Made by a program: the position numbers and the translations under genes. A stretch of DNA of 64,000 nucleotides from the NCBI GenBank assembly GCA_022605405.1, contig JABYQQ010000024.1:558001-622000 (forward strand), written 5' to 3'. The stretch comes from Earliella scabrosa (lineage: Eukaryota > Basidiomycota > Agaricomycetes > Polyporales > Polyporaceae). The stretch's first letter is position 1. Every line of letters starts with the position of its first letter. The notes under the pieces are model-generated. The model was not told where the DNA came from and searched no databases. It was given only the letters and a program-made list of their open reading frames with translations. Of this stretch, positions 1 through 64,000 are shown in pieces.

Positions 1-2166
1 GAGCGTGTGCCCAGGAACGACACGCAACGACTGCCGTGGACCCGGAAGCTGTCTCACAGGACGTCCTAGTAGCGTAAACTCTAAATTATAAGATTTATGG
101 AGTGGAGGAAGCGGAGGGCGGGTCCTCCGGGAGGAGGGAGCGGTGGTCCGGCGTTCTCCATCGACGACCAAGACCGTGTGTCCAGGAACGACACGCAACG
201 ACTGCCGTGGACCCGGACGCCGCCTCAAAGACCGCCGTAGTGAAAAAGGCTTTACTTCATAGTATTCACAGAGTCTACGCAGCGGAGGACGGGTCCTCCG
301 GGAGGAGGGAGCGGTGGTCCGGCGTTCTCCATCGACGACCAAGACCGTGTGCCCAGGAACGACACGCAACGACTGCCGTGGAGCCGGACGCCGTCTCAAA
401 GGCCGCCGTAGTAGAAAGGACTTTACTTCATAGTATTCACAGAGTCTACGCAGCGGAGGACGGGTCCTCCGGGAGGAGGGAGCGGTGGTCCGGCGTTCTC
501 CATCGACGACCAAGACCGTGCGCCCAGGAACGACACGCAACGACTGCCGTGAACCCAGAAGCGGCCCACAGCAGCGTTCTTGTGCTGCTGGCTTGACATG
601 CTGGTAGAAATAGCAGAGACCGAGCGCTCCGGAGGTTGGAGCGGTGGTCCGGCGTTCTCCATCGACGACCAAGACCGTGTGCCCAGGAACGACACGCAAC
701 GACTGCCGTGGACCCGGACGCCGCCTCAAAAACCGCCGTAGTGAAAAAGGCTTTACTTCATAGTATTCACAGAGTCTACGCAGCGGAGGACGGGTCCTCC
801 GGGAGGAGGGAGCGGTGGTCCGGCGTTCTCCATCGACGACCAAGACCGTGCGCCCAGGAACGACACGCAACGACTGCCGTGAGCCCAAAAGCGGCCCACA
901 GCAGCGTTCCTGTGCTGCTGGCTTGACATGCCGGCAGAAATAGCAGAGACCGTGCGTCCCGGAGGTTGGAGCGGTGGTCCGGCGTTCTCCATCGACGACC
1001 AAGACCGTGTGCCCAGGAACGACATGCAGCGACTGCCGTGGACCCGGACGCCGTCTCAAAGGCCGCCGTAGTAAAAAGGACTTTACTTCATAGTATTCAC
1101 AGAGTCTACGCAGCGGAGGACGGGTCCTCCGGGAGGAGGGAGCGGTGGTCCGGCGTTCTCCATCGACGACCAAGACCGTGCGCCCAGGAACGACACGCAA
1201 CGACTGCCGTGAACCCAGAAGCGGCCCACAGCAGCGTTCTTGTGCTGCTGGCTTGACATGCTGGTAGAAATAGCAGAGACCGAGCGCTCCGGAGGTTGGA
1301 GCGGTGGTCCGGCGTTCTCCATCGACGACCAAGACCGTGTGCCCAGGAACGACACGCAACGACTGCCGTGGACCCGGACGCCGCCTCAAAAACCGCCGTA
1401 GTGAAAAAGGCTTTACTTCATAGTATTCACAGAGTCTACGCAGCGGAGGACGGGTCCTCCGGGAGGAGGGAGCGGTGGTCCGGCGTTCTCCATCGACGAC
1501 CAAGACCGTGCGCCCAGGAACGACACGCAACGACTGCCGTGAGCCCAAAAGCGGCCCACAGCAGCGTTCCTGTGCTGCTGGCTTGACATGCCGGCAGAAA
1601 TAGCAGAGACCCTGCGTCCCGGAGGTTGGAGCGGTGGTCCGGCGTTCTCCATCGACGACCAAGACCGTGTGCCCAGGAACGACACGCAGCGACTGCCGTG
1701 GACCCGGACGCCGTCTCAAAGGCCGCCGTAGTAAAAAGGACTTTACTTCATAGTATTCACAGAGTCTACGCAGCGGAGGACGGGTCCTCCGGGAGGAGGG
1801 AGCGGTGGTCCGGCGTTCTCCATCGACGACCAAGACCGTGCGCCCAGGAACGACACGCAGCGACTGCCGTGGACCCGGACGCCGTCTCAAAGGCCGCCGT
1901 AGTAGAAAGGACTTTACTTCATAGTATTCACAGAGTCTACGCAGCGGAGGACGGGTCCTCCGGGAGGAGGGAGCGGTGGTCCGGCGTTCTCCATCGACGA
2001 CCAAGACCGTGCGCCCAGGAACGACACGCAACGACTGCCGTGAACCCAGAAGCGGCCCACAGCAGCGTTCTTGTGCTGCTGGCTTGACATGCTGGTAGAA
2101 ATAGCAGAGACCGAGCGCTCCGGAGGTTGGAGCGGTGGTCTTGCTGTCTCCATCGACGACCAGTTC
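1..2166. repeat. Higher-order tandem satellite (171/159-bp monomers, 660-bp super-repeat)
   Basis: Thirteen monomers are marked by the shared start gcggtggtccggcgttctcc at 140, 311, 482, 641, 812, 971, 1142, 1301, 1472, 1631, 1802 and 1973, plus a decayed copy at 2132. Spacing is 171 or 159 bp and mostly alternates, giving a 330-bp dimer. The 159-bp monomers come in two variants (ending near cgagcgctcc or cgtgcgtccc) that also alternate, so the true period is 660 bp. The 171-bp type carries the perfect inverted repeat GGAGGAC-gg-GTCCTCC. Long open frames cross the array on both strands, but they come from the repeat and have no start/stop logic. The array begins before the window. It may be subterminal DNA of the neighbouring KDZ element 1; that is inference. 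Confidence 0.95.
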
Positions 2167-2259
2167 AGCCGGCGCTACTGACTGAGAATGGGGAGCGAAG
2201 CAGAGGGCAGTTTTCTACCCTCAACGAGGCGCCCAAACCGTGTCTCTCCCTCCATCGCA

Positions 2260-3042
2260 ATGACGGACCCCCCCGAAAATGCACTTACGCCGCCAACTGC
2301 GAGGCTAGGAATGAATGCCTGCACAGATGTGCTATATTCCGCTCGCTTGGAGGTCGTCCTCTGTATCTGGAGAATCAGTCATGCTATTCGTGCTCTACCA
2401 CCCAGCCCCGACTTGGAGACAGTGGAGCGATGGAATCATGGCATCGGCCGTGAACTTGTACGTTTTTCTGTCATTTACTCTGCGGATTATCGACAGTGGG
2501 TGCTCTAGTGGCGTGCTATTGCTGCGATGGGCCTTCAGTCCGTCATGTACATGCACGAAGCCATGTACCCGCGTCGTCAATCGAAGGCGTTGACATGTCT
2601 CCTTGAGCACCTTCACTGGACCTACAATCGAGCCCTGCGATTCGACATATCTACCTTCAACCGCACATATTACAGCGACCTTTCCGACGCTGTCGCTGAT
2701 AGTCAAGAGCTGGCCAACATGGATGCAGTCTGGAGCCACCCGCAGTGGTGGAGATGGGGGCCGGAAGGTCCCTCGGAGGGACCCGTGCCGCAGTGGTGGA
2801 CTTGCCCGACCTCCCATGTGGTGCGTACATTGTCATGCAACCTAAAGTATTCATGTCATACCGTTCTGGGCGTACAGCCTTACCCCATGCCGGTCTTTGC
2901 CTCGGAGCTCTGTGAGCTTCGAGCTAACTCCGCGCACGTTCATCAAACCATTCAAGATATGATATCGAGCAGGGACGAGTCGATTGAGGATGTGCGGCGG
3001 CGAATTGCAAGGCTAGAGGAGCGTATCTATGGGTTCGAGTAA
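2260..3042 (+). CDS. KDZ companion protein D1 (uncharacterised, three exons)
   Basis: Predicted exons are 2260-2457, 2509-2820 and 2878-3042, with GTACGT and GTGCGT donors and CTAG and ACAG acceptors, all phase 0. The product is about 224 residues. It starts MTDPPENAL and contains WRISHAI, HGIGRELV, then at the exon 2 start WRAIAAMG, a Trp-rich WW..P segment before intron 2, and a charged, probably helical C-terminus. No known domain is recognised. The same motifs, order and intron positions recur in the gene at 41688-42381 beside the second KDZ transposase, although the two proteins are strongly diverged. The stop lies 67 bp from the stop of the convergent KDZ gene. Conservation beside two different KDZ transposases argues for a transposon-encoded accessory factor; its biochemical role is unknown. 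Confidence 0.7.
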
Positions 3043-3109
3043 AAATCTGCACAGATGTATGTTACAGGCCTCGGCGCGAAGAACAATTGTAAGCGGGGAC
3101 TCTCAACCC

Positions 3110-6100
3110 TCAATCTACAACGGCTTGAATCTGCTCGTCCGTTGTTCTCTCTATAAGCAACCCCAGAAGTCTCGTTCGAAATCTACCAATGTCCTTCTCG
3201 GAAAGTCTGACCGACTCAAACCCTTGCAGCAGTGCGGCAATGCACGCCAGCACCCAGATTCCGCAATCATAACCGTTTGTCTGCAATTTGTCCGACTGTT
3301 ACAGTTATTGAGTCTTCAGAGGGTAAGTTGGGCTCTCGGAGAGAGACTTACCGTCACAGTATGCGCGCACCACTCTTCGCCGTCAAGGCTTTGCATGGGC
3401 AACCCGCGCTCATGCGCAAGGCGTCGAAGCCGGTGTACGAGGGCAAACACGACCTTCTTCATAGTAAGCAAGACCGCCGGTTGCCATTCTTTACTTAAGG
3501 GAGCACTCACCTGCGCATCATGTTCCCAGGAGGTGCGGTGCGCCAGGCTGTCAAAGTACGCGATCCGACACTCCTTGAGATAAACAATGGCCAGCTCCCA
3601 ATGTTGTATGTCGGGCTTGTGGACTGGGATAATCCAGATGTCCTTCTCCCAGTAGCGCGCTGTGCGGCTGCTGTTCCAGACGGCCTGGTCGGTGCTTGTG
3701 CCGTTGCGATGTTGCGCCATTGTGAAGCTATGCAGGATGGCTATATTCCCGCCGGCATTTGAGGCGCCGAAGTGAAGAACAAGTAGCTGCGCGCAGCCGT
3801 TGACGCAGTCATCGTTCAGCCACCTCTCGGGGCGCAGACGATCGATATCGAGGGGGGAGAAGACAAGAGGTCGGAGGGTGTGATCGGGATGAGGAAGTAT
3901 GCGGTTAGTGCTTGAACCGCTTGGTCGGGAGTTTGATTTCGGGATCGAGAGCGTTGTCTCAGTCTTTGCCTCAAACTGTATGGTGTCAGCGACCTAGTAT
4001 AAGTAGATAGAATTGTGAAATCGGAGCGACGCACCGGATCCGGGACCTTCACGATGAGGAGTTCCCTCTGAAACATATCTTCAATGTATTCTGCCTGGCC
4101 GCGCTGCGCGTCGGATGGGGTGTACTCGGAGCCTGCTTCTCGGGAGTTGTGGGGAGGTCCTGTTGTGCAAGACCGGTAAGCGGCGAATGGAAGTGTGGCT
4201 CTCGAGGTAGTCACCTTCCGAGAACCACTGCGCATCACCAGTATCGCCTTGCAACTCGTCAGACCCCTGCTCGTCCTCGTCGTCGCTGTCTCCGATAAGT
4301 TCCGCGATTGCATCCTGCGCCAAGATTGTCTCCGAGTCGAAGAGAGCATCCTCCGTATCAAGCCGACCATCGTAATCAGTCGGCTCATCTTGGAAGGTGA
4401 AGTGCACCCACGTCAGGGCCGGCGCCTGGCCAATTCCGGAGATCTGGTGGGCGATGCGGACTGCTTCGGTTGTGTTGGTTGTGAATCGGATTTCTGACGC
4501 AAGTGGGGTGCGCCATCTAGCCTGAAGCAGCAGAAGCTCGGTTTTCTTCTGCTCCAGCAGAAAGTGTACTCGAGCGACTAGCTAAGGAGTCAGCGCGTGT
4601 CGACTCGCGGGAGGCAGCGAACTTACATTGGGGAGTGAGAATGGCAAGCTCAACTGCTGCAAGTTCATTGCCGTACCAACGACAGAGGTTATCCGCTTCT
4701 TCGCCGAGCCGTCGCCTCTCTTCTACACAGCGGTCCTTCAAGAGCATTGCCCGGATTCCTCGGCGTACGTTGGGTTCGTGTAGCCAGCGGGGCATTGGGG
4801 AGGGAACGGGAGTAATCCAGACGTCGGTCAGAAGACTCGGATCTTCGCGTAGTGTACTGAGTTCAGTTGGAAGCTTCGTCGGTAGAGGGATGTTCCACTT
4901 CTTACGGTACTGCCGCTTCATGGTGTCGCAGTATGAATTGAACTTGCGGATCGCAGTGAGAAGGGCCGGAGTGCGCTTTGCAATGGCCTTGCGCGTTTGT
5001 TGATGTAACTTGGTTCCTGTGTTGGAGTCAGCGCAACGACCTACTGATCGCGGGCCAGCGTAGAGCTTACCTAACGCCTGGTCACGTCCGCCCGCGGCGC
5101 GATCAAGCTTGTCCCACTCGAAGAAGCTTCCAATCGCGCGCTTTCGGATGTTGGTCTTGAGATCCCGCGCCATGATGAGAGTGTGCACGAACGCAAGCGG
5201 AAGGTCTCGGAGCTCGGGGAAATCGTCCGGAACATTGAGTGAGGCATACAGGGATTCGACCTGCTGGATGGTATGGCTGTGCGTTTTGTCTAGTTGCTTG
5301 AGGAGGTCGTGAGCTTGCGCATTGTGGTCATCATTGCCTATGCTAGTCTGCACGCCGGCGATTATTTTCTTCACCTCATCTAGGTCGGCTTGTAACCCCA
5401 ACACCTTGTCCAGCTCCTTCTTGAGCCGTGCCGGTGCGTCTGACGGATAGGAGGTAAACACTAGTATCAGCGCAGTAAATTTACGAGCCACTCACGGTTC
5501 CTGAGCGACAGCTGTGCGGCGCGCTGTAGCTGCCATTGCTCGCGAAGCTCCCCAAGCGGTACATTGGCTTCCTCAAGTTCACGGTCAGCTTTTGCGCTCC
5601 GCGCTTCAACACCATTCTTGAGTCGCGAGCGGTGCCAACTTCCGAGGTCTTCGCGGGCGATCGCATTGACGGACTCAGCATGTCGATCGAGGTACCAGAT
5701 TCGGCGAGACCTCTGCAGCTTCTTATTAGTTCTGCAGGCTGGGACGAATGGAAAAAAGAAACTTGCCCCGGATGTTCGAGTGACGCCGATCAGCTTCCGG
5801 AATTTCGACCAGACGCGCTCGGTGCCTTCGCCCTCGGTAAGCCCTAACCCCGCCCTGAGTCGTGGGTTGTAAACTAATTGACAAGACCACTGATGGCCGT
5901 ATGCATGCATGACCGATGTTGCAAACACCAGTCGCTCTACGACCGACTGGGGGAGAATGTTGTACTGCATGCAGCAGCGTCAGACCCAACAAGACCGATC
6001 CTGGTGGATGATGTAGTGCACTTACTATGTGCAGGCTACGGTCTAGAACGCATCCTATGTCGTAGAAGACGGCAACGGTCGCGGCAGATGGGAGGAACGA

Positions 6101-8457
6101 TATGAAGTGCTCCAGGAGAGCCACTCCATACTTCTGCTGCTCCCCCGGAGTGTCCACGTTCGCGAGGAAAAGAACGATGTCGTGTCTGCATACCAGAGCC
6201 ATCAGGCCGGTGTCGTCAAACTTGGCACCGTGTGTCTTGGCTTTCTGCTCGTCAGCAGCGTCAAAGGACTTCTCGCACTCATCCAGGGCAGAGTCAGGCA
6301 CTACGCTCTTGTGTTCGCGGGGCGCGGTCTTCCGTGCTGCGTCGATCCGCGCCCCAACTGCATCAACCGCGTCCTTCGAGATGAAGTACTTCGGCTCGTG
6401 AAACCACGGACTGTCACCAGCCGCAAGGTTATGGCGCTGACTGAAGGTCGCATCAATAGCGACATGTACGTCGCCGCCGTCGCTACCATTCGATGCTATT
6501 GTGAGTATGATTCTTAAAGTCTGTCCGCTATGAGACGCCTACCTATCGAAGTTGCGGCCAAATTTGGTTCCTCCAAAGCATGCCGGGCACCGCTTTTGCA
6601 GCACGCGGCTGCAGGTCCCCGAGCTCAGCTTCGACCCAGTCGTACGCAACTCGGTCTCTTTGGAGGTGTCTGGAGTGGGCTGAGTGCGGCGTGGCCCCTG
6701 CTGCACAGCAGCATTCATGCTTGACGACGGCTCAGGACGTCCCGGAGGACATCCGATGGCTACGGCGGGGGCTAGGGCGCACGAGGCGCTCACGGACACG
6801 CCACGAGTCGGAGGTCCGCTCGTGGGTCCAGTCTGAGGTTCTTGTGTACCTCTGGGTGTATGTCTCGCGGGAGTAGTGATGCCGGGAGGCCCGCGTGAAG
6901 CTCCGTCGACGTGTCCGGGCGGTCCTCCTGCCGGACGTCCCCCTGTTTCCTCTAGCGGACGTCCTACCGGGCCGCTTGACGGACGTCCGAGTGGACCTCC
7001 CTCCGGACGTTCCCTTGGATTTCTGGGTGCACCTTCAAGAGCGCCTTGGTCGCGATGATCCGTGGGACGTCCGGGTAGACCTCCGGGCAGACATTCCCTC
7101 AGACCTTCAAGCACACCTCCAGAAGCGCCTTTGTCTTGAGAATCCGATGGACGTTGGCTCGGAGGTCCTGGGAGACCATCTGGGACGTCATGAGCATGTC
7201 CGCAGGAAGGTCTCGTTGGATGTTCTGTTGAGGTCTCGTCCATCGGCCCTCGGGCTGTAATTATCCTCAACATGGTGCAACCCCATTGCGTGCATGAGTC
7301 TGTCGGACTTACATTGTCTCCCGGAAGATGTTGCTGACTCTTCGCGGTTTGAATGAGAGGCTTTGAATGCTCGCACGGCTTGAACGCTCTCATCCACGGC
7401 GGACTCAACCAGAGTATCTACCTGGTTTCGGAGGCAGTCGTACCATTGTACAGCGTAGCCCAGTCCTCGGCGGAATGGATCCCGGATAGGCTCCCCCTGG
7501 AGAGACGGGTAGGTCAGTAAGTCAGGCTTCAATATCTTTGGCGGTGCGTCAAACCTTGTCGTTGAGGATAGGGAAGCCTCGACGCTGATACAATGACTTC
7601 AGGGCTCCCGCAAGGGCGGTAATAGCATCAGCAGATCGCTCGAATAGAGCGAAGTACAGGTCAAGAAGATCGATGGAAACCGCCATTCGGGGCTGGGATG
7701 GGGCAGTGGGGAAAAGTCCGTTTCGAACAAGAGTTCGCGGGAGTGATATGCACGCACACGAATGGACGTCAAGTGCAACAAGATCTAACAAGAATTAATG
7801 CAATCGTTACATGTAGAGTCGCATATACAACTCACAATCAAAGTGGAGACACGTGATGTTTGTGACTTCTGTCATGCACATTGGATTGACGCACTGGTGA
7901 ACAACATTACCGGAGACTCGGCCCGTTCGTCGTTGTGCCGCTTGCAGATAGGTCAAATATTCGGGCACCAAGTCAGGGAGCAACCCGAGCCACACTCCAT
8001 ATAGTCGGTTCGTGGCTTCGTCAGGGTGGAGCCGCCGGAGGCGCTTGGGAGGTGTGCTCTTGGCACCATCGTACGGATCGTCGCTGTCTGCGGGGATTTC
8101 GGGAGGGAACATAGTGGACTCGGAAGCGGGGTCATCAACGTCCGCCATCTCCGAGTCAGAATCAATGTCGACCTTGACTCGACTGGAGCTGCGCGTCTGT
8201 CTAACATTCGAGTTGGGTGTGGACGGAGTTGGTGGATGTAGGAGCTCATCCAATTCTTGCGAAAGATGTTCTTGCAATAGGAGGGCGTCAGGTCGGACTA
8301 CAATCGCTGAATCCTTCCGAGGTGCACGCCGGCCCTGAGGCGTACTGAAATGGTCGCCTACGGTCTGTTGTATACGCCGAGGGGGTCGGCGTGGAGGTGT
8401 ATGGGGAGGCGGCAGCACCGTTGAGGGCTCCATCGTCGTGGACTGAGAAGAAGGCAC
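3110..8457 (-). CDS. KDZ-family transposase with CxC1-like N-terminus and C-terminal Ulp1 protease domain
   Basis: A multi-exon gene read right to left. The N-terminus (start 8457, or 8433) is Ser/Pro-rich, followed by a cysteine-cluster segment (CVNPMC, CLHFD, HSCACISLPRTLV, GLFPTAP) of the type that precedes KDZ transposases. A Gly/Pro/Arg-rich linker lies at about 6600-7200. The catalytic core then shows CPACFGG, GGDVHVAIDATFSQRH (first Asp, about 6440-6485), FDDTGLMALVCRHD, YDIGCVLDRS (second Asp, about 6040-6080) and TEGEGTERVWS (Glu, about 5815-5845). After a coiled region comes a Ulp1-like cysteine-protease domain: WLNDDCVNGCAQLL (about 3800), HWELAIVYL with YFDS (about 3560-3610), and LQTNGYDCGIWVLAC (about 3250-3285), so His, Asp, Gln and Cys are all present. 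The stop is TGA at 3110-3112. Exon edges were inferred by eye. The transposase would cut and move the element; the protease may process SUMO-like modifiers or self-process. No frame break was noticed. Confidence 0.85.
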
Positions 8458-8733
8458 AGGAGATGTGAGGTATTTTGCATTCTAGCGTCAATGCACGCAC
8501 GCACGCATGCAGCATGTTGGCATCGTGCCCTGCGCAGCACGCCATGTATGGGACAGCAACTAGTATGGTATTGTGTATACCATCCAGATGGCGTAGCTCA
8601 TGCTATCGGAGGTCCACGCGGAGGTCAAGGTAATACGCTGCAGGTCCGCGGTGAGGTCCGCCGAGAAGTACCCCGGGCGCACAGGGCATCTAAGAATAGA
8701 TCGGACTGTAGGAGCTCGGACAGGGGGGGTCTT
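8458..8733. other. Right flank of KDZ element 1, boundary not resolved
   Basis: No gene is seen. The stretch has a cgcacgcacgcatgcatgc-like tract near 8490 and several ggaggtcc/gaggtccgc motifs at 8605-8665, which resemble the GGAGGAC/GTCCTCC inverted repeat of the left satellite. The element must end here, because the last exon of the broken DUF6534 gene begins at 8734. No inverted terminus could be matched, since the other end is not identifiable in the window. Confidence 0.35.
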
Positions 8734-9240
8734 TCAGACATCTTTCCCATCTACAACGAATAGGGTCAATGGGATAGGTCCAGGACCTGCCCTAGGTGTT
8801 CCGGCATGGATCCCTGCCAAGAGTACGGTAAATCCCGTGGCTTCGCGACCCGAGTAGTAAGTGAGATTCACCTTCAATTCTCTATCGAAGTTCGCGCAAG
8901 CGCTTAGCAAGAGTGTATCCCCGAGGAGTTGCAAATTTGTTGGATCCTCGTCATCTGCTCTCGTAAAGAATTTCGCACATTGAGGGTCGCAAGGAGGGAG
9001 TTGAGGAACACTGTGAGGGTCGTGTGAGCGTCAGCATGGATCAAGATGATGATCTCAAGTTGCGGGGTGACTGACACTTCGGTAATAGGATATAAAACGC
9101 GATGTATATGAAAGTGTGAGGCGAAGCTGCATACTGAGACACGTTGAGCATCGCTGTGGTCTGATATGCGACGTCACATTACTGCAATCAATGACGCCAG
9201 CGCGCAGGCGCTGTGTTGAAGATCAGCACCATTCCAAGCT
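8734..9240 (-). pseudogene. DUF6534 membrane-protein gene, 3' part (fragment 3 of 3)
   Basis: Read on the minus strand, this stretch holds an intron acceptor (CAACACAG), then CALASLIAV, SQYAASPHTFIYIAFYILLP and a C-terminal tail ending VVDGKDV with a stop at 8734-8736. TFIYIAFYxxL is characteristic of the last transmembrane segment of basidiomycete DUF6534 proteins. The exon fits exactly, in phase, to the exon at 24523-24741: joining the donor after GALTT to this acceptor reads TGALTTACALASLI. A TGA follows shortly after LIAVM and may be a small unrecognised intron or a disabling change. Plavaka starts at 9241, within the intron. Confidence 0.75.
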
Positions 9241-9256
9241 CATCAGCAATGTGTCA
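9241..9256 (+). repeat. Plavaka left terminal inverted repeat
   Basis: CATCAGCAATGTGTCA, perfectly inverted at 24507-24522. Beyond 16 bp the two ends match only loosely (actctacttggg versus cctccttgaggg). The left flank ends in ct. Confidence 0.85.
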
Positions 9257-9261
9257 ACTCT

Positions 9262-9450
9262 ACTTGGGTAGCTTGGGCAAGCAACATAAGTAGGCCAAGT
9301 TCGCCAAGAGAGCATGCTTGGTCAAGCCAGGTCCGTCTCTCAGAAAAAGTAGATTGACTTGACCAAGATCCTCAAGTAGCAGTCCAAGCTGGCTGTAAGC
9401 GGTAACACCAAGCAGAGATGGTCGGGAACGAGCACGCGCACACGCTAAAT
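9262..9450. repeat. Plavaka left subterminal motif cluster
   Basis: Short CTTGG, CCAAG and TCAAG words recur about every 10-25 bp in both orientations (cttgggtagcttgggcaag, ggccaag, gccaag, cttggtcaag, gaccaag, tccaag, caccaag). The same words cluster just inside the right terminus. In CACTA-type elements such subterminal repeats are transposase-binding sites; that role here is inference. Confidence 0.6.
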
Positions 9451-9914
9451 AACAGGCCAAAACGTGTATATTGGCCCGGGCTTTTCTGGTTTTATAAGAG
9501 GGATAGTACGAATGTATATAGGATGGTATCATATGCAGCCGGAGCGTACATTAGCAGGAAATAGGGAAGGGGACAACGAGAGAGGGGATGATGACAGAGA
9601 CGAGATAGGGAACGACAAGAGAGGGGACGACGCAAGAGGGAACATCGGGGGATGGGGATGACAAGACAGGGGACGACGAGCAAGAGGGAGAAAAGAGGCA
9701 GTCAAGATATAGACATCACAATATGCTGCGTGAACATGAAAGAGGGATAGGACGAAAGGAGAGAGATGGATGGGGGAACAGGGCAGACAGGAGAGATGAT
9801 GCGCGTCACGATGATGACGCGTGCAAGCGCGAAGACGAGAGAGATATATGCACCTGCGTATCTGTGAGCTAAGGGCCGCCATGACATGGCATGCGTCAAG
9901 GGTGCTCACCTCTT
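9451..9914. other. Purine-rich non-coding tract in Plavaka
   Basis: A strongly strand-biased stretch of gagaggggatgatgacag-like words (about 9545-9800), with open frames that are only by-products of low complexity. It lies downstream of the minus-strand accessory gene. No gene, RNA or repeat unit is recognised. Confidence 0.5.
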
Positions 9915-12763
9915 TCAGTCCGATGACGCCATGACTGGGTCTGGGTCCACTATATAGTCGCGCTGCAGCTTCTTGACGCGCTGCTTGCGCTTCGTGATGT
10001 GCTTGTCTGCGGTCGCATTGATGGTCGCCCACTGGTCTGTCGTGAGGTGCAACGCGCGCTGGTAGTGTGACTTGACCTTGACGCGAAGGACATCGCGCTC
10101 GAGACCGTCACGTTGCTTGTCCGTCTCGACCTGATCGCCCCAGTTCTGGGCCGAGAACTCGTGGGGTTTGTGGTTGGGGATGATGACGAGATTGCCGGTC
10201 GGCAGGTAGTGCGTCAAGATGTACTCGACCTAGGGAAAGGTCGGTCCGGAATGCGTATCAGAAGAAGGCATGTGAGAGGGACGTACCGCAAGAGACGACA
10301 TGACAAGGGCCCCGGCTGGCGGGACATCACCCCAATGCTTGCGGTATAAGTTGACGACGGCCTGCGTGGTGCCGTTCATGATGTAGAGGTGCGTCCACGC
10401 GTATGTCTGCATGATCCACTTGTGCTGGAAGCGTCCCTGTGAGAGTGCAAGCGTGGCCCGTGGTTTGAGTGCGGCGTCATGCAGGAGAGCGAGGCAAAGA
10501 CTGACACTCTTCTCCTCCTCACCATGCCAAGTGCGCCACATGAAAGGCATACGCATCTCGTACATCTTCTGCCGACGATCTTTGTCGGACAGGGAGAGTC
10601 TCAACTGCTGGCGGACGAACGATACGCGTGCCTCGGGGGCGTTGGCATAGTCCTCGTGCGCCGCAAAGTATTGCTCGAGGGCTTTCGTCGCACTGCTGCG
10701 GAAGCGATTTTGCCAGTCGTGCAGCCGTTTGGTGATCTGGAAAGACGTGAGTACGGCATCATGAGCATGACCAAGGCGTACCAATGTATAGTACAGGTCC
10801 TTGTCTTGGATAGTGTGCTTGACGTGGGGAAATGCGACGTCGAAGATCTTCTGGTACTCCTCGAGAGGGAGAGGCGTGAACGGACAGCGGCCGCCGAAAA
10901 CGAGGCGTGCGAGAGGGGCTAGAATGGCGTGGAAATCGGGGAGGAGGTCAGATGGGATGTCCTTCACCTTAGAGCCTTGTGCGGGGTCGTCCTTCTGTGC
11001 CTTCGACGACGAGCCGTGCGTCGTCGGGACGGACTTCACGGAGGTGTAGGTTTGGGTCTGTAACGTCACCGAGTGAGCTAGTACGAGCGCATGCATGCAA
11101 AACGGGCCAATCGTACCTTCCTACTGAGACCAGAGGGCCCAGCCTGCGTCGGACCGACTCGTTTTGAGGTTCGGACGTCGTTGTCAGAGTCAGATCCCGC
11201 GCGCCAAATGTTGTCGTCGGCCTCGGGCTCGTCCTCGAAAGCAGCTCGTTCTTCGGCGGGATCCTCGTCGGGGAATCCTCCGTAGTCGTTCAGGATGACG
11301 CCGTGAGGCGGCTCTTCGAAGGCTGCAGGGACGGGCGTGGGGGAGGCGGAGGTGTGGCGAGAGTCTTCGGCGCGCTGTTTACCCTTCCTCTTGCGCCCAG
11401 GCACAGAGATAGTATCCACGTCGGCCATCGTGGTGAACGCGACAGCGGGACGGGGCGTGTGCGAGGGGGTCTTGAAATGTTCAGCATAGTCTTGCCGGAT
11501 GCCGCCCTTCGCGGCTATCTTCTTGGGCTTCTTGACAGCGGCGGAGCTGGTGGATGAGGGGAAGTGGTAGGGACAGGGTTCGGAGATGGTCGGAGAACGG
11601 AGGGTAGATGGATGTGGTGGCACCGGTTCCCCAAGGGTGATTGTCAGAGCAGTGAGTGACGACGTACCGGCGTTGACCACGGATCGCAGACGGGCATACG
11701 GCACCAGACGACGTCGAGGGCGATCAGTACATACAAAGGAGGAGTACGGAGAAGGGAGGAAAGGTTGAGTTGGGGTGAGGACACGCGCAGTTTGACTCAC
11801 AGGTCAATATGAGGAGCATCCTCTGCCGTGGGGTGCTCCTTCCGTTTTGGCCCGCTTGTGGGAGTCGGTTGGGCGTCGCGCGCGTGCTCGACATCAACAC
11901 GCCGGGTACGCGGCTTCTTCGCGCGCCTCGGAGGCGGTTCTTCCTCGTCCACGTCCATCTCGTCGTCGCAGAGGTCATCCTCGGTGCTCTCGCTGCTGTC
12001 CTCCCCAGCTGGTTCAAAGTCGGAACCGCTCGCATCGCTGTCTAGGACTATAGGATCGTCCGAGACGTCCATCTTGAGGTCTCCGTCAGAATCGGAGGGT
12101 GAGGCGCGGTCGTCCGATGATTTCGTGCGGCCTAAACGAGACGTGACTGCGGGACCGGTGAGCATGGCTAGGTTGTAGACGATGAGCGTGGATGATACTC
12201 ACGAGGCTCATCAGGGTCGCTGCTCGTTATGGACACAGGTGTGAGAGAGCGGCGCGCGGGAGGCTTAGGCGCCGAGGCCTCTGCGACGAATCTCTAAGTC
12301 AGCGGATATACCACGTCGAGTACGGCTCAAACCCACCAGAGGTACGTCTTGCTCTCGATATATTGTCTTTATGGCCAGTCGATGCCTTGCTAGCCCTCTG
12401 AGGCTTGGGAGGTGGGGGAGGTGGGGGAGAGGGGTTGCGACGGCGCTCGTTATCCCTTTCCTCCTCCTCGCGGTGCTTCCGCTGCAGCTGAGCGGCCTTG
12501 TCGATTGCAGCCTGACGTTTTGCTTCCGCTGCGCTGCGAGCCTTCTCTTCAGCTTTCTTAGCAGCCTCGCGTTTCGCGCGGTGCTCCGCTGGCGGGGTGG
12601 GCGCACGCTGGGGTTGGTCAGGATCGTAGCGCGGGAGATCCGGGAGCCCAGGATGCTTATCCTTGTTACCCTTGCGGGTGCGAGGAAGGTCCTGAGCAGC
12701 CTGATCTCCCGCATCCGCCGTGGGTTGAACGACGGGGCGCGGTTTGGGACCTTTGCGTGCCAT
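9915..12763 (-). CDS. Plavaka accessory protein, possibly DUF6532-like
   Basis: A multi-exon minus-strand gene starting at ATG 12763 (MARKGPKPRP). Order: a Lys/Arg/Ala-rich, coiled-coil-like N-terminus (about 12300-12700); acidic Ser/Asp stretches with SDSDGDLKMDVSDD and DEMDVDEEEPPP (about 11830-12130); a Pro/Ser-rich exon with GRKRKGKQRAE (about 11100-11600); then a folded C-terminal region (DLLPDFHAILAPLARLVFGG, FPHVKHTIQDKDLYYTLV, GRFQHKWIMQTYAWTHLYIM, LAVEYILTHYLPTGN) ending at 9915. The helical C-terminus, with its FQHKWI element and an AVEYIL step near the end, recalls basidiomycete DUF6532 proteins, but this is a resemblance and not proof. It is divergent from the transposase with 471 bp between the starts. 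CACTA-type elements usually need a second DNA-binding protein, and this gene sits in that position. Confidence 0.6.
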
Positions 12764-13234
12764 AACGAGGGGAGGACAGCGACAGTCGTCGTAGGAGTGG
12801 TTTTGGCAAGAGGTCAAGCAGCGCTAACAAATTTTGGCCCCTCCTTAGGCCTTGCGCTGCAACGATCACGCAACGCTGACTACTCGCCGGCCTCTCTCTC
12901 CGATTTGTCCCGACGACAACCTCTCTCTCGCCCTCTCGCCTTTCTCCGCAAACTTCAGATTCCGGCAGCACCTCCCATTCTTGCTCTTCGAGCATCCCTG
13001 CTTTCCTCCATCTCCGCCCTCTCCCACACCGCTCGTGCATGTGCTGGTGGCCAGTCGTTGAACACGACCCTGCCGATCCGACGCGAGCCCCGCACGCACG
13101 CAGCCTACGCCGCGAAGAGGGCGAAGAGGCTGGGATTGCACCTCTTTCATTCAGGTGAGGCCACAAAGTCTACCGGATCATTCTCAATAATCTCACCGTC
13201 GCACTTTAGGCCCGCCACCTCACCCTTCCACACC
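12764..13234. promoter_or_regulatory. Divergent intergenic region of Plavaka genes
   Basis: This stretch separates the accessory gene start (12763, minus) and the transposase start (13235, plus), so it must hold both promoters. It is pyrimidine-rich on the plus strand from about 12890 to 13030 (ctctctctcg, cctttctccgc), as is common just upstream of fungal starts. A plus-strand frame runs through it, but the zinc-finger protein most naturally begins at 13235. Confidence 0.4.
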
Positions 13235-15844
13235 ATGCAGCCACGGCGTCGGTTTCCCTGCACATGGCATGGGTGTTTGAAGTCCTTCAAGTCCAACTAC
13301 GGGCGTACACAGCACCTCAACGCCATCCACAACCCTGCTGGACCTGCGCCAGTCCGTGACCTCCCTGCTACACCCGCTCCGTCCCCTCCTCCGGCCCCGG
13401 GCGACGACTTTCTCCCCGCTGGACAGGAACAGCCCTTCCCCGAACCACCCGCAGCATCTCCTCCTCCCGCTGATCCACCTCAAGTGACGGTCCAGACCCA
13501 TCCCCATCTAACAGGTGCACGCCTGTCATCCTCCAGGCATTTCGGAAAGACTGATACCTTGCAGGTCAGCCATGCGACGCTGCGGGACATCCACTCCCCC
13601 CCAACACCCCGCCGACAGCCCCGCCTCCACCAGGCACCAACGACTACGGCCCCTTTGAGTCTCGCGCGCAATTTGAGATAGCGGACTTTCTATTCCGCAA
13701 GGCCAAAATGTCTGGAGCCAATGTCGACGAGCTCATGGAGCTCTGGGCGGCGTATAGCAAATCGTCGCCGTTTGCGGGTCGACGCGATCTGTACGCCTCG
13801 ATTGACTCCATCCCGCACTCCGACATCGTCTGGCGTGCCTTCGTCGTCACGTACACCGGCCCTCGCCCAGCGGAGGGAGAAGTCCCCGCTTGGATGGAAC
13901 GGGAGTACACGGTTTGGTACCGATGTCCGCGCGCTGTCTTGCACGCCCAACTGGGGAATCGCGACTTCGTCGGGGAGCTCGACTTCACGCCGAAGAAGGT
14001 CCATCAAGGCAACGAGCGTGTGTACCAAGACTTCATGACGGGCGATTGGGCGTGGCGACAGGCGGTACGTAGATAGCTATACTAGTTACCCATGCCAGCA
14101 TCGTGCTCAATGTATGTCTCGTGCAGGACGAGATCTCTGACGACCCCAATACTCACGGTTCCGTGTTCTGTCCGGTGATATTGGGCAGTGACAAGACGAC
14201 TGTATCTGTGGCCACTGGTCAGAACGAGTACTACCCCCTGTACATGTCTAACGGCCTTGTGCACAACACGACCCGACGCGCTCAGCGGAACGCGGTATCC
14301 CTCATAGCCTTTCTCGCCATTCCCAAAAGTATGTAGTATATCCCTCTCTCACTACCATATGTGCGGTTATTGAGTCCTCTTCAGCCGACCGGAAGTATGC
14401 GAATGACCTCAAGTTTCGGAAATTTCGACGTCAGCTATTTCACACGTCCCTCCACACCATCCTTCGTTCTCTCAAACCCGGGATGACGGCACCCGAAATC
14501 GTGCGTTACGGCGATGGACATTTCCGGCGCACGGTCTACGGCCTCGGACCGTACATCGCTGACTATCCTGAACAATGCCTACTCGCATGCATTGTGCAGG
14601 GATGGTGCGCGAAGTCAGTCCCCGCTCGTTCATGGATTATCTGTGGTTGCATGTATTGACCCGCATGCAGATGTGACGCCTCGAGGGTCAACCTCGACGG
14701 TGATGCCGATCGTCGCTCCCACGAGGTTACAGAACACCTCCTCGACTCGATGGGTCTGAAGGACCTCTGGGACGACTACGGAATCGTTGGCGACCTGCTG
14801 GTATGGTCTAGCGATGCCTGACTGTGCTCCAATCTGCTGACACGTTGTGCCCCACAGCCTTTCACGACCGCTTTCCCTCGCGCGGACATTCATGAAATGA
14901 TCTCGCCCGACCTACTGCACCAGATAATCAAGGGCACCTTCAAGGATCATCTCGTGACCTGGGTCGAGGAGTACCTTGTACTCACGCATGGCAAGACCGG
15001 TGCCGAAGCGATAATGGCTGACATTGACCGACGGTGGGTCCATCCCCTGCATAGGACCCACGTACAGATCACTGGCACTCAGCTCTCTTTCCCTTTCTAG
15101 CATTGCTGCCGCGCCCCACTTCCCTGGTTTGCGTCGCTTCCCTGAAGGACGAGGCTTCAAGCAGTGGACAGGCGACGATTCGAAGGCCCTGATGAAGGTA
15201 TGAACAGCCCACCGCGTCACGGAATACATATTCCCATACTAACGATCGCGCAGCTCTACCTTGCAGCAATCGTCGGGTATGTACCTACGCAAATGGTGCA
15301 GTGCCTCAGCGCGTTCCTCGACTTCTGCTATCTTGTTCGACGCAACATCATCACCACGTCGACCCTTCACCAGATCGAGGATGCGCTCGCACGATTCCAT
15401 CGCGATCGTGTCATTTTCGAAGAGACAGGCGTCCGCCTCGAAGGCTTCTCCCTCCCACGTCAACACTCTCTCAAACATTATCCGTCCCTCATTCAGCAGT
15501 TCGGCGCCCCGAATGGACTCTGCTCCTCGATCACAGAGTCGAAGCACATCAAGGCCGTCAAGGAACCATATCGCCGCTCAAATCGCTTTGAGGCGTTGGG
15601 GCAGATGCTCATCACCAATCAACGCCTCGACAAGCTCGCCGCAGCTCGTGTATACTTCCAGGCACGAGGCATGCTTCGCGGCCCTCTTCTCCCCACGATC
15701 TACGAGGACGATCCCTGGGCTGGCCTTGGTCTGGATGACGAGCTATACGAAGACCCTGCAGCCCTCGCTGAGCGCCATGCCGCCATCGATGAAGACGAGG
15801 ATGGAGGCCCTGTCGACAACGTCGACCTTTTGGGGTCTGTCGTC
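13235..15844 (+). pseudogene. Plavaka transposase, 5' part (interrupted by gypsy)
   Basis: The start MQPRRRFPC leads into a C2H2 finger (C-x4-C-x12-H-x4-H) that fits the DNA-binding head of Plavaka transposases, then a Pro-rich linker. Characteristic blocks follow: VYQDFMTGDWAWRQA (about 14015-14065), a DPNTHGSVFCPVILGSDKTT block with TGQNEYYPLYMS and GLVHNTTRRAQRNAV (about 14140-14300), RYGDGHFRRTVYGLGPYIADYPEQ (about 14500-14580), DDYGIVGD, ISPDLLHQIIKGTFKDHL (about 14900-14955), LYLAAIVGYVP, and HSLKHYPSLIQQFG with SITESKHIKAVKEPYRRS (about 15465-15575). Several introns of about 50 bp separate these. The frame reaches GSVV at 15844 and is then cut by the gypsy terminus. The remainder is at 23611-24350, so the gene cannot make the full protein as it stands. 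Confidence 0.85.
15840..15844. repeat. Gypsy target-site duplication, left copy
   Basis: TCGTC, repeated at 23606-23610 just outside the right LTR. Removing the element and one copy restores the Plavaka reading frame exactly. Confidence 0.95.
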
Positions 15845-16500
15845 TATAAGGGGAAAACCCAAAATAGAAATACTCACTTTGTAGATGTTGAGGTGTGTGT
15901 GAGAGATGTGAGAGTAGATGGGTGTAGACAATAAGTGGATAAGTCTGGGGGAGTAGCCCCCAGAGTGCCTGCTTATATACATGTGTGCTGGTACCCCTGG
16001 GACCGGTACAGACCCCAAATACTCTAGGTTACTAAGCTATCACATGACAGGATGAGTCAGGCATGACTCAGGGTGAGTCATACTCCAAGGGACTTGGCCT
16101 GCCCTTGGCCAAGTGCCGGGAGGGAAACTAGCCAATAGCAAACAGTACTTTACCAACTACTCTAGAATGTTCCACCTCTAGACTCCCCTGGACCTGTCCT
16201 AGACTGGTCCAGACAGAGAACCTTCTGGAAGGCCAGTCTAGACAAGATCAGGACTGTTCTAGACATAGAACAGTCTGGAAACAGTCTGGAATGATGGACT
16301 GGAAGAGTCTAGACTATGTCCCTAAATGGTGATCAGATCATGAGAACTACATTCCTAATCAATGCCCCTAACCCTTCTGATGGTAAGTAGGGTTAGATAA
16401 GCACAGCTAAGGGCAGATAACCTCTAGAAATGCGAAATATGCGAAGATATACAGTAGAAAACTATAGATAGGCGCTAGAAATGTAGGGAAAATTGTAACA
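15845..16500 (-). repeat. Gypsy 3' LTR
   Basis: 656 bp, ending taaca on the plus strand. It carries the same sequence as 22950-23605, including a TATA-like tatataag on the minus strand (near 15973-15982) and a run of short tctagac/gtctaga-type words at about 16180-16315. Confidence 0.95.
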
Positions 16501-16516
16501 TTACCCCCTCTTCTAG
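16501..16516 (-). other. Gypsy polypurine tract
   Basis: On the coding strand this reads CTAGAAGAGGGGGTAA and abuts the 3' LTR start TGTTAC, which is the expected place and composition for the plus-strand primer. Confidence 0.8.
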
Positions 16517-16541
16517 TTCGAGCTCTGATGAGAAGTAGAAG

Positions 16542-17035
16542 TTATTCATGGTCTAGTGTGCGGATTGCCTGAGGGTGAGCAGCATGGAACTCTTCAATAA
16601 GCTCTTGCGAGCCTGAGAGGTTCTTGACTGGCTCCCATGAGTCCTCATCTGGGCCATATCCTTTCCACCGGACAAAGTATTGGAGCTGTCGGCGATAGCG
16701 CCTTGAGTCCAGAATCTTCTCAACTTCATACTCCTCATTGCCGTCAATAAGCACTGGCTCTGGCGGAGCTGCCTTCTGGCCTGGTATCTCTGAGTCATGA
16801 TAGGGTATAAGCTTGCTGGCATGGAAAACAGGATGAACCTTTGTCATTCGTGGTGGCCATTTCAGCCTGAATGTGACTGGAGAAAGTTTTTCAACTATCT
16901 CAAAGGGTCCTGCATACCGAGCATTGAGCTTCCGACCCGTGGTTTGATAGTCCCGTACATCTAACAGAACTTTATCTCCCACTTTGAAGGGTACCTTCTG
17001 AATGCCTTGGTCGTAATACCACTTCATTCGCTCAG
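16542..17035 (-). pseudogene. Gypsy pol C-terminus with chromodomain (frameshifted)
   Basis: This is the continuation of pol in another frame. It reads ERMKWYYDQ, FKVGDKVLLDVRDYQTTGRK and FRLKWPPRMTKVHPVFHASKL, the integrase C-terminal barrel. Then comes YEVEKILDSRRYRRQLQYFV, RWKGYGPDEDSWEP and EFHAAHP, a typical chromodomain with its aromatic residues. Chromovirus chromodomains direct integration to marked chromatin. The frame joins the upstream pol cleanly if one C is restored in the AGCCTGC tract near 17037-17041, so a 1-nt deletion is the simplest explanation; programmed shifting is unlikely at this site. Confidence 0.8.
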
Positions 17036-20000
17036 CAGGCTGACAGCAGCCAACTCAAGAGCAGCTTTCGCTTGCTCCTGTGCTTGCTGTCTGCTCCACA
17101 TAATGTCTGTGAGGTCTGTGGGGGTTGCTTCCTTGACCAGCGTTGGTCCAGCTCTGGGGTGTCGACCATATTCCAAAAAGAATGGGCTCTCTTTGGTTCC
17201 TTCGTGTGTGGCATTGTTGTAGGCAAACTCTGCAGCACTCAGCAACTTTGACCAATCATCTTTCTGATAGTCAATGTAGCAACGAAGGTACTGTTCCAAA
17301 GTCTGGTTGACTCTTTCAGTCTGGCCATCTGTTTGTGGGTGATAGGAGGTGGACATTGACGACTCAATTCCAAGCAGTTTGCACCATTCCTGGAACAACT
17401 CTGCTGCAAACTGTGTTCCTCTGTCAGAGATAATCTGAAGCGGAAGGCCGTGTAAAGGCCATATTCTTTCATAAAGAAGTTCCGCCAAGTCCTTTGCAGA
17501 GAACTCATTCTGAATAGGGAAGAAGTGTGCTCTTTTAGTGAGCCTGTCCACTACTACACAGATGGCTGTATAACCAAATGACTCTGGTAACTGAGTAATG
17601 AGGTCGATAGTGATAATTTCCCATGGCCCTTGCGGGACCGGGTTTGGCTGGAGTGGTCCATAAGGTCGCTGAGGACGGTTCTTCATACGTTGGCACGTAT
17701 CACAACCCGCCACATACTTCTTTGTAAAGATAGACATGCCTGGCCACCAATAGTTCCGTGAGACTAGTTCATATGTTTTCCACCTTCCTGGATGTCCTGC
17801 AGAAGGTAGATCATGATGCATTTGAACTATACGTCTCCGGAGGTCGTCATCTTCGCTCTTTGGAATGTAGACTTTGCCTCTATAAAGCAACAGTCCGTTC
17901 TCAAAGTTCCAATCTTCAAGAGACTTGCTGAACTCTCTTGGTCCAGACTTCAACAATTGCTGATAGTCCTGGGTAACATCGTCATGCAATAACGCTTCTT
18001 TGACCTCTCTTAGGAGTTGATCGTCATTGATAGGCGACTCATGAGAGGAATCGACAGCACCGATGGCAAAAAATTCAGGTTTGAGAAGAACCTGGTCTCG
18101 GTTATCGAATTCCACCCCCTCTTCATGGTCTGGCCTCCTGGACAGAGGGTCTGCAGTAAGCATTGTCTTGCCTGGTTTGTGGCGTAGTACAAAGTTGAAT
18201 CGTGTGAGATAGAGAGACCATCTGGCCTGTCTACGTGTCAACTTCTGTGCAGTCTTGAAGTATGTCAGATTCTGATGGTCAGACCATATTTCTACAGTCT
18301 CAGGATGTCCTTCCAAGTGATGTCTATACTCCTCTAGAGCTCGAATGATTGCAAGCATCTCTTTGTCATATATCTCGTAGTTCCGTTCATGAACATTGAG
18401 TGACTCGGAGTAAAAGGCTACAGGGTGCCACAACTTGTCAGTTGGGTCCTGTTGTGAGAGTACTGCACCAGTAGCAAAGTCACTGGCATCAGTCTCAAGC
18501 CTGAATGGATTGACATCATCGGGGATGCGTAGTATTGGAGCTGAGGTGAACGCCTCTTTCAGGCTGATGAATGCATGTTCTTGTTCGTCACCCCATACCC
18601 AAGGTTGGTCTTTCTTGGTTAGTGAAGTGAGTGGCCGAGCATGTTTTGCAAAGTCCTTGATAAAACGTCGATAGAAGTTTGCAAAACCTAAAAAGGCTTG
18701 AACTTGCTTGACTTTGGTTGGTCTTGGCCATTCAGTCACTCCCGAAAGCTTCTTTGGGTCCATCTCTACATGTCCCTTCGAGATGATCATGCCCAGATAT
18801 TCAATGCTACTTTTTTCAAAGAAGCACTTCTCTGGTTTAGCAAAGAGATCATTATCTCGAAGCCGCTTAAGCACCTCTCGTGTAATCTCTCGATGTTGAC
18901 GGATGTCATTGGTATAGATCAATATGTCATCTAGATACACAACAACGTGTCCATCTCTAATGAGATCGCCAAGTATGTCATTCATCATGGCTTGAAAGGT
19001 GGCTGGTGCGTTTGAAAAACCAAAGTACATAACATTGGCTTCAAACAGACCTCGGTGTGTGATAAAGGCCGTTTTCCATTCATCACCCTTTCGGATGCGA
19101 ACATTGTTATATCCCCATCGCAAGTCAATTTTTGTGAATATCGACGCCTGGCTGAGTGAATCAACCAAGTCTGCAATCCGGGGAATAGGATAACGGTTCT
19201 TTATTGTGATATCATTCAACTTCCGATAGTCAACTACCAGTCGAAGGCTCCCATCACTCTTCTTGACAAAGAAGACAGGTGCGGCAAGTGGGCTCTTGGA
19301 TTTTTTGATATACCCCTTACGGAGTTCTTCATCAATCCATGCATCCAAGGAGTTTCGCTCCATGGGGGACATCGGATACAGTTTTGACGGTCGAGGAAGA
19401 GATGCATCCTCCTCAAAGTCAATTCCATGATCATATGGCTTACGCACTGGCATCCGTTCTGACTGCTTCTTGGAGAAGACACTGCCATACTCGTGGAGGT
19501 GTTCTGGTACTATTGACTGCCATTCACACGAGTCGTCATCATCAATCTCCTCGAGATCTTTTGCAAGTATCTCAGCATTCAACTGCGCAATATCTTGGCT
19601 CTCTGGATCATCCATAGAGATCCAGTTGATGTGTGGATTGTCGATACACTTCTCTCCTAATTCATCCAGTGAAGTGATCAAGGGATCCTCCCTTGGTAAC
19701 TGAAGTTCGTCGGCTTCTTCTCCAGTTACATTGATGTTTTTACGAGCTCGTGGGGCACAGCTCTCAGGGCACCTGGTGAACCTCCACTCTCCATGTTCCC
19801 AGTCGATCTCAGGGTTGTGACGTCGTAGATACGTATACCCAAGGATCATGTCTTTGTCACCCAAGTCTGCAACGAGCAGCTGGTGAGTTGACTTATGTGA
19901 CCCTATCTCGACATAGGAGCGGACACCATATTTGATCTGTCCACACTTGTTAGAGGTCCCGTCCGCGTTATACACGTCGTACGGGTGCGCCAGCTTATGA

Positions 20001-20245
20001 GTAACCAGGCTGTTACTTTCGACAACTGATGTGTTGATGAAAGATGTCGTGGCCCCTGAGTCTACCAGAGCTTCGACCTGCACTTTCTTTCCGTAAACCC
20101 ACAGCGTCACGGGCAATTTGAATGAATTCCTGCTACGAGAACATGATGATACTACAGGAGTGTCCGTGCTACTAATGCTTACACCAAAGGTGTTCATTCC
20201 GACATTGGGTTTACCATTCTCCGCCACGTGTTCGCAGGTCGTCAC
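17024..20245 (-). CDS. Gypsy pol polyprotein (protease, RT, RNase H, integrase)
   Basis: About 1,073 residues. An aspartic protease with VDSGATTSFI lies at residues 61-70. The reverse transcriptase carries YLDDILIYT near residue 435, RNase H has LETDASDFATGAVLSQ near 585, and integrase has an HHCC finger (HPGRWKTYELVSRNYWWPG, CDTCQRMK, about 820-855) and a DDE core with TIDLITQLP and YHPQTDGQTERVNQ (about 880-975). The first possible start codon is GTG; the frame is open upstream into the end of gag, in the -1 frame. Pol is therefore most likely made by -1 frameshifting from gag, possibly at the T4 run (plus-strand aaaa at 20260-20263). The frame ends prematurely at 17024 because of the deletion described for the chromodomain part. 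Confidence 0.9.
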   Translation of the reverse strand: MTTCEHVAENGKPNVGMNTFGVSISSTDTPVVSSCSRSRNSFKLPVTLWVYGKKVQVEALVDSGATTSFINTSVVESNSLVTHKLAHPYDVYNADGTSNKCGQIKYGVRSYVEIGSHKSTHQLLVADLGDKDMILGYTYLRRHNPEIDWEHGEWRFTRCPESCAPRARKNINVTGEEADELQLPREDPLITSLDELGEKCIDNPHINWISMDDPESQDIAQLNAEILAKDLEEIDDDDSCEWQSIVPEHLHEYGSVFSKKQSERMPVRKPYDHGIDFEEDASLPRPSKLYPMSPMERNSLDAWIDEELRKGYIKKSKSPLAAPVFFVKKSDGSLRLVVDYRKLNDITIKNRYPIPRIADLVDSLSQASIFTKIDLRWGYNNVRIRKGDEWKTAFITHRGLFEANVMYFGFSNAPATFQAMMNDILGDLIRDGHVVVYLDDILIYTNDIRQHREITREVLKRLRDNDLFAKPEKCFFEKSSIEYLGMIISKGHVEMDPKKLSGVTEWPRPTKVKQVQAFLGFANFYRRFIKDFAKHARPLTSLTKKDQPWVWGDEQEHAFISLKEAFTSAPILRIPDDVNPFRLETDASDFATGAVLSQQDPTDKLWHPVAFYSESLNVHERNYEIYDKEMLAIIRALEEYRHHLEGHPETVEIWSDHQNLTYFKTAQKLTRRQARWSLYLTRFNFVLRHKPGKTMLTADPLSRRPDHEEGVEFDNRDQVLLKPEFFAIGAVDSSHESPINDDQLLREVKEALLHDDVTQDYQQLLKSGPREFSKSLEDWNFENGLLLYRGKVYIPKSEDDDLRRRIVQMHHDLPSAGHPGRWKTYELVSRNYWWPGMSIFTKKYVAGCDTCQRMKNRPQRPYGPLQPNPVPQGPWEIITIDLITQLPESFGYTAICVVVDRLTKRAHFFPIQNEFSAKDLAELLYERIWPLHGLPLQIISDRGTQFAAELFQEWCKLLGIESSMSTSYHPQTDGQTERVNQTLEQYLRCYIDYQKDDWSKLLSAAEFAYNNATHEGTKESPFFLEYGRHPRAGPTLVKEATPTDLTDIMWSRQQAQEQAKAALELAAVSLLSE

Positions 20246-21621
20246 AGGTGGCGCTTGAGAAAATCCGAGGTTGTAGAGGTCACAGCCTTGCCTGCACGAG
20301 ACCGGCTGGAACGAGACTGAGGTTCATCTTCCTCAATCAAGGCCAATTCCTTGACATCCTCTTCCTCAATTCTCGCAGTGGAAATGGATGCTGAAGACTT
20401 GGGGGTATCGTCCTCATCATCCGTAACTTCGATCTGCACTACACGTGTCTTCTTAACCTTGCCAGGTTTTGACGCTTGTGTGCCACTTCCGCCTGCCTTC
20501 TGTTCATTCCCGCTAGGCTGAGTCCTGGGTTTGGGCTTCTTGTCAGCATTTTCAGCCAACCGATAACAATCCTGAGTATTGTGGGTTGTCTTATGGCAAA
20601 CATGACAGAATTTCTTCTTGTCAGTTGACGCTGTAGCCACTTGTTTGCCCTTGCCCTTGCCCTTGCGTGACTTTTCAGCCACATCAACCTCCATTGGGGT
20701 AGAACCGCTGTTGTCTGAACTGCTTTTGCTGAACACTGTGCCTCGAGTCTTCTCAGGATTGAGCTCCTTGTAGAACTCAAGTAGCATGTCGAGAAACTCA
20801 GTCCACTTCTTCGGAACGTCCTTGCTGCCTTTGCCCACAAGAGCAATGCGCATGTCTCGACTGATGACTTCACGAAGCTTGTCAATGAGAAGCTCATCGT
20901 CATAACCAGTAAGACGTCCAAGTGTGCGGAACCGTTCAGCATACTTGATGAAGTCCTTCGAGGCCAGTTCCTTGTTGCTGAAGAGCGCAGTGATCTCCTT
21001 CTTCGCTCCTTCCTTGTCGTCCCTTTGTCCATAGATCTGTGCTAGCTCGTCCACAAAGTCATCCCAGCTTCCAAGGTCCAAGTTACGGCCCACACGGTCA
21101 TAGTAGGACTCCATGTACTTGTGGGCTGGTCCTTGAAGCCATGACAAAGCAGTAACGATCTTCTGCTTGTCTGTAGTGATACCCTCATGTGCACACCACA
21201 AACTAATGAGGTTTCTCCACTCTTCCAGCTTGATCTTATCGTCCGAGCCTTTAAAGATGGGGGGCTCCCCAATCTTTGGCTGTCTGGAATGACCACCTCC
21301 TCCTGCCGGAAGAGCGTCAACCTGGGACTTGTAAGACTGAACAAGCTGTTGTTGGTTGTTAACCAGAGTGGTGAGAGTGTTGAGGTATTGCACCATGCCA
21401 TGGAAAGTTTTGTCCATGTGCTGAGCCATTTCGGCTGTAAGGGAGGTAGTGTACTCAGACAGACGAGTCTGAAGTAGACGAGTCAAGTTCTGAGCCACAT
21501 GGCTGATGACTTGATCGTCTGGAGTACCAGCCGGTATGTCGTTCAGGACTTGCTCCTGGACATGATCAGGTGTGATGTGGTTGAACTGTGTAAGTGGGAC
21601 AAAGTTGTTGTATGCTGCCAT
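20242..21621 (-). CDS. Gypsy gag
   Basis: 459 residues starting MAAYNNFVPL. A central helical capsid-like region (FKGSDDKIKLEEWRNLISLW, ALSWLQGPAHKYMESYYDR, FSNKELASKDFIKYAERFRTL) is followed by a basic stretch and one CCHC zinc knuckle, CHVCHKTTHNTQDC (C-x2-C-x4-H-x4-C, about residue 350). The C-terminus is acidic and Ser-rich. The stop TGA overlaps the GTG of pol by four bases. Gag packages the element RNA. The gene looks intact. Confidence 0.9.
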   Translation of the reverse strand: MAAYNNFVPLTQFNHITPDHVQEQVLNDIPAGTPDDQVISHVAQNLTRLLQTRLSEYTTSLTAEMAQHMDKTFHGMVQYLNTLTTLVNNQQQLVQSYKSQVDALPAGGGGHSRQPKIGEPPIFKGSDDKIKLEEWRNLISLWCAHEGITTDKQKIVTALSWLQGPAHKYMESYYDRVGRNLDLGSWDDFVDELAQIYGQRDDKEGAKKEITALFSNKELASKDFIKYAERFRTLGRLTGYDDELLIDKLREVISRDMRIALVGKGSKDVPKKWTEFLDMLLEFYKELNPEKTRGTVFSKSSSDNSGSTPMEVDVAEKSRKGKGKGKQVATASTDKKKFCHVCHKTTHNTQDCYRLAENADKKPKPRTQPSGNEQKAGGSGTQASKPGKVKKTRVVQIEVTDDEDDTPKSSASISTARIEEEDVKELALIEEDEPQSRSSRSRAGKAVTSTTSDFLKRHL

Positions 21622-21720
21622 GTCTATTTCTGATACTAATCAGAACTTGTTCATACATAAGTTTCAAAAAAGTGAAAAGTTTCTATTAAGCCAATAGTGC
21701 CAAAAGTTGCCAATCATATT

Positions 21721-22407
21721 CTAAACCCCATAGTCGAAGTTAAGCTCCAACTCTAGTAGTTTGTTACAGATCTCCTCAAGACGAGTGCTGAGGTGCTCAA
21801 AAGACACATGTCCAATGCGCTTGAGGTCCCTTTTCAGAAGCCTCCACTGCTTGTTAGTCAGCTTGTGTCCTTTCTTCTCCAAGTCCTGGTATAGGCTGTC
21901 GAGATCCTTCCCCATCTTCATCATCCGCTCCCTAACCTCCTGAGAGATTCCTACTCCCAAGTCTACCTTCTCAAAGAGAGGGTCCAACCGTCCCACAGTC
22001 GCATGGAAGAGCTCGTTGTACTCTTTGATACGAAAGAGGATCTTGGTGCGACGGAAGCGTAGGGTGGCTGGGAGTGACTTGTACTCTGGAGGAGTAACAA
22101 GGGAGGTGTTAAGGGGAGGCCCGATGCGTTCGATGAGGGGTGGTGCTGGCTCTGAGATGCGGTCTAAGAGACGAAGCTCGCTTGTGAGACGAGCGAGAAG
22201 AGCGAGCTCCTGGATGTCCTTACTCCCCTGTCGGGCGAGCTCGGGGTCGAACGGAGGGTAAATGATGGCCTTCTTGGAGAACTTGGGGAGACGACGACAC
22301 TTGGCAACGTCCTTGAACTTTGAGGGGTCGGAGATGATGATGCGCTCATACAAGCCTGTCGGCTCGTGTCTGGCGATGGTTTGGCGATGACGAGAGATCT
22401 TTGGCAT
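21721..22407 (-). CDS. Extra ORF upstream of gag in the gypsy element, unknown function
   Basis: 228 residues, ATG start (MPKISRHRQTIARHEPTGLY), on the same strand as gag and 99 bp before it. The protein is charged and mostly helical, with RLPKFSKKAIIYPPFDPELA, a Leu/Arg-rich helix (ELALLARLTSELRLLDRI), FRRTKILFRIKEYNELFHAT, and a C-terminal coiled-coil-like stretch (MKMGKDLDSLYQDLEKKGHK onwards). No zinc knuckle, protease or other known domain is seen. An intact 687-bp frame in an element this young suggests it is used. Ty3/gypsy elements do not normally code before gag, so this may be an element-specific accessory protein. It could also be acquired sequence. Confidence 0.65.
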   Translation of the reverse strand: MPKISRHRQTIARHEPTGLYERIIISDPSKFKDVAKCRRLPKFSKKAIIYPPFDPELARQGSKDIQELALLARLTSELRLLDRISEPAPPLIERIGPPLNTSLVTPPEYKSLPATLRFRRTKILFRIKEYNELFHATVGRLDPLFEKVDLGVGISQEVRERMMKMGKDLDSLYQDLEKKGHKLTNKQWRLLKRDLKRIGHVSFEHLSTRLEEICNKLLELELNFDYGV

Positions 22408-22949
22408 GGCTGTAACAGAAAGAAGTAAGCAGCTTGTCAGCTGGCCCTTGGCAGGACAAAGTAAAAACTACAGTCTAAGTGGTAGAGTCGACGTCTGCCT
22501 GCTATCTCTCAACAGGTCAGGTGGTAGGGGGGATCTCAGTCACGGTTCCTGCCGCGCTGCAAGTGGTTTTTGAGCAAGTATTACACTCACTCAAGTCTAT
22601 CAGCTCATGCCCACCTGTCGATAGGTTCAAAGACCCTGCATAGGTGCTGGAGCAAGAGCTGTTGCCAAAAGGCTATAGACTCCCCTTACGCCTGGGGTCA
22701 AGCAAGAAGATCAGCAACCGAGCCATACAGCAAGGTGCTTCTCAACAGAGGAACTGATGCTTTTCAACAACAGAACCATAGCCCCCAGAACCCACAAGTA
22801 CTGAAGCATAAAAGCAACAGCATAGCCCCCAGAACCCATAACAACCCAAGGCTTGCCAGCCAGGGGTGTAAAGACGACATCACCACAGAGAAAGTAGAAA
22901 GATGCAAGGGGCCTTTGCAAGCCCAGTGCAGAGAGAAGACTTATCCAAA
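22408..22949 (-). other. Gypsy 5' leader with primer-binding region
   Basis: The stretch between the 5' LTR and the extra ORF. Just inside the LTR the coding strand reads TTTGGATAAGTCTTCTCTC; the TGG two bases in could be the start of a tRNA primer site, but I cannot assign the tRNA. Direct repeats of agcccccagaaccca occur on the plus strand near 22780 and 22825. No coding region is supported. Confidence 0.5.
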
Positions 22950-23605
22950 TATAAGGGGAAAACCCAAAATAGAAATACTCACTTTGTAGATGTTGAGGTG
23001 TGTGTGAGAGATGTGAGAGTAGATGGGTGTAGACAATAAGTGGATAAGTCTGGGGGAGTAGCCCCCAGAGTGCCTGCTTATATACATGTGTGCTGGTACC
23101 CCTGGGACCGGTACAGACCCCAAATACTCTAGGTTACTAAGCTATCACATGACAGGATGAGTCAGGCATGACTCAGGGTGAGTCATACTCCAAGGGACTT
23201 GGCCTGCCCTTGGCCAAGTGCCGGGAGGGAAACTAGCCAATAGCAAACAGTACTTTACCAACTACTCTAGAATGTTCCACCTCTAGACTCCCCTGGACCT
23301 GTCCTAGACTGGTCCAGACAGAGAACCTTCTGGAAGGCCAGTCTAGACAAGATCAGGACTGTTCTAGACATAGAACAGTCTGGAAACAGTCTGGAATGAT
23401 GGACTGGAAGAGTCTAGACTATGTCCCTAAATGGTGATCAGATCATGAGAACTACATTCCTAATCAATGCCCCTAACCCTTCTGATGGTAAGTAGGGTTA
23501 GATAAGCACAGCTAAGGGCAGATAACCTCTAGAAATGCGAAATATGCGAAGATATACAGTAGAAAACTATAGATAGGCGCTAGAAATGTAGGGAAAATTG
23601 TAACA
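22950..23605 (-). repeat. Gypsy 5' LTR
   Basis: 656 bp, same sequence and ends as 15845-16500. It contains the promoter for the element; a tatataag box on the minus strand lies near 23078-23087. Confidence 0.95.
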
Positions 23606-23610
23606 TCGTC
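23606..23610. repeat. Gypsy target-site duplication, right copy
   Basis: TCGTC, matching 15840-15844. Confidence 0.95.
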
Positions 23611-24350
23611 CTTGCCAAACGCAAAGGTGTGCCTCGTATCGCTTCGTTTTTGCTCGTCTTAGCTCACCCCGAGTCTCATCAGTGCGCGGCGTCCCTTCGA
23701 ACCCCCACCAGCTCGCCGCATCCTTCAATATACCTCAACTGCCCGACCTCATTCGACGCTTTCTCTATGTCCGACTTCATGATGGTCATCCCCCTGAGGA
23801 CCCAGACACAGTCGACATACACCTGTGTCCATCCATGCCATCCAAGATCTCCGTGTTCCCTTCCGCGGTTGCAATCTTCCACGCTCCCAGCGATATGTGT
23901 GGAGCCCATGGGATGAAGAAAGAGCGCATCCGAGCGGTCCGTTCTTGGCGCAGGGGCGCGCCACGACACGACTGTGTGTACGTGACAGTGGATGACTCTC
24001 TCCCTGGGTTCCGAGGTCTCGATGTTGCCCGTGTTCTCCTGCTCTTCTCTTTCAAACATACCGATGGTGTTGTGTATCCATGCGCTCTCGTTTCGTGGTT
24101 CGTGCGTTCCTCTGATGTTCCATGCGAGGAGACGGGCATGTGGACAGTTGAACCCCAGATGGATGACCATGGGCGTCGTGTCATTTCGGTTGTGCATCTC
24201 GACTGCATCTTACGCGCAGCTCATCTACTTCCAGTACCAGATGATAACCCTATACCCACACGTCTCAAGCATACTGATACTCTTGACGTGTTTGATGCCT
24301 TCTATGTAAATAAGTACGCCGACCACCATGCACATGAAATTGCCTTCTAA
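23611..24350 (+). pseudogene. Plavaka transposase, 3' part (separated by gypsy)
   Basis: The first codons (LAKRK) continue the frame that ended at 15844. A 56-bp intron (23627-23682, GTGTGC...CATCAG) then leads to RGVPSNPHQLAA and the standard Plavaka C-terminal block: PQLPDLIRRFLYVRL, VAIFHAPSDMCGAHGMKKER, DCVYVTVDD, VARVLLLFSFKHTDGVVYPC, ALVSWF, TGMWTVEP, VVHLDCILRAAHLLPV, and FDAFYVNKYADHHAHEIAF before TAA at 24348-24350. The conserved blocks and splice sites are intact, so the transposase was probably functional until gypsy landed. Confidence 0.85.
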
Positions 24351-24384
24351 TATAGTATTCTCTCTTGATCTCACCGACGGCCCT

Positions 24385-24506
24385 ATTCGAAGCTGCTTAC
24401 CAACTTCAAGCACATCCCCAAGCACTTGAGATGTTGTCCAAGTACCGCAACCTGACCTGCTTGGCTCAAGCATACCCTGCTTGGCGTAAGTGGGCCCTCA
24501 AGGAGG
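24385..24506. repeat. Plavaka right subterminal motif cluster
   Basis: The CCAAG/CTTGG/TCAAG words recur here too (cttcaag, ccccaag, gtccaag, tgcttggctcaag, tgcttggcg, cctcaagg), mirroring the left end. Confidence 0.6.
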
Positions 24507-24522
24507 TGACACATTGCTGATG
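24507..24522 (-). repeat. Plavaka right terminal inverted repeat
   Basis: TGACACATTGCTGATG, the exact complement of 9241-9256, followed by ct. Confidence 0.85.
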
Positions 24523-24741
24523 CTCTGAGTCTGCCATAACGTGATAGGTTGGAAATCCTACGTTGTTAGTGCTCCGGTATTGATGCTGTAGAGTATGAGA
24601 GTACGGATGACCCCATTCAAACTGGTAGCAAGTCTTTGTCAGGTCAGTGGTCGCTGGGAGAACTAGTGGTGTGACCTACTTCTCAAAGTTGCGTCTTTGT
24701 CTACTGAGCAGGGAGCCCGTTCAGTAACAATCCCCACGTAT
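24523..24741 (-). pseudogene. DUF6534 membrane-protein gene, middle part (fragment 2 of 3)
   Basis: On the minus strand this reads LNGVIRTLILYSINTGALTT followed by a GTAGGATTT donor. This matches the family block around the sixth membrane helix (usually IxxLxxYxINTGxLTT). Its downstream exon is 15 kb away at 8734-9240, beyond Plavaka, and its upstream exon (SDFLITTTLCVLLH) is 25.5 kb away at 50250-50330, beyond KDZ element 2. The trinucleotide TAT at 24739-24741 is repeated at 50250-50252. Confidence 0.75.
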
Positions 24742-24785
24742 CTGTACCATTCTGGCTCACTAAACCCCAGGAATGTGGCCCATTC
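24742..24785 (+). repeat. KDZ element 2 left terminal inverted repeat
   Basis: Starts CTGTACCATTCTGGCTCACT and ends ggcccattc. Compared with the complement of 50206-50249 there are six mismatches: two at positions 13-14, three around gaatg/gtacg, and one near the inner end. Confidence 0.85.
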
Positions 24786-25593
24786 GGGTTCGATCGAGCG
24801 CGTTACGTTCCCGTGTTCTCGGGGCGATCGAGGCGGTTCGTGATGTGTAGCGGAGTGGCTCGATCGGAGGTATGTATGCGGGCCACCTGGTGCTGCCGCC
24901 CGGGTTCGATCGGCGTCCGTAGATAGCTGCCGGGGAAGCCCGATCGAGTAGGGGCCCAATGCACATGCATGTACTTTGATCCACTGTGTGCCCGAGCCCC
25001 TTGTAGATCGCTCATTGCCGTAGTTATGCACCGATTGAGGTCTATGCATAACTACACCCTTGTCGCGATCGTATGACATTGAATCTCTTGCCCGACTCCC
25101 CGATCGGCGAAGGTCTATGCCCAGGGTGCACATTAGTTCGTATCCTCCGCGATACTCAGTGTTGCATCCTGATCCAATTTCCGGCGTACGTAGCCGCCCC
25201 CGCTCGCCCGGCGGTTCTGGCAATAAACGTCGTACTCAGTCATGCGTTTCGATCGGGCGGCACCCATCATCACACGGCTGCCCACGAACGGCGTCGATGC
25301 GTCCGCGAAGCCTCCTCTCGATCGACATCTGCCCCGGGCAGTTGATTTTCATTCGCTTCTCGTACCCCGCGCTTTGCCTACTCGGATTTTTGCGTTCGAA
25401 CGGCCCGACGCTTTCCAATGGCTGCGTCTCGATCGAACGTCTCCGTGGGGAGCTCTGCCTCAAATGTCCAGGCACACATGCCGATCGGGCGAACGCATTC
25501 CGCATTTTCCAACACTCGAACCCATTGTTCCATGAGCAGGATTCCATCTCGATCGAAATGAGCTTTCAGGAGGTTCCAGTGCCATGTCCAGCC
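24786..25593. repeat. KDZ element 2 left subterminal region rich in cgatcg
   Basis: No gene. The palindromic core CGATCG, usually as tcgatcgg or tcgatcga, occurs about fifteen times in some 800 bp (for example near 24791, 24823, 24862, 24908, 24941, 25066, 25100, 25249, 25318, 25428, 25482 and 25551). gttcgaac-type palindromes also occur, for example near 25393. The spacing is irregular here and becomes regular in the adjoining 119-bp array. Likely recognition sites for the transposase or another element-encoded factor; inference. Confidence 0.65.
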
Positions 25594-26579
25594 ACGCACC
25601 TGGATCGGGCGCGTAGTGTAGCCACACACCTGAGTTCGAACGGACGCAGTCATGCTGGCAGCTGCATCTCGATCGAGGTCTGCTCGGGGGGGCGTCGGAT
25701 GCATTTCCATGAATGCATCTCGATCGGGCGGGCGACGTGCCCGGACACCCGCGTTCGAACGAATGCAGTCATGCTGGCAGCTGCATCTCGATCGAGGTCT
25801 GCTCCCGGAGGCGTCGTATGCATTTCCATGAATGCATCTCGATCGGGCGGGCGACGTGCCCGGACACCCGCGTTCGAACGAATGCAGTCATGCTGGCAGC
25901 TGCATCTCGATCGAGGTCTGCTCGGGGGGGCGTCGTATGCATTTCCATGAATGCATCTCGATCGTGCGGGCGACGTGCCCGGACACCCGCGTTCGAACGA
26001 ATGCAGTCATGCTGGCAGCTGCATCTCGATCGAGGTCTGCTCGCCGGAGCGTCGTATGCATTTCCATGAATGCATCTCGATCGGGCGGGCGACGTGCCCA
26101 GACACCCGCGTTCGAACGAACGCAGTCATCCGGGCAGCTGCATCTCGATCGAGGTCTGCTCGCCGGAGCGTCGTATGCATTTCCATGAATGCATCTCGAT
26201 CGGGCGGGCGACGTGCCCAGACACCCGCGTTCGAACGAACGCAGTCATCCGGGCAGCTGCATCTCGATCGAGCTCTGCTCCCGGAGGCGTCGTATGCATT
26301 TCCATGAATGCATCTCGATCGGGCGGGCGACGTGCCCAGACACCCGCGTTCGAACGAACGCAGTCATCCGGGCAGCTGCATCTCGATCGAGCTCTGCTCC
26401 CGGAGGCGTCGTATGCATTTCCATGAATGCATCTCGATCGGGCGGGCGACGTGCCCGGACACCCGCGTTCGAACGAATGCAGTCATGCTGGCAGCTGCAT
26501 CTCGATCGAGGTCTGCTCCCGGAGGCGTCGTATGCATTTCCATGAATGCATCTCGATCGGGCGGGCGACGTGACCACAC
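25594..26579. repeat. 119-bp palindrome-containing tandem array
   Basis: About eight copies of a 119-bp unit (phase points 25713, 25832, 25951, 26070, 26189, 26308, 26427 and 26546; the first copy is diverged). Each unit holds ctcgatcgggcgg, the perfect palindrome CGTTCGAACG, ctcgatcgag and a hairpin ATGCATT-tccatg-AATGCAT. Copies differ mainly in short blocks such as ctcccggaggcg versus ctcgccggagcg. Long open frames cross it only because stop codons are absent from the unit; 119 is not a multiple of three, so the frames rotate and are not credible genes. Confidence 0.92.
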
Positions 26580-26833
26580 GCCTGCGTTCGAACGGCATCC
26601 CCGACGAAGAGTCCCCCCTCGATCGGGAAGCTAGAAACCTCACGATACCGTTAACCTGCGGTTTAAGGCTTCGCACCACACATCCAGGTCCCGCTCATGC
26701 ATCTAGCTGCGCCCGGTCGTTGGCTGTCGGCGTCCCTGTATTCCTTGCTCTGCACATCCTTCCGCCCGGTCTGACACCAGAGTAAAAACTGCGGTACATT
26801 CACAAATTCACCATACAATGCGCTACTAACACA
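26580..26833. other. Spacer between array and gene A
   Basis: Contains one more ctcgatcggg near 26617 and the presumed 3' flank of gene A. Nothing else is recognised. Confidence 0.5.
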
Positions 26834-28118
26834 TCACATGTCGTTGCCCTCCATTCCTTCGCCCTCAGCAGCTGCTACAATGAGATCGTTGTAGTACATC
26901 CACCTTGCCCCTGCTTCCTCCGAGATATGCTCCATCAGGTCGTCGCAAAGATCGGAAATACTCTGCATGGTACGTGCCAATGCCGCTCCGCCTTCCTCCT
27001 CCGCCCGGTCTCCGCCGTTCCCCCGGGCACCCTCCATTCCCGCTGTTCCCTCGCTTGAGCGGTGCTCCGTCTCTCCCGGGCGGTGGCTGAGTCGCCCGGC
27101 TGCGTGGTCCTCCCGCCCGCCCAGGCTATCACGTCGTCCACTTCGCGGCCCTGGGGTGAGCAGCGCGGTTTCCTGCTCCGGCAAGGCCTCAAATTCGGAG
27201 CCTTGCATGGAAAGTGGCACCTCCAAGAATTGCCAGTGCCCGAGGTAGCTCGTCGTGTCACTACCGCACTCCGTAACCGGCCAGGGCCCCGGGTGGACCA
27301 TCACACTGGAAGAGGAATCGGACGGAGTTTGGGCGGGTACAGTTGCGTATCCCAGAGGCCCAGTAGGAATGAGAAGGGGAGGAGAGACAGCGGGATCATC
27401 AACTGTACCTCCCCTGTGCCACTCGTGCGCCCGGAGCGCGAGTGCAGTTCGAGGCGGAAGCGTCGACGACGGAGGACCCATGTCACTCCTGTTGCCCAAA
27501 CCCACCAGTCCGCTGGGCCGCAAAACGAACGCATCCGGTGGAGGTCGAGGAACCAGTCTGCCCGGCTCTACGGGCGGCGTTGCAGTGTGGGGCGCGCTAG
27601 CGAATGTATTCGGGCAGCCGACAAGGGCGATGGGGCTCAGCAGCGGCGTGGCGTCTTGCGCGGGGCCCGAGGTGATGGTAAAGGCCGCGCGCGTTTGCCC
27701 CTGCTGTTCTTGGGCATCGGGCGGCATGCTTGCTGGCCCGCCCAGAAACCCCACTGGCATCAGGGCCCACGATTGGGCAGGATCCTCGGCGTCGGGCGTC
27801 CCGAACTGGGCTGGGGATGGAGGGTGACGGTCGAACGAGGACAGTGTGTCTTCGCCCAGATCGTTCGTCGTCGGGCCACCCAGCAGGCCGACGGGCAGGA
27901 GAGGTTCGACCGAGGTTTCAGCGCAGACGCCGTCGTAGATTTCGGCGTCGGGCGGGCTTCCGCTGTAGTACAGCTGGTCCATGTTGAGGGTGACCTCCTC
28001 TTCGGGCACGGCCAGGTCGCACTCTTCTTCAATTTGCGCGAATTTCTTTCGCTGCAAAACCCCGTTAGTGTCATCAGCGTGTAGATCAAGTAAGCCAACA
28101 TGCCACGGGCGGGTCCAT
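26834..28118 (-). CDS. KDZ2 cargo gene A: protein with repeated LPVGLLGGP motif, unknown function
   Basis: The long exon is 26834-28048. A 12-nt first exon (28107-28118, MDPP) joined by a roughly 58-bp intron (GTGGCATG...TTTTGCAG) supplies the most plausible ATG; this start is inference. The product is about 400 residues. A striking feature is a degenerate motif repeated about five times at roughly 45-60-residue spacing: LLPVGLLGGPT, LMPVGFLGGPA, LLSPIALVGCPN, FVLRPSGLVGLGN and LLIPTGPLGYAT. Between repeats the chain is Pro/Ala/Asp-rich and probably disordered. The C-terminus has Arg/Glu/Gly-rich stretches and a helical end (MQSISDLCDDLMEHISEEAG, MYYNDLIVAAAEG). No known domain. Divergent from gene B, so they may share a promoter. 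Repeated hydrophobic motifs in a disordered chain suggest multivalent binding to a partner. Confidence 0.55.
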
Positions 28119-28469
28119 GGGCCGCGTTTGGACGATCAAGGGCGGGCCACCCAGCGCGATCTTGGTGGCAATTGGGAGAGGAGCCCAAGAAGCCCCAAAC
28201 ACCAGCCCGCTGCAACGTTGACTTCAGCGAAGCTTTCACGCACGTGCTACGCGTTATGGCATGCCGTCAGTCCTGGCCCGGTAAGGCAAGGCTGTGTTGC
28301 ACTGAGGCCGCACGTGTGGTCGGGCCGGGCGAGAAACCGAGCCGGGCCACGTGCTGCGGGACCGGGCGGAGTCATTCGGGCTTGACCGTGACGTGTTCAA
28401 CTTCCCGCTCACCCCCGTCTCCTCCTTGCCCTATCCTATCTCTGCTTTCCTTGGCTGCCCCTACGTGCT
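28119..28469. promoter_or_regulatory. Divergent intergenic region of genes A and B
   Basis: 351 bp between the two opposed starts. A pyrimidine-rich tract (cccccgtctcctccttgccctatcc) directly precedes the gene B ATG at 28470. The stretch is dense in cgggc/gcccg words, like the rest of the element. Confidence 0.45.
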
Positions 28470-31237
28470 ATGAGTACTCGAGGCAACATCTACGAGCTCG
28501 CCGCCCACTGCGAGCATGCCTGGCGTGCCCGCCCGCCTCCCGACCACCCGGATCTCAGAAACTGGGCACGCAGCTTCGCCCCCGACATTCGCGCCCTCCT
28601 CGGTCTCCTCAGTGAGTGCCGTCAGCCCATCACCGTCCCTCCTTTTGTTGTCGCCCTCGCCCACGAGAACAACCGGGCGTACGTTGAGGGCCGGGCGATG
28701 GACTTGGAGCACCTCGATCCCGAGATGGCCCTGGCCGGCGGGCTGCAAATTTTCGAGGCCGATCGCAACTACGTGTTGCTGCCTCAGGAAGGGTGGTGGA
28801 CCCAGTACGGTGAGTACTCTCTTGAGCGATTGTCTTTCGCGGCGTCTTAGGCTGCTATCAGCTCGCACTCCCTATCCACCCGGCATCCCCCAGACCACCG
28901 TTCCTGCCTCCCCTCCCATCGCGCATCCCGCCCCGCCCACCACAACCGGGGCAGCCCCTCCTGCGGAGCCCGCCCTGCCTCCCGCTCCTCCCGCTCCTCC
29001 CGCTCCTCCCGCTCCTCCGTCTACTACTCCCGCGGTCCCGGCCGCCCCTGCGTCCGCCGTTCCTCCCGCTGCACCCTCCGCCCCCGCCCCCTCCAGTCCC
29101 GCCCGCCTGACCATTCGAATTCCGGCCCCCTCTACCCGTACCCAGCCGGAGGCCATGGATGTGGACCCTCCGCTACCCCCGGGCGCACCTACTCCGCCCG
29201 CGCAGCAACCAGAGCCAGCGGGCGAAGAGCGGCGGACGCGCACCACACACAAGGGCAAGGAGGTAGACCGCTCTGCGGCCACCCCTCGCAAGCGCCGAGG
29301 GCGTTCGTCGACATCGCGCCCCCGCAAATCGACCGTCAACCCCCCGCTCCTCACGCCCGCCGAGGCTGCCGTCCATGCGGACCTCGACATGGTCAAGCAA
29401 CGCATCAACAATTGGTGGGCACTCGCGGTAAGTATGTTCGCTTTCTTGTGGAATTGAACTAACTGTCCCCTGCCCCCAGCCTGTTCGCTGCGTCCAGTGC
29501 AGTGATGCGGACCAAAACTGCCGCATCAACCTCGCACACGGGGCGGCTTGTGCCCGCTGCACGACGCACAAGCGAACGTGCTCGTTTACGCTGGCCAGGC
29601 GTCTACCCAAGCCCGCTGCCACCTGGGTACTGCGCGAGTGGTTGCGGAGCGGGATGCACGACACGCATCCTCGCACCGAGCTGCCCGGGCAGTTCACGGG
29701 CGGTGTCACTCCGCCTGCCTGGTGGGCGGCAGAGCACGTCCGCCTGGCGCAGAACCGGCCGCCCGAGGAGAAGGACGCGGACGGCAAGAGGATCCGCTTC
29801 CTCGCCCCCATCTCGGACAGCGAGGACACCGACGGCGAACCCACGCCCAAAAAAGCGCGACAGGAGAGCCCGCCACGATCTGCCTCTCCAGACGACGCAC
29901 CCCCTCCCCCGCCCGCTTCTCCTACCCCGCCGCCGACCACTCTTCCCCCGCCTCCTATTCCGCCGCCCGTCCCGCCTTCAGGCGTGCCAGCAACCGTAGA
30001 TCCCCGCCTTCGGGCTCGGACTGCGCGTCCTCCTCCTCCGGCCCCGCCCGCCGCCCCATCCGCGCCCGCCGCCCCATCCGCGCCCGCCGCCCCATCCGCG
30101 CCTGCCGCCCCATCCGCCCCCGCTCCGCCGGCCCCGCCCGCTCCGCCGGCCCCGCCCGCTCCGCCGGCCCCGCCCGCTCCACCAGCACCGCCCGTCCCAG
30201 GCCCCGTGGCCGCGCCTCCGCTCGCCCCTCGCGCCCCGGTCGCGCCCCCTCCTGCGCCTGCCGCCCCTTCGACTGGCGGGGCGCCCCCGCCCGAGCCGCC
30301 TGCAGCGCCTCCGACGTCCGACGCCCTCCACTCCGACATCATTCCCGCGCATGCCCTAGACCCCGCCCAATTGCGGCGTCTCACAGCAGCAACCGTCCCT
30401 CCCGACGCTCGTAAGTCACCATCTCATAGTCGCGTGTGCGCTAACTGATCCACAGGTCCTTTGGAAGCAATCCGCCCGGTCGCCATCCGGATGGCAGAAC
30501 ATTTTCTGCCAACCGTGAGGGCGACGCTGGCGCAATGGCGGCAGACTGAGCGCGACGAGATCCGCGAGCTGCTCGCGCAGCACTCCCAACAGGAGGCTGC
30601 CGCCCGAGAGCAGGCCCGCGCGGAGCTCCTCAACATCACGGCCCAGGCGCACGCGCGAGAGGAAGAACACCACGCCGAAGTCATGCGGACGATGCAAGCT
30701 CTCCGCGAGAACATGGCGAACCTCGAGCGTCGTCAAAACAACCTCGAGGGCTACCTGGGCGGGCTCACCATCCGCCTGAACGCCGTCGCTGCCGCTGTGT
30801 TCCCCACGCCCGACGGGGAACAGCTTGACTGGCAGTGGCCCCCTCAAGACAACCGGGCGGCACCGGGCGAGCAGCAGGGGGAGGCGGAGGTGCAGTCGGG
30901 ACCTGCGGAGCTGCCGGCGGGCGAGACGCAGGAGGGCGAGCATGACGAGGGCGGGCGGGGCGGCTCCTCGGAGCAGGACGTCGATGGGCTGCGATCTGAG
31001 GTGGGTGACGATGCGCCTGCCACGTCAGTCACCCTGCCCTCCGACGCATCGTCGGGCCCGCAGCCCAGCGCCGCAGGTGGGTCTCTGTTTATGCCCGGGT
31101 CCTCGGAGGCATCGCCGTCTCCGGTCCCCATTCCCCCACCTAGGTGGGGGCCTGCCCGTCGGTCGCTTGTGGTCTACTCCCCCTCGGGCTCTGAGAGGGG
31201 GAGCGATGATGAAGAGGCTCCTATGCACGTCGATTAG
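28470..31237 (+). CDS. KDZ2 cargo gene B: Zn2Cys6-like, proline-rich, coiled-coil protein
   Basis: Four exons with canonical junctions: 28470-28809, 28862-29427, 29480-30410 and 30456-31237. Exon 1 encodes a compact helical N-terminus (MSTRGNIYELAAHCEHAW). Exon 2 is Pro/Ala-rich with a basic patch (TPRKRRGRSSTSRPRKS). Exon 3 opens with CVQC-x6-C-x9-C-ARC-x6-C, the C-x2-C-x6-C-x9-C-x2-C-x6-C spacing of a fungal Zn(II)2Cys6 DNA-binding cluster, followed by a very long Pro/Ala tract (30020-30210) with APSAPAAPSAPA and PPAPPAPPAP repeats. Exon 4 encodes a coiled coil (about 30480-30780) and an acidic Gly/Ser-rich tail ending at 31237. A nuclear DNA-binding role, perhaps on the element's own repeats, is inference. 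The frame is intact. Confidence 0.7.
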
Positions 31238-31437
31238 AATACCATTCCATGTACCGTTCTTGATTTCTTGGACAATGAATGGCTTTCTTGGTGTCTCTTT
31301 ATCGCGGGCTGACTACCGGGCGGGTTTGGTCGGGCGGTTCTGGCACGCTCGGGCGGGTCCTACTTCAAGACTCAGCGAACTACCATTGATCTCGGACTGG
31401 AACGAATAGGGCTGAAGCCCGTAAATCTACGTGGATC
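31238..31437. other. Convergent intergenic spacer between genes B and C
   Basis: The 3' ends of genes B and C face each other over 200 bp. No distinct terminator or repeat is seen. Confidence 0.4.
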
Positions 31438-34400
31438 CTACTTGTTTGCGCGACGAACCGAGCTCCGCAACTTCCGCCGTCCCTGAGGTTCATCCACCTC
31501 CATGGGCACCTCCTGGGCTCTGTCTGCGTTACTCGCGGGCGGGTCCGAGAGTGGAGAGGAGCCTCGGGTCGATGGGGCGCCCGTCTTATTGCCCGCCCTA
31601 GATGAGCTCCCAGCCTCGGACTGACCTTGCTGCCCGGCCCCACCACCTTGGCCCCCTCGTCCTCGTCCTCGTCCTCGTCCGCGCGCCCGACCGCCCGAAG
31701 ATTGTCCGCGACCCCGGGCCCCTTTGGGCTTCGCGGGGCCGGGAGAGGTGGGTTCTTCAAGAAGCATCGCAGCTTCCACTTCTCTGTCGGAAGACTGCGA
31801 GGCTGCGCTTGCCGGCCGCGCGATGGAGCGAGTGCCCCGGCTCGATGCCTCGGGCGCAGCGGGTAGGGCCTCGGGCGCGGCGGGTAGGGCCTCGGGCGCG
31901 GCGGGTAGGGCCTCGGGCGTGGCGGGTAGGGCCTCGGGCGGTTGTGCAGCCGTCGTTCCCTTCGCAGGCGCCTTGCGCTTGCCCTTGGTGCCCTGCGCGG
32001 ACTGCTTGCTGGGTTTCGACGTCGATGAGTCCGCCGCCGTGGTATCAGGCGCCGAAGTAGAGGCGGCAGGCAGTCCGGGGGCGGAAGGGGCGCCGCGTTT
32101 CTTCCCAGAGGGCAGAAGGCCGTCGGCAAATGGCATGCGGCCTGTGAGTTCGAGGGGGTGGTGGGCATCCCGACATGCCTTGATGATGGTGTCTCCGATG
32201 TCCGCAATGGCGCTGTGGCTGTCGCGAAGATAGTTGGCCCCTCCGTTTGGAACCGGCACTGTCTCGTCGGGTTCGGTGTCATTGGCAGTTTTGGTGTCGC
32301 GGATGGCCAGACCCGTGATCAGGAACCATTTCTGAACCTCGCCCGCCGAGCTTGATTCCGCCGGGCGGTGACGGGCGATCCACTTGAGGATTGCTTCCCA
32401 TCCCGCCCGGGTCGTATGATGCGCGTCGGGCAGAGATATATCTTTCGACTGCCAACCTTGCCACTCAGAGTTGCGGCTGGGTGGGATCACTGCGCACTTC
32501 GTCATCTAATCTGTGCGTGAGCATGAGGGCGGTTCGATAATGGTAGAGTACGTACCAGGTGTCTCCAGGAGCTAAGAAGCCGTTGATACTCGGGCTCGTC
32601 AGTAAGAGCCCAGAGGTATGCAAAAGGATTCTTGTTCTTGAGGGCCCAAACGGGCGCTCGGTGCTTTGCTTGGCCCACGATTTCGTCGGGCGGAGGAACG
32701 GGCACTTTGTGCGCCGCAGAGATGTCGGCGTTGACCGCGGCCGGGTGATTGGTGGAGGTGGCTTGCGGGCTACCGGGCGAGGACGCCGTCGGGTTGTCCG
32801 GGGAAGGCTCTCTGGGTACCGGCACAGGTTTTTTGACGGGCCGGGCAGCAGGCCCGCGTTTTGGGGGCGCAGACGACGGTCCGGCCTTCGAGGCGGCGAT
32901 GTTCGGGGCGGCGGGTAGCTCGTCCTCGGTAGAGTCGTCCTCGGTGGTAGTCTGCATCTCTTCAAGGTCTCGAGACTTGCGCTTCTGGTTGCCTTTGCGC
33001 TTGAGAAGGCTCTTCTTCTTGCCCTTTGGTGGGGGTGCTTGGGACTCGTCTTCGGACGCCTCCTGGACGTGTTGCTTTTTGGCCCGGGGAGCCTCACGGG
33101 TTCGGTTCTTGCGCCGCTTCTTGGATTTGAGCGCCCGGGCCTCCTCCGGGGCGAGAGGGTTGTCGTACTGGGGGGCCGCGGGCATGTCGTTCACCACGAT
33201 TTGAGCCCAATGAAAGTGTTCGTCCTTGTCGGGCAGGGCCTGGCGGCGAAGGATCTCATCCCAAAGCGGCCCGACGTACGACTGCTTCATGTGGCGGGGC
33301 TCTTTGAACACGACGCCCGAAGGAATCATGCCGGGCGGGAAGAACAGCTCGGGCTGGTGGGCAATGACCCCCCAAGGGACCGACACGTCGTGTGGGGTAC
33401 CAGGCGCATGGCCACAGGCTTGCGCTACGATAGTGGTCAGCTACGACGCCTTTGGTTGAGTGCATTACGAGGGAGGAGTACGTGCCGTATGTTTCTGTCA
33501 GAAACGTGTGCAGGTAGGCCTGCCTTTGTCCATTCTGCACAATGAGCTTGCCGCTGGAGTCCCGGGCCGGCAGTATGACCTCGCCATCGTCAGCAAAGAC
33601 AGGCGTCTTGGGGTCGTCTTTAGGAGCGGGCGTGTCCTCCTTCTCCTCGTCGCCTTCGTCTTCGGATAGCTTCTTTGGGGCGAGCAGCTCCTTCGTGTAG
33701 TGGCACAGGGCGTCGGTAAGATCCCCGAAAAGCTTGCGGTGGGTCTCACTAAGCTTGGGCAGCCCGCTGTTGACAATGAAGTCGCTGGAGTCGAAGGTCG
33801 CCGAGCGAACTCGACCGTCCTTGTCCAAGAAAGACCACGCCCACACGCCCACTATGCGGGCCTGATCGTAGTTCATGGTGACGAAGTTCCGCGCCCAATC
33901 TGCACTGCGCTTGATTGCCATTCTGTACATACCACGGACAGAGATTAGAGATACACAAGGTCGGGCAACTCATCATCATCATCCACTAACTCGCATAGCA
34001 GCTCCTCCGCGGGGCCCTCCTTCGTCCACAGCTCGGCGGTCTCTTCAAACTGTTCGACTTCTTCCTCAGAGAGGGCCTTCCAAATCTCGGCCCGGGCGGT
34101 GTTCAACGCCACCAGGGCGAGCTTGCCCTGTTGCGTAAGCTCCTCCGCCCGGGCAGCAATGCGCTCGTGTTCAAGGATCCAGAAGACCTCTCGGGCGGAT
34201 CACTCCACCTTGACGGCCTTCGGCAGACGCGTTTCCGCAGCCTCGGAGTTGTTGTTGAACCAGTTGGTGAGCTTCTGCGAGGGTGAATCGCCGTCAATGA
34301 CAGGTGACGCTGAGGTAGACAGAGTGGCCCGGCGCGGACGTACGTTACTGATGAATCCTCGGGCGTACCCGTCGTCCGTCTTATGCCCGCGGCCCTCCAG

Positions 34401-34530
34401 GAACCTGTCGATAATTTTTTCTTTGATCTCCTTCTTCTCCTTGCGGGTTTTGCGCGGCCACTTTGGAAGGATCTCCTTCTCCAAGTAGGACGCTTCGTCC
34501 TTAGTGATTCCGAGGTCGGACTGATCAGAC
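31438..34530 (-). CDS. KDZ2 cargo gene C: large nuclear-type basic protein, unknown function
   Basis: A minus-strand multi-exon gene starting MSDQSDLGITKDE at 34530. Exon 1 encodes a charged helical region (YLEKEILPKWPRKTRKEKKE, FLEGRGHKTDDGYARGF), then AREVFWILEHERIAARAEEL, LTQQGKLALVALNTARAEIW and ALSEEEVEQFEETAELWTKE. Later exons give SADWARNFVTMNYDQARIVG, WSFLDKDGRVRSATFDSSDF, GVIAHQPELFFPPGMIPSG, a long Lys/Arg- and Pro/Ser-rich linker, and WEAILKWIARHRP. The C-terminus holds tandem PEALPAA repeats and an RGRGRGRG tract. The A..IWxxLSxEE..x..E.A..W pattern is common in uncharacterised basidiomycete proteins, but I cannot name the family. An in-frame TGA at 34200-34202 is either a nonsense mutation or part of a short phase-0 intron (GTGGAG...CAACAG). 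Confidence 0.55.
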
Positions 34531-34973
34531 ATCTTCGGGCGACGCGGAGAGTGAGCAGCTTGTACGTTCGATGTTTGACCGCGTAAACTTACCAGCGTTT
34601 TGGCCCTTGCTGAGAACCGTGAAGAACCGGACGAGAGAGAGGAGGCTCGGGCGGAGTTTGCCCAGGTGGCAAACGCAAGCGGCGGGCGAAAGAGAAGGTC
34701 GGGCGAGTGAAACGGGGAGCGAACGCGACCGCACTGGCAAAGGCAACGGGATTGATGCGCTGGAGGATAGATGCGTATATATGAAGGGCAGCATGCCTCC
34801 AGCGAACGGCGTTGGCGATCCAAGAGGGCGTGCATTCTCCGCCCTCTTTGATGTGGCCCGGGCGGGCCGGGCACGCGCCCGGTGCGAGGAGATAGGCGAA
34901 GGGACACCTCCGGGCGCCCAGTGGCGTCAGTTGCTTGATCGAAATTGGAACCCTTTGCCCACCTTCTGTCATC
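34531..34973. promoter_or_regulatory. Divergent intergenic region of gene C and the TET/JBP gene
   Basis: 443 bp between opposed starts. A TATA-like tatatatg lies at 34777-34784, about 190 bp upstream of the TET/JBP ATG. The region is rich in cgggcg words. Confidence 0.45.
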
Positions 34974-35826
34974 ATGCCCCCCAGTGACCCCATTGCCTTT
35001 CAGGATGCAGTCAGCTCGTATCTCGTCGACCTCTTTCGTGCCATGCTGGGCAAGCAATCGATGCCACGTCGCCCGGCCCGTGCCTCCGAGGATTGGATCT
35101 GGTCTGATGAGTTGGAGGAGGATCTGATCCATGCGGCGTTGGTCCTAAGCCACGCCTGGGTTTTTGAAGGTCCGTGGCCTTTGACTTGTGATGGGGGACT
35201 ATGCATCATGTGGAGGAGGCAGTGAGGCTGGATTGGGATGCCGAAGACCTTCGTGCCTCCCTCTCTAAGAGGCAGAACGGCATGAACATGGTCAAGGAGG
35301 ACGAGTTACTCGAAATATTCCCCCCCTATGACCCGCCCGAGCAGATCAAGAGCAATTCGATGTCGCTGCTGCGAGGGCCAGCAGTGGCTGTGGATTCCTC
35401 GGGCCGGCTGCTGTATTGGCATCTCCCGGGTATATTCTCGTCCCGTCGTCAGGTGAGTACTTGCACTGCCCGGTGAATCATGCCCGAATCCATGCCCCCC
35501 CCCCATCAGCGCGCCTTTCTGGATGCCACCGCCTGCATCAAAAACCGGATGAAACAGTCCGCTGACCCACACGGCGGGTGGCGTGAATCCCCCCGTTTCT
35601 TCGGGCCAGGTAAAGACTGGCCGCCCGGCCTCTGGCACGGATCGCCAGCAGGCTATCAGGTGGGACACAAGGTGAGAATGGCCTTGTGCACTGTTCAGTG
35701 GAGCCCTGACTGATGGACATGTCCCTGAAGACTGCGAAGTTCCGCCTGGCCCCATCCCAAGCCATGAAACACCGGACCGGGGTGGCATGGGCTCAAGCCA
35801 TGCGCGAATCCGGCGCCCTGTGCAGT

Positions 35827-35834
35827 GCGATACT
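35827..35834. repeat. MITE target-site duplication, left copy
   Basis: GCGATACT, repeated at 36264-36271. An 8-bp duplication is the hallmark of the hAT superfamily. Confidence 0.92.
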
Positions 35835-36263
35835 TAGGGAATAGCAAGGGTTTGAAAAACCCTGAGGGTTTGCAAGGGTATGGACCAAGGGTAAGGGTAA
35901 GGGTTGACATCTCAAGACCCTTGTCAAACCCTTGACCCTTGGCAAGGGTTGAAGGGTTTGATCAATGTGTGTATATCGACCCTATACACTCTCACAGTAA
36001 GTGTTGATTCATAGTATCAATGTGGATCTAGGAAGCTTTATACACACTGAAGAGCACTTGTTCAGACATTGCTAAGGCTATATGACCTGCTTTTACATTG
36101 AAACCCTCAAGGGTTGTGAAGGGTTTCACTGAAGGGTAAGGGTAAGGGTCAGAAAATCTGGACCCTTGCTCAAACCCTTGACCCTTGTCAAGGGTAAGGG
36201 TTTTGGAGGGTAAGGGTAAGGGTCAGTGTGAAAATACCCAAGGGTCACCCTTGCTATTCCCTA
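35835..36263. mobile_element. hAT-like MITE, 429 bp
   Basis: Perfect 17-bp terminal inverted repeats TAGGGAATAGCAAGGGT at 35835-35851 and 36247-36263, flanked by the 8-bp duplication GCGATACT. The interior is AT-richer than its host and contains many aagggt/gggtaa words that look telomere-like but are part of the element. It has no coding capacity, so an autonomous hAT must have moved it. It separates the N-terminal and catalytic halves of the TET/JBP gene. Confidence 0.93.
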
Positions 36264-36271
36264 GCGATACT
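36264..36271. repeat. MITE target-site duplication, right copy
   Basis: GCGATACT, matching 35827-35834. Confidence 0.92.
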
Positions 36272-36769
36272 GCGCGTGGCCCATCCTCACCTGTACGCTG
36301 CCGGGCGCGAGGCACTGATCCGTGCCTCGAAGGTGCCGGCCGTCGATCGAGCCTTGCAAACATGGCCTTCGATCTTTCATGTGGTGCAGGTTATCAGCAA
36401 TCGACAAACACCGTTCCATCGTGACACCTCGGGCCAAGCCACCTGGATGGAGTTGTTGATCTCGTTCGGTTCTTATCGCCGGGCGTTTCTCGTCCTCCGC
36501 AACCTTGGCTTTCAAGTGGAGTACGGCCCGGGCACTGCGGGCGTGGTGTGTAGTTATCTAGTGCATCATGGGGTCGCCGAAGTGGAGCCCGATCGGATAT
36601 GCTACGCATGGTTCATGTCCGACGCCTTACACACCAATCATGGGGTGAACGCTGTGCCTTGGATGACTCGGGATTACTACGATTGTATCTAGACACCGCC
36701 CAAGCGTCATATTCATATTACCTGTTCTGGACAGCTGCGATCTCTTCCGCCCCTCCATTGCTCCCTACC

Positions 36770-39700
36770 ATGTCCCGAGCTCGCCCGAAGGTATACGACC
36801 TTTACGGGCAAAGAGAAGTCCTCGTACGAAAAACCAAACGCGGTACGAAAGCCGTCCTCCGGACACCCCGACGAGTGCACCCGGTTGCGCCGATCGGGCC
36901 GGGCAAGAGTGGCGGTGCAACACCGCGAAGCACGCCCGGCGGGAGCCGGGCGAGCGTAGCCGACTTCGCCGAGGGCATCGATCTCGGCCCCATCCCTTCA
37001 GTGGATTTTGGAAACCCCTCCAATGTGAGTAACACTAGGTGGTGCTGCAGACAGCTCTCCGTAGAGCTCAATATCAGACACCGAATGAATATCTGCGAAT
37101 GTGGGTCAATGAAAGCCGCGACTGATACCTTGCAACTCTTTACGACAACGAGGAGCTCCTGCCAGAAGAACGATGCAGCTGTGGCTCAACGCCTAGTTGG
37201 CGATGTCTAGATTGTGTTGGAATGCCTCCCCAATGCTGGCGATGCTGCAAGAGCTTGCACGCAGACCATCCGTTTCACCGCGTGGAGTTCTGGAACGGGA
37301 CGCACTATGAAGCAGCTTGGCTCCGTCAAGTTGGGGTTGAAATTAGTCTCGGGCACCATGGAAAACCGTGCCCCATGCCCGACGCCCGCCCGCCAGGTGA
37401 AGGCTCACCCCTGCAAGGCCGCCCGGGCTACTCCCTCTCTCAGACTCCTGAGGTGTGGCGGGCAGCAGCCGCGAAGGCAAGGGAGGTACGTTGTTCCCTG
37501 TCTGGACGCCTATCACAGCTTAATGAGTACGGATAGGAGGCAGGAATACCTGAGCGTGACATACGACCTCTGCCCGAACGTCCATTGCACCGCTACTACT
37601 ATCGCCCTGGGATCAGTGCTGAGGCGGGCGAGCGGCTTTGGAGCAGCCGGGCCGAACGGGCTTGCGACGCCGACGAGCTGCCCCGCCGTTCGGGCGGGCC
37701 AGAGTGGCCATCGCCTACGCCGGAAAGCAGTAGAGCGCCGCCCGCTCTCGCAATATCTCCTCCATCGAGCCCAGACGAGCACTCTCCAGACCTTAATGAC
37801 CCGGACAGCCCACTTGTCCGCAGTCCATCTACCCCCATGAGACCTCCGCGATCCGCCTCTCCCACGGAAACCCATACTTCATCCTCGACTGCGACCCCCT
37901 TTCGTTCGTCAAACTCAGCGCGGATGTCCATGAAGACCACAAACTCGCCGACGGCAGCGGCGTCCGGTAGTAAACGCAAAGCCGATGAGCTGGCGGGCGC
38001 GCTAGACGCCGACATGACCCCGGGCGGTGCGCCCGACGACGACGATGTTTTTGGGGAGAGCGCTTTCGGGCAGACCGCTGAGGATCCAGCCGTTGATGAA
38101 GAAGATGACACTGTGGGGGATGATGAGCTCACAGAGGGGGACCGCGGTCAAAACGTGTACAATGTCGATGCTGACGACGTGACACACATGCCGAGGCCAG
38201 CAGAATATGCACGCGGATATCGTCGTCGTCGCCCATTTGGATGCGCCACCACCAGGATGATGGTAATTGTAGATGTCACGGGCGTCCATGAGATACCTGT
38301 GGTCTTCTGCAGGTGTGCCCGGGCGGATCCAGAAGACATCCAGCTCCTGCGAATGGGGCTCTATCCCGCAACCCCTCGTCGCCCGAAAACGGCGTTCACG
38401 TTCAAAGTCCTCGATGATGCTCTTCTAACCAACAAAGAATGCAAGACATCCCTCATGAATTACTACAACCGGCTGCGCCGATTGACCGATGAAGCGTTTC
38501 CTCACTCAGTCCCGGTATGTTCGCACACTGATACAGTAGTAAACGGACCTAATACGCAGGATAGGACCGCTACCGTGATTTGCTCCGGGTGTCTCGTCAG
38601 TGGCGCAACCTGAAGGCGCGTAAATTCCACGGCGTGGGTTATGAGGACTACTCTGCCCCGAGACCGGGCGGACTCGCCATTGCATGCCCGGCCTGCCCGC
38701 GCCCGGGCGTCAACCTGCCCGAAAGATGGGAGGATCAACCGCAACAGTACGTGTGTCGGGCGGTCAGCCAAACCTTGCAGGCTGACAGGTACCACAACAG
38801 ATGGAGATACATGGCATCGGTAATCATGGATGGAAACTTCAGCGCGCAACACCAGCAAACAAAGAATCCGGGGGACGATGTCAGACTGGTAGATGGCCAT
38901 GGCTTCATGGTAACAGATGCGCCTTATAAACAACACCTCCGAACAGCCGTCCAAGTCAAGCAGGTAAGCCCCATAAAACCGAGGGTTGAAGCTGCGATTG
39001 ACTCGGGCGCCCTAGAAACTGACTTGCCATGACCATAAGGCCGTCCTGGCCGCAAGTACGGAGCGGGCCGCCCTCGAGGCCACGGGCATCGGGGCGGTGG
39101 CATGCAGCCGCCACGGATTCTTTTTTCCACACTCAGTGGTGGACTTTCAGAAGGGAGAGCAGTGAGCCTTTTTGCCCGACATCAGTAAGCTCCTCACTGA
39201 TGGCATGGGACTCAGACAGAAGAACATGGACTGGGCATTGTTCCAGGTCTTTGTGTTCCTATATGGAATCTTCATGGTTCTGGTGCTCTACGACATCTAC
39301 TGCTTCTACGGAGTCCATCTGCTCAAGAGGTTTGAGAAGAGTCCCTGTCTATCGATGCCCCCGAGCCTCCAGATCATTGGCGGCATCGACCAGTTTCACG
39401 TCCACGGGCACCAAAAGCAATGCTACGCCCGATACTCGCCTCATTTCATTCCGGGCGCAGGGATACAGCTCATGGACGTCATCGAGACGCTGTGGATCAA
39501 CATCAATCAGGTCTCCGATAGTACTCGTGGGATGACCAGCGCGCACAGACAGGAGGTGATAGACGACATCATGAACGACTCAAACTGGAACAAACTGATC
39601 AGGCACAGTATGTCCCCCCGCCCGAACTCAGTTGACGGCACAAACTCACATCGGGCAGCCGCATTCTTAGTACGGAAGTGGGTAACGGCCTGTGAGGAGT

Positions 39701-41255
39701 GCCCGGCTGCCCAAAAGGCGCTGGAAGACCTGACACCGAAAAAGCACCCGGGCCGGGTGAGGGCCTGGAGGAAGATGGCTGAAGATGCCGCCCGAGACAG
39801 ACGGAACCGCATAGAAGTTATGGATGTGTACGAAGTTGAAGCGTCCAAGAGTGAGTATCGTCCTGCATTGATCGATGCAGAACGGAACGTTGATGCATGT
39901 GTTAGTGCCCACTCGGGCCGAGATTCAGCTGGAACTCACTAAAGCGGAGAACACTGGGGCTCGTAATCTTCGGGGCGTAGCGGCGTGGGTTGCGTCGGGA
40001 CTGAAACTTGAAGAGCAAAGGTAGGGCCTGAGTGTCTACGAAGAATAGAAACTAACGCTGGTTGTAGATTGGTTGTTGCCGCCAAGGCGCGATCAGTTAC
40101 CATCCATGCCCCAGTGGAAGAGAAGTTGGCCCTCGAGCAGATGCGATCAAAACTGCTCGATGACATGGCCAGGTTCCATAAGATGGCGGACAAGCACGTT
40201 CCGAGAGCCGTCCTGCGAGCAGCACTCCAAATCCAGCCTTTGCGAGGTGAAGTCGGGCGCGCATGGGACTCCATTGATGAGTCGCCCGAAGATGAACAGG
40301 ACGTCCGGGACGATGACGAAGGGCCGGGCGAAGCTGACACCGACGACGAAACGGGCTCAGAGGAAGGCGATGCGACATCCCCGGGCCACACCGCCGAGGC
40401 GGCGGGCGAAGAGGACGCCGAAGACTATCCCCTGCCCGGGCGAGTGGTTCCTCCAGAGCAACTGCCCATCGCTCTTCCTTCGACTCTAGGTATGAACGTC
40501 TGTGTGACACACAATCTGCTTGCGCTTGTGCGGGCAGAGAGACGCTTGCGCGTGGGTCAAATGAATGATGCCCTGCACCGTGTGCGGCTGGGCGTGGGGT
40601 ACAAGTCCGTCTTGTATCGAACATCCGTGCGGAAAGCCTCGTCACACCGCCAAAAGCTCCGTAGCTTTGATGAAGTTCACTTGGCTGATGCGGAGGTGCT
40701 GTCAAATGCCCGAGTCTACACAGAGGCTCGAACGTCACTTCTGCGCTTGTACCGGGCAGACGACGCCGCGGACGCCCAAGCGCTGGAGGGATTGGCCAAG
40801 TATCAGGTCCTGGAGAAGGCCGACCTCAAAGCAAACACCGCCCTCGTGGAGCAAGCTGTTCGCGGAGTCAGTCAAAAGCATCTGCCCTGGTTTTGGAGCA
40901 TCGACGTGGATGGTAACTCCAAAGGTGATGGGTGGACAGCAGAAAGTGCGTATGGCTTCAAATAGGGGACAATGACGCTGAGAGTTTGATAGTGGCACGC
41001 GTTTTTTGGCTTCGGGCGCACGCTCGCTTGTCTCGCGTGGAGGAGGAGACGGTGCTGGTGGGGGACGAAATGGAGAGAACACTGGAGACGTACGGGGTAA
41101 AAAAGAGGAAGTGGGCGAGGAGAACGGAAGGAGAACGGCACCGGGCTTGGGCTTTCCGGCAGAGGTCCCTCTGGAACAAGCTACTGGATCATTCGGAGAA
41201 GGAGTTCACTCAGATTCGGATTAAGTATGCCACTCCCGCGCTTTCATTGTTTTGA
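36770..41255 (+). CDS. KDZ-family transposase with CxC2-like cysteine cluster
   Basis: Start MSRARPKVYDLYGQ. A basic/Ser-rich head is followed by a CxC2-type cluster: CSCGSTPSWRCLDC, CWRCCKSLHADHPFHR, WLRQVGVEISLGHHGKPCP (about 37170-37375). An acidic Ser-rich linker (37780-38150) precedes the core: ASVIMDGNFSAQH (first Asp, about 38815-38855), GFFFPHSVVDFQKGE, VLYDIYCFYGVHLLKRF (second Asp, about 39285-39335), IDQFHVHGHQKQCYARYSP (about 39380-39440) and ETLWININQVSDSTRGMTSA (Glu, about 39480-39545). A long, partly acidic C-terminal region ends with HRAWAFRQRSLWNKLLDHSE and a stop at 41253-41255. Unlike the KDZ gene at 3110-8457 it has no Ulp1 domain. Several introns of about 50-60 bp were inferred. 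No disabling change was noticed. Product: nuclear DDE transposase expected to act on the 44-bp ends. Confidence 0.85.
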
Positions 41256-41687
41256 TATGAGCATACGGACGCCTCTGTTAAAACGGAGAACGTATTACAT
41301 ATGTGACGCGACGGCCCGCGAGAACAGAGACACGGACAGAACAGGCTAGCAGGTAGACAGCATAGCCCACAAGGGGAGCAATGCCGTGCCACAGCGTCCG
41401 AGCAACCCAAAATACGCATGCGGAGAAACAGTGCTTTGTCTAGAATAGAATCACGTCAAAACAGGCTCGCCCATGCACAGTGACTGGAGCAGGTCCCCGT
41501 TGGCGGCCAAAACGAGATCGCCCGGGAGCAGTGCCTAGGGCAGCGGGCGACTGTGACCCGAGAGGAGCTCGCCCGGGCGCAGTGCTTCGCCCGAAGGGCA
41601 GCGGGCGGCAAACGGAACGGGCCGGGAACTATAAGTACCATGCACGACGTGCGCTGACGGCATGCTTCGCACGTACTTCCTTCGACA
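41256..41687. other. Spacer between KDZ transposase and gene D2
   Basis: Contains repeated gcccgggcgc/gcccgggagc words near 41519-41600 and the promoter of D2. A possible TATA-like ctataagt lies at about 41630. No additional gene is seen. Confidence 0.4.
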
Positions 41688-42381
41688 ATGTCCACAACCC
41701 CACCGGCGCCCCCATCTCCAACATTTCCTAGTCCCACCAACCCCCAGCAAATTCATGCTGCAGCCCGGCTTGAGTTGGAGCTGATCGCGTGGCGAATTTC
41801 GCAAGCGATCATGCACTATCCTGACCGCCCGAGCGCCCTCTGCTCGGCCCGGTTCGCTCATGGGATTGCCCGAGAGCTGGTGGGTACTATGTTCGGCCTG
41901 TGACCGTACGCTGACTTTGTGCAGTGGGGGGCAATCAGCGCAATGGGCATCGCCAGCAGCGTCGAAGAGATTCTGCCGAATCAGCAAGACCATAGTGGGC
42001 TGCCTGCGCTCATCAAGGCCGTACTGCAGGAGGCGCAGTGGGAGGGGATGCGGATCAATGTGTCGATGGAGCGCCTGAGCTTCGATGCCCTCGAGCCTCT
42101 GCTGTTTACTATGCGAGACTTCTCCGACAGCCACTTGGTGGGGGGCAAATGGTGGACGTGGCCCGAGGTATCAAACGCGGAGATGCCATACTGGTGGAAT
42201 GCTCCAAATGAGCTTGTGGTGCGTATGTACACAACACCCGGGACATCGTGGACTGACGTTGAAAATACAGCCGCGCCCGATGGAGAATCATCTATCCGAG
42301 ATCGGCGGCATGGACGGGCACGTATACGTCATTCGAGAGGCGGCCCGAGCGCACATCAACAGGCCTCTTGGGGAGAGCTAG
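41688..42381 (+). CDS. KDZ companion protein D2 (uncharacterised, three exons)
   Basis: Predicted exons are 41688-41879, 41925-42218 and 42271-42381, all phase 0, about 198 residues. It starts MSTTPPAPPSP, then ELIAWRISQAIMHYPDRP and FAHGIARELV; exon 2 opens WGAISAMGIAS and has GGKWWTWPEV and YWWNAPNELVV; exon 3 opens PRPMENHLSEIGG. Gene D1 at 2260-3042 shows the same WRIS.AI, HGI.REL, W.AI.AMG, WW..P..WW.P pattern and identical intron positions with similar donors, so the two are clearly related. Beyond those landmarks they are strongly diverged. No known domain. Its place directly downstream of the transposase on the same strand suggests co-mobilised accessory function. Confidence 0.72.
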
Positions 42382-42739
42382 AGTAGATGTAATGTTGTAA
42401 CGTGGGCGCGTTGTATACATAACCGAGTCTCGATCGGGCCACGTATCAGAGGCTAATACATGGCTCGATCGAATGGCAGAGCCGGGCACACTGGGAGGCC
42501 GATCGGGCCGTAACATCGATGGGGCTGAAAGGCGCATGGGGAGGAGCAGATCGAGAGCGATTTGCGATCGAGGAGCGGGAGTGGTTTGCCGGGCGGGAGC
42601 AATGTAGGATGAGGTTTGCTTGCTGAGCTACGTACGTCCGCCTGAGTGGGGTGTTGAGTTATAGCAAAGACGATCGCAGTGCATCAGATGCACACAGGTA
42701 GAGATGCACACAGGTAGATGCTCAACGCGACCCGATATG
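42382..42739. repeat. KDZ element 2 right subterminal region rich in cgatcg
   Basis: No gene. CGATCG cores recur (near 42430, 42464, 42501, 42567 and 42671), as at the left end. A short direct repeat, cacacaggtagagatgcacacaggtaga, lies near 42690-42720. Confidence 0.6.
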
Positions 42740-42933
42740 TAACGCCCACACGCACGGGCGGATTGTTCAACGAGAGCCGATATGCTATGGATTGGATCGG
42801 GCGGAAACGGCGGGCACTGGCGCCATCGGATCGAGCCAGATGGCCGTGAACAGATGGAAATGGATCGGACAGCGTACGCGTTGGCCCAACAGCGGCAGGA
42901 GCACTAGAAAGCTACGCACTCTGATCAGTAATG
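42740..42933. repeat. 243-bp subterminal repeat, copy 1 (partial)
   Basis: Matches 49524-49711 nearly base for base (acgcccacacgcacgggcgg ... gcactctgatcagtaatg). Its last five bases, TAATG (42929-42933), are the copia target duplication. Confidence 0.85.
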
Positions 42934-43513
42934 TGTTGAACTTAGGGTTATCCGGCACTGTCCGGACCGATATGTCCCCATATGGACTTGTGGCTATGCG
43001 TTCACATGACGCACAGCATGGGCTATGCTTCTTCGTTACTATATATAGATAACTCTGCATCTGTACGATAGTTCTTTCTTTCCGGACTTTACCTCTACGT
43101 ACCAGTGCGTTCTACGATGTTCCGGATAGTTCCAGACCTTATGTCTGACTCAGACTTGGTGCTCATCCTCGTGTCATACTGACTCATCCTCGCACCATAG
43201 CCTCGTATGCCTCTTACTCATCGTCTTGTGGCTAACATGTGACTGCTTTCTACGCTTACTCAGCTACCTTCCCTCCCTCTATATAAGCAGCTCACATTTC
43301 GCCTCTGCTCTTCAGTCGTTCGCTCACTGACTGAAGAGTAAGTCTCCTACATACATATGCCTTCTACTTACTTACTGACTAAGTACTTGTAGTCTCTCTC
43401 TGTTCGACTTACAGGTACTTATCTATGCAATATAGTCGTTCGCTCACTGACTGAAGATCTCTCTCTGTTCGACTTACAGTCGGCTCCCAGCCTTCCAGGT
43501 CTGAAGTTCATCA
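42934..43513 (+). repeat. Copia 5' LTR
   Basis: 580 bp. TATA box tatataag at 43280-43287. Downstream, tcgttcgctcactgactgaaga and tctctctctgttcgacttacag each occur twice. gaagagtaagt resembles a splice donor and gacttacag an acceptor, so the transcript leader may be spliced. Confidence 0.95.
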
Positions 43514-43533
43514 GGTTATGAGCCCTGCGCTCT
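43514..43533 (+). other. Copia primer-binding site (half-tRNA-Met type)
   Basis: GGTTATGAGCCCTGCGCTCT begins directly at the LTR end. Its complement contains ctcataa, a tRNA anticodon loop with CAU, which fits priming by an internally cleaved initiator tRNA-Met fragment as in Drosophila copia. Confidence 0.65.
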
Positions 43534-44035
43534 GACCGGTTGCTACTTCGTCGACATCTTCGTGCGCACACCTCTCTCTTCGTCGACTCTCTGCCCGTGC
43601 TCCCTCCATCTTTCCTCACCTCTTGACTGTGCCCGCCGACACTGCTGCCAGGGGGACATTCCTGCGCTCGTGACGCAGCCCTGAGCGCTTTTGTTTAGTT
43701 GTCGCGTAGCTAAGTACTGTTGTACAGCCTGTTGTGCTCTCGAGGCATTTGGGCTTTCAGGTATCCCTCTGCCAGGCCACGCATTTGCGCCCGCCAGCAG
43801 TTGTATCCGGGGTGCTTATCACCTTTGGAGACGGAGGACAACCGTGTGGACCCTCCTTACCGTACCCTTTGCTCTCGTATAGCTACTATAGTCTTTCTGG
43901 GCACAGTTGGCAACTTCTATCCAGATTGTTGGGATCTCCAGCTTCCTGACTTTCTTGGCTCGCCTCAATAGGTGTTCCCCATCTACCGTTTCGCACGTGG
44001 CATCGTCAATCATCGCACCCTTCTAGACCACAGTT
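43534..44035 (+). other. Copia leader
   Basis: About 500 bp between the primer site and the long frame. No ATG-initiated frame connects directly to gag-pol. Short frames are present in all phases, and a spliced leader is possible. Confidence 0.4.
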
Positions 44036-47000
44036 TTGGAGCCGACACCAGCATCTCCTCCCTCTGAGGCGGAAGTCGAGGATCTGATTGACTCCCAGTC
44101 GTCGTCTGACTCCTCTGACTACAAACCCACCGTCGACTCTTGTCAGGAACTTCCACACGTTCTCGACGAGGAATACCCTGCCGATTCTCATCTCCATCCG
44201 GAGGACGGCTTCTGGTACAACTGTCACCGGAGTCCTTGTCCTCATCGGTACAACGGGGTTCCCGTTCAACCCAAAGATTATCCTGACACATTCAAGTGGG
44301 CTTTCCCCTCTCCTGACCAAGAGGATTTCCTTGCTGGAGTCAACACTGCCCTTCCAGTCGCATCAGACACACCCTATACCACTCCTCTTCCTTTCATCGT
44401 CCTAATCCCTCCTACTCCGGAGGTTATCCCTGAGCCATTCGAGACTCTCCCTCCTCCTCTCGTCGAGTTACCTCCTCCTATCGCAACACCGCTTCCGCCG
44501 GTCACACCGGTAACAACATCTATAGACTTCTCGGAGGACTATCTCGACTCATCGCACTTTCTCTTATCAATCATGGGAGACGTCAAGCTTGACTCTATCC
44601 CTTCCCTTTCGTCGGCGAACCAGTATACCGACTGGTCTGCCAAGATGAAGGGCTACTTCATCTTCATGGGCTGTTGGGACGTCGTCAACGGCAAGACCAA
44701 ACGTCCGACTGCTGCTGACAAGCAGGAGTCCTGGGACAAGCTAGACGGGCAGGCTCGCGGCATGATGTACATGCGGGTCGCTCAGAGCTTCCATTACATC
44801 CTCGATGCGGAAATTCTCGACACCGTTACAACCAGTGGGTCCTCTACCACTACATCTCGGGAACAGACCGCAGCGGACATGTGGAAGTCCCTGAAGGACA
44901 AGTTTGGCACGCCGAACAGCGCTCATGTCTGGGGACAGTTCGAGACCCTTGTGGCTGAACCTCGGATGAACGAGCAGAAGCCCCTCCAGGATCAGATGAT
45001 GCGTATTGTCAACCGCATGGATGACATCACCAAGAACAAGGTGACACTCTCTGCCCAGATGAAGGCCCTCCTCCTTCTGTCGAAGATTCCGGAGTCCTAT
45101 CGGTCTATGATCTCTGCGCTCATGGCGACCATCGACGTCGACAAGGTCACCGTCGAGGACATCATGTCCAAGACCTTGGCCGAGGAGTCGCTGCGCAAGG
45201 CCGGACAATCCGCGAACCGGGTCTCGCAGACCAAGCCTAAGCCTAAGGGTCCTTGCTCTCACTGCGGTGGCTCTAATCATCATGAGTCTAACTGCTGGAA
45301 CAAGCATCCCGAGAAGAAGCCCAAGGGCAAAGGCAAGGGAAAGGGAAAGGCGAAGGACAAGGATAAGGACAAGGACAAAGGGAATAACAAGGACAATCAG
45401 CCCCATGCGCATACCGTCGTCGAGTCTCAGTCTGTAAATGTAGTCGCGTCGTCTAACATTGTTGGTTCTTTCTACCCCGAGGCCCTTGTTGCCTCTAGTG
45501 AGAACTGGACTGCATGGCTGATGGACTCAGGTGCCTCTCAACACATCACGGGTGACCTAAGTGACTTCTCCGAGTATCAACCGTTTGATACGCCCATCAG
45601 CTTCAATACTGCTGATGCGAGCAACATGATCCTTGCTCTCGGGAAGGGCACGGTCCGTGGTAACACTTGGGTTGATGGTGACAAAGTTCCGATCGCGCTC
45701 ACCCATGTGTACTACATCCCGAAGTTGAGGGGTCGTATCTTCTCGACAGGCACCATTGAGCGCAACGGGTACTCCCTTGTCCAAGGAGATGGGAAGATGT
45801 GCATCTTTGACAAGCTGCCGGAAGGCGCTGTCAAATTTGGTTCGACGATTCGGATCAAGGGTCGCAAGATCCTTGAAGCGGAGTACAACGTCCTGAGCAA
45901 TATCTACTGGGCGAAGCTCGAACTTCACAATGGCCAGCGTGTTCATCTTAACGTCAGCCGTTTTCGGACCTTGCATCGCCGCTTTGGTCATCTCGGCAAG
46001 GACGCGCTGCGCCATCTCCCGAAGAACGTCCGAGGGGTTGATTCTGTTGATTCCCCTGAAGACGAAGATGAACCGTGTGAGGGATGTGCCTGGGGCAAAT
46101 CCACTCGTCTCCCCTTCCCACCTTCTGATAAGCGTGCTACGGAACCACTCGAGCTCGTTCACACCGATCTTGATGGCCCGATGCGCACACAAGCTATCGG
46201 AGGTTACAAGTATTTCGCCGGTTTCATTGATGACTACTCCGGACTCGCCCGTGCTTACTACCTTAAGTCGAAGTCGGATGCGTTCCAAGCGTTCCTCGAC
46301 TACAAGGCGTGGGCTGAGACCCAGACCGGTCGAAAGATCAAGAAGGTCCGCTCGGACCGAGGGGGAGAATACACTTCTACCGAGTTCTCTGAGCTTCTTC
46401 GTTCACACGGGATCGAGCACCAGAAGACTATGCCTGGCTCTCCGCAGCAGAATGGACGCGCTGAGCGCTGGAACCGTACTATCGTTGAAAAAGCCATGGC
46501 CATGCTCCATCAGGCAGGTCTTAGTCACGGTTTTTGGCAACTCGCCGTTGATGCAGCCGTTCATATCTACAATCGTCAACCGATGCGTCGACACAAATGG
46601 CAATGCCCCATCACCAAGTGGGACGGAACCGTTCCAGACGTCTCCTACTTCCGAGTGTTTGGGTGCAAAGCCTTTGTACACGTGCAGAAGGCAAAGCGCG
46701 AAGGGAAACTCGACAAGAAGGCTGTCGAGATGATCTTCGTGGGGTATGAGTCTGGTTCCAAGGGGTATAAGTTTTGGAATCCAGCCAACCGCTCTATCGT
46801 AGTGTCTCGCGATGTGACATTCGATGAAGAGTCTTTCCCTGCTCGTAAACTCCCCGGCAATCATCCTGTTACCCCGGATGACCATCCGTTCCCAGATGAT
46901 CAGTCTGATAAGGCCTCCGAAGCCGATGTCGACGGTCATGAGGACGACCTCCATCCCGAGATTGTTCCTGAACTCCCAGATCTACCACCTGACCCTCCAG

Positions 47001-48877
47001 CGGATGCTCAGCCACCTCCTGCTGAAGCGCCTCCTCCAGCCGACGCCCCTGCTCCTCCGCCGCCGCAACCGCCTCAACCGCCTGCTGTACCACCGCCTAA
47101 GCCTGCTCACAAGCGAGGACGTCACCCTCCAGTGGGAGAACAACCTCCCAGCCTTGCACGTGACAGACCACGGCGTGAGAACGCGGGTAAACGGTCCGAG
47201 TCGAAGACTCGTGATAACGTATACGGCAACGAGCCACCGGCTAAAGTCGATGCCCGGACTGATCCGGATGGCACGCAGCGAGAGGACCAAGCGCTTCTCA
47301 TGTTTCTCATGGCGTCTCAGTACAAAACTGGCATTCCGAACTCCCACAAGGAAGCCATGAAGTCGCCTGAAGCTGAGAAATGGCGCGATGCGGAGAAAGC
47401 GGAGTATGACTCGTTGCTCGAGAATAAGACTTGGGTCCTTGTCCCTCGTCCGAAAGATCGGCACGTGGTCTCTAACCGCTGGGTCTATGACATCAAGCAC
47501 GATGGGCGGTACAAAGCTCGTCTAGTCGCTAAGGGTTTCACTCAGGTGTGGGGCGAGGACTATCACGAGACCTTCTCCCCCGTGGCGCGGTTCGAGTCTA
47601 TCCGGTACCTTCTCGCGCATGCAGCGCTTGAGGACTGGGACATCGAGTCAATGGATGTCAAGACCGCGTTCCTTAACGGCGATCTGGATGAGGAGATCTA
47701 CATGGAACAGCCGGAAGGTTGGATCGTTCCTGGCAAGGAGGATCACGTGTGTCTGCTGAAAAAGGCAATCTACGGTCTTAAGCAGGCATCCCGTCAGTGG
47801 AACGTGAAAATCCACCAGTCGCTTATTAGCCTGGGATTCAAACGGACCTATTCCGATGCCGGGATCTATGTATATCGGCGACAAGGGGGGGATCACGTCA
47901 CTATCGTCGTTCTTTATGTCGACGATCTACTTCTCCTCGGCGATCAGCCTGGCCACTTACAGCACGTGAAGCGTTCGCTTTCTAAGCAGTACAAAATGAC
48001 GGACTTGGGACCAGTTCAGCGTTTCCTTGGTCTTCGCATCACTCGTGACCGTGCTACGCGGATCATCGAGATCGACCAGGAAGAGTACATCCAGTCCGTT
48101 CTCGAGCGCTTTCACATGGCCGACTGTAAGCCGTCGCGTACCCCTCTCCCTGCTGGTGCTGTTCTAGAGTCATCTGAGCACACCGCCACCGATGCGTCGC
48201 GTCAGCGCTATCAGAGCTTGATTGGCAGTCTTCTGTACGCCATGCTCGGTACGCGGCCCGACATAGCCTTTGCTGTCACGCGGCTTTCGAAGTTCAATGC
48301 CAATCCCTCAGATGCGCATCTTCACTATGCCAAGTATGTCCTCCGGTATCTTCAGGGTACTAAGGCGTACCGGCTGCGCTACCAGGGAGCGTCTAATGAC
48401 GGTCTGATTTCGTACTCCGATTCGGACTGGGCTGAAGACCGTGATGATCGGCACTCTACCTCTGGCTTCATCTTTCTGATGGCAGGTGCTGCTATATCGT
48501 GGGCATCGAGGCGTCAGCCTACCATTTCGCTTTCCTCGACCGAAGCGGAGTATAAAGCGGCCTCTGACACTTGTCGTCAATTGGTGTGGCTGAGGACGTT
48601 CGGTGAAGAACTCGGCGATGACATGTCTCGACCAACTCCCATGTGTCTTGACAATCAGGGGTCTATCTTCCTGTCCGTCAATCCCGTGATCGACCGCCGG
48701 ACCAAGCACATCGAGGTTAGATACCACTTCATCCGAGAGCAGGTGGAGTTGGGATCGACCGAGATCTTCTATGTAGCGACTGCGGATCAACTCGCCGACG
48801 CTCTGACTAAGAATGTGCCTTTGGCAATTCAGTCGAAGTTCGTCCAAGAGATTGGTCTTGCTTATGTCACATCTTGA
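44036..48877 (+). CDS. Copia gag-pol polyprotein
   Basis: An uninterrupted frame of about 1,613 codons. It opens without an ATG; the first in-frame ATG is at 44573 (MGDVKLDSIPS, like usual copia gag starts). The preceding 179 codons are Pro- and acid-rich with FWYNCHRSPCPHRYNG, so an upstream spliced exon may supply the start. Domains: gag with a CCHC knuckle CSHCGGSNHHESNC (about 45254-45295), protease MDSGASQHITGD (about 45523), integrase finger HRRFGHLG...CEGCAWGK (45974-46100), integrase core with VHTDLDGP, DDYSG and SPQQNGRAERWN, a Pro-rich spacer (about 46970-47110), reverse transcriptase with ARLVAKGFTQ and YVDDLLLLGD (about 47915), and RNase H with SYSDSDWAEDRDD and SLSSTEAEYKAAS. Stop at 48875-48877. 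No broken motif seen. Confidence 0.95.
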   Translation: MEPTPASPPSEAEVEDLIDSQSSSDSSDYKPTVDSCQELPHVLDEEYPADSHLHPEDGFWYNCHRSPCPHRYNGVPVQPKDYPDTFKWAFPSPDQEDFLAGVNTALPVASDTPYTTPLPFIVLIPPTPEVIPEPFETLPPPLVELPPPIATPLPPVTPVTTSIDFSEDYLDSSHFLLSIMGDVKLDSIPSLSSANQYTDWSAKMKGYFIFMGCWDVVNGKTKRPTAADKQESWDKLDGQARGMMYMRVAQSFHYILDAEILDTVTTSGSSTTTSREQTAADMWKSLKDKFGTPNSAHVWGQFETLVAEPRMNEQKPLQDQMMRIVNRMDDITKNKVTLSAQMKALLLLSKIPESYRSMISALMATIDVDKVTVEDIMSKTLAEESLRKAGQSANRVSQTKPKPKGPCSHCGGSNHHESNCWNKHPEKKPKGKGKGKGKAKDKDKDKDKGNNKDNQPHAHTVVESQSVNVVASSNIVGSFYPEALVASSENWTAWLMDSGASQHITGDLSDFSEYQPFDTPISFNTADASNMILALGKGTVRGNTWVDGDKVPIALTHVYYIPKLRGRIFSTGTIERNGYSLVQGDGKMCIFDKLPEGAVKFGSTIRIKGRKILEAEYNVLSNIYWAKLELHNGQRVHLNVSRFRTLHRRFGHLGKDALRHLPKNVRGVDSVDSPEDEDEPCEGCAWGKSTRLPFPPSDKRATEPLELVHTDLDGPMRTQAIGGYKYFAGFIDDYSGLARAYYLKSKSDAFQAFLDYKAWAETQTGRKIKKVRSDRGGEYTSTEFSELLRSHGIEHQKTMPGSPQQNGRAERWNRTIVEKAMAMLHQAGLSHGFWQLAVDAAVHIYNRQPMRRHKWQCPITKWDGTVPDVSYFRVFGCKAFVHVQKAKREGKLDKKAVEMIFVGYESGSKGYKFWNPANRSIVVSRDVTFDEESFPARKLPGNHPVTPDDHPFPDDQSDKASEADVDGHEDDLHPEIVPELPDLPPDPPADAQPPPAEAPPPADAPAPPPPQPPQPPAVPPPKPAHKRGRHPPVGEQPPSLARDRPRRENAGKRSESKTRDNVYGNEPPAKVDARTDPDGTQREDQALLMFLMASQYKTGIPNSHKEAMKSPEAEKWRDAEKAEYDSLLENKTWVLVPRPKDRHVVSNRWVYDIKHDGRYKARLVAKGFTQVWGEDYHETFSPVARFESIRYLLAHAALEDWDIESMDVKTAFLNGDLDEEIYMEQPEGWIVPGKEDHVCLLKKAIYGLKQASRQWNVKIHQSLISLGFKRTYSDAGIYVYRRQGGDHVTIVVLYVDDLLLLGDQPGHLQHVKRSLSKQYKMTDLGPVQRFLGLRITRDRATRIIEIDQEEYIQSVLERFHMADCKPSRTPLPAGAVLESSEHTATDASRQRYQSLIGSLLYAMLGTRPDIAFAVTRLSKFNANPSDAHLHYAKYVLRYLQGTKAYRLRYQGASNDGLISYSDSDWAEDRDDRHSTSGFIFLMAGAAISWASRRQPTISLSSTEAEYKAASDTCRQLVWLRTFGEELGDDMSRPTPMCLDNQGSIFLSVNPVIDRRTKHIEVRYHFIREQVELGSTEIFYVATADQLADALTKNVPLAIQSKFVQEIGLAYVTS

Positions 48878-48888
48878 ACGAGTGGGAG
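48878..48888 (+). other. Copia polypurine tract
   Basis: acgagtgggag directly before the 3' LTR start TGTTGAAC; the purine run is the expected plus-strand primer. Confidence 0.7.
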
Positions 48889-49468
48889 TGTTGAACTTAG
48901 GGTTATCCGGCACTGTCCGGACCGATATGTCCCCATATGGACTTGTGGCTATGCGTTCACATGACGCACAGCATGGGCTATGCTTCTTCGTTACTATATA
49001 TAGATAACTCTGCATCTGTACGATAGTTCTTTCTTTCCGGACTTTACCTCTACGTACCAGTGCGTTCTACGATGTTCCGGATAGTTCCAGACCTTATGTC
49101 TGACTCAGACTTGGTGCTCATCCTCGTGTCATACTGACTCATCCTCGCACCATAGCCTCGTATGCCTCTTACTCATCGTCTTGTGGCTAACATGTGACTG
49201 CTTTCTACGCTTACTCAGCTACCTTCCCTCCCTCTATATAAGCAGCTCACATTTCGCCTCTGCTCTTCAGTCGTTCGCTCACTGACTGAAGAGTAAGTCT
49301 CCTACATACATATGCCTTCTACTTACTTACTGACTAAGTACTTGTAGTCTCTCTCTGTTCGACTTACAGGTACTTATCTATGCAATATAGTCGTTCGCTC
49401 ACTGACTGAAGATCTCTCTCTGTTCGACTTACAGTCGGCTCCCAGCCTTCCAGGTCTGAAGTTCATCA
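48889..49468 (+). repeat. Copia 3' LTR
   Basis: 580 bp, same as 42934-43513, with the TATA box at 49235-49242. Confidence 0.95.
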
Positions 49469-49860
49469 TAATGTCGATCGTACGCTGTGCGTGGACATGT
49501 GCCCAGGTGATTCAATCCAAATGTACGCCCACACGCACGGGCGGATCGTTCAACGAGAGCCGATATGCTATGGATTGGATCGGGCGGAAACGGCGGGCAC
49601 TGGCGCCATCGGATCGAGCCAGATGGCCGTGAACAGATGGAAATGGATCGGACAGCGTACGCGTTGGCCCAACAGCGGCAGGAGCACTAGAAAGCTACGC
49701 ACTCTGATCAGTAATGTCGATCGTACGCTGTGCGTGGACATGTGCCCAGGTGATTCGATCCAAATGTACGCCCACACGCACGGGCGGATCGTTCAACGAG
49801 AGCCGATATGCCATGGATTGGATCGGACTGGAACGTAGTGAACGTGCTCCATCGGATCGA
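49469..49860. repeat. 243-bp subterminal repeat, copies 2 and 3 (copy 3 partial)
   Basis: Copy 2 runs from 49469 to 49711 and copy 3 from 49712 to about 49860, where similarity fades after ggattggatcgg. Each contains tcgatcgtacg, gattggatcggg, catcggatcgagcc and atggatcggac. With the partial copy at 42740 this makes about 2.5 units split by copia. Open frames across it are incidental. Confidence 0.85.
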
Positions 49861-50205
49861 GCCAGCGGGCCGGGCGTACGTATGAAGGGATGGGGCAGCA
49901 TGCGCGTTGGTCAAGTCGATCCGCCCAACCCTACGCCGATACGCGCGGGCGGATCGTGCCGGGCGGCTGAACATCCGCCAGCCCAAATCGACGCAGAGCG
50001 GCGGTCAAGCAGTCGGTGCACGCACGAGGAATGGTGAACCATATTTGAGTATTAGTATATGATTGGACTGGATTTGTATTGAGGGTATAAAAGTGGGTAA
50101 GAAGCAACTGCAGGTAGGGTACTCGATCGGGGCACAGGTTCGGGCAGCATGGCCCGGCTCGATCGGCCCTTCATGAGAGGGAGTGTGTACTATTCGATCC
50201 ATTTT
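49861..50205. other. Right inner flank of KDZ element 2
   Basis: No gene. More gatcg words (near 49915, 49953, 50124, 50159 and 50196) and cgggcggatcgtgccgggcgg. It runs into the terminal inverted repeat. Confidence 0.5.
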
Positions 50206-50249
50206 GAACGGGCCACGTACGTGGGGTTTAGTGAGTTAGAATGGTACAG
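50206..50249 (-). repeat. KDZ element 2 right terminal inverted repeat
   Basis: Complement starts CTGTACCATTCTAACTCACT; 38 of 44 bases match 24742-24785. Followed by TAT, as at 24739-24741. Confidence 0.85.
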
Positions 50250-51820
50250 TATACTGGAACATTTCTACTGAACTCTGTGGAGCAGGACGCACAAAGTGGT
50301 CGTAATGAGAAAATCTGAGACCACCACTGAGGACAGGCCAAGGTATAGAATCCACTAGGATTTGAATAAGAGAGGGGGAGGAGTACAGTTGTTCAAAGAT
50401 ACTGTACCATTTAAATCTATTCGACCAGCACGTGACAATTTTATTTTTCCGACAAATCTCCAAAATCCCCATAAATCGAAAGAAAATTCCTGGCGGTGTT
50501 TCCGAAAATTGGGTGTGACCGTGACTGGTCGAATAGATTTAAATGGTACAGTAATCAAGGGCTCACCGATGTTCGCTGAAACTCTACAATAGTAGAATAC
50601 TTGAAACTATCATAAGATATGTATCAGGTTATGACCGTGGCCATCAGTGAGTAGTAGTCCTCCTCAGGAGCCCACCCTTGTATCGGAAACGCTGTGGACA
50701 AGTATGTCAGTGAGACGTCATCGATGGCCCGGGAGGAATAGGAACTACCTATACTACATCCTGCATAGACCTCATGAGAAAGTGATGATAGCTGAGAGCC
50801 TTGATATCGAATCTCGTCACTTGCCAAATGCCAAGAAGGACGATATTGCCTCAACATCCCTATAATGTGAGATGCCGTCAAGTTTACATATAGATCACGA
50901 CTCACTAGGGCTGCAACCACGGAAACTTTTCCGTTGCTCACTGGTAGTCGGTAGTGAGACTTGGGGACCACATTTCTTCAGTGACGGATTCGGAGTGGTT
51001 ACTCACGCTTCCATATCCGATGACAGAAGATCCTGTATAGTGTCAGCACAGCGGCGGTCGGAGTCCTGAGTAGTAAACCCACCCTCGAACAATGCCATCA
51101 GTTGTGCCCTTAACCACAATCAATGATACCTATTGCTGTGCTCAGGTAGCGCAAGAACATTACCGTGACTATGATGTGTGCCTATATTATTGCCGGAAAG
51201 GTAGAGGTAAGATGGATGATTAACTTCACACAAGTTACATGGCTCACAAGCACGCTCCTGAGCAGTATCGTCTCTTCAATCATTCAATGGTTGCTAGCCC
51301 CAAACGATGAACTCACCACGTCGGTCGAAGTGCTGCAACAAGGTTACCGTAGTTTGTCACAGTATACTCGTACACCGCGTGCGAAATGAAACCGAGGTGC
51401 ACTGAATCCAAAATCCTGTACGACATCGAGCACTCAATCTCGTAATCAAATGGCTAGCTTGGGGAGACATACCACAGGGCGATAACCTATGAAGAGTCCC
51501 ATGTCATGACAGGCTTCCTGATATGCACGTAGCAGAATTCACTGACCAATCGTCTCATGACATTCGAGTCGCCATGACTTCGACTGAAGTATATATACGT
51601 CTGCAGTGTCGTCACACCATATAGGCTGAGCAATGCATGAGTAAGTCAACTTGCGATAGACGTGAATTGCTGAGTCTCTACCATGATGCCACAATAGTAC
51701 CTGCAGGAAAACAACACCATGACGGGTATTAGGCCAGAAACTACACGGACCTGGAACAACTGCAATATACTCACCGATGAGAGCAGCTCCAAGTGTGTCG
51801 TCAAGAGCAAGCCCAACCAT
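50250..51820 (-). pseudogene. DUF6534 membrane-protein gene, 5' part (fragment 1 of 3)
   Basis: Minus strand, start MVGLALDDTLGAALIG at 51820. Joining short exons gives GTIVASCLYGVTTLQTYIYF (51590-51735), SRSHGDSNVMRRLV, then ILDSVHLGFISHAVYEYTVT with NYGNLVAALRPTW (about 51325-51425), and near the left edge LGLSSVVVSDFLITTTLCVL (50265-50335). These are the DDTLGA start, LYGVT..QTYIY, LDxxH..xxxHAVY and ADFLI segments of the fungal DUF6534 family, multi-pass membrane proteins of unknown function. A 150-bp MITE (50402-50551) also lies inside. The gene continues at 24741 and then 9240; with more than 40 kb of transposon in it, it is unlikely to be expressed properly. Confidence 0.75.
50402..50551. 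mobile_element. Tc1/mariner-type MITE, 150 bp
   Basis: Terminal inverted repeats of 27 bp, perfect, beginning CTGTACCATTTAAATCTATT and ending in cgaccag, flanked by TA on both sides (50400-50401 and 50552-50553). No coding capacity. The first ten bases, CTGTACCATT, are the same as the ends of KDZ element 2, whose right end is only 152 bp away; the rest differs. Confidence 0.85.
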
Positions 51821-52516
51821 TCCAAACGTGAAGCACAAGTGTCGAGTGACGGGCACCTTGAGCATGCTGGGTATCCCAAGTCCCTTTTATTCTCATCCGG
51901 CCCTTCTCTAGTTGTCCGACGTAGACGGTACTACCTCAACAAGGCACATGTACTTCGTCCTCGGCTCTGCGCTGAGGTATCCTCGCTCCGCTCGTCAATG
52001 CCTCGAACTAGTAGAGTACCGCAAAAGGTGTGTGTTCCGCTCAGTTGAATACCAAGGCCATATAACGTTCCCGTCGTTTGGCAAAAGTGAGGTGTGGATC
52101 AAGGCACATCCGTCTACCACCGGAGTTGATGAAGAAGTCTCGTTCCGCGCTGCACTCGGAAACCGGCTCTGGTATGCACCACCGGGCTACCTCGAGTCCC
52201 TCATCAGACGGTCCTCGTGCTTATCTGTCGCTAGCGCGCGGAGTTCACAGTTGCGATAGAAAGCACATGTGCTCGAGTGCCCCACCAACAATGTAGCCTA
52301 GACGGCGAGGGCTATCTGCTCTTCCGATCTCGAATATACTGGACGCCACAGCTTTGGTTCCTGGAAGTCAGAGCTCTGGGCGACGTCAGTCGGAGTACCG
52401 AAAGCAAGCATACGGCCGTCTCACCTCCGCGACCAGGTCTCCGTGGGTATGCGGATCGGTCTTGGTGTCCGTTACAGTCTGGACTTGGATCTGGAGGTTG
52501 ACCTATCATTCCTAGG
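51821..52516. other. Spacer between two DUF6534 genes
   Basis: Head-side flank of the broken gene and tail-side flank of the next one, 696 bp. On the plus strand at about 51945-52025 a frame reads YFVLGSALRYPRSARQCLEL, faintly like the DUF6534 C-terminal YFVLGxLYxNSLLATLN block; it may be a decayed relic in opposite orientation. Nothing firm. Confidence 0.3.
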
Positions 52517-54419
52517 TCAGTGGCATCGATCGATCATGCATAGGGACACGGGATGGCAGACCGGATCCTCGAGGCCGCTGCGACTCTGAGTGAACTGCGG
52601 CCGACCGGTGAACGACATGCGCGAATGCGACGTTCCTGAGAGCGGTATCGACACCAGTGCACCGGAGTTCGTCTCCCGGAGTGATCTCCGCGCGTTGAGA
52701 GTCGCGAGCAACGCGTTGAGGTAGACTGTAGGACGGACCATGAGGCACGTGTGGGAGCGCGAGAGCCGAGAATAGCCTACGTTTGGGAAGCACGAAGTAG
52801 AAGGCGATGAAGATGAAGTTGTTCGGCATGCTGGCATACTGTTCTCCAGGGGTCAGCACGCCGCATGCCACGCGCGCTCATGTCGCAGAAGCGGAGCACG
52901 CACAGTGAGAAGGCATAGGAGCGCGCAGAGGCTTCAGGGAGCCAGAAGGTCAGAAAGAGCGGCCGCCGGTGGGCAATACGCTTACCTCGTGAGACCGCCG
53001 GTGTTAATGCTGTACAACATTAGAACGCGAACCGTCGAGTCGGTCCTAGGGAAACGAGTTTAGTTGCACTCTCCCACTATCTGACACGCGTCATACCTTG
53101 CGAACCCCGTCCTTCTCTTCGCCAGCAGAAAGCACAAGGATGCTGCAATGAGCACGTCCGCGAAGACTCCAGACCCGAGACTGATATACAGGATGTCCTG
53201 GTACAGAGTCAGCGGAGACAGCAGGCACGCGGGCGATCAAATAGACGTACGGAGATCTCGGATAGTGCTTCGAAGTTGGGTATTCTAAATCTGGTAAGAA
53301 ACATGTCAGTACGCGAGATCATCATTCAGCGACTGCGGACATACCCCTTCACTGCGAAGGCTGATTGGATAGTCGCTCAATCCACCGCGCGCACGACTTG
53401 AAGTTTAGTGCTCACCCATACCCCCGCCTGGAGAAGAGCCTTCGTCAAGACAACACAATGTGAATTGATAATAATGAAACTCACCGAATACAACGAGCGA
53501 GGAGATGATCTGAATGGCATACATCGTTATAAACGCATGCACAGAATGGAAAGGAATACGGCTTACAATCGCAATCAGCAATGGCCAATTCCGATTACTC
53601 ACTGCGAATAGTGAGAATAGTACTCGAGTGATTAGGATGAGGACGCGTACATTTCCAGACTCTGTGGCAAAACACCCTACCCAAAGTGTTCAGCGTGCGC
53701 ACCATGCCTCCGATCACGCGGTAACGTACCCTCTGACGGCGAGGTCGCTGACACCCTAACAGCGGAGCATGAGCGTTGAGACGACCGGCTTAGCAAGTGG
53801 CGATAACTTCACTCACGGTGACAACGATCTGAGACTGTTTTCATCCCGTTAGGCCGATTCAACTCACAATAGGACGTGATGCGTACCAGTATGCTCCTGG
53901 ACACATTTGGTAAGTAGATGGCTTCGTAGCTGATACACAGAACGCACCATGTTGGGATTGTCAACTGGATGATATTAGTGAAGTTGATGACGGTGTAGAA
54001 GTACACAGCGTGGGTGATCAAAGCCAAGTGTAGGCTATCCAGCACCCTGTTCGCTCTTCAATTCTATGTCCGCACAGTGCCCGACGAGGGATCACTGACC
54101 ATAATAGGAACACCTGTGCGGAATCAATGAATGCCACAGTCACGTGCACAGGCGTTAGCACGCACCAAACACTTGAGGTACAGTGGATCGGTCTCCGAGT
54201 ATCGTTTGTAGTAGATATACGTTTGTACCACCGTTATGCCGTAGAGGCTGATGCTCCGTCAGGTCGTGAACACGAAGCTACCGGATGCCCAGAGGCCTAC
54301 CAAGATGTTGCGATGGTGCCTAGTACGATTGGTGGATGAGATAGTGTAGCGCCTCCAGCGAACAAAGTCTCACCTAAGAAGGCAGCACCCAAGGTGTCAT
54401 CGAGGGCCAGAGGAGCCAT
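52517..54419 (-). CDS. DUF6534 family membrane protein, second copy
   Basis: Minus strand, start MAPLALDDTLGAAFLG at 54419, split into many short exons: SLYGITVVQTYIYYKRYSET (about 54185-54260), LDSLHLALITHAVYFYTV (about 53990-54045), RLSNRNWPLLIAIV (about 53560-53605), MPNNFIFIAFYFVLP (about 52785-52830), then YLNALLATLNARRSLRE and a Ser/Arg-rich tail (about 52517-52730). The segments follow the DUF6534 order, predicted as a multi-pass membrane protein with a cytoplasmic tail. Function is unknown; the family is expanded in mushroom-forming fungi. It is tandem with the broken copy. Exon edges are not fully resolved, and the end could be a few bases different. Confidence 0.65.
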
Positions 54420-54749
54420 TGGGTATGGACCGGCTCCACACAGGGGAAGGGGGAAGGGGCATGGTGTGGATGGTAGTCACCGACTATCTATACGTTCTTC
54501 GGAAAGAGGAGACGCGCGGTATCCCACAAATCGGAGTACGAAGACAGCGTGACTGCTTGTATACCCACGTCGAAAAACGCCCAGCGTACGGTGGATTCTA
54601 GAGGTCTGGGAAGCCGAGGGGTCGTCGCGGAGGTTGCGTGGGTACGAGGTCAACCATGCTCCACGCATTCCTAAACAGGCCAATCGAAGTCGCGAGAGAG
54701 TTCGTGTAGAAGTGCCGGCCATGCGGCCTTCATGCTGTCGAGAAAGTAT
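54420..54749. other. Intergenic region upstream of the second DUF6534 gene
   Basis: 330 bp with no supported gene; presumably promoter of the minus-strand gene starting at 54419. Confidence 0.35.
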
Positions 54750-56250
54750 GTCGTTTTTGTTCAGCGCGATCCGCGTATCCATACATTCATGACCTTCGTG
54801 GCAGCGCTAGTCCTCCACCCACGGCGGGAAGGGTTCGGCACACTATCACCAAGTGCTATGTCGCGTGTGGCAAGACCTTGGAAGGTTGTGCCGACACATT
54901 TCGTCCTGCTGTTGTCAGTCATAGATACGGTTTTGGGTTGCCACAGCGTCCGCGCGTCAGCCCCGTTGCCGCCAACACGGGTGCCACGTGGCTTCCTACT
55001 CGATGTCAACTTGAACCATGATCCATCTCGTCTTTTTCAGAGTCTACAACTGGACTGTCGATGTTACTTGGAGTCCGCGACCATCTACTCCGGCACTCGC
55101 GACTGGATGATAATGACCGTCATAGCAGGCGGCCATACTCCCTTCGCTGTGCCTTCCAAGGCACACCGTACTATCAACGTCGAAGCCACCAGTTCGGAAG
55201 GGCCCTCGGAAGCTACAATGTAAACGACAGTCGCGGTCATGCCTAGGCCCGTATCTCGAGACGCACATGCAGAAGCGCTCCCCACTCAGGGTCCCCTTTG
55301 TACTCTTGGTAGCTCCGTCCAAACAGCAAACGCCAGTCTGGGCTGCGAATGCACCCATCTTCGGGCGGAGCCCGCTGGTACCTGCATAGTTCCTGTCGCC
55401 GATGGCAGCCGCGGGACCGTCTATAGCCACCGAGTTTCTACTCTCAAGAGCTCAAGCGCCACACTCGGAGCTCATGCCACGGGTCAAGGGAGTAACCGTT
55501 CATCACATCTGCAGCCTGTGGCACCGTACCTGCATTTGAACTTTGCGTCACCTATACGAGGGAGAAGCACACGGAGCGCCCTACATTAGGTAGTCTTGCC
55601 TGTGCTCCTTCTGTATCCCTGTAGAGTACCCCAGCTTCAGAGTGCGTTCAAGCATGTATGAGGCTCCGAGGTTCCCGCTCACCTCGAGACTGATTCCGCA
55701 GGCACAGGGAGAGCGCAGCCGTGACAGGGAATACCGGTAGAAGTTGCTATCCGGGGAGCGAGAAGTCCGATTCTCCAGGATCTTGGTGGTGACCCTGTCA
55801 CGGCTGTATTGCTCCTGGCGAGTCGTGATAAGGCATCCGACAGATCGGCCACTGGCGAGCCCGAAAGTGTATAGATACACCTGAAAGTGCGGCACGAAAG
55901 TCCAGTCCTCCTAACTTGATAGCTCCAATATGTTTTGTCCGAGGTGCGAGAGCAGATGTTGCGGTGATGTCTAGGGCGAGCCCTGGTATAGGACCTCCCG
56001 AACGACCACAGCAACACTGAACCCGACGATGAAGAAGACGGTGGTAATGGCGGCACTACGGATGATATGTTTCTGCGCACAGCTTGTCAGCTTCGCTGAT
56101 CACCGGGTTCCAGGAAGACGAAGACGCACTTCCCTGTTCCTCCACCTACTTAGGCACCAGTATGTCACTACGAACATCCGCTTCACTTTGACCGTGAGAT
56201 CTCGCAACCGACCATCCCTGTCCACGAGACTGAATGAGTATGCATACTAA
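54750..56250 (-). other. Unresolved membrane-protein-like gene region
   Basis: Minus-strand stretches look like short exons of a membrane protein: AAITTVFFIVGFSVAVVVRE (about 55995-56055) is a convincing hydrophobic helix, and GLGMTATVVYIVASEGPSEL and PPAMTVIIIQSRVP (about 55090-55240) are also hydrophobic. I could not find a consistent start, splice chain or stop, nor the DUF6534 landmarks. It may be a third diverged family member or a decayed gene. Confidence 0.3.
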
Positions 56251-56894
56251 CTCACATTCGCAATCTAATCAGAAGCTAGAAGGACACTCACCTGACGCAT
56301 GAGGGCACGGTAGCGAGTGTTCTGCGGATATCGTGCTACCGTTCACAGGTGAGCCGTAGACCCGAGAACCGGCCGAACCGACCATTCTCACCTGCAGTAG
56401 TGCATTTGACTTCTTCTCCTTCCCACAGACAGAAGTGCTCGGGCCCTGATGATCGCGGTCCGGGATCAGCACATCAGTTTCTTCCACCCTCCATCTCGTC
56501 CCTTAGCTGATACCCATGGTCACCGATGGAGCACCGCTACCAGCATCTGAGATGTTGGACAAGATCTTATTGGAACGTCGATGCTGCTGATTGAGCGACC
56601 TCAACCAGAGAGTCGTAACGCCTGAGTGCCTCGACCCTCCCGGCACCATCGAGCGCGGTGTTCGAGGTGAAAACCAGCCATCTAGGCAGTCATTAGCAGA
56701 CGTTCATGACGGTTTCAAGCCGGACTAGAGACGCTTGTAAGTTACCTGAACACAGCGTCTTGATGACGGACTATATGCAATCGCACTCGGAAGAGATCGT
56801 GGAGGACACTAATGGGAAACCAGATTTTCACGACTTCGACACGAATCCTACGATGTGGTCTGCCATCATCCACCCAGACTCGTCCGTGCCCCCC
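56251..56894. other. Intergenic region, no gene supported
   Basis: Open frames on both strands are short and lack motifs. Nothing further is recognised. Confidence 0.3.
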
Positions 56895-57829
56895 TCATAG
56901 CACTTCTGCACCCAAGCCTGTGAGAACCATGAGTGCTCTTGCTGATGTCAGGTGGAGAGTAGTACCCACCTCAAACTCTTCTCCCTGCATCTCATTCACG
57001 AGCTTGTCCAGGCCAACGGTGAGAACACTTTCCGTCCCGACCATGTGCACCTCCTCCTTCGGCCTCTCAGTAACCCTCGCCAGCATCCGGGGCATATTCG
57101 CTGGCAGCTCATGGTGCATCGCATGGTACGCCACACCTTGTTCGTCCAACCGGACGTAGTTCCCATCTCGAGCGTGTTGCGTGTACACCTCTTTCCGTGC
57201 GAGCAGCCGCCCGGGGTCGCGCAGCGCGATGTCGCGGTAGTGTGCCCACCGGCAGACCCATGCACAGAACAGCGTCCCACCTCCATCAGCAGCATCACCG
57301 CATCCGGGGCGGACCATCGACCAAGCCTCGCGGATGGCAGCGTCGCGTAGCGCGGGGTCCATGATGTGGTAGAGCGGCCCGAGGAGAAGGACGGCGTCGA
57401 ACGACCCATGTTCTCCCTCGAGCGAGGGTAGGGACGAGAGGGTCGTCGCGTCGCCTTCCAGTATACACGTAGGCTGCGCCTCGGAAGGGAGTGATGCGGC
57501 GCGGGTACGCGCGAGGGAGAGCAGCCCGGGTGAGAGGTCAACGAGCGTCACACTATGCCCGCGTGCGGCGAGCGCGAACGAGTACGGGCCTGCTTGCGCC
57601 ATCAGTTGCCGGGCGCATATGCCAGGGAGGGTGCGCACGCACCGGTTCCGCCGCCAATATCAAGGATCTTGAGACCGGGACGGTCGGGGAGGTGCAGGAT
57701 GATCGCGCGGAGGGTGACTTCGAACTCGATGTGGTGTGCGCGGAGGCGGTTGTCTTCCACTTCAGGGTGCGCGTTGTACCACTCCTCGGTGGCCGCGTTT
57801 AGAACCCGTGGGTCGCGATTGGTAGACAT
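56895..57829 (-). CDS. Class I SAM-dependent methyltransferase
   Basis: Two exons, 57643-57829 and 56895-57592, with a 50-bp intron (GTGCGT...CGCAAG) inside the glycine-rich loop. The product is about 294 residues, starting MSTNRDPRVLNAATEEWYN. Motif I is ILDIGGGT followed after splicing by AGPYSFALAARGH; VTLVDLSPGLLSLAR binds the ribose; CILEGDAT and FDAVLLLGPLYHI form motifs II-IV. The C-terminal half (LARKEVYTQHARDGNYVRLD, YHAMHHELPANM) would form the substrate lid. The fold is a small-molecule-type Rossmann methyltransferase; the substrate cannot be told. Reading through the intron would hit a stop, so splicing is required. Confidence 0.85.
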
Positions 57830-58135
57830 TTCAGTTTGAAAGCGGTCCTTGGGCAAGGCGACTGAGAGACTGGATTTGCTGCAGTAACGCACCAATTTAT
57901 GCAGGCGCGTCTGTTGCGGCACCCGGTGCCGGTGCACGCACATCAAGCGGGACCACGAATGACTCGAGTGACGAGCACGTATGGCGCAAATACCTCAGCG
58001 GTATCCCCAAAAGGACCTAGAGGTGCGGTTACGCGGTTTGGATGGGTTTCGCTCCGGTATCGAACTTGCCGAGCTCTAAGCCCTTGGCCTCGCTTTGTGA
58101 GCATTCGAAGAACCAGTGAGAAAGCATACGTACAT
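57830..58135. other. Intergenic region
   Basis: 306 bp between the methyltransferase start and the end of the next minus-strand gene. It should hold the methyltransferase promoter; no distinct element is seen. Confidence 0.35.
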
Positions 58136-59238
58136 TCAAACGTCTGAGCCTGACGCAGGCTCATGGCCTGCTTCGTCCTCGTCCTCCGTCTGGGCGACCT
58201 CCTGTTCGTCCTCCAGGTCGAGGTCGACTATGACATCGGCCGAGTTCTTATGTCGGAATTTCCATATCACGGATCTAAGATAGGGTGGACGTTCTAACGA
58301 TTTCTTCTTCTCCACCCACTCATCCCTAAAGGAAGGGCTCGCATACATCATGTCCATGCAGGCGTCGCATTCTCCGGTCCATAGGTACTCGTTGCTTGCA
58401 GCCAGGGAGCTTTTCCCGTCAAGACCGTATGCGATCGATAATGTCACATACTGCAGTGCAGTGAGTGGTTTCAGATATTCTGTATAGTGAGCCTGCAAGA
58501 TGATATTTGAGTATACCTAAATGATGTTAACCGAGCTGACGTACCGATAGGCCGACGAACTTGTCGTAGACGATCTCTGCGGGAGGATGGTCTCTGAAAG
58601 TCGCGAACCTGCAAATGTTGCAGAGGTTACACCATATGAGGTCTTGCGATAACTTGAGGACGCGAAGTCCATGGAAGCCTTGTGATATCAAGCGAACGGT
58701 CATCGGGGATGGCCAGGAAATGTCGTAAAGCTCGAGTTCCTGGATTTGGGAAGCGATATGGCGAGGATGGTCGAAACGCATGAGAAGCAGCGCGTTTGAT
58801 TTCGCAGGATCAAAGTCGACTCGGAGTTTGCGGATTCGGGGGAAGGCTCGCAGATTCCACTGGACAGGGAGTACTAGGAGGTCCGACCCTAGCTCCACGC
58901 AATGTAACTCCCTACACTGTTCTTATCATGCGCAGTGCGTATATGGTGGATGCTCCGTACCTGGTCCATGTGCCAATCTCAGGCCATGCATTCAGCAGGT
59001 CATCCGGACAACGTGCGTAGTACACCTCAAACCAGGCTTCCAGTGCGAGTTGTCGGAAAGTCTTCGAAGCAAGGGTGAGTGGTTCAACAACACTCCAGGA
59101 CGGTTTGTAACTGTGTCGGGGCATCTCAAGTGCGCGTCCTTCATCGCAAGTAGAGACGTAGTAAGCAATGCTTGCACGCAGCAGTTCAGTAGGAAGGAGA
59201 GCACGGCGGGAGAGAGGGTCGCCCATGCAAGTCGACAC
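58136..59238 (-). CDS. F-box/LRR-like protein of basidiomycete type, function unknown
   Basis: Minus strand, start MSTCMGDPLSRRALLPTELL at 59238. Exon 1 has LPTELLRASIAYYVS and LTLASKTFRQLALEAWFEVY, the usual F-box-like LPxELL...VSKxxRxLAxxxLYxxV pattern. After an intron (donor GTACGG near 58969) come VQWNLRAFPRIRKLRVDFD, QELELYDISW and GLRVLKLSQDL, spaced like leucine-rich strands. After a second intron come LKPLTALQYVTLSIAYGLDG and SVIWKFRHKNSADVIVDLD, with an acidic C-terminus (DLEDEQEVAQTEDEDE). Such proteins probably recruit substrates to SCF ubiquitin ligases. Shares a 206-bp divergent intergenic region with GLE1. Confidence 0.6.
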
Positions 59239-59444
59239 CGTCGTGGTCCGAGTCGAACGGCTGCACGGCGTCTACTAGCTCGGCAGTCCGGACCGCACGG
59301 GAGCGCTTAATGCGGACATGTTGGCCACGTGGGAAACATTGTGGCGGAAGGGTTCGGCTGCAGCAGTGGTTTGGCCTTGTTCGCCACTTCCCTCCTGCTG
59401 GCTGTCCGCATTTGCAGCGGCTGTCACGTTCCACCGCTGTGGCC

Positions 59445-61455
59445 ATGAGGTTTGCAGCACCACGATCAACATCACCCTCGCCCACTAGGAGGTAAGCCGT
59501 ATGACACCACGGCGAGTGGCTTCATGTTCAAATCCAGTTTCGTGTCCTAGGCGTCATCGGCCTCGCTCGACTTTTGGCGTGCCAGCGGACTCGTCTTCAG
59601 AAGATGAGCAGGATTCGTCGGACTCAGACAGTGTTGGCTCTTCCTCTGAGGAGTCCATTGGTTACGCCTCTGATTCTGCACCAACGTAAGGAACTCTCGC
59701 GTGTGTCCTCCTCGAGAATACCAGTCCGACGTTTATGCAGAAAGCCCCGAAGGCAGAAGACTATAGCAGAGCAATGGCTGATGGAAGATACCCTCGCAGC
59801 TGTGCGACGACGGCTCAACCATGTCGATCCATATGAGGAGTGGGAGAAGGAGACACGACAGGAAGCTTTCGTACGTCGAGTGACTGTTTCATCGCTGGCC
59901 CGTCTGACAGAGTATAAAGCGCGTCGCGAGGCAAAAGCACGCACAAGATTGTCTCCAGCAGAAGAAGGCACGGGGTGAACGTCGTGCAGAGGATGACCAG
60001 CGGCGCGCTGCGCTCCATGAACAACAACTTAAGGAGGTTGAAGCCCAACTTGCTGCCATGAATCTCCAGAAGCAGCAAGAAGAAGACAAACTCCGCGCAC
60101 AATGGAAGGAGCGTGATCGTCAGCTCTGGGCCCGCATTGACACGGTCATCAAGATCGAAGAGGAACGCGTCCGGGCGAAGCAGGAGGCAGAGCGGAAGAA
60201 ACGTGAGGAGGAGGAGCGGATCAGACGCGAGGCCGAAGAGAAGAAGCGACAGGAGGAGGAGAAGAGACGGAAGGAGGAGGAGGAGAAGCGTAAGCAGAGG
60301 GAGCAAGAGGAGGAGCAGAAGCGCAAGCAGCTGGAGGCGGATCGCGCACGGGAGGAGCGGGAACGCGCCGAGGAGCGGGAGCGAAAGGCCCTCGGTGTTA
60401 CCACTGCGTTTGAGGACTGGAAGCGGGCCAGGGAAACCCTGAAGGTATGTGTGCCAGTCTTCCTGCGTGTTGCACGTTGATGCAAACCAATGCTACCCTC
60501 AAGGCCCTCAAGGCGGGTCCCATGAAGATCGTCAAAGGCGACAAAGCCCTGAAGTCCATGTGGAGCGCAGGTCGCCGCGCTATTACTCCCAAGGTCGGAC
60601 AGCTCACGAACGACCCCAGTGCAATCATGCGAATCGTGAGTGTGCTTGGATTTCCGTTACGATACCATGATGCTATGATGATCTTCTACAGTCACAGGAA
60701 ATCGTCAATATTGTGCGACCAGCTCAGCCCCACCCTCCACCTGTTTACATCGCCCTTCTATCATCCCTCGCCAAGGCCATCCTTCTACAAGCCGAAACCG
60801 AGGTGACAGCCGAGAAGAAGAGCGCCATTCCTCTGGCTCAGGTAGCCACAAACCTTCTCATGGTGCTCGAAGGATTCGCCGACATCTTCTGGGCCAAGTT
60901 ATGCCAACGCGCCGGTGGTTGGCCAGTCCCTATCGTCGTCCCCGCTAAGGATACCGATGGTGTCGCATTCACTCAAGACGCTCGGCGGAAAGCTCTTGGA
61001 TATCGCAATGCGGAAGAGACCCTCGCCGAGTACACAAGTCGCATATCGGGTATGATGCGAGTGTATTTCCACGTCTTAACAGCATCGGTGAACCAACCGC
61101 TCGATCCCGTCATGAGAATATCCCGGATCTGGACTTTCTTTACACGAATGTTGCAGGAGCCACAGCTCTTGGAGAGTTCTGTCGCGCCAGAGGTGTTGCA
61201 CAGTAAGTGTCGCAACAGAAAAAATATTCGCCGACATTAACGTTTATTACGACAGCTGCACTGGACGTGAGCGGGCTTCTGGCGCGCGAAGTCTGGGGAC
61301 AGCAATGGATCCGCCTCCTCGCACTCATGTACGAAGGCGTTACGGTGGGCTATCATGGCCAGGAAGGCCGTCTCATTGGCGGTCAGTCACCAGAAGGCAT
61401 TGCTGCGCGGGTTCGCATGCAGCTGGAGGTAGAGCGCATCATGAGCGCGCCATGA
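59445..61455 (+). CDS. GLE1: Nuclear pore mRNA-export factor GLE1
   Basis: A multi-exon gene from ATG 59445 (MRFAAPRSTSPSPTR) to TGA 61453-61455. The N-terminus is Ser/acid-rich (VPADSSSEDEQDSSDSDS), followed by WLMEDTLAAVRRRLNHVDPY. A very long Glu/Arg/Lys coiled coil (about 59960-60400; EEERVRAKQEAERKKREEEE) precedes ALGVTTAFEDWKRARETLK. The conserved C-terminal helical domain then reads LKALKAGPMKIVKGDKALKS, QEIVNIVRPAQPHP, YIALLSSLAKAILLQAETEV, FPFVL-like ADIFWAKLCQRAGGWPVPIV, YRNAEETLAEYTSRISGMMR, VMRISRIWTFFTRML and VWGQQWIRLLALMYE. This architecture (coiled coil plus HEAT-like C-terminal domain) is that of Gle1, which with inositol hexakisphosphate activates the DEAD-box helicase Dbp5 at the nuclear pore. 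At least four short introns; exact edges near 59870-59960 are uncertain. Confidence 0.8.
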
Positions 61456-61856
61456 CATGACAGTTGGACGAACTTTGACGACGAGCTTTTGACGATCTTC
61501 AATCCGCCGCCACGGAGGCCTTGTCTTTTGGCAGTTATATGATTTGTACCGCATTGTACTTTGTATCAACATCGCCTGCATAGTGTCTATCTGATTCAGA
61601 TCCGTACGATTGATATCATGCCTCGTGTCTGTCCAAATTGTCTGGCAGACAATCATCTCGGGTCAAGACTGTCCGCTCTGTGTGATGGATCTGTCACGCG
61701 TGACACACTGTCCAAGGGAGGAGTGCGGCACGCCTGTCCAAGTCTTTGCCTTCTCCCCGCATTCGACGACCGGAGCGCTCTACTCACACTGTAACCTGTA
61801 TACTATCTCATCGCCTACCCTCTGTCGCTCCTTACACTCTTGCTGTACATGTCACC
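61456..61856. other. Intergenic region between GLE1 and the kinase
   Basis: 401 bp. A plus-strand frame has Cys-rich stretches (CPRVC-like, CPLCVMDLSRVTHCPREECG at about 61670-61730), but it overlaps the presumed kinase promoter and lacks flanking structure, so I do not call a gene. Confidence 0.35.
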
Positions 61857-64000
61857 ATGGCTGCTGGCAACAACGGCCACAAGCACACCGGTTCCGTCTC
61901 GCAAGCGCAGAACCATAAGGCCCAACTCGCGAACGCATACAACGAGCTCGGCAAGGAGCTTTCCTCCCAGAAGATCAGGGTTGTCGGGAACTACACTCTC
62001 GGAAAGGTCATAGGGGAAGGTGCGCATCTACTCCGTCCGACTCTACCCACGTCTCATTGGTGGGACAGGCACATACGGCAAGGTGCGCATGGGCACCCAC
62101 CGTCTGACTGGCATCCGCGTCGCAATCAAGCAAATCCCCAAAGCCATGTCCGCGTCCTTGACCCGCGAGATCCACCACCACCGTCAGCTCCACCACCCGC
62201 ATGTAACCCAGCTGTATGAAGTCATCGCGACCGAGTCCAGCATCTGGCTCGTCACCGAGCTCTGTTCTGGCGGGGAGCTTTTCGACTACCTCGCAGAGAA
62301 GGGCCGTCTCAACGAGGATGAGACACGCGTGCTCTTTGGGCAGCTCTGTCTTGCGGTAGCCTACGTGCACGAGAAGGGCATCGTTCACCGCGATCTCAAG
62401 CTCGAGAATGTGCTCCTCGACGAACGCTGTCGGGTCAAGCTTGGAGACTTTGGCTTCACGCGCGAATTCGAGAGGGGGTCACTGTTAGAAACCTTCTGCG
62501 GTACGACGGGGTATGCGGCCCCTGAGATGCTGTTGGCGAAGAAGTACCTCGGTCCAGGTGCGTCGCGATCGCACTAGACGGCCGACCTCGCGCTCATAGT
62601 ACCGCAGAGGTCGACGTCTGGTCGTTGGGCGTGATCCTATACACGCTTTTGACGGGCACACTGCCATTTGACGACGACGACGAGAGTGTCATGCGGGAGA
62701 AGGTGATCAAGGGCGTGTATGATGACCCTGAGTGGCTATCAGACGGTGCGTACCAAGCCCTCGCCTCGTTCCCGGAGTGTTGATTGTCGTCGGACAGACT
62801 CGAGAGATCTGCTATCCAACATCCTCCAAGTTGATCCCACCAAGCGACTCACAATCGCGCAGATACTCACCCATGCCTGGTTCACGGCTAGCAAGGACGC
62901 CCCCAATCGAGACTCAATGCAGAGCACGCCCCCGGTTCTAACACGTCCATCCTCGCCTGCGCAGCTGCACATTAACACAGCTGTCCATCCGCAGCCCCCT
63001 TCCGCTTCTACAGCCTCCGACGCGACGTTCCATTCTGCCTCTTCGGAGTTCGCTTCCTCTACCCCTACAACCCCTGATGACAAAATTGACCTCACCGCCT
63101 CGCAAAGTACGCTCAGGAAGCTGACTGCGAACTCGACAGCCTCACCCAAGCCCTTCCCCGAGGCAAACGATGGATCTGACAGGAGCCCAGATACAACACC
63201 GTCGCGCCCGTCTGTCGCTCGCACAGATAGCGGCTCCAAGGTACCGCCTGCATACCCCACCCGCACTCCTGCCCGCACCAAGCGCCGCTCTGTCTCGTCG
63301 ACGCTCTCGGAGCATGGTCCAAATACGTTCGAGAAGTCTAACGTGCCTCATCCGCCTCAAGACTTCTCTTCTCTTCTGCAAACGCCTGCCCCCTTGATCT
63401 TCTCTACGCCCCTGGAACGGGACCTGTTGAACTCTATGAGTGCGCTCGGGCTTGATACGGGTCAGATAGTGCACTCGGTACTGACCGACGCATGCGATGC
63501 GACTGGGGCACTCTGGTGGATGCTCAAGCGCAAAGCGGAGCGGAAAGCGCTGGAGGAAGCCACCAAGGAACCTGTTGCAGAACAGGCCGCCGATACGCCT
63601 GCCCAGCGTCCATCTCCTACAGACTCCCCGGTCGAGGAGAAGCGCCCCGAGTCACGACGGGACAAGTCCCTTGGACGGTCCTCACAGCATCGCTCACATA
63701 CGGACGAGGGCCAGCCGTCGTCCAGCGGTCGCTCGCGAGAGTCTCGTGCACCCATTCCTCCCGCCCTCCTACCAGCGCAGTCTGCACCAGAGCTGCAGTT
63801 CATCCCCGCGACCCCGACCGTCGCGACGACCAAGCGGCCTACCACACCTCCCCGAGCACCCTCGCCTACCAACCCTCTCCTGTCCCCAACGCCTTCCGTA
63901 GCAGAGTCGCTCGCAAAGTCAAGTCCGAGTACGCCGAGCAGCTCGAAGGACAAGGACCAGGGTTCCAAGGGCCGCAAGAACCGCGCGGGGAGTGTCAGCA
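61857..64000 (+). CDS. CAMKL-type serine/threonine protein kinase (KIN4/SNF1-like), partial
   Basis: Four exons: 61857-62019, 62069-62557, 62608-62745 and 62798 onward; the gene runs off the window. The N-terminal 50 residues precede the kinase domain: NYTLGKVIGE-GTYGKV (Gly loop, split by intron 1), VAIKQIPK (Lys), TREIHHHRQLHHPHV, LCSGGELFDYL, IVHRDLKLENVLLD (catalytic loop), LGDFGFTREF (DFG), TFCGTTGYAAPEML (activation segment), DVWSLGVILYTLLTGTLPFD, and DPTKRLTIAQILTHAWF. The following Ser/Thr/Pro-rich C-terminal region is long and still open at 64000; it contains LLNSMSALGLDTGQIVHSVL with WWMLKRKAERKALEE, a helical segment of the kind found in fungal CAMK-like kinases. The PEVDVWSLG and SDDSRDLLSN junctions confirm introns 2 and 3. 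Confidence 0.85.

Follow-up and report, generated by a model that had tools for sequence, protein, structure and literature searches.

The window, a 64-kb stretch of the genome of the wood-rotting mushroom Earliella scabrosa (contig JABYQQ010000024.1, 558,001-622,000; assembly GCA_022605405.1; coordinates below refer to the window), likely holds a decayed copy of a cut-and-paste transposon with six genes, belonging to the KDZ superfamily and probably to the Kyakuja lineage. From left to right its genes are A(-), B(+), C(-), TET(+), KDZ(+) and D(+) (Table 1). The initial annotation had placed six genes between a pair of 44-bp inverted ends, and both parts of that description hold: the repeats at 24742 and 50249 are identical at 38 of 44 positions, TET/JBP, CxC2 and KDZ domains are detected between them, and gene models can be built for A, B, C and D.

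Table 1. Features of the Earliella scabrosa element, in window coordinates.
Feature	Position	Strand	Remarks
Target-site duplication, left copy	24706..24712	.	GAGCAGG
Left terminus and long imperfect inverted repeat	24713..24790	+	68/78 identical to left end of L073
Three phased CGATCG boxes	24791..24866	.	Starts 24791, 24825, 24861 (79, 113, 149 from left end)
119-bp tandem array	25622..26594	.	8.2 copies, two CGATCG per unit
Gene A, LGGP-repeat protein	26834..28118	-	~400 aa; open frame; first exon and start inferred
Gene B	28470..31237	+	Predicted 4-exon model, ~870 aa, open
Gene C, large basic protein	31438..34532	-	Exon borders approximate; in-frame stop near 34200
TET/JBP dioxygenase gene, interrupted	34974..36692	+	TET/JBP domain E 3e-11
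429-bp MITE in TET coding sequence	35835..36263	.	8-bp duplication GCGATACT
KDZ transposase gene	36770..40965	+	CxC2 E 2e-25; KDZ domain (PF18758) E 7e-26
Gene D (D2 in the initial annotation), C8Q76DRAFT_698094	41688..42386	+	Recurrent third gene beside TET and KDZ
Nested Ty1/copia retrotransposon	42934..49468	+	Identical 581-bp block in both LTRs; 5-bp duplication TAATG
243-bp tandem repeat, right side	49465..49910	.	
Two phased CGATCG boxes, right end	50124..50165	.	115 and 151 from terminus
Right terminus and inverted repeat	50202..50279	-	
Target-site duplication, right copy	50280..50286	.	GAGCAGG

Alignment with elements having the same ends revealed that conserved sequence extends about 30 bp past the 44-bp repeats, placing the termini at 24713 and 50279. 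Immediately outside them lie the two copies of a perfect 7-bp target-site duplication, GAGCAGG. The flanking TAT originally read as the insertion junction is thus internal and was rejected as the duplication, as was a 6-bp duplication, for which a scripted check gives 7 bp. The element starts with GA and ends with TG, and its long imperfect inverted repeats begin about 8 nt in. Its span is 25,567 bp, of which 6.5 kb belongs to the copia retrotransposon and 429 bp to the MITE, leaving a net length of about 18.6 kb; the 25 kb first given as its size is inflated by these two insertions. The copia insertion is recent, and separates the 243-bp repeat from a further partial copy at 42737-42934.

The KDZ transposase in the window keeps three conserved acidic residues, which we take to be catalytic. 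Among aligned relatives the first Asp is present in 3/3, the second in 16/16 (five more do not cover the position) and the Glu in 21/21. The frame carries an in-frame stop at 37123-37125, a position occupied by a sense codon in all 15 loci covering it, ten of which are close TET-linked relatives. Because of this stop, and because the MITE splits the TET coding sequence, the window copy is probably not autonomous; any remaining movement would rely on enzymes made elsewhere. Gene D gave no match in Pfam. When its 42 genomic matches are grouped into loci by our own procedure, 26 of 27 lie within 25 kb of a TET gene.

Against CcTet, whose structure is solved, the window TET scores E 7e-16; it is of the AG type, as judged by its HxD...H...R arrangement and its closeness to CcTET. 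At CcTET position 337 it has Glu, whereas all 23 other loci that align have Asp (29 other TET loci were compared, six of which did not align at E 1e-5). Since this Asp is described as essential for 5-methylcytosine activity (Kojima 2025, PMC12730594), the proposal that the element carries its own 5-methylcytosine-oxidising enzyme is not supported for this copy, whose TET is both interrupted and substituted. For intact relatives, we propose that TET would oxidise methylcytosine in the CpG-rich ends and promoters, allowing the element to escape methylation silencing, as has already been proposed for Kyakuja TET elements (Kojima 2025, PMC12730594). TET might instead oxidise methyladenine or protect against methylation-linked mutation. 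6mA is a further substrate of CcTET, and Kyakuja TETs largely conserve the residues concerned (Kojima 2025, PMC12730594); the Asp kept in every aligned relative can be counted in favour of such a role, but is also compatible with 5-methylcytosine activity, and we consider the alternative unlikely. The CpG observed/expected ratio of 0.90 in the TET-KDZ region indicates that CpG is undepleted and decides nothing on the role of TET.

A pattern search of the genome for the window-type ends returned eight perfect ends, corresponding to the window element and three others, two on C7 and one split over C23 and C40. In all four elements with both tips read, a 7-bp duplication adjoins the conserved tips (window, GAGCAGG; L073, TGCGCGG; L074, TCTAGGA; C23/C40 pair, with one tip on each of two contigs, GCTCCTC), compared with the 8-bp duplication of Zisupton/Dileera. 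Loci L075 and L076 were rejected as two separate elements, their outer 7-mers being identical, and are probably a single insertion divided between two contigs. The genome search gave no KDZ match in the three other elements, and the pattern search found no other autonomous-size element with these ends in E. scabrosa; the link from termini to transposase therefore rests on one element and its 7-bp duplication. These KDZ-free elements would also accord with a nested arrangement, in which the ends belong to another, palindromic family, a separate KDZ-TET element has inserted between them and the six genes are immobile with these ends. Nesting is common here, as the copia and MITE insertions illustrate. 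However, the gene set extends to the subterminal zone on each side, self-comparison of the window, which would show inner ends that have not diverged, reveals no further inverted pair within the element, and the duplication has the Kyakuja length (Kojima 2025, PMC12730594), all of which make nesting distinctly unlikely. If the six genes and the ends form one element, as we favour, the palindromic elements with window-type ends may be mobilised in trans.

Single-exon searches of the genome matched gene A, the tail of gene B and gene C only in the window. These searches were too weak, since direct comparison with a second element, C26, and a longer gene C query did find relatives; single-copy status of A-C as a sign of foreign cargo was accordingly rejected. 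In C26, genes B, C, TET, KDZ and D, along with an A of weak similarity, are arranged as in the window. By tblastn with composition correction off and database size set to 50 Mb, the window and C26 copies match at E 2e-14 and 2e-9 for B and E 6e-23 and 6e-15 for C; the similarity of A is weak, its score being reached by 2 of 2,000 shuffles. B and C are also present at C18. The zinc cluster of gene B, CX2CX6CX9CX2CX6C, fits the Zn2Cys6 pattern CX2CX6CX5-12CX2CX6-8C by pattern match in the window, with cysteine spacing that by eye is identical in the C26 and C18 copies; Pfam gave no match for the zinc-cluster exon of either the window or C26. The C-terminus of gene B looks coiled-coil-like by eye. 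The C26 and C18 copies of gene C, on which the scoring was done, give a weak HMG_box match (E ~6e-4, under the curated cut-off), suggesting that C holds a divergent HMG-like region and that the accessory set may be less foreign than first thought.

Gene C was found at 12 loci in the genome, and at each it lies upstream of a TET gene and is transcribed away from it; sequence no more than 8 kb from a TET makes up about 1.2% of the genome. At 11 of these loci KDZ and then D follow downstream of TET on the same strand, and at the twelfth, C14, they do so at about 21 kb and 23 kb, again on the same strand. As the gene set recurs in related elements across the genome, it appears to travel as one unit, a well-supported reading. 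The initial annotation had claimed such movement and held that copies with different ends excluding A-C would speak against it. This check, run in part, found the opposite in C26, where different subterminal arrays accompany B, C and the weakly similar A, although neither the precise termini of the C26 family nor its duplication could be located. The claim stands insofar as diverged elements repeat the gene order and orientation and the 7-bp duplication sits at the outermost termini, but it does not extend to all TET-KDZ elements: C was detectable within 8 kb in none of 15 convergent TET-KDZ pairs, nine of which have D. A-C are absent from some TET-KDZ elements, and by our own grouping 50 of 83 KDZ loci have no TET within 25 kb, so that KDZ elements in general can do without TET and without A-C. 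That A, B and C are merely host genes adjoining or captured by a TET-KDZ element, without a role, is most improbable, because the convergent pairs and window-only matches in its favour are countered by the diverged relatives that the single-exon searches missed, by the fact that C was never found away from TET, and by three aligned C copies only 25-41% identical to that of C26, which point to long joint inheritance.

The subterminal regions of the element are rich in CGATCG on both sides, as first described. The left region has 29 copies where 3.5 are expected (when the 119-bp array is reduced to one unit, 14 where 1.1 are expected), and the right has 8 against 0.9; the interior has 5 against 6.5. 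Counted over the loci as retrieved, L073 (25 against 1.2) and L074 (27 against 1.0) are enriched too. The boxes at 79, 113 and 149 are common to the window and L073, whereas box-free sequence of the two at 91-170 is identical at just 26 of 68 positions. The three phased boxes thus hold position in elements having only these ends in common.

Iyer and colleagues are said to have linked TET to KDZ in 2014 and to have described KDZ elements with added proteins, including a divergent HMG domain. A possible counterpart here is the weak HMG_box match of gene C in the C26 and C18 elements. TET genes in KDZ transposons and the 7-bp duplications of Kyakuja are already published (Kojima 2025, PMC12730594). 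Like the window element, TET-positive Kyakuja of Agaricomycetes combine KDZ and TET in one transposon with 7-bp duplications; their TET is likewise AG-type and near CcTET, and Kyakuja occur in Polyporales (PMC12730594). Two Laccaria Kyakuja families have CA..TG termini without inverted repeats, whereas the window element has inverted repeats and does not begin with CA (PMC12730594). The window element further adds subterminal CpG-palindrome arrays and four genes; the accessible portion of that article, supplement aside, describes no accessory gene in Kyakuja and states that TET transposons lack other base-modifying proteins, for example a glycosyltransferase (Kojima 2025, PMC12730594). KDZ1, KDZ2 and KDZ3 of Cryptococcus neoformans, whose movement has been demonstrated, share a KDZ transposase, inverted repeats and target-site duplications with the window element, but differ in being 9-11 kb long, with CxC1 rather than CxC2, inverted repeats of 139-241 bp and duplications of 4-8 bp, and in the accessible portion of that article TET appears just in a reference title (PMC12810828). 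Our literature search, outside the Iyer 2014 text and the Kojima supplement, found no published description of the six-gene order and boxes.

The mechanism we propose builds on features read in the sequence: the termini, the 7-bp duplication, the KDZ domain with its three acidic residues, the recurrent gene order and the fixed-position CGATCG boxes. The KDZ transposase would cut the ends and join them to a staggered 7-bp target, while the subterminal boxes may be binding sites for B, through its zinc cluster, and for the HMG-like C, both of which would shape the complex at the ends. In En/Spm, the element-encoded protein TnpA counters silencing of its own element at subterminal repeats. An Arabidopsis Vandal anti-silencing protein also acts on its own element's silencing (cited in Kojima 2025, PMC12730594). 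The likeness of either protein to the window element is by analogy only. We entertain, as a tentative and rather doubtful extension, that the element works as a targeted demethylation machine complete in itself, in which B and C would recognize the phased CpG palindromes at 79, 113 and 149 and bring TET to the element's own ends, so that only these become transposition-competent.

If this extension is true, each family's palindrome would be matched to its own B, and B and box together would form a specificity code among competing TET elements. How a small dioxygenase finds its own element is a question for which we met no explanation in the literature accessible here; the recurrent partners B, C, D and A, together with fixed CpG palindromes at the ends, are concrete candidates that can be put to a direct test. 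With about a dozen such elements, this one genome offers a natural experiment on transposon competition over DNA methylation.

We examined a KDZ transposon of Earliella, a wood-decaying genus of the Polyporales. The 44-bp inverted repeat proposed in the initial annotation is present (38 of 44 positions identical), but its outermost border did not hold, as relatives with the same ends conserve sequence about 30 bp further out. Querying the genome with the left 499 bases returned six further places, matching bases 2–57 at 93–95%, with end pairs on contig C7 at 230 kb (3.4 kb apart) and 971 kb (6.7 kb apart) and single ends on C23 and C40. An inner-end pattern search tolerating up to three mismatches found eight perfect ends and two three-mismatch sites; the reversed control gave one. 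Read inwards, the left tip, GAGCCC[A/G]TTCAGTAACAAT, is unlike the right tip, CACA[A/G]AGTTCAGTAGAAAT. Comparison of junctions between copies revealed a perfect 7-bp duplication at the conserved-tip border in all four elements.

Coordinates and duplications of the element and its features
Feature	Position	Details
Window	G000:C24:558001-622000	host genome 51.7 Mb
Whole element	24713-50279	25,567 bp
TET	34974-36692	
MITE	35835-36263	429 bp; inverted tips; duplication GCGATACT
KDZ	36770-40965	in-frame stop 37123-37125
Ty1/copia retrotransposon	42934-49468	RVT_2 E 2e-77, integrase, gag
7-bp duplication, window element		GAGCAGG
7-bp duplication, locus L073		TGCGCGG
7-bp duplication, locus L074		TCTAGGA
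7-bp duplication, C23 left tip + C40 right tip		GCTCCTC

Because they share one duplication, the C23 left tip (position 4538 of locus L075, C23:741537) and the C40 tip (locus L076) are probably two halves of one insertion, apparently broken across two contigs through rearrangement or misassembly. Judged by eye, their flanks look like parts of a single sugar-transporter-like gene. Just beyond the right end of the window element, at 50400–50553, lies a small inverted-repeat element. Its tips, TACTGTACCATT, are similar to the inner portion of the large element's ends, and it may be a MITE from a related family.

The cgatcg-rich subterminal zones were borne out, with 29 CGATCG boxes on the left (3.5 expected), 8 on the right (0.9 expected) and 5 in the interior (6.5 expected); over the stretches retrieved, L073 holds 25 (1.2 expected) and L074 27 (1.0 expected), copies within array and arms being mutually non-independent. 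In the window left end, L073 and L075 the first three boxes lie at 79, 113 and 149; the positions are 80, 114 and 150 in L076, and 84, 118 and 154 in the L073 right end. L073, L075 and L076 are similar along their length. Two boxes (115 and 151) remain at the window right end. The window and L073 agree at 68 of 78 positions of the terminal repeat and, outside the boxes, at 26 of 68 positions within 91–170. L073–L076 are palindromic, with the same ends and internal arrays of roughly 74 bp; they contain no KDZ match and are therefore likely to be non-autonomous partners.

Does the gene set travel together? The diverged C26 element (C26:342400-346000 and 352600-362700 compared) repeats the window's gene order and orientation, including TET, KDZ and D. 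Its B and C matched, with best stretches at E 2e-14 to 6e-23 and weaker stretches of gene C at 0.17 (C3), 4e-4 (C4) and 3e-4 (C5). It also encodes an A-like protein with GPFG repeats. The direct comparison that found B and C gave no match for window A, and the similarity of the A C-terminus to the A-like protein was reached by 2 of 2,000 shuffles; A is therefore the weakest link. Inverted arrays (~166-bp period), together spanning ~19.5 kb, bound this element; a search for its exact ends found none. CGATCG is absent from its arrays (0 in 800 and 0 in 1450 bases), with GGTACC and GCCGGC in its place, at counts of 2–5 in tandem copies. The C18 element carries C and the B zinc cluster arranged as in the window; between its TET and C, the first C exons occur again as a partial copy (1113–1482 of locus L081). 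At C24:21-25 kb, C is present, no B match was found, and by eye a coiled-coil-like frame occupies the expected B place.

Gene D, whose product is annotated at NCBI as C8Q76DRAFT_698094 (Earliella scabrosa), gave 42 exon matches that we grouped into 27 loci, 26 of them within 25 kb of a TET. Gene C, queried with the C26 copy, gave at least 43 exon matches in at least 12 loci, each of the 12 lying upstream of a TET gene in the opposite orientation; by score and spacing some look like copies of each other (C26, C35 and C37; two at C24; C11 and C19), which suggests about eight distinct C-bearing elements. The genome's 39 TET matches fall into several arrangements. In 11, TET precedes a same-strand KDZ, and both D and C are present; another 9 are convergent and have D but lack C; one (C14:277500) has C, with same-strand KDZ ~21 kb and D ~23 kb further on. 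The other 18 comprise 6 that are convergent but lack D, 2 that have D but no KDZ closer than 25 kb, 2 whose same-strand KDZ genes are 11.5 and 22 kb away, with neither D nor C, 7 without KDZ, D or C, and 1 with an upstream KDZ alone. The same-strand element at C14:277500-300914, with ~21 kb from TET to KDZ, is perhaps split by an insertion. A TET lies within 25 kb of 33 of 83 KDZ loci (our grouping of 129 matches); most KDZ loci have none, which argues against the generality of a TET–KDZ set.

The window copy itself is degenerate. The copia insertion, whose LTRs both contain an identical 581-bp block, is flanked by a 5-bp TAATG target duplication and splits a 243-bp tandem array. The initial figure of 25 kb fits the present length but not that without copia, MITE and their extra duplications, 18,589 bp. 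The MITE breaks the TET coding sequence, since the parts flanking it are contiguous in all six nearest relatives (L040, L041, L042, L049, L053 and L055, the first three near-identical copies; one unaligned residue in L053). The HxD, H and R residues are all kept. One residue is Glu in the window and Asp in 23 of 23 other TET loci aligned at E 1e-5 (6 of 29 fell outside the alignment); the matching Asp337 of CcTET is essential for 5mC activity, according to Kojima 2025 (PMC12730594). At the KDZ stop, all 15 aligned loci have a sense codon; ten of these, representing nine distinct sequences, are closely related and TET-linked. Near 34200, gene C also carries an in-frame stop, in a stretch uninterrupted in the C26 and C18 elements. 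Genes A and B are open in our gene models, and B has canonical zinc-cluster spacing. The proposal that the element carries its own oxidising enzyme is not supported for this copy, which has lost its own TET and transposase.

A second TET–KDZ element (2326–6469 and C24:557358) begins ahead of the window and reaches into its left part. It is a convergent one, with TET followed by D and an opposite-strand KDZ. Direct repeats of 657 bp, identical and 7.1 kb apart, at 15845–23606 are probably the LTRs of a further retrotransposon; the CpG observed/expected ratio is 0.51 here versus 0.96 in the nested copia. A tandem array (171/330-bp period) occupies the left edge (1–2162).

The six-gene element, with its directly observed termini, duplication, domains, synteny and boxes, is real. 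Its genes most likely form one unit, a reading slightly strengthened by the fourth duplication, at C23/C40. Iyer 2014 reportedly names additional proteins, a divergent HMG domain among them; our literature search, which covered work other than that paper, found no description of the six-gene order, and we do not claim that it is unpublished. The B and C proteins may bind the CGATCG boxes, TET would act at the boxed ends, and palindromic elements with the same ends could be moved in trans. Work on Cryptococcus KDZ1-3 (PMC12810828) establishes transposition for KDZ elements. Kojima 2025 (PMC12730594) states that CcTET oxidises 5mC, documents Kyakuja elements that carry TET and have 7-bp duplications, and already proposes escape from silencing. 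The window element is a new, unusually well-bounded variant of these published TET–KDZ transposons.
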